Virus record (IMG/VR): IMGVR_UViG_3300046318_000522
Location: 1-22,460 of that record
Strand: one strand, 5' to 3'
Length of the DNA: 22,460 nt
Source of the DNA: a virus
Part shown: one piece after another, positions 1 through 22,460 of the stretch
Numbering within the stretch: the stretch's first letter is position 1
Layout: every line of letters begins with the position of its first letter
Program-made: the position numbers and the translations under genes
Notes under the pieces: model-generated
Seen by the model: only the letters and a program-made list of their open reading frames with translations
Database searches by the model: none
Told to the model about the DNA's origin: nothing

Positions 1-112
1 CCCACCCCCCTACCCCGTTGGCCCAACCCCTCCGGGGGTCCGCGCCTTCCTCGCCTTCCCCGCGCTCCGCGCTTCCGCGCGCCCGCGCATTCGCCGCGCG
101 CCGCGCTTCACA
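1..112. other. C-rich non-coding stretch at window start
   Basis: No gene is seen here. The plus strand is strongly pyrimidine-rich, with repeated CGCGCTTC/CCGCGC-like words from about 55 to 110. Two small dyads are visible: GTTGGCCCAAC (17-27) and ACCCC-TCC-GGGGGT (about 26-39). It may be the 3' flank of an upstream gene or a leader region. Confidence 0.4.
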
Positions 113-128
113 TTAACTTCGGAGTTAA
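113..128. repeat. TTAAC-N6-GTTAA palindrome, site 1 (perfect)
   Basis: Core TTCGGA; arms perfect, extended by A/T pairs at 112 and 129. It lies about 70 bp upstream of the first gene's start. It is a member of the window-wide dispersed family. Confidence 0.9.
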
Positions 129-197
129 TTCCCCGTTATTCCGGCGCTATGGGTGGGAATGGATTGTCCATCAGCCCTATCAGATGAGGAACCTAGC

Positions 198-1058
198 ATG
201 ACCAAGATCAACGCCACTGCTGCCGACCGCGCCGCCGCCGCCCGCGCCCTCGTGCTCTCCGCCATGATGGACGCCGAAAGCGCAAGCGTCGCAGCGATCA
301 ACGAAATGCTGGAGGCGAACGCCCCCGGCATCGGCGATAACAAGGGGCCTGCCTTCGCCGACGTCTACGCTGCAGCGGAGGCCTGCCAAGATTACGCCAA
401 GGCGATAGAACTCTCCGCAAGCCTCGCAGCCTCCGCCAACGCCACCGGCGAGCTGGCCAAGCAGAACCAATTGCGCTGGTGGATCGGCACGGCGAGCGCT
501 CTTGCCCGGATTAACTTTGACGTTAAGGACGACGCCAAATGCGCGGAAGTGGTCAAGGCCCGGTGGCCGTCCATCGATAGTGCTCTCAAGGCGCGCGTCG
601 CTTGGCTCCGCCTCTATGTGCGCGCCGCTAAGTCCGGCATGTTGCGCGGCACGGTCGACGCCGTGATGCGCAATTATCAGGGCGGCGAGAGCCTTGAGAA
701 CAACGTCTATGCCGTGCTCGTCGAGGCCAAGCGCATCGCGGCGGAGAAGGGCAACAAGACCGAAGCGCTCGCGCCGCTCTCGCCGAGCAAGGTCGAGGAC
801 GTCATGTCGGGCAAGCTGGCGACCAAGCGCGCCGCTGACGCCGCGGCGAGCCGCGACGCCAAGAAGGCGGAGAAGGCGACGCAAGTGTCCGCGGAAAGCA
901 TCGTCATGACGCTGGCGCGCGAGATCGCCGACAAGGAGGGCGTCGAGGCGGACGTCGCGCACTTGGTCGCCCTGTTCAAGACCAAGCTGGAAGCCGCCAT
1001 CGCGGAGCGGACGCCGGTCACCTCGGCGAAGAAGCTGCAGGCGAAGAAGGCGAAGTGA
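198..1058 (+). CDS. Ala/Lys-rich hypothetical protein, 286 aa
   Basis: Function not recognised. The start at ATG 198 is preferred over an in-frame GTG at 153 because GAGGA (186-190) sits 7 nt upstream of it. The protein is largely helical in appearance and rich in Ala. Its C-terminal third is strongly basic, with Lys/Ala runs (about residues 205-235) and a tail ending in repeated AKK-type motifs, which could suit nucleic-acid binding; that is inference. A TTAAC-N6-GTTAA palindrome (511-526) lies inside the gene and encodes I-N-F-D-V-K. The gene is followed 6 nt later by a strong terminator, so it is probably a single-gene unit or the last gene of an upstream operon. No catalytic motif is visible. 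Confidence 0.85.
   Translation: MTKINATAADRAAAARALVLSAMMDAESASVAAINEMLEANAPGIGDNKGPAFADVYAAAEACQDYAKAIELSASLAASANATGELAKQNQLRWWIGTASALARINFDVKDDAKCAEVVKARWPSIDSALKARVAWLRLYVRAAKSGMLRGTVDAVMRNYQGGESLENNVYAVLVEAKRIAAEKGNKTEALAPLSPSKVEDVMSGKLATKRAADAAASRDAKKAEKATQVSAESIVMTLAREIADKEGVEADVAHLVALFKTKLEAAIAERTPVTSAKKLQAKKAK
511..526. repeat. TTAAC-N6-GTTAA palindrome, site 2 (perfect, intragenic)
   Basis: Core TTTGAC. It lies inside the 198-1058 gene in the frame xTT-AAC-NNN-NNN-GTT-AAx. Confidence 0.9.
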
Positions 1059-1064
1059 GATCGA

Positions 1065-1090
1065 GCGCCCCCGAAAGGGGGCGCTTTTTT
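1065..1090 (+). terminator. Rho-independent terminator
   Basis: The stem GCGCCCCC (1065-1072) pairs perfectly with GGGGGCGC (1077-1084) around a GAAA tetraloop and is followed by six T (1085-1090). It ends the transcript of the 198-1058 gene. Confidence 0.95.
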
Positions 1091-1108
1091 GCGTCCCGAC
1101 GATCCACG

Positions 1109-1124
1109 TTAACCTTGAAGTTAC
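1109..1124. repeat. TTAAC-N6-GTTAA palindrome, site 3 (one mismatch)
   Basis: Core CTTGAA; the right arm reads GTTAC. It lies 19 bp after the terminator T-tract. Confidence 0.8.
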
Positions 1125-1125
1125 T

Positions 1126-1158
1126 CAGCCGCGCGCTCAGCACTTGGGCGCGCGGCTG
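1126..1158 (+). other. Strong hairpin (11-bp perfect stem)
   Basis: CAGCCGCGCGC (1126-1136) pairs with GCGCGCGGCTG (1148-1158) across an 11-nt loop. Only CTTTGCGTTT follows, so it is a poor or back-up terminator, or a structured element next to palindrome site 3. Confidence 0.6.
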
Positions 1159-1253
1159 CTTTGCGTTTGCGCTAGGTTTAGTCTGAGCTTGGTCGGGCGC
1201 GTCGCCGCGCAGAATTAACCAGAACCCGGTTAAAGTAAAACCCAGCTCGCCAG

Positions 1254-1269
1254 TTAACTTCGAAGTTAA
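1254..1269. repeat. TTAAC-N6-GTTAA palindrome, site 4 (ideal form)
   Basis: TTAACTTCGAAGTTAA is a perfect 16-bp palindrome through its centre. It best represents the consensus of the family. Confidence 0.95.
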
Positions 1270-1331
1270 ATATGGACCTAGCTTTTTGGATCGAAAAGAT
1301 GACAGCATCGGTGCGTGGAAGGTCCGCTAAA

Positions 1332-1384
1332 GCTGTCTTACTTGTTGCAGCGCACAAATCGCTGTCTTACGGATCGGCAGCGCA
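1332..1384 (+). repeat. Direct repeat GCTGTCTTAC ... CAGCGCA, two copies
   Basis: GCTGTCTTAC at 1332-1341 and 1361-1370, each followed 6-7 nt later by CAGCGCA (1348-1354 and 1378-1384). The unit length is about 29-30 bp. Related TGTCTTAC words follow at 1486-1493 and, inverted, at 1510-1517. Confidence 0.75.
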
Positions 1385-1557
1385 AAAGGCCGAAAAAACC
1401 TTCCCAAAAGTTAAATTCTCAGCTCACATACGCATTAACCCGCCTCGCCACGTAACTTGAACGACACAAGAGCAAAAACGGGCTCTGTCTTACCGATGGA
1501 GGCCCAAAAGTAAGACAACTTTTTTCCTGCAAGCCACTGAAAACACACACTATCTAT

Positions 1558-1688
1558 CTCTATCTTACCATCTTACGTAAGATAGAGAAAACATAAGGCC
1601 TCGCGCGCGACCCCCCTGCAGCCCTATAGGCTTTTGCGGGAAAGTTGCGCGTCCTATTCTCTATCTTACGTAAGACGGTAAGATAGAA
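1558..1688. repeat. Long inverted repeat made of TCTTAC/GTAAGA motifs
   Basis: The left arm (1558-1587) and right arm (1659-1688) are reverse complements at 28 of 30 positions, with two further matching bases on the inner side. Each arm contains three TCTTAC units, two in one orientation and one inverted, and an internal palindrome: ATCTTACGTAAGAT at 1570-1583 and TCTTACGTAAGA at 1664-1675. The 71-bp spacer is GC-rich. This could be a cruciform or a clustered protein-binding site. Confidence 0.85.
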
Positions 1689-1715
1689 CTTTTGCTGCGC
1701 TGCACAACGCACGCC

Positions 1716-1791
1716 AGCCTACTCCGTCTTCCGAGCCTACTGTGCCATTCTTACAACACACTATCCACATACTTTCCATAGCCTACTCCGT
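1716..1791 (+). repeat. AGCCTACT repeats, three copies
   Basis: AGCCTACTCCGT is identical at 1716-1727 and 1780-1791, with a shorter AGCCTACT at 1734-1741. The last copy overlaps the -35 of the promoter at 1791-1819. Confidence 0.7.
1761..1769 (+). other. DnaA-box-like word CTATCCACA
   Basis: Eight of nine match to TTATCCACA, within the repeat cluster. The same word is at 4040-4048, and a perfect TTATCCACA is at 10948-10956. Confidence 0.4.
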
Positions 1792-1819
1792 AGACTTCGC
1801 CATAAAGAAACCATATACT
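1791..1819 (+). promoter_or_regulatory. Candidate sigma70-type promoter for the small-gene operon
   Basis: TAGACT (1791-1796), 17-nt spacer, TATACT (1814-1819). The -35 overlaps an AGCCTACT repeat and the predicted start lies in the tandem 10-mer at 1821-1840. This suggests regulated transcription of the genes from 1999 onward. Confidence 0.55.
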
Positions 1820-1820
1820 G

Positions 1821-1840
1821 GTTCCGCTTAGTTCCGCTTA
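1821..1840 (+). repeat. Tandem GTTCCGCTTA x2
   Basis: Two head-to-tail identical 10-mers directly downstream of the candidate -10 box. The position fits an operator or an initial transcribed repeat. Confidence 0.7.
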
Positions 1841-1890
1841 GTCCACTCTGCGCTATGTCCCCATCTGCTTCCCTGTTCATCCAGCCCACT

Positions 1891-1951
1891 ATGTCCCGTT
1901 CGGACATCCCGGATGCGCGGAAGGCTGCGCCAAATATCCCCTGCGGATATT
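1891..1951. repeat. Two short inverted repeats in the leader
   Basis: ATGTCC-CGTTC-GGACAT (1891-1907) and AATATCC-CCTGC-GGATATT (1933-1951), both with 5-nt centres, lie in the 5' leader before palindrome site 5. They could be RNA hairpins or operators. Confidence 0.55.
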
Positions 1952-1961
1952 GTCCAGCGTA

Positions 1962-1977
1962 TTAACCCCGACGTTAA
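1962..1977. repeat. TTAAC-N6-GTTAA palindrome, site 5 (perfect)
   Basis: Core CCCGAC. It ends 21 bp before the start codon of the first small gene (1999). Confidence 0.9.
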
Positions 1978-1998
1978 TCTCAACCAAGGAACCGACAC

Positions 1999-2493
1999 AT
2001 GTCCCCGTACACCCCATCCACCCCATCCACCCGGCTCGACAATTTCGACCTGACCGTCACCGACTGCCAGCTGATCTCCCTGTCCCTCCACCTGCTGGCT
2101 TCGGTCGCCGACCAGACCTCGCTCAAGGACGACTGCCTCCGCATCAAGGACGCGCTCGACGCCAGCCTCATCGAACTGCTCCGGGACAAGGCGCAGCGCG
2201 TTAGCGCTGCGCATACGCCCCTCCGCGCCCCATCTGCATCCCCAATAGAACCCGCAGCTGCAGCGCCCGCGACGCCGAGCCTGCCGGGCAGCGCAGCTCC
2301 GCCCATGCGTCCTGATCCCCTGCCGATCTATGTGCGCTGCCGGACATCGCCGCCCAGCGCCAACCGGCAGCGCGGCACGGTGCGTCCTGACGTTGTCGAT
2401 GGGGTGATCATTGCGAGATGCGGGCTGGCTCGGCGTCGCGCGGCCATGGCGTCAGTCTACCGCCAGCCGACGCGTATCCTCGTCCTGTATTAA
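1999..2493 (+). CDS. Hypothetical protein, 164 aa, Pro/Ala-rich middle
   Basis: Not recognised. ATG 1999 follows AAGGA (1985-1989). Residues about 15-65 look like a compact helical domain (LISLSLHLL...SLIELLRDKAQR). This is followed by a low-complexity Pro/Ala/Ser linker (about 75-105) and a basic C-terminus with several Arg pairs. The TAA stop (2491-2493) is supplied by palindrome site 6. It is the first gene of the small-gene operon after the repeat-rich region, the usual place for early host-interaction genes; that role is inference. The C-terminal half after the linker is less certain to be functional protein. Confidence 0.7.
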   Translation: MSPYTPSTPSTRLDNFDLTVTDCQLISLSLHLLASVADQTSLKDDCLRIKDALDASLIELLRDKAQRVSAAHTPLRAPSASPIEPAAAAPATPSLPGSAAPPMRPDPLPIYVRCRTSPPSANRQRGTVRPDVVDGVIIARCGLARRRAAMASVYRQPTRILVLY

Positions 2494-2505
2494 CCCTGAA
2501 GTTAA
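2490..2505. repeat. TTAAC-N6-GTTAA palindrome, site 6 (perfect)
   Basis: Core CCTGAA. It contains the stop codon of the 1999-2493 gene. Its right arm runs straight into the Shine-Dalgarno AAGGAG of the next gene. Confidence 0.9.
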
Positions 2506-2515
2506 GGAGACACAC

Positions 2516-2758
2516 ATGAAGATCGTCTTGTGCATCCAGCAGCCGGGCGGGGGCTTTGTCTCGGGCACGCATGCCGACTGCATCGTCCGGGCCTACACTA
2601 CTGTCGCGCTAGGCGAGGCGATGGCGCGCCTTCTCGCCGCCAAGCACCGCAGGACTGTGCGCTGCCAAGTCTACGCCGAGCACGACGTCTATTGCGACAA
2701 TCCCACGCCCCACACCTCGTATTCCCACCCCGATGGAAGGACGCTGCCCCATGAGTAA
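2516..2758 (+). CDS. Small hypothetical protein, 80 aa
   Basis: Not recognised. ATG 2516 has AAGGAG (2504-2509) 6 nt upstream, which fixes the start against longer in-frame alternatives. The N-terminus begins MKIVLCIQQPGGG, followed by an AxxxxALGEAMARLLAAKHRR helix and a C-terminus with His and Cys (residues about 50-75), possibly a small alpha/beta fold. It overlaps the next gene by 8 nt, indicating translational coupling. The preceding palindrome abuts its ribosome-binding site, so a protein bound there could affect expression of this gene. Confidence 0.75.
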   Translation: MKIVLCIQQPGGGFVSGTHADCIVRAYTTVALGEAMARLLAAKHRRTVRCQVYAEHDVYCDNPTPHTSYSHPDGRTLPHE

Positions 2759-3044
2759 ACGGATCGAATACCTGATCTCCGTGCTGGAGCTCACCCGTAT
2801 CAATAAGGACCACAGCTTCGGCTACCCCCACACCGCCTTCTACTTCACTGACGTCCTGCCCAAGAGCAGCGAGCGGTATTTCGATCTCGTCCACGATCAT
2901 GGAGCCGACACATGGAGGGCGCGGAAATACACGCTCGCCGAGGACGGCTATTTCGACTGGGTCGAGCTGCCGCAGCCCTTTATGCGGACGCTCAAGGCGC
3001 TGTCGTTTCTAAGCGAGCTCGCCGTTGGGAGGGATGCCGCATGA
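2751..3044 (+). CDS. Small hypothetical protein, 97 aa, paralogue set A
   Basis: Not recognised by family. The start MSKRIEYL at 2751 overlaps the preceding stop by 8 nt; an in-frame ATG at 2733 would overlap more and lacks a better ribosome-binding site. It has an N-terminal helix (IEYLISVLELTRI), a central aromatic beta-like stretch (YFDLVHDHG...W) and a C-terminal helix starting ELPQPFMRTLKALSFL. The order helix, beta sheet with W, [LV]P-x-x-[FL] helix is shared with the genes at 3041 and 3346 and more weakly with 5021. This suggests duplication of one early-gene family. It ends in an ATGA overlap with the next gene. Confidence 0.8.
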   Translation: MSKRIEYLISVLELTRINKDHSFGYPHTAFYFTDVLPKSSERYFDLVHDHGADTWRARKYTLAEDGYFDWVELPQPFMRTLKALSFLSELAVGRDAA

Positions 3045-3331
3045 GGGAGGAAGCCCTGCGCCGCGTCGCGCTGATCTTGGCGGCAATCCATAGTGTCAGG
3101 CCCTACCACAGCAAGTCCGCCACGCACGTCTATCTGTTCCGAGGGCCCGGCAAGAAAGGCTACGTGCTGCGCCGCTTGGGCTCTTCGGAAAAATGGACGG
3201 GGTGGAAGCGCAATGAAAAAGGGGACTGGGTTGGCCGTGCGCACTTGCCGCAGACCCTAGTCCTCCCCCTGCTGGCTCAAGCCCTCCTCTTCGCAGAAGA
3301 CCATGATAGCAAGCATTATCCTCGAAGTTAA
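3041..3331 (+). CDS. Small hypothetical protein, 96 aa, paralogue set A
   Basis: Not recognised. ATG 3041 overlaps the preceding TGA (ATGA), so it is translationally coupled. Residues 1-20 form a helix (RRVALILAAIHSV). The middle is basic and Trp-rich (EKWTGWKRNEKGDW). The C-terminal helix begins HLPQTLVLPLLAQALLF and matches the pattern of its neighbours at 2751 and 3346. The TAA stop (3329-3331) lies in the right arm of a degenerate palindrome. Probably a diverged duplicate; biochemical role unknown. Confidence 0.8.
   Translation: MREEALRRVALILAAIHSVRPYHSKSATHVYLFRGPGKKGYVLRRLGSSEKWTGWKRNEKGDWVGRAHLPQTLVLPLLAQALLFAEDHDSKHYPRS
3316..3331. repeat. TTAAC-N6-GTTAA palindrome, site 7 (one mismatch)
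   Basis: TTATC-CTCGAA-GTTAA. The right arm provides the TAA stop of the 3041-3331 gene; the next start codon is 14 bp on. Confidence 0.75.
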
Positions 3332-3345
3332 CCAGAGATGGACCA

Positions 3346-3654
3346 ATGACAAAACGATTAGAGACTATCTTGCATCTGGAGTTGACGAAAATCGTCAACT
3401 GGACGTTCGGCAGGGACTATCACTTCACCTCGTACAACAAGCGCCGCGGCCTTCGGCGGACGTTCGTCCTGACCTGCCACGGGACGACCAGATTTAGCGA
3501 GGTGCACTACAGGCCGCCGGACTTCGCTGTGCTCTTGCGCGAAGGCCACCCCTTCGGGAGTGAAGCCACTGTCCGCGTGCCTCACGCCTTCATGACGGGG
3601 CTCAAGCTCAGCGCCTTCATGCAGGAAGACGACCCCACCATCCTCAGAAATTGA
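3346..3654 (+). CDS. Small hypothetical protein, 102 aa, paralogue set A
   Basis: Not recognised. ATG 3346 is the first start after palindrome site 7, with CAGAGATGGA upstream as a weak ribosome-binding site. The N-terminus MTKRLETILHLELTKI resembles that of the 2751 product (SKRIEYLISVLELTRI). The C-terminal RVPHAFMTGLKLSAFM resembles ELPQPFMRTLKALSFL. The central region is basic and aromatic. A perfect 9-bp inverted repeat with a 3-nt loop lies at 3380-3400 within the coding sequence. It belongs to the small early-type operon; function unknown. Confidence 0.8.
   Translation: MTKRLETILHLELTKIVNWTFGRDYHFTSYNKRRGLRRTFVLTCHGTTRFSEVHYRPPDFAVLLREGHPFGSEATVRVPHAFMTGLKLSAFMQEDDPTILRN
3380..3400 (+). 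repeat. Intragenic hairpin AGTTGACGA-AAA-TCGTCAACT
   Basis: A perfect 9-bp dyad with a 3-nt loop near the 5' end of the 3346-3654 gene. It could slow ribosomes, be an mRNA-processing site, or be an operator unrelated to the TTAAC family. Confidence 0.55.
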
Positions 3655-3665
3655 AAGGACACCCC

Positions 3666-3980
3666 ATGATGTGGACGACACACACCCTTCCGCTTGGCTA
3701 CATATTCTCGACCTGCAACGGGCGGGACTGGCTGCTGACCTGCAACGGACGCATGGTCTGCTCCGCCACCGCCAACAGCTACGCTGAGGCCTATGAGCGC
3801 TGCCGGGAGCTTCTCCCGACCGCGCCTGCCGCGCTGCCCTTCCTGCCCAAAGACCGCGACGGCGCGCTGCGCATGATCGTAGAGCACCTGCACAAGGTCT
3901 ATGACGAGCGCCGCGTCGGCGACAGCGACGAGACCCTGTCCGGCATCGCCAACGTGCTCGACTTGATCGAGCGGTCCTGA
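3666..3980 (+). CDS. Small hypothetical protein, 104 aa
   Basis: Not recognised. ATG 3666 is placed by AAGGA (3655-3659) 6 nt upstream; a second ATG follows at 3669. The first third carries a repeated CNGR motif (STCNGRDWLLTCNGRMVCS), which looks like two related beta strands. Residues about 38-50 form a helix (ANSYAEAYERCRELL). The C-terminal 40 residues are acidic and helical and end LDLIERS. It is joined by a TGATG overlap to a 16-codon hydrophobic peptide. Part of the small-gene operon; role unknown. Confidence 0.8.
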   Translation: MMWTTHTLPLGYIFSTCNGRDWLLTCNGRMVCSATANSYAEAYERCRELLPTAPAALPFLPKDRDGALRMIVEHLHKVYDERRVGDSDETLSGIANVLDLIERS

Positions 3981-4030
3981 TGCTGGCGACCCTCATCGTG
4001 CTTGCGCTCACAGCCTACGCCGTATGCTGA
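3980..4030 (+). CDS. Candidate 16-aa hydrophobic micropeptide
   Basis: ATG 3980 overlaps the upstream stop (TGATG) and encodes MLATLIVLALTAYAVC before TGA 4028-4030. The whole peptide is apolar and would span about one membrane leaflet or a short helix. Similar short hydrophobic frames, coupled to or immediately following upstream stops, occur at 13639 and 15394, which raises its credibility. It could also be a chance frame at the operon end. Ribosome profiling or conservation would decide. Confidence 0.35.
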   Translation: MLATLIVLALTAYAVC

Positions 4031-4039
4031 GCGTCCCCG

Positions 4040-4048
4040 CTATCCACA
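4040..4048 (+). other. DnaA-box-like word CTATCCACA
   Basis: Eight of nine match to TTATCCACA, 11 bp upstream of the -35 of the promoter candidate at 4060. Confidence 0.35.
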
Positions 4049-4059
4049 GGGGCATGGGC

Positions 4060-4087
4060 TTGACCGCTTGTGCCTGTGTGGTAAGCT
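4060..4087 (+). promoter_or_regulatory. Candidate promoter
   Basis: TTGACC (4060-4065), 16-nt spacer, TAAGCT (4082-4087), in the 123-bp gap before the 4154 gene. Palindrome site 8 lies about 40 bp downstream of the -10, between the promoter and the ribosome-binding site. Confidence 0.45.
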
Positions 4088-4126
4088 AGTGTGAACTAAC
4101 CAAGAAGGAGTTCGACCGGCTCCGAA

Positions 4127-4142
4127 TTAACTTGGAAGTTAA
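4127..4142. repeat. TTAAC-N6-GTTAA palindrome, site 8 (perfect)
   Basis: Core TTGGAA. Its right arm abuts the Shine-Dalgarno AAAGGAGAG of the 4154 gene. Confidence 0.9.
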
Positions 4143-4153
4143 AGGAGAGATCA

Positions 4154-4537
4154 ATGTCACACACGATACCCATCCCCAACGTCCGCCAGCGATTGTTCTT
4201 TTCGCTGAAGGCCTTGCACCGCGCGCGACGCGACGTCGTCCACGCCATGCAGGAAGGGCAGCTGCCGACCGCCATGTATTGGCAGGAGCAGGCTCGCCAA
4301 TCAATCCAGCACGCGCTCGACAACATGCGCGAGCTGGACGAAGCCTGCCTGCCCGACAGCATGAATGAGGCGCATCAGTTGGCGCGCCGCATCGCGTCCA
4401 TGCGCATGGGCCTGCAGGAGATCGCCAGCCTGCCGAGCATGCCGACCCAAGCCCGTCTCGCCCTGCAGGGAGTGATGGATCAGGACGACCTGCTCAGCCG
4501 GATCGCCACGGAAGAATTCTCCGCTATGGTCGAGTGA
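4154..4537 (+). CDS. Helical hypothetical protein, 127 aa
   Basis: Not recognised. ATG 4154 has an excellent AAAGGAGAG ribosome-binding site. The protein appears all-helical, with long amphipathic stretches (residues about 10-60 and 70-105) rich in Ala, Arg, Gln and Met, no Cys after residue 70 and an acidic C-terminus. It could be a helical-bundle or coiled-coil protein, such as an inhibitor or scaffold of a host enzyme, but nothing shows this directly. It is the first gene behind the promoter candidate at 4060 and is followed by a second helical protein, then a terminator at 4956, so the two form a transcription unit. Confidence 0.8.
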   Translation: MSHTIPIPNVRQRLFFSLKALHRARRDVVHAMQEGQLPTAMYWQEQARQSIQHALDNMRELDEACLPDSMNEAHQLARRIASMRMGLQEIASLPSMPTQARLALQGVMDQDDLLSRIATEEFSAMVE

Positions 4538-4580
4538 GTATCCCGGAACACCCCAACCCATCGAACTGAGGCCAATGGAA

Positions 4581-4928
4581 ATGACCGCTATCTACCTGTC
4601 CCGCCGCGCGCGCCCCGCCGAGCTGCAATCGGAACGCGCCCTGCTCGCTCGTGAAGAGCTTGAGGAGGCGATCCGCATGTATGACAAGGCTCCGTCGAGC
4701 CTGACCCTGTCGCACATGACCAAGGCGGCGCACGAGTATGTCGAGGAGCTGCATCAGATGAATGCGCCGCTCGTCGCCGCGCTCCGCCGCGTCGAGACCT
4801 TCATGGCCAGCGTCAAGCCGCCTATGAAGCTGCCGCCCATGGAGAACGACATCCATCAGATCAGCCGGTCCTTCAAGCACCGCATGGCTGACCTGCGCCG
4901 TTCGCTGCGGGAGCGCATGTCGCGCTGA
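4581..4928 (+). CDS. Helical hypothetical protein, 115 aa
   Basis: Not recognised. There are two in-frame starts, ATG 4575 and ATG 4581. GAGG at 4568-4571 is only 3 nt from the first but 9 nt from the second, so 4581 is preferred. The protein is helical and charged (LLAREELEEAIRMYDKA; AAHEYVEELHQM; FKHRMADLRRSLRERM), suggesting a helical hairpin or coiled coil. Like its upstream neighbour it has no catalytic motif. The gene is the last in its unit: a terminator follows 28 nt later. Confidence 0.8.
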   Translation: MTAIYLSRRARPAELQSERALLAREELEEAIRMYDKAPSSLTLSHMTKAAHEYVEELHQMNAPLVAALRRVETFMASVKPPMKLPPMENDIHQISRSFKHRMADLRRSLRERMSR

Positions 4929-4955
4929 TCCGTCCGCCGCATCCAAGAACCATTG

Positions 4956-4987
4956 AGGCGGAGCTCCACCAGCTCCGCCTTTTCTTT
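4956..4987 (+). terminator. Rho-independent terminator running into a palindrome
   Basis: AGGCGGAGCT (4956-4965) pairs perfectly with AGCTCCGCCT (4971-4980) around CCACC. The T-rich tail TTTTCTTT continues directly into palindrome site 9. Confidence 0.9.
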
Positions 4988-5001
4988 AACCTCGACGTTA
5001 A
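4986..5001. repeat. TTAAC-N6-GTTAA palindrome, site 9 (perfect)
   Basis: Core CTCGAC. It overlaps the terminator T-tract and precedes the 5021 start by 19 bp. Confidence 0.9.
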
Positions 5002-5020
5002 GCCAAGAGGTCATAAACCA

Positions 5021-5356
5021 ATGACAGCATTACATATTCCCCGCGCGCCGCATGAGCTGGCCGCCTACTTCGACCTCAACAATATCCAGCGCATCACCGA
5101 GAGCGTGTACGTCATCCGCTCGCTGCCGCATCGCAGGGGGCGGTCATTTCAAGTCACGCGCCACGAGCATGGCTGGACGATGGTCCGCATCAACACCAGC
5201 TTCCCCATCGGCATGGCCAGAATGCCCGACGCCATAAAAGACGCCGTGCTGCCTGCCATCCTCCTGCTCGACATTCCCATCCTGACCATCGAGCAGCGCC
5301 GCCAACGGTTCATGAACAAGGTGCCCGCGACATGGGCGACGGAGAAATTTACATGA
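5021..5356 (+). CDS. Small hypothetical protein, 111 aa
   Basis: Not recognised. ATG 5021 follows AAGAGG about 10 nt upstream. The middle region reads RSFQVTRHEHGWTMVRI, and a C-terminal hydrophobic helix (DAVLPAILLLDIPIL) follows ARMPDA. This order, a basic beta stretch with W and then a helix after a Pro, loosely matches paralogue set A (2751, 3041, 3346), so it may be a more distant member. There is no visible promoter between the terminator at 4956 and this gene other than palindrome site 9, so it may depend on read-through. It ends in an ATGA overlap with the next gene. Confidence 0.8.
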   Translation: MTALHIPRAPHELAAYFDLNNIQRITESVYVIRSLPHRRGRSFQVTRHEHGWTMVRINTSFPIGMARMPDAIKDAVLPAILLLDIPILTIEQRRQRFMNKVPATWATEKFT

Positions 5357-5574
5357 CTGAGGAAGCCCAAGAATACGCCTATATGGCGCTGGCGTGGGAG
5401 GTGGCCCGCAGCCGCAGAGACGGCAAGGGCAAGCCGTTTCTCCCCTCCACCTGCAGGCCTTGCCCGCGGGACATGGACACCGTGCGCGAGTGCATCAACC
5501 ACAACGTCAGCTGGTTCGACTGCGGCATCCTGCTGGTAGTGGACCGCATGAACTTTCCCAAGGAGAACCCATGA
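5353..5574 (+). CDS. Small hypothetical protein, 73 aa, four Cys
   Basis: Not recognised. The start at ATG 5353 overlaps the preceding TGA and has GGAG (5340-5343) 9 nt upstream; an in-frame ATG at 5332 is less well placed. The N-terminal half is helical (EEAQEYAYMALAWEVARSRR). The second half contains STCRPCPRD, RECINHN and FDCGIL, that is Cys-x2-Cys plus two further Cys. This could bind a metal but no known finger is recognised. It is coupled on both sides by 4-nt overlaps. Confidence 0.8.
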   Translation: MTEEAQEYAYMALAWEVARSRRDGKGKPFLPSTCRPCPRDMDTVRECINHNVSWFDCGILLVVDRMNFPKENP

Positions 5575-5759
5575 GCAAACCGCTTTGGAGAAGCACGTAC
5601 CTACGACGCCCCAAGCAGCTGATCCTCGTCTACGTCGAGGCGCTGACCGAGGCGGACGCGGTGCGCAAGACGCGCATGCAGGTCGCCAAGAAATACTCCG
5701 GCCTTAACCTCCAGTTTAAGGATGGACCCGTACTCGCCAACCATAAAGGAACCAACTGA
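5571..5759 (+). CDS. Small basic hypothetical protein, 62 aa
   Basis: Not recognised. ATG 5571 overlaps the previous stop (ATGA) and follows AGGAGA. The sequence has a beta-strand, helix (EALTEADAVRKTRMQVAKKY), strand pattern and is strongly basic. Palindrome site 10 is in its coding sequence and encodes L-N-L-Q-F-K, the same frame used by all intragenic copies. It ends with a TGATG overlap with the next gene. Confidence 0.75.
   Translation: MSKPLWRSTYLRRPKQLILVYVEALTEADAVRKTRMQVAKKYSGLNLQFKDGPVLANHKGTN
5704..5719. repeat. TTAAC-N6-GTTAA palindrome, site 10 (one mismatch, intragenic)
   Basis: TTAAC-CTCCAG-TTTAA. With flanks, the 18-mer CTTAACCTCCAGTTTAAG is the exact reverse complement of positions 16096-16113. 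Confidence 0.8.
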
Positions 5760-6133
5760 TGTCCCGCTATTATTCCAGCGTTCGCGGCTCAGGCCCAAAC
5801 TCCACGACCAAGACCGGCACTGCGGTGACCGGCATGCGCTCCACGACATTGACCGGCACGCTCAGCGTGGAGGTTGTCCTGCAGCCCTACTACGAGGGAT
5901 TAACAGACCCCAACCGCAAGTCGAGGCTCACCGACGACGACATGGTCAGCCTCCATGTCAACGGCTATCGGGTCGCCTTCCTCAAGGCATCGGAGCTGAC
6001 CCACGATGACGAGCCGCGCTTCAACCTCGCCAAGCATTTGCTGGAGCGACTGCTCCCTGCCCAGAAGCTGGAGCTGTTCAACCTGCTGGCCCCCGACGTG
6101 GTGCTGGCCCTCATCCACGAGCCTGTCGAATGA
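5759..6133 (+). CDS. Hypothetical protein, 124 aa
   Basis: Not recognised. It starts by TGATG overlap at 5759. The first 35 residues are Ser/Thr/Gly-rich (SRYYSSVRGSGPNSTTKTGTAVTG) and probably flexible. Residues about 36-75 look like beta strands (GTLSVEVVLQPYYEG; DDDMVSLHVNGYRVAFLKASEL). The C-terminal third is helical and leucine-rich (HLLERLLPAQKLELFNLLAPDVVLALI). It ends in an ATGA overlap with a 54-codon gene. No enzymatic motif is seen. Confidence 0.8.
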   Translation: MSRYYSSVRGSGPNSTTKTGTAVTGMRSTTLTGTLSVEVVLQPYYEGLTDPNRKSRLTDDDMVSLHVNGYRVAFLKASELTHDDEPRFNLAKHLLERLLPAQKLELFNLLAPDVVLALIHEPVE

Positions 6134-6294
6134 GCAGGCCGTTCGTCCCGCCCAAGCCGAAACAGCACAACGCGCATGTCACCTCATGGGTGAGCGCGCG
6201 TCTGCGCCGCAAGAAACAGAAGAAGTTGGCGGACCAAGCCATCCAAAACATTAACTTGACAGTTAATACCAAGTGTGGTATAAAGGTAGAGTAA
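6130..6294 (+). CDS. Small basic protein, 54 aa
   Basis: ATG 6130 overlaps the preceding TGA (ATGA). The product is strongly basic, with RLRRKKQKK around residues 25-33, and Pro-rich at the N-terminus (RPFVPPKPKQ), which could suit RNA or DNA binding. The last 16 codons run through palindrome site 11 and the promoter for the next gene, so this frame and the regulatory site share DNA. The palindrome portion encodes I-N-L-T-V-N in the frame used elsewhere. The overlap-type start and long open frame support a real gene, though its shortness leaves doubt. Confidence 0.5.
   Translation: MSRPFVPPKPKQHNAHVTSWVSARLRRKKQKKLADQAIQNINLTVNTKCGIKVE
6251..6266. repeat. TTAAC-N6-GTTAA palindrome, site 11 (perfect, over -35)
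   Basis: The core TTGACA is itself a consensus -35 hexamer. Flanking A/T extends the dyad to 18 bp (6250-6267). Confidence 0.95.
6256..6284 (+). promoter_or_regulatory. Strong sigma70 promoter inside the palindrome
   Basis: TTGACA (6256-6261), 17-nt spacer, TATAAA (6279-6284). It is close to ideal for host RNA polymerase and drives the 6319-9905 genes. A protein bound to the palindrome would cover the -35, so this promoter is probably repressed, or controlled, by whatever binds the dispersed sites. Confidence 0.8.
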
Positions 6295-6318
6295 CCACAT
6301 ATCAACAGGAGAGATCAC

Positions 6319-7260
6319 ATGAATGCGCATACCGAGATCAACCACGGCCTGATCGACGCCCTGCAAAGCACGGGCATGCTGATCCGCCTGAGCACGTCCA
6401 GCTTCGGCACGCAGGCGACCGACCGGGAGAAATCCCGCGAGGTCACCGAGAACGCCAGCGCATCATCCGATGCCGCGCGCGTCGTCGTCAACCGCCTGCC
6501 CGGCAAGGCCAAGCTGCATCACGCCAAGATCAGCAAGCTGCAAGGCTTAGCCCGGCAGGTCATCAACGACATGACCACCCCATGGGACGAGAGCGGCTGG
6601 CGTCTGCTGCTGACCACCCGCTTCGATGAGCTGGCCAAGGCGCTGGCCTTCGTCAAGGGCGACTTCGATGCCGCCAAGTCGGCGCTCGCGGCCAATGCCG
6701 ACGACGTGCTCAGCGACGCCAAGACCGCGCTCGGCAGTCTGGGGGCCAACGTGCGCATGCCTTCGACGCGGGAGATGGTCGAGGCCTATGACATGAAGAC
6801 CGAGATCGTACCGATACCGGACGGCGCTCAGTTCAGGAACCTTCCTGATAGCACCAAACGCATCCTCCAAGCGCGCCTCGACAAGCAGATCGAACGCGCC
6901 TACCAGCGCGGCGTCGAGAGCATCATGGAGCGCGTGCAGCCGATGCTGGCGAGCGTGGTCGAGCGGCTCAATGCCTACGATGACCGCCTCGCCAAGCAGG
7001 CCGCTGGCGAGGACGTGGGCCGCACCGGCGCGTTCCGCGACACGCTCGTCTACAACATCGCCCCCGTCGCCGAGCTGGTCAGCTCATTGGCCGGGGCCAC
7101 CAAGGATGCACGGCTCATCGAGCTGCACACCAAGCTCTCGCAGATTGTCCAGCACCAGCCGGATGAGCTGCGGGCGAACGACGCCACCCGCGCGCACGTC
7201 AAGCAAGAGGCCAATGCTGCCTTGGCGCTGTTCGACGAGTGGACGTTGCCTACCGCGTAA
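6319..7260 (+). CDS. DUF3150-like protein upstream of MoxR/VWA pair, 313 aa
   Basis: ATG 6319 follows AGGAGAG. The protein is mostly helical. An N-terminal part of mixed charge (about 1-70) is followed by basic, helical segments (KAKLHHAKISKLQGLARQVI), a conserved-looking TPWDESGWRLL stretch (about 93-103), long alanine-rich helices and another helical segment around 185-290. In length, helical nature and position directly before a MoxR ATPase and a VWA protein, it fits the DUF3150 proteins found in such phage and plasmid clusters. This assignment rests on context and general resemblance rather than a catalytic motif. It probably acts with the ATPase and VWA protein as an accessory. The promoter at 6256 lies just upstream. 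Confidence 0.6.
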   Translation: MNAHTEINHGLIDALQSTGMLIRLSTSSFGTQATDREKSREVTENASASSDAARVVVNRLPGKAKLHHAKISKLQGLARQVINDMTTPWDESGWRLLLTTRFDELAKALAFVKGDFDAAKSALAANADDVLSDAKTALGSLGANVRMPSTREMVEAYDMKTEIVPIPDGAQFRNLPDSTKRILQARLDKQIERAYQRGVESIMERVQPMLASVVERLNAYDDRLAKQAAGEDVGRTGAFRDTLVYNIAPVAELVSSLAGATKDARLIELHTKLSQIVQHQPDELRANDATRAHVKQEANAALALFDEWTLPTA

Positions 7261-7263
7261 GCA

Positions 7264-7279
7264 TTAACTTCAAGCTTAA
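7264..7279. repeat. TTAAC-N6-GTTAA palindrome, site 12 (one mismatch)
   Basis: TTAAC-TTCAAG-CTTAA, 3 bp after the 6319-7260 stop and 38 bp before the MoxR start. Confidence 0.8.
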
Positions 7280-7317
7280 CCCAGACCAAACCAGAACCAA
7301 CATCAAAGGAACACAGC

Positions 7318-8400
7318 ATGCGTATCAAGCAGATCATCAACAACTCCGGCAAGCTCATCCGCTGGAACAAGTCGATCCACTTCATCTCCACGCCGGGCCT
7401 CGGCAAGTCGAGCATGGTCAGGCAGATCGCCGAGCTGCACGACATCGACCTCTCGACCTACATGCTGGGCAACGCCACCCCGGTGGACCTGCCCGGCTAC
7501 ATGATCCCGGACAAGGACGAGGAGACGGGCCGGATGTACGCCAACAACACCGTGCCGTTCTGGGCGATGCTCAACGGCAAGAACGGCGAGATGGACATCC
7601 TGTTCGACAAGCCGCGCGGCATCCTGTTCTTCGACGAGTTCGGACAGGCGGACCCCGACGTCAAGAAGGCTGCCGCGCCGATCATCCTCGACCGGCAGAT
7701 CGGACGGCACAAGCTGCCCGCTGGCTGGACGGTGTGGCTCGCCTCCAACCGGGCATCGGATCGCTCCGGCGTCACCCGCAACATGGATCACATCATCAAC
7801 CGGACCTGCGAGATGCACGTCGAAGGCCACCCGGATGACCTGATGGAATACATGGTCGCCAAGGGCTATCCCGCCATCCTGCGCGCCTATGTGGACCGCC
7901 GCCAGAGCATCGTGTTCGGAGGCATCCCCAAGGAACAGGGTCCGTTCTGCACGCCGCGCTCCTACCTCGCGGCCTGCGACTACCTGCAGATGTGCACCGA
8001 GGACGGCCTCGCCTACTCGATGGACGCGATGGACATGGAGACCTTGGGCGGGTCAGTCGGGGCGGTCGCCGCCGCCGACCTGCGCGCCTTCCTCGAACTC
8101 CATGACCAGCTGCCGAGCAAGCGCGACGTGTTCGACACGCCTGACACCGCCAAGGTGCCATCCGGCATGGACGGGCAGATGGTCGTCGTGCAGATGCTGG
8201 CCTTCGATGTTGACGAGACCAACGCCGACGCTGTGATCAAATATATCCGCCGCCTCTCTGAGGACATGGCGGTGACCTTCGCCAAGACAGCCGCGGCGCG
8301 CAACCGCAAGCTGCTCATGACCAAGGCCTTCACCAAGTGGACTGCCGAGAACAACTCTCTGCTCTCCGCCGTCGCCGCGCTCAGCTCGCTGGGCCGGTAG
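7318..8400 (+). CDS. MoxR-type AAA+ ATPase, 360 aa
   Basis: AAA+ ATPase of the MoxR/CobS-like type, expected to use ATP to remodel a partner complex together with a VWA protein. Visible motifs are Walker A TPGLGKSS (25-32, Lys30), Walker B ILFFDEF (102-108, Asp106/Glu107) and a sensor-1-like WLASNR (140-145, Asn144). Between Walker A and B is a target-loop segment, TPVDLPGYMIPD, typical of these ATPases. The C-terminal helical lid covers about residues 165-360. ATG 7318 follows AAAGGAA. It sits between the DUF3150-like gene and the metallopeptidase/VWA gene, the usual pairing for this class. MoxR-VWA pairs act in metal insertion or protein-complex maturation in bacteria; the phage substrate is unknown. 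Confidence 0.88.
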   Translation: MRIKQIINNSGKLIRWNKSIHFISTPGLGKSSMVRQIAELHDIDLSTYMLGNATPVDLPGYMIPDKDEETGRMYANNTVPFWAMLNGKNGEMDILFDKPRGILFFDEFGQADPDVKKAAAPIILDRQIGRHKLPAGWTVWLASNRASDRSGVTRNMDHIINRTCEMHVEGHPDDLMEYMVAKGYPAILRAYVDRRQSIVFGGIPKEQGPFCTPRSYLAACDYLQMCTEDGLAYSMDAMDMETLGGSVGAVAAADLRAFLELHDQLPSKRDVFDTPDTAKVPSGMDGQMVVVQMLAFDVDETNADAVIKYIRRLSEDMAVTFAKTAAARNRKLLMTKAFTKWTAENNSLLSAVAALSSLGR

Positions 8401-8408
8401 CCGCACCA

Positions 8409-8434
8409 CCCTGCGCCTCCGCTAGGGCGCAGGG
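8409..8434 (+). other. Intercistronic hairpin
   Basis: CCCTGCGCC (8409-8417) pairs with GGCGCAGGG (8426-8434) over an 8-nt loop, between the MoxR stop and palindrome site 13. No T-tract follows, so it may stabilise or process mRNA rather than terminate. Confidence 0.5.
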
Positions 8435-8445
8435 TTCCCCTCCCA

Positions 8446-8461
8446 TTAACCTAGAGGTTAC
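8446..8461. repeat. TTAAC-N6-GTTAA palindrome, site 13 (one mismatch)
   Basis: TTAAC-CTAGAG-GTTAC. It ends 1 bp before the ATG of the metallopeptidase/VWA gene; the only Shine-Dalgarno-like sequence (AGAGG, 8453-8457) is inside the palindrome. Confidence 0.8.
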
Positions 8462-8462
8462 C

Positions 8463-9905
8463 ATGGCAACCCTTGTTCCAGCCAACCACGCTGACTTCGA
8501 TCCCGAGATGGACGCGCAGCGCTCCGGCATCGTCGAAGTCAAGCTCACCCCTGAGCAGCACCAGAAATACATGGAGGCGCGCACCGCGCTCCTCTGGGCG
8601 GCGCGCTTCTTCGCCGTGATCTTCTACGAGCGCACCTCCGTGATCTTCACCAATGACGTGCCGACGCTCGCCACCGATGACCGCGTCATCCTCGTCAACC
8701 CGGAGTTCTTCTGCAACCTGACTGTCGGCGAGCGCGTGTTTACCCTCTGCCATGAGGTGGCGCACATGATCTACGCCCACTGCCAGCTGGGCTGGGAGGC
8801 CCGCCGTCAGGGGTATATCCGCGTGATCAACGGCGCGACGCAGCTGCACCCGGACGCCCCTGCCGGATGCCTGCCGTTTGTCCCGATGCTCATGAACATT
8901 GCGCAGGACTTCATGATCAACGCCGCGTTGGTCGAGTGCAAGGTCGGCACGTTCCGGCAGGGGTGGCTGTTTAACCCCAAGTTTACCGGCAACATGTCTA
9001 CCGTGGACATCTACCATACGCTGTTCAAGCTCCAGCCTCCGAAGCCGGAGCCGGAGCCGGAGCCGCAGCAGGGCAAGCCGGACAAGGACAGCGCGCCCGA
9101 GGCACAGGAGGGCAAGCCGGGGTCTAAGCCGGGCGATGATCCCGGCGACAGCGGCGGGGTCGAGCTGCCCATCGGCACCACGGGCAAGGGGCGCTTCGAT
9201 CAGCACCTCAAGCCGGGCGAGGCGCAGGGCAAGGATGCGCGCGAAGCCGCGTCCGAGCGTGAAGCTGAAGCTGGCGAATGGAAGCTCGCCGTCACCAAGG
9301 CTGCGCAAGCCGCCAAGATGGCGGGGCAGATGCCTGCAGGGTTGGAGCGCCTGATCAACGAGATCATCCAGCCGCAGGTCGATTGGCGCGAGCTGATCAT
9401 CGGCTGCTTCGCCCGCTCGCTGGGCGGCGGCGGCTACGACTGGCGGCGTCCTGATCGCGACTGGATCAACCGCGCCAAGCGCGTCTATGTTCCAGCTCGC
9501 TCCGGCAAGGGCGCGGGCGTCGTGGTCGTGGTTGGCGACACGTCCGGGTCGATGACCGATGAGGAGATGAAGATGGTGCTGGGCTGCGTGGTCGGTGTTC
9601 TGGAAGAGGCCAAGCCGCAGAAGATCATTCTCATGTGGTGCGACGCCAAGCTCTACATCGACGGCGAGTATGACGACGCTGCCGATCTGCTCACCCGCGC
9701 CAAGCCCAAGGGCGGCGGCGGCACCTGCTTCCGCCCGCCGTTCGAATGGCTTGAACAGAATGACATCGTGCCGGATACGCTGCTCTACGTGACCGACATG
9801 TACGGCACTTTTCCAGACCGCGAGCCTGCCTACCCCGTGATCTGGGGGTCGATCAGCAAGGTGCTCGATGCCCCGTTCGGCACGGTCGTTCCCATCCCGC
9901 GCTAA
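8463..9905 (+). CDS. Metallopeptidase-like/VWA domain protein (DUF2201 type), 480 aa
   Basis: Two-domain partner of the MoxR ATPase. The N-terminal domain carries a zincin motif HEVAH (97-101) in LCHEVAHMIYAH, expected to bind zinc. Residues about 188-270 are a Pro/Glu/Gly/Lys-rich low-complexity linker with a PEPEPEP run. The C-terminal VWA-like domain has a MIDAS motif DTSGSM (Asp359-Ser361-Ser363) plus later TD (VTDMYG), expected to bind Mg2+ and the partner. This arrangement matches the putative metallopeptidase/VWA family DUF2201. ATG 8463 is fixed by AGAGG within the adjoining palindrome. Whether the HExxH site is an active protease is not known. A degenerate palindrome lies at 8971-8986. 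Confidence 0.9.
   Translation: MATLVPANHADFDPEMDAQRSGIVEVKLTPEQHQKYMEARTALLWAARFFAVIFYERTSVIFTNDVPTLATDDRVILVNPEFFCNLTVGERVFTLCHEVAHMIYAHCQLGWEARRQGYIRVINGATQLHPDAPAGCLPFVPMLMNIAQDFMINAALVECKVGTFRQGWLFNPKFTGNMSTVDIYHTLFKLQPPKPEPEPEPQQGKPDKDSAPEAQEGKPGSKPGDDPGDSGGVELPIGTTGKGRFDQHLKPGEAQGKDAREAASEREAEAGEWKLAVTKAAQAAKMAGQMPAGLERLINEIIQPQVDWRELIIGCFARSLGGGGYDWRRPDRDWINRAKRVYVPARSGKGAGVVVVVGDTSGSMTDEEMKMVLGCVVGVLEEAKPQKIILMWCDAKLYIDGEYDDAADLLTRAKPKGGGGTCFRPPFEWLEQNDIVPDTLLYVTDMYGTFPDREPAYPVIWGSISKVLDAPFGTVVPIPR
8971..8986. repeat. Degenerate TTAAC-N6-GTTAA site 14 (two mismatches, intragenic)
   Basis: TTAAC-CCCAAG-TTTAC, encoding F-N-P-K-F-T in the standard frame. It could be a decayed copy or a chance match. 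Confidence 0.4.
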
Positions 9906-9912
9906 AACGAGA

Positions 9913-9942
9913 AGAGGCGGGGAGCCGCTACTCCCCGCCTCT
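9913..9942 (+). terminator. Strong hairpin, possible terminator without T-tract
   Basis: AGAGGCGGGGAG (9913-9924) pairs perfectly with CTCCCCGCCTCT (9931-9942) around a 6-nt loop, 8 nt after the VWA stop. No U-run follows, so termination may be weak; it could protect the mRNA 3' end. Confidence 0.55.
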
Positions 9943-10000
9943 CACCGCAACCCAGTAACCACTGAGGAACCAACTCAGAGGAACATAAGGACTTTACACA

Positions 10001-10729
10001 ATGTCTAGACGAAATGTCAAGAGCACCCTACGTGATCTAGCGCCCGGTATCGTGGGTGACCTGATGCTGCGCACCCTCTACGCCGACATGCCGCGCCGCA
10101 CCGTGCAGGAGTGGCAGGAGCTGGTGACCGAGCCCGAACACCTTCAGATGCTGTGGGTCGCCGAGGCCATCACCGACCGGCTCTACAAAGCGCCCAAGCT
10201 GTATCTGCCATTCAGCCATCCGGTCGATGGCGAGCAGGTGCGGTTCAATGTCGAAATATCCGCACGCGGCGTCGGAGGCTTGTCCTTCTATGAAGTCAAG
10301 CACAACCTGTTCATCCCGTTTAACTCCGAAGTTAAAGAGGAGCTTGTGAGCTATTACGACACGGCCATCGACGCAGGCGTCGTGCAGTTTGCAGTGCTGC
10401 GCGCCGTCGAGTTCACCAGCAGCGACGCTCAGCTCGCTAAGCTGTGGCCGCAGCTGGCGACGCTTGCTGAAGCCACGCATCCCATCCTCTCGCAGGATGC
10501 ACGAGTGGCCGCGCGCCGCGCGCGCCTCTCCCCGGTGCCGGAAGAGCTGCGAGAGATCATCGACTTCGCCCAGCACCAGCTGGCGATGGCCGCTCTGCTG
10601 GACCTTCCGCCTGACGAAGAGCTGCGCTCAATATGCAGGGTCTCGGTGGACGTGCAGGACCGGATAAAGCATGGGTTCCAACTGCGAAGCTACCCGACCT
10701 ATACGATTGCGCCGCGCACCACCCGCTGA
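10001..10729 (+). CDS. Hypothetical protein, 242 aa
   Basis: Not recognised. ATG 10001 has AAGG about 10 nt upstream. Residues about 1-60 are helical, 60-110 look beta-rich (LYLPFSHPVDGEQVRFNVEI...FYEVKHNLFIPF), and residues 115 to about 220 are helical and Arg-rich. It carries palindrome site 15 in the middle of the gene, encoding F-N-S-E-V-K. It stands between the MoxR/VWA trio and the replication operon and is closed by a strong terminator. It may be the last gene of the MoxR/VWA transcript if the 9913 hairpin is leaky. No enzyme motif is visible. Confidence 0.8.
   Translation: MSRRNVKSTLRDLAPGIVGDLMLRTLYADMPRRTVQEWQELVTEPEHLQMLWVAEAITDRLYKAPKLYLPFSHPVDGEQVRFNVEISARGVGGLSFYEVKHNLFIPFNSEVKEELVSYYDTAIDAGVVQFAVLRAVEFTSSDAQLAKLWPQLATLAEATHPILSQDARVAARRARLSPVPEELREIIDFAQHQLAMAALLDLPPDEELRSICRVSVDVQDRIKHGFQLRSYPTYTIAPRTTR
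10320..10335. repeat. TTAAC-N6-GTTAA palindrome, site 15 (perfect, intragenic)
   Basis: Core TCCGAA, with T/A extending the dyad to 18 bp. Confidence 0.9.
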
Positions 10730-10736
10730 ACTCCCG

Positions 10737-10764
10737 CCCATAGGCTTCGGCCTATGGGCTTTTT
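10737..10764 (+). terminator. Rho-independent terminator
   Basis: CCCATAGGC (10737-10745), TTCG tetraloop, GCCTATGGG (10750-10758), then CTTTTT. It ends the 10001-10729 transcript. Confidence 0.95.
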
Positions 10765-10791
10765 CAGCTTTAATCCGTCCGACACGGGCGC

Positions 10792-10867
10792 GAAAAAGCC
10801 CCCCAGACCGACCGATCTGAGGGGCTAAGTCGAAGAGAGATCAGCTCCCCGCGTCATTGCGGTTTGC
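10792..10867 (-). ncRNA. Candidate small minus-strand RNA
   Basis: A leftward promoter (10874-10902) and a leftward terminator (10793-10826) enclose about 75 nt with no plus-strand gene. A CCGC-AATGAC-GCGG mini-hairpin lies near its 5' end. A 14-codon minus frame beginning at 10869, with its TAG at 10827-10825 just before the terminator stem, is an alternative reading (leader peptide). The RNA is predicted from sequence only. Confidence 0.5.
10793..10826 (-). terminator. Minus-strand rho-independent terminator
   Basis: On the minus strand, an 11-bp stem with one mismatch (10826-10816 with 10807-10797) and an 8-nt loop is followed by a run of five T (10797-10793, the first of which can also close the stem). 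On the plus strand no T-tract follows. It therefore ends a leftward transcript, although every nearby gene is on the plus strand. Confidence 0.75.
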
Positions 10868-10873
10868 ATCCCC

Positions 10874-10902
10874 GTTCTAAATGCGCGATATTGCTAAGTC
10901 AA
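10874..10902 (-). promoter_or_regulatory. Leftward promoter of the divergent pair
   Basis: On the minus strand: TTGACT (10902-10897), 17-nt spacer, TAGAAC (10879-10874). Its -35 lies 3 bp from the rightward -35; together they form the dyad GTCAA-TAC-TTGAC (10898-10910). Confidence 0.55.
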
Positions 10903-10905
10903 TAC

Positions 10906-10934
10906 TTGACACGCTTACGCTTCTCGGTTAGTGT
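10906..10934 (+). promoter_or_regulatory. Rightward promoter of the replication operon
   Basis: TTGACA (10906-10911), 17-nt spacer, TAGTGT (10929-10934). The -35 is perfect and the -10 weak, which suggests activator-dependent or regulated use. It drives the polymerase gene at 10980. Confidence 0.6.
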
Positions 10935-10947
10935 GCATTTCGTCTAG

Positions 10948-10956
10948 TTATCCACA
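10948..10956 (+). other. Perfect DnaA box TTATCCACA
   Basis: Exact match to the bacterial DnaA box, just downstream of the rightward promoter and 24 bp before the polymerase start. Host DnaA could regulate the operon or help replication here. Confidence 0.55.
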
Positions 10957-10979
10957 CCTTCCGGCTCGGAGCACCAGCC

Positions 10980-12857
10980 TTGCAATTCCTGTATTTCGAC
11001 GCCGAGACGTTCTATACGGACGAATACTCGCTGCGCAAAATGACGACCGTCGAATACATCATGGACCCGCGCTTCGAGCTGCTGGGCGCATCAGTTGCGC
11101 TGGGCGACGCGCCGGTGCGCTGGGTTCATGCCAAAGATATGACAGCATTTTTGGGCAGCGTGGACTGGGGACAGACGGCGCTTGTCTCCCACAACACGCA
11201 GTTCGATGGCGGCGTGCTGGCCTTCCGGCTGGGCCGCGTCCCGCGCCTCTACTGCGACACGTTGAGCATGGCCCGCGCCCTCCTGCAGCACAAGCTGCGC
11301 TCGCTGGCGCTGAAGGCCGTGGCCGAGTTCCTTAACCTTGGGGTTAAAGGGGACACCATCCACCAGATGAAGGGCGTCACGGCGCGCTACCTGCTGGAGA
11401 ACCCGGCCTTCCACCGCGAAGTGGAGATTTACGCCAACAACGACAATGAGCTGTGCCGGAGCATCTTCACTCTGCTCAAGCCGCACTTCCCCAAGACCGA
11501 GTTCGCCATCGTGGATATGGTCATGCGCATGTTCTGCGAGCCGCGCATCCAGCTCGATGTCGGCATGCTTAGCGTCCACCTGCAGGGTGTGAAACAGCAC
11601 AAGCGCATGCTGCTCGACCGCATGGGCTTCCAAGACGCCACCAGCCTGATGTCCAACGACCAGTTTGCGCAGGAGCTGCTGAAGCGCGGCGTCGAGCCGC
11701 CTATGAAGATTTCCGCGGTAACCGGCAAGCAGTCCTACGCCTTCGCCAAGACCGACCCCGGCCTCAAGGATTTGGCGGAGCATGACGACCCGGAAGTGCA
11801 GTCGCTCGTCGCCGCTCGTCTTGGCCATAAGTCTACGCTGGAGGAGACCCGCACCGAGAAGCTGATCCGTATCGGCTCGCGCTCGCAGAGCTGGGCTGTG
11901 CGCGCTCCGTGGTGCCCGATGCCGCTGCGCTACTCCGGCGCGCACACACATCGCCTCTCCGGCTCGGATGGGCTGAACGTCCAGAACTTCCCGCGCGGCG
12001 GCACGATCCGCAAGGCGCTGAGGGCCCCGGCGGGCTATGTCTTCATGGCCCCCGACCTGTCGCAGATCGAGGCGCGTATCGTCTGCTGGCTGGCTGGCGC
12101 GCAGATGCTGGAAGTGTTCCGGCGCGGCGAAGACCCCTACCGCTATCAGGCCATCCAGATCGGCGCGCTGCAGCCCGACTGGGGCAAGGACCATCCCGAG
12201 TTCGCCAACGGTCGCCAGCTCGGCAAGGGTCTGGTGCTCGGCTGTGGCTTCGGCATGGGTCCGCCGAAATTCCAGCTGACCGTGGCCAAGCCGCCCTACA
12301 ACATGAACCTGACGCTGGGCGAGGCGCAGACCGCCGTCTACGGCTATCGCAACTCCAACCCGGAGATCGTAGCGCTGTGGAAGACCCTGCAGACTGCCCT
12401 GTCGATGCTCGCCCGGCACCCGGCGGGCTCCCGGCTCGGCACCTACGCCGAGACCGTGCACGGGCTGGCCTACGAAGTGCGCGACGACACCGTGCAGATG
12501 CTCCTGCCGTCCGGCCTGCACCTCAAATACGAGGGGCTGTGCCACACCGGCGACGGCATGAACTTCATGTACGCCGGGCAGAAGCAGTACGTCTACGGCG
12601 GAAAGGCGGCGGAGAACCTTGTTCAGGCGCTTGCCCGCTGCGTCATCATGGAGGCGGCGCTGCGCGTCAAGCGCGAGATCAATCTGTGGCCCGCCCTGCA
12701 GGTCCATGACGAAAACGTCTACCTCGTTCCCGAAGACAAGGTGACGATCTACGAGCCGATCATCCGTGCATCCATGACAGCATCGCCGCCTTGGGCCCCA
12801 ACCCTTCCGGTGCAGACCTCCATCGCCATCGCGCACACCTATGGGGATGCCAAGTGA
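10980..12857 (+). CDS. Family A DNA polymerase with 3'-5' exonuclease, 625 aa
   Basis: Replicative phage polymerase of the Pol I family, lacking a 5'-3' exonuclease domain. Exonuclease motifs are FDAE (Asp7, Glu9), HNTQFD (Asn72, Asp76) and Y-x3-D (Tyr151, Asp155). Polymerase motifs are A, PDLSQIE (Asp359-Glu364); B, R412-x3-K416 leading to FG at 424-425; and C, VHDE (575-578). The TTG start at 10980 is chosen because GGAG (10968-10971) is 8 nt upstream and any later start would remove the first exonuclease motif. Palindrome site 16 lies within the gene. It overlaps the next gene by 4 nt (GTGA). It is first in the replication operon, behind the promoter at 10906. Confidence 0.95.
   Translation: MQFLYFDAETFYTDEYSLRKMTTVEYIMDPRFELLGASVALGDAPVRWVHAKDMTAFLGSVDWGQTALVSHNTQFDGGVLAFRLGRVPRLYCDTLSMARALLQHKLRSLALKAVAEFLNLGVKGDTIHQMKGVTARYLLENPAFHREVEIYANNDNELCRSIFTLLKPHFPKTEFAIVDMVMRMFCEPRIQLDVGMLSVHLQGVKQHKRMLLDRMGFQDATSLMSNDQFAQELLKRGVEPPMKISAVTGKQSYAFAKTDPGLKDLAEHDDPEVQSLVAARLGHKSTLEETRTEKLIRIGSRSQSWAVRAPWCPMPLRYSGAHTHRLSGSDGLNVQNFPRGGTIRKALRAPAGYVFMAPDLSQIEARIVCWLAGAQMLEVFRRGEDPYRYQAIQIGALQPDWGKDHPEFANGRQLGKGLVLGCGFGMGPPKFQLTVAKPPYNMNLTLGEAQTAVYGYRNSNPEIVALWKTLQTALSMLARHPAGSRLGTYAETVHGLAYEVRDDTVQMLLPSGLHLKYEGLCHTGDGMNFMYAGQKQYVYGGKAAENLVQALARCVIMEAALRVKREINLWPALQVHDENVYLVPEDKVTIYEPIIRASMTASPPWAPTLPVQTSIAIAHTYGDAK
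11332..11347. repeat. TTAAC-N6-GTTAA palindrome, site 16 (perfect, intragenic)
   Basis: Core CTTGGG, encoding L-N-L-G-V-K between exonuclease motifs II and III of the polymerase. Confidence 0.9.
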
Positions 12858-13237
12858 CCGACCGCAATACCGCTCTGTTCAATCGCTGGTGCACTGGCGT
12901 GTCCTGCACGGCGCTGGCGCGCGAGCAAGGCCTGACCCAGCAGCGCGTCAGCCAGATCATCCACGCGCAGCTCAAGAAGCTGCCGACGGGGCGCGCCGAG
13001 GAGCTGCGCGCCCGGCATCCGCACCAGCGGTACGGCTACCGCGGCTCCCGCCGCCTGATCGACCAGAACGAGGTCATCCGGCTGTGGAGGCTCGGTTTCA
13101 GCGCCCGAGAAATCTCCGAGATGCTCGGGGAAGTCAAAGGCTCCAAATTTAACCCGAACAGCATCTGCGCTGTCGTCGCCCTCGCCCGCAACGCAGGTGA
13201 GGACATCCCGAGGAGAAACCGCAATGGCCAGAAGTAA
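12854..13237 (+). CDS. Double helix-turn-helix protein, GcrA-like second HTH, 127 aa
   Basis: GTG 12854 overlaps the polymerase stop. Residues about 18-40 (CTALAREQGLTQQRVSQII) form a sigma-region-4-like HTH. Residues about 73-112 contain LWRLGFSAREISEMLG and then a loop and NSICAVVALAR, which resembles the GcrA pattern LW-x2-G-x-S-x3-I-x3-LG followed by a recognition helix. GcrA is an alphaproteobacterial transcription factor acting at methylated GANTC; only the HTH layout is similar here. It probably binds DNA. It is the only clear DNA-binding regulator in the window, so it is a candidate binder of the dispersed palindromes or of the host's sites. Its stop overlaps the following gene. Confidence 0.75.
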   Translation: MTDRNTALFNRWCTGVSCTALAREQGLTQQRVSQIIHAQLKKLPTGRAEELRARHPHQRYGYRGSRRLIDQNEVIRLWRLGFSAREISEMLGEVKGSKFNPNSICAVVALARNAGEDIPRRNRNGQK

Positions 13238-13637
13238 GATGATCAAATCCCCCGGACTGCTGCTGCCGCTCCCTGACGAGCACGACGTTTACGTCGAGCC
13301 GCAGGCTGAGCTTGCAGCTGAGAATAACATCGAAGTTAATGAGCACGTTCCCGGCGATAACCTGATCGTGCAGACTGACAATTCGGTGCCGGAGAGCCAG
13401 TGGCGGAGCGTCGGCGGCGTGATCGTGCGCCCGCACACCTATGAAGCTCCGACCTATGACGACCCCAGCGAAAAAGCATGGTCGCTGTCGGAACAGGAGC
13501 GCGAAATGATCTATTACGGCGTCGTCGCCATGAAGAACGATCCGACCGAAGTCGGCGTCTGCTTCAACATCGGGCCGGAAGTTGTGCTCAAGGTCATTGA
13601 GATCGAGAGCGAACGCCTCGCCAGCGCTCCCGCCTGA
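13224..13637 (+). CDS. Hypothetical protein, 137 aa
   Basis: Not recognised. ATG 13224 is placed by GAGGAG (13210-13215), 8 nt upstream; it overlaps the HTH gene by 14 nt. The N-terminal 60 residues are acidic, Pro-rich and probably flexible. The second half contains an EREMIYYGVVAMKNDPTEVG helix-turn followed by a C-terminal helix (PEVVLKVIEIESERLA), which could be a small helical DNA- or protein-binding unit. Palindrome site 17 is in the coding sequence, encoding N-N-I-E-V-N. Role unknown; expected co-expression with the polymerase. Confidence 0.8.
   Translation: MARSKMIKSPGLLLPLPDEHDVYVEPQAELAAENNIEVNEHVPGDNLIVQTDNSVPESQWRSVGGVIVRPHTYEAPTYDDPSEKAWSLSEQEREMIYYGVVAMKNDPTEVGVCFNIGPEVVLKVIEIESERLASAPA
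13324..13339. repeat. TTAAC-N6-GTTAA palindrome, site 17 (one mismatch, intragenic)
   Basis: ATAAC-ATCGAA-GTTAA, in the standard frame. Confidence 0.7.
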
Positions 13638-13638
13638 C

Positions 13639-13773
13639 GTGTTTATCGCTGGCTGGAGAGCCGCTGCCCTCTTCGCGTTCCTCGCAACAAGCCTGCTGCT
13701 CGTTGCGAGGGACATCCTCGGCTCCATCGCCTGCATGGTGTACGGCCTCGTCTACAACGTCTTCCTCAAATAG
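13639..13773 (+). CDS. Small membrane protein, 44 aa
   Basis: GTG 13639 lies 1 nt after the preceding TGA. The product has two hydrophobic stretches, about residues 8-22 (AAALFAFLATSLLLV) and 26-43 (ILGSIACMVYGLVYNVFL), separated by Arg-Asp. This suggests a two-pass hairpin in the inner membrane. Its TAG stop overlaps the AGGA ribosome-binding site of the nuclease gene, so the two are coupled. Below 60 codons, but the hydrophobic pattern and tight packing support it. No family is recognised; phage micromembrane proteins often act in lysis or superinfection control, which is inference. Confidence 0.6.
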   Translation: MFIAGWRAAALFAFLATSLLLVARDILGSIACMVYGLVYNVFLK

Positions 13774-13783
13774 GACCGCCTCC

Positions 13784-14467
13784 ATGAGCGTGACCACAAC
13801 CTACAGCCGACCCAAGGCCTTCGCTTGGTCCTATTCCAAGCTGAAGAACTTCCGCACCTGCCCCAAGCGTCACTGGCATTACGAGATCGCCAAGGACACC
13901 AGAGAGCCGGAAAGCGAGCAGCTGCTGTGGGGCAACACCCTGCACGACGCCTTCGCCAAGCACCTCGACAAGGGCAAGCCCCTGCCGGACACCATGACGC
14001 AATACCAGCCGTTGCTGGACCGCATGAAGGCCATGCCCGGCAAAACCTATGTCGAGCAGAAGTATGCGATCACCAAGGACTTCGGGCCGACCGAGTTTTT
14101 CGCGCGCGACGCATGGTTCCGGGGCATCGGCGACATCGTCAAGGTCTATGGCGAGTTCGCCTATTGCGGCGACTACAAGACCGGCAAAGTGGTCGAGGAC
14201 AGCGAGCAGCTGTCGCTGATGGCGGCGTGCATCTTCGCGCATTTTCCTGAAGTTAATGCGGTGCGCACTGAGTTCCTGTGGCTGAAAGATGATGCCATCA
14301 CCCGCGCCACCTTCCGCCGCGAGGACATGCCCAACGTCTGGAACGGCATCCTGCCGGACGTGAAGAAATATGAGATGGCGGTGCTCAACAGCGAGTTTCC
14401 TGCCAAGCCGGGCTACCTGTGCCGCAGCTGGTGCTCCGTCAAGAGCTGCCCCTACAACGGAAAATGA
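13784..14467 (+). CDS. Cas4/RecB-like PD-(D/E)XK nuclease with Cys cluster, 227 aa
   Basis: ATG 13784 follows AGGA (13772-13775). The N-terminal region starts WSYSKLKNFRTCPKRHWHY, typical of RecB/Cas4-type nucleases. The active-site residues are visible as GIGD (Asp117) and DYKTGK (Asp130, Lys132). One Cys near the N-terminus (Cys26) and three at the C-terminus (Cys213, Cys217, Cys222) match the layout of the four 4Fe-4S ligands of Cas4/AddB. It would process DNA ends, probably as an exonuclease in replication or recombination. No cas1/cas2 or CRISPR array is nearby, so this is a phage recombination enzyme, not an adaptation module. It ends in an ATGA overlap with the next gene. Confidence 0.88.
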   Translation: MSVTTTYSRPKAFAWSYSKLKNFRTCPKRHWHYEIAKDTREPESEQLLWGNTLHDAFAKHLDKGKPLPDTMTQYQPLLDRMKAMPGKTYVEQKYAITKDFGPTEFFARDAWFRGIGDIVKVYGEFAYCGDYKTGKVVEDSEQLSLMAACIFAHFPEVNAVRTEFLWLKDDAITRATFRREDMPNVWNGILPDVKKYEMAVLNSEFPAKPGYLCRSWCSVKSCPYNGK

Positions 14468-14793
14468 CCATGAGCCGGATCATTCTCAGGCATTACAAGC
14501 GCGGATTGGACGCCCCAAATAGTGGCGCTACCAGCTCGACCAAGGCCTATATCCGCGAGTTCATTCCGGGCTTTGACGGTGACTATGCGGTCAAGCGCGC
14601 GCGTCCGCCCTACGAAGACCACGCCTGCCAGATCACGGTGCGCTGGCGGGGCTATGAGGAGCGGGTGCTCGTCCAAGACTATGAGCTGTGGGACGCCTAT
14701 CAAGTCTGGGAGGCGCGGCCTTTCAACGAGCGCACCTTGCTGCCGCCCCTTATCCCGACCGCAATCCTCAACCGTCTCCTCCTGATCGCATGA
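14464..14793 (+). CDS. Hypothetical protein, 109 aa, first of three tandem paralogues
   Basis: ATG 14464 overlaps the nuclease stop (ATGA); ATG 14470 is an alternative. Function not recognised. Three marks are shared with the next two genes: an IPGFDGD motif (about 37-43), a strand ending W-R-G (QITVRWRG, about 60-67), and a C-terminal helix ending NRLLLIA. A longer insertion between WRG and the C-terminus distinguishes this copy. The family looks like a small alpha/beta protein duplicated in tandem. It joins the next gene by an ATGA overlap. Confidence 0.8.
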   Translation: MTMSRIILRHYKRGLDAPNSGATSSTKAYIREFIPGFDGDYAVKRARPPYEDHACQITVRWRGYEERVLVQDYELWDAYQVWEARPFNERTLLPPLIPTAILNRLLLIA

Positions 14794-15086
14794 AGTATCA
14801 AACCATCAGGGACCACCGCACCATGATCGACTACCCACCGCTGGACCACCACCACCGTGTCATCACCCGCATGCTCAAGACGCGCGTGCCGGGGTTTGGC
14901 GATGATCCGCACGACGTTGTCGCAGTCGAGCGCGCTGCGGAATACAACGCCATGGATGTCAGCGTCACCTTTCGCGGCATGGTGTTTCGCGACCGCATCG
15001 AGAAGCCTTTCGACCCCTTTCGAGAGGACTGGCAGGATGTTTTCCCTAGCAAGGACACCGTCAACCGCATGCTGCTGCTCGCGTGA
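14790..15086 (+). CDS. Hypothetical protein, 98 aa, second tandem paralogue
   Basis: ATG 14790 overlaps the previous TGA. It carries the shared marks as VPGFGDD (about 33-39), VSVTFRG (about 57-63) and the ending NRMLLLA. A His-rich segment (DHHHRV) near residue 20 is specific to this copy. Function unknown. The three copies have diverged strongly but keep order, spacing and the unusual L-L-L-A C-terminus, which supports an old duplication retained by selection. It is coupled to the third copy by a GTGA overlap. Confidence 0.8.
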   Translation: MKYQTIRDHRTMIDYPPLDHHHRVITRMLKTRVPGFGDDPHDVVAVERAAEYNAMDVSVTFRGMVFRDRIEKPFDPFREDWQDVFPSKDTVNRMLLLA

Positions 15087-15397
15087 ACGCGCTGGAGTTC
15101 AAGCTCCAGTCGTTCCTCGCCGCGACAATCAAGCGCGCGCAACAGGATGGGAGGCTCTCATTAATGGAGAACGTCATGGGCGGCATGGCAACCGCAAAAT
15201 CACCGCCGATTGTCGATCTGGAAGAGATGCGGGTTTACTCAAGCATCCGCGACAAAATTCCGGGCTTCGATGGGAATGTTTTTGCAAGCAAGAACGCCAA
15301 GCAGACGTGCATCGTCTGGCGCGGCGCAAGCTGGACCATCGAATTGGGCGAGCGCATCCCCGAGGATGTGATGGGGCAGATGCTCCTTCTGGCGTGA
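15083..15397 (+). CDS. Hypothetical protein, 104 aa, third tandem paralogue
   Basis: GTG 15083 overlaps the previous stop; an in-frame ATG at 15164 would still retain the conserved core, so the exact start is uncertain. Shared marks are IPGFDGN (about 59-65), CIVWRG (about 75-80) and the ending GQMLLLA. The N-terminal 35 residues are specific to this copy and helical. The stop overlaps a 24-codon hydrophobic frame by GTGA. Role unknown; it is embedded in the replication operon between two nuclease genes. Confidence 0.75.
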   Translation: MNALEFKLQSFLAATIKRAQQDGRLSLMENVMGGMATAKSPPIVDLEEMRVYSSIRDKIPGFDGNVFASKNAKQTCIVWRGASWTIELGERIPEDVMGQMLLLA

Positions 15398-15468
15398 CGA
15401 TAGGCGTGCTCTATGCGCTGCCGATCTCCGCCCTTCTGTGGTACCTTATCTGGGAGCTTATCTCATGA
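15394..15468 (+). CDS. Candidate 24-aa transmembrane micropeptide
   Basis: GTG 15394 overlaps the preceding stop (GTGA), and the TGA (15466-15468) overlaps the ATG of the VRR-NUC gene. The peptide is almost fully apolar with two Trp (GVLYALPISALLWYLIWEL) and could span a membrane once. Both ends are in the overlap style used by the surrounding real genes, and without it there would be a 67-nt gap in an otherwise seamless operon. That supports translation, at least as a coupling device. Confidence 0.5.
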   Translation: MTIGVLYALPISALLWYLIWELIS

Positions 15469-15860
15469 CACCCGAAGGCAAGGTCAAAGCTAAGGTCAAG
15501 AAACTTATCAATAAGCACTTGACGCTTAGTCCCCAGTTGGTCTATACCTATATGCCTGTACCGGGCGGCTTCGGCTCGCCTTCCCTCGATTTCATCGGAT
15601 GCGCCAAGGGGCGCTTCTTCGCAATCGAGACGAAGGCCAAGGGCAAGAAGCTGACGGCGCAGCAGGAGCAGACGGCACGGGTTATGCGGCTCGCAGGTGC
15701 CACCGTCTTTGAAGTGATTGGCGACGACGGTCTTGAGGAGCTTGACCGCTGGCTATCGGAGGTGTTGGGGCATGGTGGTTGTTTCGAAGGCTCACAAGTC
15801 GCTTGTGATCCCATTCCGCGCGGATGTGGCCAACGTCATTCCGCTGGCTCGGACGTTTGA
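15465..15860 (+). CDS. VRR-NUC domain nuclease, 131 aa
   Basis: PD-(D/E)XK-superfamily nuclease of the VRR-NUC type, a stand-alone domain as often found in phages. Motifs: SLDF (Asp42), AIETKA (Glu55, Lys57), LTAQQEQ (Gln66/67) and a terminal strand TVFEVIGDD. Family members cut branched DNA; a resolvase-like role in replication and recombination is likely. ATG 15465 overlaps the upstream stop. The last 30 codons overlap the start of the helicase gene in another frame; that tail lies beyond the conserved domain and may be dispensable. Confidence 0.88.
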   Translation: MTPEGKVKAKVKKLINKHLTLSPQLVYTYMPVPGGFGSPSLDFIGCAKGRFFAIETKAKGKKLTAQQEQTARVMRLAGATVFEVIGDDGLEELDRWLSEVLGHGGCFEGSQVACDPIPRGCGQRHSAGSDV

Positions 15861-17331
15861 TTTTGGCGGCGAGCGCAAACTGGTGGTTCCGCATGGTCTG
15901 GATGAGACCATACTCCTGCGGAACCTTGGCATTTCCGCTCCGGCCCCCATCCTGACGCATTATGACTGGGCGGGCGGCACGCCCTATGACGTGCAGCGCA
16001 AGACGGCTGCGCTGCTGACGACCAACCTGCGCGCCCACTGCCTCAATGGCATGGGGACCGGCAAGACCAAGGCCGCGCTGTGGTCTGCCGACTTCCTTAA
16101 ACTGGAGGTTAAGATCAACCGTGTGCTGGTGGTTGCGCCGCTCTCGACGCTGGCGGACGTCTGGTATCGCGAAATCTTCCGCACCATCCCGCACCGCTCG
16201 GCGGTGATCCTGCACGGCACGCGCGAGCGCCGCCTCAAGCTGCTGGCCGAGGAGCATGACTTCTACATCGTCAACCATGACGGCGTCGGCGTGATCAAGG
16301 AAGAGCTGCTGGCGCGCACCGACATCGACGCCGTCATCCTCGACGAGGCGGCGGTCTACCGCAACAATCAAGCGATCCGCACCAAGCTGATGCGCAAGAT
16401 CACGGAGGGCCGCAAGGTTGTCTGGGGCCTGACCGGCTCGCCTACCCCGCAAGCGCCGACCGACGCTTTCGCGCAGGCGCGCATCATCACGCCGTGGACT
16501 GTCGCTGGCGTCAGTTTCACCATGTTCCGCGATCAGGTCATGTACAAGCAGGGCCCGTTTGTCTGGCGGGAGAAGCAAGACGCCACCGAGCGGATCGCCG
16601 AAATCCTGTCGCCCGCCGTGCGCTACACGCTGGACGACGTCGTGGAGCTGCCGGAGATCGTCTACCAGCACGAGACCGTGCCGTTGTCGCCCAACGCCGC
16701 CAAAATCTACAAGAAGCTCTCCAAGGAGATGCTGGCTCAGCTGACGGGCGGCGAGGTGTCGGCGGTCAACGAGGGCGTGCTGCGCAACAAGCTCCTGCAG
16801 GTGGCCTGCGGCTGGGCCTACGGCGCAGACGGCAAGTGCATCGAGATCGACGCCCATCATCCGCGGTTGGAGAAGCTGATTGAAGTGGTGGAGGCCTGCG
16901 CGCGCAAGGTGATCGTCTTCTGCCCGTTCACAGAGCCGATGAAGAACATCTCCAAGCACCTGACCAAGGCCGGGCTCAAGAACGAAATGATCTGGGGCGG
17001 CACGTCGCAGGTGCAGCGCGGAACGATCTTCCAGCAGTTCCGCGCAGACCCCAAGATGAAAGCCATCGTGGCGCATCCCGGCACCATGGCGCACGGCCTG
17101 ACGCTGACCGAGGCCGACACGATCATCTGGTTCTCCCCGACCTCGTCGCTGGAGACCTTCGAACAAGCCAATGCCCGTATCCGGCGCATTGGCCAGAAAT
17201 CCAAGCAGCTCATCGTCATGTTGGGCGGCACGGATGTAGAGCGGAAGACGTACCGCGACCTTGAGAGAAAGCAGAAGTTTCAGAACTCTCTGCTGGACCT
17301 CTTGCAGGAAGAAACTGCAACCCACGAGTAG
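15772..17331 (+). CDS. SNF2-type superfamily 2 helicase/ATPase, 519 aa
   Basis: Superfamily 2 DNA translocase related to phage SNF2/DEAD-like helicases. Motifs: I GMGTGKT (93-99, Lys98), II LDEAA (Asp191-Glu192), III LTGSPT, V GLTLTEADTI and VI QANARIRRIGQ (465-475). Motif II is DEAA rather than DEAH. The start at 15772 is supported by GGAGG (15758-15762) 9 nt upstream, even though this overlaps the VRR-NUC gene by 89 bp. Palindrome site 18 lies after motif I. It probably remodels forks or recombination intermediates together with the adjoining nuclease; the VRR-NUC plus SNF2 helicase pairing is common in phage replication modules. Confidence 0.92.
   Translation: MVVVSKAHKSLVIPFRADVANVIPLARTFDFGGERKLVVPHGLDETILLRNLGISAPAPILTHYDWAGGTPYDVQRKTAALLTTNLRAHCLNGMGTGKTKAALWSADFLKLEVKINRVLVVAPLSTLADVWYREIFRTIPHRSAVILHGTRERRLKLLAEEHDFYIVNHDGVGVIKEELLARTDIDAVILDEAAVYRNNQAIRTKLMRKITEGRKVVWGLTGSPTPQAPTDAFAQARIITPWTVAGVSFTMFRDQVMYKQGPFVWREKQDATERIAEILSPAVRYTLDDVVELPEIVYQHETVPLSPNAAKIYKKLSKEMLAQLTGGEVSAVNEGVLRNKLLQVACGWAYGADGKCIEIDAHHPRLEKLIEVVEACARKVIVFCPFTEPMKNISKHLTKAGLKNEMIWGGTSQVQRGTIFQQFRADPKMKAIVAHPGTMAHGLTLTEADTIIWFSPTSSLETFEQANARIRRIGQKSKQLIVMLGGTDVERKTYRDLERKQKFQNSLLDLLQEETATHE
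16097..16112. repeat. TTAAC-N6-GTTAA palindrome, site 18 (one mismatch, intragenic)
   Basis: TTAAA-CTGGAG-GTTAA, encoding L-K-L-E-V-K. The 18 bp 16096-16113 are the exact reverse complement of 5703-5720. Confidence 0.8.
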
Positions 17332-17340
17332 GAGAGAACC

Positions 17341-17760
17341 ATGGACGACGCGCAGCCTAGAGACGACCTGAACACCCGAGCTCAGCAGATGCAGATGGTC
17401 CGCGACAAGATCGACCAGATCGAGGAGCGGCATAAGGAAGAGCTGGCCCCCTACAAGGCGGTCAAGGAGCAGCTGGAGGCTTTCTTTCTTGAGCAGTTCA
17501 ACACGCTTGGCGTGGATAACTTCAAGAGCAAAGACGGCGCAACTGTGTACAAGATCACCGACGCCTCCGCCACCGTTGCGGACGGTGAGGCCTTCAGGCA
17601 GTATGTGCAGGACCACGACGCCTTCGAGCTGGCGGACATCCGCGCCAACAAAACAGCGGTGCGCGAGTTTGTCGAGGCCCATGGCACACAGCCGCCCGGC
17701 ATCAACTATTCAACGCGGTTCAAGCTCGGTTTCCGCCGCGCGCCCGCGAAGAAGTCTTAA
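17341..17760 (+). CDS. Gp157-like hypothetical protein, 139 aa
   Basis: ATG 17341 follows AGGAGAG. Residues about 10-60 form a charged coiled-coil-like helix (MVRDKIDQIEERHKEELAPYKAVKEQLEAFF). After it come a short strand pair (FKSKDGATVYKI) and a C-terminal part ending with PPGINYSTRFKLGFRR. A helical N-terminus followed by a short beta region is reminiscent of phage Gp157-type proteins and other replication-module coiled coils; this is resemblance, not a firm match. It lies between the helicase and the Cys-cluster protein, so a role in DNA replication or recombination is likely. The stop TAA (17758-17760) is supplied by palindrome site 19. Confidence 0.75.
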   Translation: MDDAQPRDDLNTRAQQMQMVRDKIDQIEERHKEELAPYKAVKEQLEAFFLEQFNTLGVDNFKSKDGATVYKITDASATVADGEAFRQYVQDHDAFELADIRANKTAVREFVEAHGTQPPGINYSTRFKLGFRRAPAKKS

Positions 17761-17772
17761 CCTCTAGTTTAA
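17757..17772. repeat. TTAAC-N6-GTTAA palindrome, site 19 (one mismatch)
   Basis: TTAAC-CTCTAG-TTTAA. It overlaps the stop of the upstream gene and is 13 bp before the next start; AGGAG follows its right arm. Confidence 0.8.
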
Positions 17773-17785
17773 TCAGGAGCCAACC

Positions 17786-18724
17786 ATGTCCAATATTGTT
17801 CCGTTCAACACCAGCAAGCTCGCAACCCTTTTCGGCGCTCGCGCCAACATCTTCGGCGACGTCACCCAAGGTATCACTGAGGGCTTTGCGACCATGCGCT
17901 ACAAGGGCAAGGTCTGGAAGTGGAAGAAGGGCGGCACCGAGACGATCATCACCGACGACGAGGGCGAGCCCGTCCGCAGCATCGAGGTGGTCATCGTCAA
18001 CGCCTCCAGCGCGATCAGCAAGCACTACTACGAGAGCAAGTTCTCGGAAGGTCAGGATACAGGCGCTCCGACCTGCTGGTCCGTCAATGGCGTAACGCCG
18101 GACGCTGCTTCTCCCAAGAAGCAGCACTCGTCCTGCGTCTCCTGCCCGAAGAACATCTTCGGCTCGCATGTCAGCGACGCAGGCGTCGCCAGCAAGGCCT
18201 GCTCCGACCGCCGCCGCCTCGCCATTGTGCCGACCGCTGCGCTCCTGCAGGGCAAGGAAAGCATCTTCGGCGGGCCGATCCTGATCTCGGTTCCTCCGAC
18301 CTCGCTCAAGGCGCTGGCGCAGTATCAGAAAGAGTGCATGCAGCTCGGCGGCTTCCCCTACTACGCCGTCAGCACGCGCATCTCCTTCGATGCGGAGAGC
18401 GCGCACCCGAAGTTCAAGTTCAAGGCGGTGCGCCCCTTGGAAGAGAACGAGGCCGAGATGGTCATCGCGCTGGCGATGGACGACGTCACTCAGCGCATGT
18501 TGAACGTCGCCGTTGAGGAGGATGTGAAGCACGAGGAGCCGGTCAAGGAAGAGCCCAAGAGCTTCTTCGAGCAGCCGGTCGAGACGGCTAAGGCGGCAGC
18601 GCCGGAAGTCGAGAAGCCCAAGGCGACGCGCGCCAAGAAGGAAGCCGTCCCCGCAGCGCAGGAGACCAAGCCTGTCGCCGCTGGGTCAGACCTTGACGCG
18701 GCGCTGAGCGGACTGTTCGGCTGA
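17786..18724 (+). CDS. Cys-cluster protein of replication module, 312 aa
   Basis: Not firmly recognised. ATG 17786 follows AGGAG. Residues 1-90 are mixed alpha/beta with a basic patch (KGKVWKWKKGG). Cys97, Cys117, Cys120 and Cys139 (C-x2-CPKN ... KACSDRRRLAIVP) look like a zinc or Fe-S site. A further domain spans about 150-245. The remainder (about 245-300) is a Lys/Glu/Ala-rich tail ending DLDAALSGLFG, acidic then hydrophobic, which loosely recalls single-stranded-DNA-binding protein tails. The location directly before the primase-helicase makes a single-stranded-DNA-binding or primosome role possible. A ribosome-binding site near palindrome site 19 suggests regulation. Confidence 0.7.
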   Translation: MSNIVPFNTSKLATLFGARANIFGDVTQGITEGFATMRYKGKVWKWKKGGTETIITDDEGEPVRSIEVVIVNASSAISKHYYESKFSEGQDTGAPTCWSVNGVTPDAASPKKQHSSCVSCPKNIFGSHVSDAGVASKACSDRRRLAIVPTAALLQGKESIFGGPILISVPPTSLKALAQYQKECMQLGGFPYYAVSTRISFDAESAHPKFKFKAVRPLEENEAEMVIALAMDDVTQRMLNVAVEEDVKHEEPVKEEPKSFFEQPVETAKAAAPEVEKPKATRAKKEAVPAAQETKPVAAGSDLDAALSGLFG

Positions 18725-18733
18725 CAAAGCATA

Positions 18734-18759
18734 GCGGGCGAGCTATTCTGCTCGCCCGC
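18734..18759 (+). terminator. Intercistronic hairpin, weak terminator
   Basis: GCGGGCGAGC (18734-18743), TATTCT loop, GCTCGCCCGC (18750-18759): a perfect 10-bp stem with CTATTCCTC after it, not a T-run. It may attenuate transcription between the Cys-cluster gene and the primase-helicase gene. Confidence 0.6.
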
Positions 18760-18794
18760 CTATTCCTCTGCCCCTTACCTGCCGAGAACCGATC

Positions 18795-21635
18795 ATGGAC
18801 GCCGCTACGTTCCTTCGCCGCATTTTGCCCGACACGCAGGACGGGTTCTTCTCTGTGCATTTCATGGACCATACAAAGCCCAAAGGTCAGGGCTTCTGGG
18901 GCCGGGCGTTCAAAGACAAGAACGAGATCGAGAAGTGGGCCAAGTGGGCCTCGCAGCGCAACATGTGCGCCTACTACGCAATGGCTTCATACAAGACCGC
19001 CAGCGTCCGCCAGCAGGCCAACGGCCCAGCGTCCTATACGCCCACGCGCACCGCGGTGAACGCCGCCGCCATGAAGGCGCTGTGGATGGACATCGACATC
19101 GGCAAGCCGGGCGCATACGAGACGATTAACCTCGCCGTTAATGCGGTGGCTGAATTTGTGAAAGACACCGGGGTGCCGAAGCCGACCATCATGGTGGGCT
19201 CCGGGTCTGGCCTGCACGTCTACTGGACGCTGACCAAGACCATCACCCCGACCGACTGGGCGCTCCTTGCGAACGCCCTGAAGAACGCAGCATCGACCTA
19301 CGGGCTCCTGCAAGACCCCACGAGGACAGCTGATCCGGCAAGTGTTTTGCGTGTGCCGGACACCCTCAACTGGAAGTCAAAGGAACACCCGAAACAGGTC
19401 AAGGTGCTGGGTGCGCGCCCGGAGGACTACACCCCCGAGCAGATGCGAGACGCTCTGTCGCCCTACATGGTGGCAACACGCCCGGCTGGTCCGGCGCTGC
19501 TGCCGGGCTTCGGAGACTTGACGGCTGGCCTTGGCGGAGCCGCCAAGCCAGTCGATCTGACCCTCGTCCTGCCCGAGTGTGAAGTCCTCCGTGTCGCTGC
19601 AGAAACAGGCGGTGAAGCCTATGAAGAGCCGCTGTGGTATCAGACGCTGCGCGCGGCAAGCTACACGGATAAAGGGCGCGAATGGGCGCATACGATGTCC
19701 AAGGGGCATCCCAAATACGACCCCGGCGAGACCGACAAGAAGTACGACCAAGCCGTGGTGGCGAAAGAGCAGAACGACCTTGGCTGGCCGCGCTGCTCGC
19801 AGTTTGCTCAGCACCGCTCGACCGTCTGCGCCAAATGCCCACACTTCAGCGAGGGCAAGAGCCCGCTCAATTTCCGCAAGGGCGAGACCAACGACCTGCC
19901 GCCGCCCTACCTGCGCCACCCGCCGACCGGCCTGATCTACGTGCCGCTTGCGGCCAAGGGTGACGATGAGACCGAGCAGCGCACCACCGTGCCGATCCTT
20001 GACTACCCGCTGTATGACGCCCAGCTGGTCATGTCGGAAGGCAAGCAGGCGATCCGCTTCACCGCCCACATCCGCAGGAATACTGCCGTGCATCCGGTGG
20101 CCGTGACCGTACCGCTGGAGCGGCTCGGCGACGCCAAGCAGCTGGTCGCCCTGCTCAACGGGCAGGGACTGATCGTCAGTGCAGCCTACCGCGAACGCAT
20201 TGGGGAATTTCTTATGGCATGGACAAAGAAACTGCAGCGCGCGAGCGATCTGACGACCAACCCGGCGTTCGGCTGGGCGCGCGAGGGCGGCAAGACGCTG
20301 GGCTTTTCCTTTGCGGGCGCGTGCCACTCCGGCAAGGACGAGCTGCCGGTGATGGAGACCGACGCAGCGCTGAAGGACGGCTACACCCCGCATGGCGCAC
20401 TCGCCGCATGGCGCAAGGCGTCAGAATATATCTCGACGCAAGGTCGCCCGCAGCTCGACGTGATGCTGGCTACGGCCTTCGCTGCGCCCTTGGTCGAGTT
20501 CACTGACGAGATGGGCATGGTCATGTCGTTCATCTCGCCCGGCTCCGGCACCGGCAAGACTTCCGGCATGCGCACGGCACAGGCGGTATGGGGCGATCCG
20601 CACTCCGAGATGAACGCGCTCAATGACACGTCGGCGTCCGTCGCCCACAAGCTTGGCGCGCTGCGCAATCTGCCGCTGTTCTGGGACGAGCTGCGCGGTG
20701 ACGAGGACAGCCTCAAGTTCACCCAGCTGGTGTTCAACGTCACGCAGGGCAAGGATAAGTCCCGCATGACAGCAACCATCGAGCGTCGGCAGGTGGGGAC
20801 GTGGAACACGATGATGATCGTGGCGTCGAACCAGTCGATCTTCGAGCGTATGAAGGACGGCGCGCCTGAGGGCCCGGCGGGCCAGTATCGCGTCTTCGAA
20901 ATCGTCGTGCCGCCGATCCCGCAGGGCGTGCGCAGCTTCGCCGACTTCGGCACCGTCGTTGGCAAGGTTCGTAACAATTTTGGACACGCCGGGCTGGTCT
21001 ATGCCAAATACCTCGGCGAGAACCATGAGAAGGTCCGCGACGCCGTCAAGCGCATGGCCGAGCAGATTATCGTCAAGGTTAAGGCGGACAACCCGGAGCG
21101 CTTCTGGGTCTACTCCATGGCGACGATCATCGTCGGCGCGCAGCTCTCGCGCGAGCTCGACTTGACCGACATCAACGTGCCCGCCATGGCGAAATACCTC
21201 TTGGACGAGGCGTTCCCGGCGATGCGCGAGCAGGTCTCAATGGACGCCAGCCCCGTGCAGACCGGGGACACGGCAGGCCTGCTGGTGGATTTTGTGCGGT
21301 CCCTGCAGCCAGATCGCTATATCGAGACTGACACCCTGCCGAGGCCGGGCCACAAGGACAGCGTCGTCATCCTGTCGAACGAGAAGCTGCTGCGGCGTGT
21401 GGACGCCCATCTGGTGACCGACACCGGCCAACTGCGCATCTCACGCAAGGCCTTCCTCGAATACCTCAAGTCGCAGGGGGCCTATCGCCGCGGCGTGTCA
21501 CAGGAGCTGGAGGCGGCGCTAGGTGCGCTCAAGTCCAACACCTACCTTGCGCCCGGCACACCTTTCCGGTCGAACTCCAAGGAGAACGTCTGGCTGCTGG
21601 ACACCAATCACCCACAGCTCGGGGCGCTGAAGTGA
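18795..21635 (+). CDS. Primase-helicase (AEP-like primase + DUF927-type helicase), 946 aa
   Basis: Large replication protein. The N-terminal archaeo-eukaryotic-type primase/polymerase region shows WMDIDIG (Asp99, Asp101), GSGSGLH (His141) and LRVPDTLNWK. A Cys/His cluster follows (Cys334, Cys345, Cys348, His350). The C-terminal DUF927-like ATPase shows Walker A PGSGTGKT (Lys588), Walker B LFWDE (Asp631-Glu632) and sensor-like VASNQS. The last ~140 residues are probably a winged-helix DNA-binding domain (KAFLEYLKSQGAYRRGVSQELEAALG). The ATG 18795 ribosome-binding site is weak (GAGAA), so the start is less certain. It would prime and unwind DNA for the family A polymerase. Palindrome sites 20 and 21 are inside the gene. 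It ends the plus-strand operon. Confidence 0.9.
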   Translation: MDAATFLRRILPDTQDGFFSVHFMDHTKPKGQGFWGRAFKDKNEIEKWAKWASQRNMCAYYAMASYKTASVRQQANGPASYTPTRTAVNAAAMKALWMDIDIGKPGAYETINLAVNAVAEFVKDTGVPKPTIMVGSGSGLHVYWTLTKTITPTDWALLANALKNAASTYGLLQDPTRTADPASVLRVPDTLNWKSKEHPKQVKVLGARPEDYTPEQMRDALSPYMVATRPAGPALLPGFGDLTAGLGGAAKPVDLTLVLPECEVLRVAAETGGEAYEEPLWYQTLRAASYTDKGREWAHTMSKGHPKYDPGETDKKYDQAVVAKEQNDLGWPRCSQFAQHRSTVCAKCPHFSEGKSPLNFRKGETNDLPPPYLRHPPTGLIYVPLAAKGDDETEQRTTVPILDYPLYDAQLVMSEGKQAIRFTAHIRRNTAVHPVAVTVPLERLGDAKQLVALLNGQGLIVSAAYRERIGEFLMAWTKKLQRASDLTTNPAFGWAREGGKTLGFSFAGACHSGKDELPVMETDAALKDGYTPHGALAAWRKASEYISTQGRPQLDVMLATAFAAPLVEFTDEMGMVMSFISPGSGTGKTSGMRTAQAVWGDPHSEMNALNDTSASVAHKLGALRNLPLFWDELRGDEDSLKFTQLVFNVTQGKDKSRMTATIERRQVGTWNTMMIVASNQSIFERMKDGAPEGPAGQYRVFEIVVPPIPQGVRSFADFGTVVGKVRNNFGHAGLVYAKYLGENHEKVRDAVKRMAEQIIVKVKADNPERFWVYSMATIIVGAQLSRELDLTDINVPAMAKYLLDEAFPAMREQVSMDASPVQTGDTAGLLVDFVRSLQPDRYIETDTLPRPGHKDSVVILSNEKLLRRVDAHLVTDTGQLRISRKAFLEYLKSQGAYRRGVSQELEAALGALKSNTYLAPGTPFRSNSKENVWLLDTNHPQLGALK
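19126..19141. repeat. TTAAC-N6-GTTAA palindrome, site 20 (perfect, intragenic)
   Basis: Core CTCGCC, with A/T extending to 18 bp; encodes I-N-L-A-V-N. Confidence 0.9.
21067..21082. repeat. TTAAC-N6-GTTAA site 21 (one mismatch, atypical core)
   Basis: TTATC-GTCAAG-GTTAA, encoding I-I-V-K-V-K in the standard frame. The core departs from the usual YTYGAR, so this is a weaker member. Confidence 0.5.
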
Positions 21636-21674
21636 CCTACGACGCCCTCCCGCTCGACGTGGAGCTGGAGCAGA

Positions 21675-21690
21675 TTAACCTTGCGGTTAA
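21675..21690. repeat. TTAAC-N6-GTTAA palindrome, site 22 (perfect, convergent junction)
   Basis: Core CTTGCG. It lies between the end of the plus-strand operon and the minus-strand HNH-like gene, whose TAA stop (21689-21687) is inside the right arm. Confidence 0.9.
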
Positions 21691-21950
21691 GGCTGCGCCT
21701 TGCCGCCCCGCTTCCAGCCCCGGTTGAGCGGGATCGACTGCACCTGCCAGTTCTTCGGGTCATTGGAGCCGCCTCGGTCAAGCGGCGTGACGTGGCCAAC
21801 GTCTTTGCCATCGCCCTTGCGGACCAGCCCCTTCTTCATCATCGCGGCGCGCGCGGCATTGCGCTCGGCACGATTGGTTTTCTGCTCTTCGCTGGCTTGG
21901 TAGGCCGCGCGCTTGCGCAGGGTTTCTGCAGACAGGTTCTGCTTGGCCAT
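21687..21950 (-). CDS. Small HNH-like nuclease domain protein, 87 aa
   Basis: Minus strand. The N-terminal half is a basic, Ala-rich helix (residues 8-45). The C-terminal half carries DVGHVTPLDRGGSNDP (His53) followed by KNW (Asn67) and SIPLNRG (Asn76), close to the HNH pattern H-x-x-P-L-x-x-GG-S-x-D-x-x-N ... N. The Cys residues of zinc-containing HNH proteins are absent. Small HNH proteins near phage structural or packaging genes can assist packaging; here it is downstream of a lysozyme-like gene. Its ATG overlaps the upstream stop by 1 nt (TGATG). It shares its last codon with palindrome site 22. Confidence 0.75.
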   Translation of the reverse strand: MAKQNLSAETLRKRAAYQASEEQKTNRAERNAARAAMMKKGLVRKGDGKDVGHVTPLDRGGSNDPKNWQVQSIPLNRGWKRGGKAQP

Positions 21951-22460
21951 CAGGCAATATCCTCTTCCGTCATGTCTTCGAAGTCGGCGAGCGCCGCCGC
22001 AAGCAGACGCGGGTTAGCCCGGAAGCCTTCCCATGTCGAAGGCTTGACGCCCTGCCCCTGCGCGATGGCGTAGGCCAGTTTGCGCTGGTTGGTCTCGTCG
22101 AACAAGTCGTCCCACTCCAACCCTGCAGCCGCCATATACGTCTTCATCGTGCTACCGACGATCTGGAACGCGCCCAGCGCGGATGAGCCCTTGCCGCCCA
22201 TATCGGCGCGGTGGCGAGGCCGGATGACCTCTTGGCCGAAGTTATACGCCTCGGCCAGCGTCATCTCGGTCAGCGGCTTGGGCGGCCTGCCGTAGCGGCC
22301 ATAGCCCAGCACCTCTTCGTAGGGGTCGCCGTCGCGCGCCGTGCCTTCCGCCTTGATGATGCTGGCGAAGAATGGATGCTCAGTGTCCGGCGTCCATGCC
22401 GCGGTCTCGCGCGGCGTCGTGACCAGCGGAGCGGGGCGCGCGGCAGGAGAGAGCGTGCCC
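21950..22460 (-). CDS. Lysozyme/transglycosylase-like protein, 5' end beyond window
   Basis: Minus strand; the frame stays open to the window edge, so at least 169 C-terminal residues are present and the true start lies outside (a GTG at 22312 is internal). The visible part contains HPFFASIIKAEGT with a candidate catalytic Glu, then YGRYGRPPKPLTEMTLAEAYNFG, then KGSSALGAFQIVGSTMK, and ends in helices. The AEGT ... SSAxGxxQ layout resembles lysozyme-fold phage muralytic enzymes such as the lambda R (GH104) type. It may be an endolysin or a virion-associated peptidoglycan hydrolase; the preceding Pro/Ala/Thr-rich stretch (LSPAARPAPLVTTPRE) suggests a linker after an upstream domain. Confidence 0.75.
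   Translation of the reverse strand, partial: GTLSPAARPAPLVTTPRETAAWTPDTEHPFFASIIKAEGTARDGDPYEEVLGYGRYGRPPKPLTEMTLAEAYNFGQEVIRPRHRADMGGKGSSALGAFQIVGSTMKTYMAAAGLEWDDLFDETNQRKLAYAIAQGQGVKPSTWEGFRANPRLLAAALADFEDMTEEDIA

Follow-up and report, generated by a model that had tools for sequence, protein, structure and literature searches.

A virus known from a 22,460-bp contig (IMGVR_UViG_3300046318_000522, a fragment of an unclassified phage; called the window here, meaning the whole stretch of DNA that was analysed) and its little-known relatives bear one short dyad about every 1–4 kb of genome. The sequence of the dyad varies between relatives and is nearly constant within each genome. One sequence throughout a genome, differing between genomes, fits one viral protein reading every copy. 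With a probability of roughly one half, the dyads are stoperator-like binding sites spread over the whole genome, at which an uncharacterised protein family (A5) would act as a self-regulated reader that silences transcription.

Dyads of the window

A sequence-only reading of the window had described twelve perfect copies of TTAAC-N6-GTTAA together with imperfect ones, and had expected fewer than one perfect copy by chance. All twelve copies are present where it had placed them, and no perfect copy was seen across 100 dinucleotide shuffles. At two mismatches or fewer, the window holds 23 sites (perfect ones included), compared with a mean of 1.39 and a largest value of 5 in such shuffles. When the called genes were shuffled codon-synonymously with the intergenic DNA unchanged, 300 trials gave a mean of 5.9 and a maximum of 8 sites, against the same 23. 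TTAAC-N6 also ranks first among the de novo dyads of the window (n = 12). Most TTAA tetramers belong to the dyads, as had been proposed: of the 47 in the window, perfect sites account for 24 and sites with at most two mismatches for 38. The suggested centre YTCGAA stood in part: the sites listed below do favour Y on the left, while the full YTCGAA is a loose tendency. The CtrA site is a direct repeat, TTAA-N7-TTAA. The window site is an inverted repeat and is distinct from it, as the earlier reading had stated.

The dyads were located by motif scan and are given without strand, together with the candidate A5 gene.

113–128: perfect dyad TTAACTTCGGAGTTAA, 69 bp 5' of the ATG at 198 and 24 bp 5' of the GTG at 153
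198–1058, + strand: candidate A5-family gene, 286 aa, putatively dyad-binding and self-regulated (from its position and a weak profile match)
511–526: perfect dyad within the candidate A5 gene
1109–1124: dyad with one mismatch
1254–1269: perfect, fully palindromic dyad TTAACTTCGAAGTTAA in a large noncoding region
1962–1977: perfect dyad; the start at 1999 is 21 bp on
2490–2505: perfect dyad; the start at 2516 is 10 bp on
3316–3331: dyad with one mismatch; the start at 3346 is 14 bp on
4127–4142: perfect dyad; the start at 4154 is 11 bp on
4986–5001: perfect dyad; the start at 5021 is 19 bp on
5704–5719: dyad with one mismatch
6251–6266: perfect dyad upstream of 6319–7260
7264–7279: dyad with one mismatch, 38 bp 5' of the ATPase (PHROG 1297) gene at 7318
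8446–8461: dyad with one mismatch, immediately 5' of the start at 8463
8971–8986: dyad with two mismatches
10320–10335: perfect dyad within the gene 10001–10729
11332–11347: perfect dyad within the DNA polymerase A gene
13324–13339: dyad with one mismatch
16097–16112: dyad with one mismatch within the SNF2 helicase gene
17757–17772: dyad with one mismatch; the start at 17786 is 13 bp on
18501–18516: dyad with two mismatches
19126–19141: perfect dyad within the DUF927 primase/helicase gene
21067–21082: dyad with one mismatch
21675–21690: perfect dyad where two convergent genes meet, one ending at 21635 (+) and the other at 21687 (-)

By our own gene calls, seven of the twelve perfect sites are intergenic, against 1.4 expected, and five are internal; the ORF around the "internal" site at 6251 has 54 codons and is doubtful, and this site overlaps the -35 box of TTGACA-17-TATAAA, which by eye resembles a promoter. 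When sites with one mismatch are included, at least eight window sites end 1–40 bp 5' of a start codon. The replication module of the window lies on the + strand and encodes the ATPase of PHROG 1297 (which we take to be MoxR-like), a DUF2201 metallopeptidase/VWA protein, DNA polymerase A, the SNF2 helicase, and the DUF927 primase.

Half-sites in related phages

The window gave no nucleotide match among 50,697 phage records. By protein, its nearest named phages are the Rhizobium phages RHph_TM27A, TM27B, TM29, and TM3_14A, with which the replication module is syntenic, and Pseudomonas phage Rollin is a more distant relative. No such dyad was found in Rollin, KPP25, or Aeromonas phiA008 (the last two scanned in part), all of which possess portions of the replication module. 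RHph_TM27A carries 26 copies of TTACC-N6-GGTAA and eight of TTACC-N5-GGTAA (0.04 expected of each), and the TTAAC motif of the window is absent from it. IMG/VR scans with alignments of the primase and of SNF2 yielded at least 155 loci, taken as the best 80 per scan, some of them on the same contig. A de novo scan of 160 partly non-independent sequences found a top-ranked 5-mer dyad with at least four copies in 64, some of which are not of the TTAC type, against 7 for the non-inverted control. TTACC-N5/6-GGTAA was found in 26 of 40 whole records, a proportion that is not a census because the records were picked mostly for a dyad already seen. Its copy number reaches 58 (in G001), with 49 in G004, 34 in RHph_TM27A, and fewer in the others, while the reversed-pattern control gave none in 38 of the 40 records and one in each of two. 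The extended consensus of this commonest class is about GTTACC-T-Y-N-N-R-A-GGTAAC. Other relatives have half-sites of the types TTACT-N5/6, TTACG-N5, TTACG-N7, TACTG-N3, and TGTTC-N4/GTTCC-N2.

The sequence-only reading had made its claim depend on enrichment in the window and on conservation in related phages. Both were found, the second as conservation of the kind, and the dispersed dyad family is genuine and conserved as a kind among related phages. Its "genome-wide" character was assessed on the relatives, the window record being a 22.5-kb fragment.

At homologous positions, each lineage shows its own half-site. In each of 16 genome pairs, orthologous genes share more internal site positions than expected by chance (2–7 shared, compared with 0.2–0.9 expected), which is perhaps partly due to shared protein sequence. 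In protein cluster 17, one homologous codon stretch reads TTACCGTGGCGGTAA in G007, TTACGGTGGCCGTAA in G026, and TACTGTGGCAGTA in G019. The residues over this site, Thr-Val-Ala-Val (TVAV), are identical in the three genomes while the site differs, so synonymous substitutions altered both arms. The presence of each genome's own half-site at homologous sites is taken to indicate a reader acting in trans, and the change of half-site at such places offers a clean case of concerted evolution of a regulator and its sites. Between the window sites and those of the relatives, one doubtful positional match was found.

The A5 family as candidate reader

A5 is an uncharacterised family of proteins of about 245 aa, and its member in RHph_TM27A is EVB29_028 (QIG66858.1). 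Protein clustering of 23 sequences placed A5 in 14 of 15 dyad-bearing and in none of six dyad-less discovery genomes, a count that leaves out the window and in which the sole miss (G003) is a 52.9-kb fragment. G038, which has nine sites, also carries A5. A search of 50 records for A5 gave 17 positives, RHph_TM27A among them. Among held-out records of at least 55 kb, all 14 with A5 carry 10–20 perfect TTACC dyads, against 0–3 in the ten without it (three in G027, one each in G036 and G058, none in the others). This co-occurrence (14/14 versus 0/10; Fisher 5e-7, uncorrected for kinship) becomes 14/16 versus 0/8 if G053 and G058, which hold remote A5-like ORFs and were tallied as A5-less, are tallied as A5-bearing. 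G053 and G058 have no series of TTACC dyads. The own dyad of G058 is not upstream of its A5-like ORF, and G053 holds a palindrome in two copies only, of which one is at its A5-like gene. G056 has a borderline A5 homologue (E = 0.05), and two of the four copies of its own palindrome, TTCCTCGTACGAGGAA, lie directly 5' of that gene. Below 55 kb, A5-bearing fragments with dyads are G050 (five sites) and G051 (19 sites), and dyads without A5 occur in at least five fragments, namely G003 and G011 (whole) and G039, G040, and G043 (loci); the remaining A5-less fragments of this size were scanned in part. The link between A5 and the dyads is correlative and confounded by kinship.

In 13 of 15 genomes (all but G014 and G019), the 160 bp upstream of A5 contain a dyad with at most one mismatch. 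This proportion (87%) is the highest of 31 protein clusters, compared with a background of 370 of 1359 genes (27%; binomial 2.6e-6). The G001 copy of A5 was found on no plasmid, and in the phage collection only in four RHph records. By profile, A5 is present in two of the 12 bacterial genomes that were reached through a capsid search.

A5 gave no PHROG match, no meaningful Pfam match (stray weak ones only), and no recognised HTH or DNA-binding domain. AlphaFold returned a confident all-helical model for the G001 member (pLDDT 90.6, pTM 0.73), for which Foldseek found no PDB match at E ≤ 0.001; the best VIA hit (Z 6.8) was a designed protein, aligned over 58 residues. In a Mantel-type comparison, A5 distance followed motif distance no better than that of other genes (rank 20 of 26, rho 0.42); with a mean identity of about 29% (capsid protein about 68%), A5 is close to saturation.

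The main rival to A5 is another phage protein that reads the dyads, e.g., a small uncharacterised or HTH-type early protein. This is possible, though tentative. The want of a known DNA-binding domain in A5 and the failure of its divergence to follow that of the motif are in line with it. Clusters 20, 26, and 9 come next after A5 in the frequency of an upstream dyad (64%, 64%, and 63%), and clusters 20 and 26 are likewise missing from the six dyad-less genomes. The early region of G004, in which 48 proteins were scanned, encodes several proteins with known DNA-binding domains of the HTH, ribbon-helix-helix, and zinc-finger families. However, among the protein clusters only A5 joins presence in 14 of 15 dyad-bearing genomes, absence from the six dyad-less ones, and an upstream dyad in 87%. 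The HTH protein encoded at 12854–13237 of the window, which the earlier reading had put forward as a binder, is not supported as the reader: it is in none of the 70 protein clusters listed, and A5 tracks the dyads instead.

In all 15 relatives, A5 and the MoxR-type gene share a strand, with A5 0.9–8.9 kb upstream (in one case across a contig end). The window gene 198–1058 lies 7.1 kb upstream of its MoxR-type gene, on the same strand, with a perfect dyad before it. Its match to the A5 profile is weak (P = 0.15 with 73 columns in register; P = 0.14 with 13 columns only), and an iterated A5 HMM search did not detect it. Database searches with its product gave no match. Modelled with the A5 family alignment, the product has a pLDDT of 67.5, with block means of 72–88 for residues 131–270, and a search of this model against viral structure models found no fold relative. 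The gene 198–1058 is probably the A5 gene of the window, mainly on account of its position.

Function of the sites and known systems

Across 16 genomes, 465 perfect sites were placed relative to our own gene calls: 254 lie inside genes, 151 are intergenic (41 expected), 53 are near 3' ends, and 7 are near 5' ends. Of 150 intergenic sites, 82 end 0–29 bp 5' of the nearest downstream start. Dyads occur on both arms, with densities in 15 genomes of 0.64 per kb (early strand) and 0.38 per kb (late strand). Spacing in eight of the 16 genomes (G001, G002, G003, G004, G005, G020, G026, and G019) is more regular than in 300 random placements per genome (p ≤ 0.01), and marginally so in G007 and G018; no evenness beyond random was found in RHph_TM27A, G006, G014, G017, G009, or the window.

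According to the favoured explanation, a phage-encoded, dimeric, sequence-specific DNA-binding protein would occupy the dyads at tens of places on the early and late arms. The reader would most likely be the A5 family, in the window probably the product of 198–1058, and A5 would regulate its own gene via the dyad just 5' of its start. Bound sites at gene junctions and within genes would most likely block initiation and elongation of transcription genome-wide, as stoperators do. The purpose may be prophage silencing or a shut-off during growth, and genome folding or protection may be a further role, given the even spacing in half of the genomes.

The main rival on function gives precedence to that last role: the same kind of protein would fold, condense, or shield the phage genome during infection, and regulation would be secondary. 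Such architectural or protective sites are somewhat unlikely, although they agree with the presence of dyads on both arms, with the 254 sites inside genes, with the spacing in half of the genomes, and with the lack of a tyrosine integrase in 24 of 32 dyad-bearing records. The excess of intergenic sites, the concentration of 82 of them just 5' of a start, and the dyad that precedes A5 point instead to gene control, and the six sequences with no extra evenness also argue against it.

A tyrosine integrase was found in 8 of 32 dyad-bearing and in 0 of 14 other records (Fisher p = 0.08). A capsid alignment search reached 18 loci in bacterial genomes, the closest being a 60,568-bp contig of Bradyrhizobium genosp. 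SA-3 and a 61,049-bp contig of Bradyrhizobium sp. 139. The element of Bradyrhizobium sp. 139 is apparently an integrated prophage split over two contigs. The first has host-type genes to about 28 kb, which we take to be the housekeeping genes nadA/B/C and glyQ/S, followed by the structural module. The second (170 kb, of which the first 24 kb were examined) starts with the early module, including A5, and the gene after that module is presumably a serine recombinase. Part of the group is temperate. The 24 dyad-bearing records without a tyrosine integrase indicate that lysogenic silencing cannot explain everything.

Centromeres of the parS/ParB type are palindromic 16-bp sites that are usually few and clustered. 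The dyads share the palindromic 16-bp form, and the sequence-only reading had named parS-like centromeres as a parallel. A partition role in a phage-plasmid would suit G004, which is among the richest genomes (49 sites) and has ParA and a resolvase. It is nevertheless quite improbable: a Walker A search of the proteins called in 23 sequences turned up a ParA-type motif in only two, G004 and the dyad-less G035, and the Bradyrhizobium sp. 139 element appears to be chromosomally integrated.

The dyads show near, but not perfect, two-fold symmetry. Taken relative to gene direction, the N6 core departs from symmetry inside genes (p < 0.002), where a codon effect may be the cause, and does so marginally in intergenic sites (p = 0.044); for the N5 core, the departure is non-significant (p = 0.15 and 0.08). 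In nine TTACC genomes, one-sided mismatches far exceed compensated ones at three of the five half-site positions (92 versus 3 at position 1, 50 versus 4 at position 2, 64 versus 2 at position 5), and A3 (5 versus 5) and C4 (4 versus 1) are nearly invariant. The half-sites are thus independent, which favours a dimer binding DNA over pairing in RNA. RNA hairpins at translation starts, serving as translational operators or as processing or termination signals, are highly improbable, although the dyads could form short stems and many lie just 5' of start codons: the mismatch counts rule them out as the main account, and the mid-gene sites (254/465) and the single half-site sequence common to the sites of a genome also argue against them.

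In the 8.7-Mb Bradyrhizobium genome, nine of 12 TTACC dyads lie on the 60.6-kb phage contig, and in the 7.9-Mb genome 11 of 13 lie on two phage-bearing contigs; the remaining 3 and 2 are at or below chance, as the reversed-pattern control gave 9 and 10 over the whole genomes. The idea that the phage copied sites of a host methyltransferase or regulator, which would fit host-linked differences in motif, is very unlikely on these off-phage counts, and the specificity also differs among phages of one group.

The sequence-only reading had compared the dyads with stoperators and architectural sites, and the dispersed dyad family in related phages bears out this resemblance. It knew of no described family with this sequence. 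No description of TTAAC-N6-GTTAA was met in a full-text literature search, which was non-exhaustive and does not establish absence from print; the kind has precedents in the 17-bp dyads of Corndog and the stoperators of Cluster A.

Like Cluster A stoperators, the dyads occur at tens of dispersed sites per genome, with a motif that diversifies among relatives (PMC6550527, PMC9283540). In the L5 clade, a site bound by the repressor lies upstream of the repressor gene (PMC6550527), and the candidate A5 gene is also preceded by a site in 13 of 15 genomes, which is consistent with putative autoregulation. Stoperators are described as asymmetric 13-bp sites oriented with transcription, and the repressor that binds them as a monomer with two DNA-binding domains, one of them an HTH (PMC6550527, PMC9283540). 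In contrast, the sites here are near-symmetric and often mid-gene, and the candidate A5 is without a recognised HTH. The earlier separation from stoperators on grounds of symmetry is upheld by inverted repeats whose core asymmetry is slight between genes. The start-associated sequences of Cluster K are likewise short, dispersed, and beside start codons (PMC4351075), whereas over half of the sites here (254/465) are intragenic.

The system is a full member of neither the Cluster A stoperator kind nor the Corndog kind, and is nearest in look to the Corndog dyads. Corndog (Cluster O) has a 17-bp dyad, TGTTCGG-NNN-CCGAACA, in 34 copies in one genome, with a function given as unknown (PMC4351075). 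The cited passages describe two-fold symmetry, invariant half-sites, intergenic and intragenic copies, and little evidence of orientation, all of which recur here (PMC4351075). Symmetric sites in more than 30 copies, both intergenic and intragenic, are found in some members of the present group, while the window has 12 in 22.5 kb. Corndog differs in belonging to another phage lineage and in having half-sites 3 bp apart, compared with mostly 5–6 bp here; its repeat is common to all five genomes, and the cited passages propose no protein (PMC4351075). In the present group, the half-sites diversify and a candidate protein exists.

Corndog-type dispersed symmetric repeats were reported without a known function, and this group adds several specificities to them. 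RHph_TM27A and its kin are cultured, and together with the apparent Bradyrhizobium prophage and a candidate reader they make the question directly testable. If the favoured explanation is true, stoperator-like immunity or genome marking would have a second instance, built on a different protein, and a protein for which no fold match was found would come with a naturally occurring series of DNA specificities. A more far-reaching proposal, which is doubtful at present, is a genome-marking system in which a novel, self-regulated, all-helical family of DNA-binding proteins without a recognised HTH would read symmetric sites every 1–4 kb as an immunity-type or genome-identity code. This proposal also takes in the retention of the system in temperate and apparently non-integrating lineages, and a genome-wide switch of half-site in concert, with the synonymous changes in both arms of one site as part of it. 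The half-sites here differ from the Corndog sequence TGTTCGG-NNN-CCGAACA; those of G018 (TGTTCC/GTTCCG type) resemble the Corndog dyad.

Dispersed repeats in compared phages
A dispersed dyad of different sequence, CTTATA-N4-TATAAG, is found in 15 copies in 58 kb of a compared phage genome (G058, loci L255-L257), which has the replication module in common with the window. Dispersed repeats were also recorded in three other compared viral genomes:
G045 (L277-L279): TGTGA-N6/GACAC-N0, 11 copies
G049 (L258-L260): GATTC-N13, 17 copies
G057 (L271-L273): CACTA-N5, 7 copies

Possible control elements in the window
Two features were located in the window:
6255-6290: promoter-like TTGACA-17-TATAAA, read by eye
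1559-1589 and 1657-1687: arms of a 31-nt inverted repeat inside noncoding region 1330-1690
The noncoding region is a possible origin or early control region. TCTTAC words recur in it, and the palindrome ATCTTACGTAAGA occurs in it twice. The -35 box of the promoter-like element is covered by the TTAAC-N6-GTTAA dyad.

Possible phage-plasmids and relatives
G004, a dyad-rich relative, may be a phage-plasmid, as it carries two relevant genes:
16302-16922: resolvase
44746-45405: ParA-like gene
The 60-kb "plasmid" p2_510 of Photobacterium damselae (L337) is circular; it carries an annotated ParA as well as a related gene for the capsid, and is probably a phage-plasmid.
In Rhizobium phage RHph_TM27A (L003), EVB29_077 (42248-45331) is labelled "putative integrase" and is a homologue of the window's DUF927 primase/helicase. 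This annotation looks doubtful, and the att sites of the record are perhaps doubtful too. At 21659-25035 of RHph_TM27A, 10 small genes that are related to one another (protein cluster 66) sit close together, each coding for about 75 aa.

Follow-up and report, generated by a model that had tools for sequence, protein, structure and literature searches.

The low-GC non-coding block at positions 1270-1960 of the DNA analysed here (the window, a complete IMG/VR record of 22,460 bases) is best read as the iteron-type replication origin of a tailed phage of about 60 kb. According to this reading, to which we give a probability of roughly two in three, a DUF927 helicase-primase would be the reader of the iterons and would load as two rings, and a promoter would lie at the right edge of the block. 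The window is a fragment of such a ~60-kb phage and encodes an ATPase, a DUF2201 metallopeptidase/VWA protein, a family-A DNA polymerase, a PD-(D/E)XK nuclease, an SNF2 helicase and the DUF927 helicase-primase. Gene content and order are as in the ~60-kb Rhizobium phages TM3_14A, TM27A/B and TM29, with identities of 39% for the polymerase and 33% for the helicase-primase. Pseudomonas phage Rollin is more distant, as is KPP25, which is linked via the polymerase only. No close relatives of the window or of the block were found in a DNA search (phage collection), and the gene flanking the block (198-1055) gave no protein-search matches. In profile searches of IMG/VR the helicase-primase was recovered at 62 loci and the polymerase at 80. 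A Bradyrhizobium assembly contains one helicase-primase relative, on a contig of 60,568 bases (NZ_PSRT01000042.1, L255), and the IMG/VR genome G010 also has 60,568 bases; a whole phage genome as its own contig possibly reflects an extrachromosomal or carrier state. The window gene at 8463-9905 carries the PHROG label 'HNH endonuclease' (phrog_1314), whereas Pfam assigns it a DUF2201 metallopeptidase and a VWA-like domain.

Both composition and repeats set the block apart. It holds the lowest-GC interval of the record (0.483 in the lowest 600 bp versus a mean of 0.62, z -4.2), with an only moderate AT content of 52%. A short forward ORF at 1272-1460 has a GC3 of 0.47 compared to 0.63-0.92 in the genes of the window, and is therefore probably not coding. 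Thus, low GC and lack of coding, as given in a preliminary description of this DNA, both hold. Since raw counts put GC-rich coding repeats first, a shuffle-corrected repeat score was adopted; here the block was the top interval (rank 1 of 73 in the record), and it also ranked first of 219 intervals for local word enrichment. Short repeated sites are clustered at this single locus of the window. Eleven of the 12 TCTTAC/GTAAGA words in the window fall within 419 bp (1336-1754), where ~0.06 would be expected (3.25 in the whole window), in good agreement with the roughly ten noticed before. The longer consensus (T/C)(A/G)TCTTAC is found in 10 of the 11 copies of the block.

The iterons are arranged in several ways. 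Iterons 1 and 2 (TGTCTTAC, 1334-1341 and 1363-1370, + strand) are part of an imperfect tandem repeat, 1332-1360/1361-1390, with 22 of 30 positions identical and one gap; what had been described as two 29-30-bp direct repeats is in fact this one tandem pair. Iteron 3 (1486-1493, +) and iteron 4 (1510-1517, -) form an inverted pair. Three AGCCTACT words on the + strand (1716, 1734 and 1780; 1716-1787) occur nowhere else in the window, just as described earlier, and a weak eleventh TCTTAC lies between them at 1749. The tandem 10-mer, GTTCCGCTTA at 1821 and 1831 (1821-1840, +), was likewise found again, at or just past the presumed transcript start. The DnaA-box-like word CTATCCACA is indeed present at 1761 with one mismatch, but the same word recurs at 4040 and a perfect box lies at 10948. 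It is therefore not specific and was rejected as a marker of the block.

Dyads had been noted as well, although the main one was understated. It is a near-perfect dyad of 129 bp (1559-1687), and its 31-nt arms are 97% complementary. The left arm (1559-1589, +) contains iterons at 1561 (+), 1569 (+) and 1577 (-), and the right arm (1657-1687, -) contains iterons at 1662 (+), 1670 (-) and 1678 (-). Hence, six of the 11 iterons are inside the dyad, symmetric around a GC-rich core, and five are outside. The core (1590-1656) is partly self-complementary and holds CGCGCGCGACCCCCC at 1602-1616 and CCTATAGG at 1623-1630. Folded back, the 129 nt reach a minimum free energy of -73 kcal/mol (z -9.9 versus shuffles). 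Strong foldbacks were also seen in the blocks of many relatives, in a comparison of hairpin strength in 23 genomes in which the block was sampled more densely and hence favoured.

For the comparison with relatives, ATPase regions and then complete or near-complete sequences of 22 distant relatives were fetched. Block limits were set from GC dips and partly by eye, and for genomes G001, G002 and G014 not every scan placed the genome-wide GC minimum at the block. The block lies at 19.4-20.1 kb of the TM3_14A record and at 26.3-26.9 kb in KPP25. A single strong low-GC dip lies upstream of the ATPase in nearly all 22 relatives (z about -2.5 to -6.5), and a block like that of the window, low in GC and non-coding, was found in the relatives close to where the early/replication genes begin. 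In 17 genomes the dip is 0.3-4 kb from a conserved gene family of ~240 aa; the window gene at 198-1055 has a like place and a similar size, but no detectable homology to this family. The most enriched 7-mer of the block has genome rank 1 in 17 of 23 genomes (with ties in G005 and G010) and rank 4 or better in 20 of 23, and in many relatives the block words are nearly missing from the rest of the genome. These words change from lineage to lineage: TCTTAC in the window, ATTCTAA in G002 and G020, TAATCTA in G014, AGATTAA in G023, TTATTCT in G001 and, in further lineages, AATGTCC (G017), ATGATCC (G018), TATGCAA (Rollin), TGTTACG (KPP25) and ACCCTCG (G009). TGTTACGA is another lineage-specific block word among the relatives. 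Similar to the window, several of them have a tandem array whose reverse complement comes some distance after it. A search of IMG/VR with the TCTTAC-dyad pattern gave 41 matches, none of them in relatives of the tested proteins of the window, and found no phage with the iteron words of the window. The preliminary description had proposed to look for conserved iterons in relatives: the words are not kept, which is one of the two conditions it had named as refuting, whereas the element is, as judged from its place in the genome, its low GC, its local repeats and, in many cases, its dyads.

Some sequence is nevertheless shared between blocks. The window and G002 have an identical CGCGCGCGACCCCCC in their blocks, longer than any shuffle match, and CTATAGG lies inside the blocks of the window, G002, G006 and G001. 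These four genomes suggest that the iterons may drift around a core that is kept in part. Among four KPP25-group phages, 97-99% of the block is invariant over ~500 bp, compared to 43-89% in the flanks. Conservation of the KPP25 iterons does not significantly exceed that of the other bases of the block (107 of 654 shifts were as large), because nearly the whole block is invariant; judged by this invariance, the entire KPP25-group block is under constraint. TM3_14A and TM29 have almost the same sequence in the initial part of the block but diverge over its last 300 bp. A AACCCATTGATTTTA / AAATCAATGGCTTAG-like word, not seen in the window, occurs in TM3_14A (L003:7800-8130) and in the low-GC blocks of G004, G007, G010, G011, G014, G018 and G024.

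The TCTTAC family had been taken to imply a second DNA-binding protein, and a plausible candidate is the C-terminal domain of the DUF927 helicase-primase (18795-21635, + strand). This protein is our candidate initiator and a relative of SaPIbov1 Rep (PDB 8tch), to which its residues 434-746 match with E 4e-11. It also matches SCCmec Cch (5dgk, E 1e-5); these were the only two PDB matches. The candidate iteron-binding domain consists of the last 148 residues (799-946; 21189-21632, +) and was modelled from 41 homologues with a pLDDT of 87, two rows from phage records being left out of the alignment. Foldseek alone returned nothing significant for this domain, and its profile had no matches to PDB sequences. 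In a fold comparison with 999 chains re-aligned, the C-terminal domain of 8tch ranked first (Z 7.9) and 5dgk fourth (Z 7.3). The best match, to residues 453-558 of 8tch, covers 97 residues with an rmsd of 3.0, at a Z under the caution level of 8, below which the tool warns of a possible common arrangement only. TcpK of pCW3, which binds oriT, ties on Z with the Rep/Cch C-terminal domains, and the P4 alpha origin-binding domain was not among the listed fold matches. On its own a Z below 8 proves nothing; what counts is that an independent comparison returned the two matches of the helicase domain, in the same domain order. The fold of the C-terminal domain is thus predicted to resemble the C-terminal domains of SaPIbov1 Rep and SCCmec Cch, and by analogy this domain may read the TCTTAC iterons. 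In SaPI Rep the iteron origin is recognised by the C-terminal domain, apparently bound as two hexamers, and the DUF927 protein Cch is related to SaPIbov1 Rep (PMC7581432).

A possible recognition helix of the C-terminal domain has an (S/P)RH motif that is kept in most relatives, while their iterons differ. Specificity would therefore reside in the wing or in other parts, or the iterons have a different reader. KPP25 has a strong iteron block but encodes a DUF5906 protein (L004:13439-15844, ORF056) and has no DUF927 match, which may mean that one type of initiator was exchanged for another while the origin stayed. The DUF927 homologue of TM3_14A (L003:30610-33693) is labelled 'putative integrase protein' and looks misannotated.

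We propose that replication starts at the block. The DUF927 helicase-primase would bind the iterons through its C-terminal domain, as its homology to SaPIbov1 Rep and SCCmec Cch suggests, and would load at the dyad as two opposed rings; the opposed iteron arrays may be just what two such rings need. Opening of the AT-rich DNA would then lead to bidirectional replication, and the right-edge promoter would drive early transcription into the replication genes. Cumulative GC skew, suggested earlier as a check, does not decide the matter: there is no clean turn at the block in the window and the picture is mixed in complete relatives; for roughly half of the relatives the skew turns no more than a few kb from the block. 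We discarded it as an origin marker, as it is also confounded by gene direction, which changes at a similar distance from the block at least in TM3_14A.

The block had initially been called an origin or a master switch. Comparative and protein evidence best support the origin, and the switch is left with weak indications. As a purely transcriptional control region, the TCTTAC words would be operators gating an early promoter, with no role in replication start. A sigma-70-like promoter (TAGACT-17-TATACT, 1791-1819, +; a consensus match only) indeed faces the early genes, a terminator-like hairpin (1063-1086, +) closes the upstream gene, and dyads suit dimeric regulators. The block is moreover flanked by members of a dispersed palindrome family, TTAAC-N6-GTTAA, at its left edge (1254-1269, +) and at its right edge upstream of gene 1999 (1962-1977, +). 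However, 11 sites in 400 bp plus a 129-bp dyad far exceed the needs of a switch, and relatives, too, show low GC across hundreds of bases. AT content inflates the promoter scores, which are alike on both strands, so that promoter enrichment was dropped as a feature of the block. Furthermore, the palindromes, a second operator family, already cover the genes: 21 sites with at most one mismatch are spread over 113-21690 against an expectation of 0.07, and most of them lie shortly before a gene start. We therefore regard exclusive transcriptional control as unlikely, while a transcriptional switch beside the origin function is possible. Relatives show the same palindrome layout in other letters (GTTACC-N6-GGTAAC, GTTAG-N8-CTAAC), and no enriched palindrome was found in the scanned part of KPP25. 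In TM3_14A (L003) the Shine-Dalgarno sequence can coincide in part with the right arm, AGGTAAC, and the palindrome may therefore act on RNA or DNA. A small protein encoded at 12863-13234 of the window has a weak helix-turn-helix match (HTH_23/sigma-70 region 4-like, below cut-off) and is a candidate regulator of the TTAAC palindromes.

The stability of the 129-nt foldback, and the strong foldbacks in many blocks, would also suit a structured RNA, transcribed from an upstream promoter and acting as terminator, attenuator or small RNA. Yet five of the 11 iterons are outside the hairpin, no Rfam match was found above threshold, and G002, which shares core sequence with the window, carries inverted arrays without an unusually stable fold. 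The sole arm mismatch, A to G, sits at a position that varies among other iterons too, and sites read by protein therefore fit better than base-paired RNA. A structured RNA is accordingly very improbable, and we rate a partition centromere or DNA-packaging (pac) site marginally lower still. Iteron clusters mark centromeres too, and G010, equal in length (60,568 bases) to a whole Bradyrhizobium contig, could be an extrachromosomal prophage. Against this, no ParA/ParB-type gene was recognised among the window proteins searched, the terminase gene is ~7 kb away in TM3_14A, and the block is kept in KPP25-group phages, one of which is reported to be lytic (CRPAP1904, PMC13340246).

If the block is an origin, its counterparts could form a same-place origin throughout a clade of tailed phages, in which the iteron word changes by lineage, core parts (CTATAGG, GCGCGACCCC) are kept, and initiator and iterons co-evolve as a compatibility code. 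We put this forward tentatively and with considerable doubt; if true, the code would keep co-infecting relatives from firing one another's origins. The literature searched, which mostly did not extend to subscription journals, contained no origin description for these phages. Our reading offers a testable origin and initiator for widespread, little-studied ~60-kb phages, namely Rhizobium TM3_14A/TM27A, Pseudomonas Rollin, possibly KPP25, and many metagenomic relatives. It also offers a natural series of one-locus origins with differing iterons, in which to follow how initiator and sites change together.

Several known systems resemble this arrangement. The alpha protein of P4 combines primase, helicase and origin recognition on one polypeptide and acts with ori1 and crr, which consist of short direct and inverted iterons beside AT-rich DNA. 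The likeness lies in the helicase-primase fusion with its candidate origin-recognition domain and in direct and inverted short iterons near AT-rich DNA. The helicase here is, however, of the DUF927 type and not P4-type, no sequence match to alpha was found, and a second iteron cluster like crr was not seen in this genome fragment, with one TCTTAC outside the block. Fusion of the initiating helicase and primase in P4 has been described alongside the RepA_N origin of PLE, a non-coding region that contains different sorts of repeat, including a semi-palindromic one, and is bound by the satellite initiator (PMC7145576). The block resembles the PLE origin in being non-coding and in combining different sorts of repeat, but RepA_N is an unrelated initiator family and none was recognised in the window.

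The comparison extends furthest for SaPIbov1 Rep/ori and SCCmec Cch (PMC7581432, 8tch, 5dgk), which also have a DUF927 helicase and a C-terminal fold predicted here to be similar. The SaPIbov1 origin is likewise made of short iterons; two-hexamer binding is a SaPI feature. The phage helicase differs by an additional long N-terminal stretch, which matches primase only weakly. In SaPIs the origin immediately follows rep, whereas the block is ~17 kb upstream of the DUF927 gene, at the early-gene start, and no TCTTAC word occurs downstream of 21635 in the window; we therefore liken it to a SaPI-type module in its working only. The owner here is a ~60-kb phage. Iteron origins as a kind are already known, and what is new is the tailed-phage setting together with iterons that change from one lineage to the next while their place is fixed; this would extend the DUF927 Rep-origin logic of SaPI and SCCmec from satellites to tailed phages.
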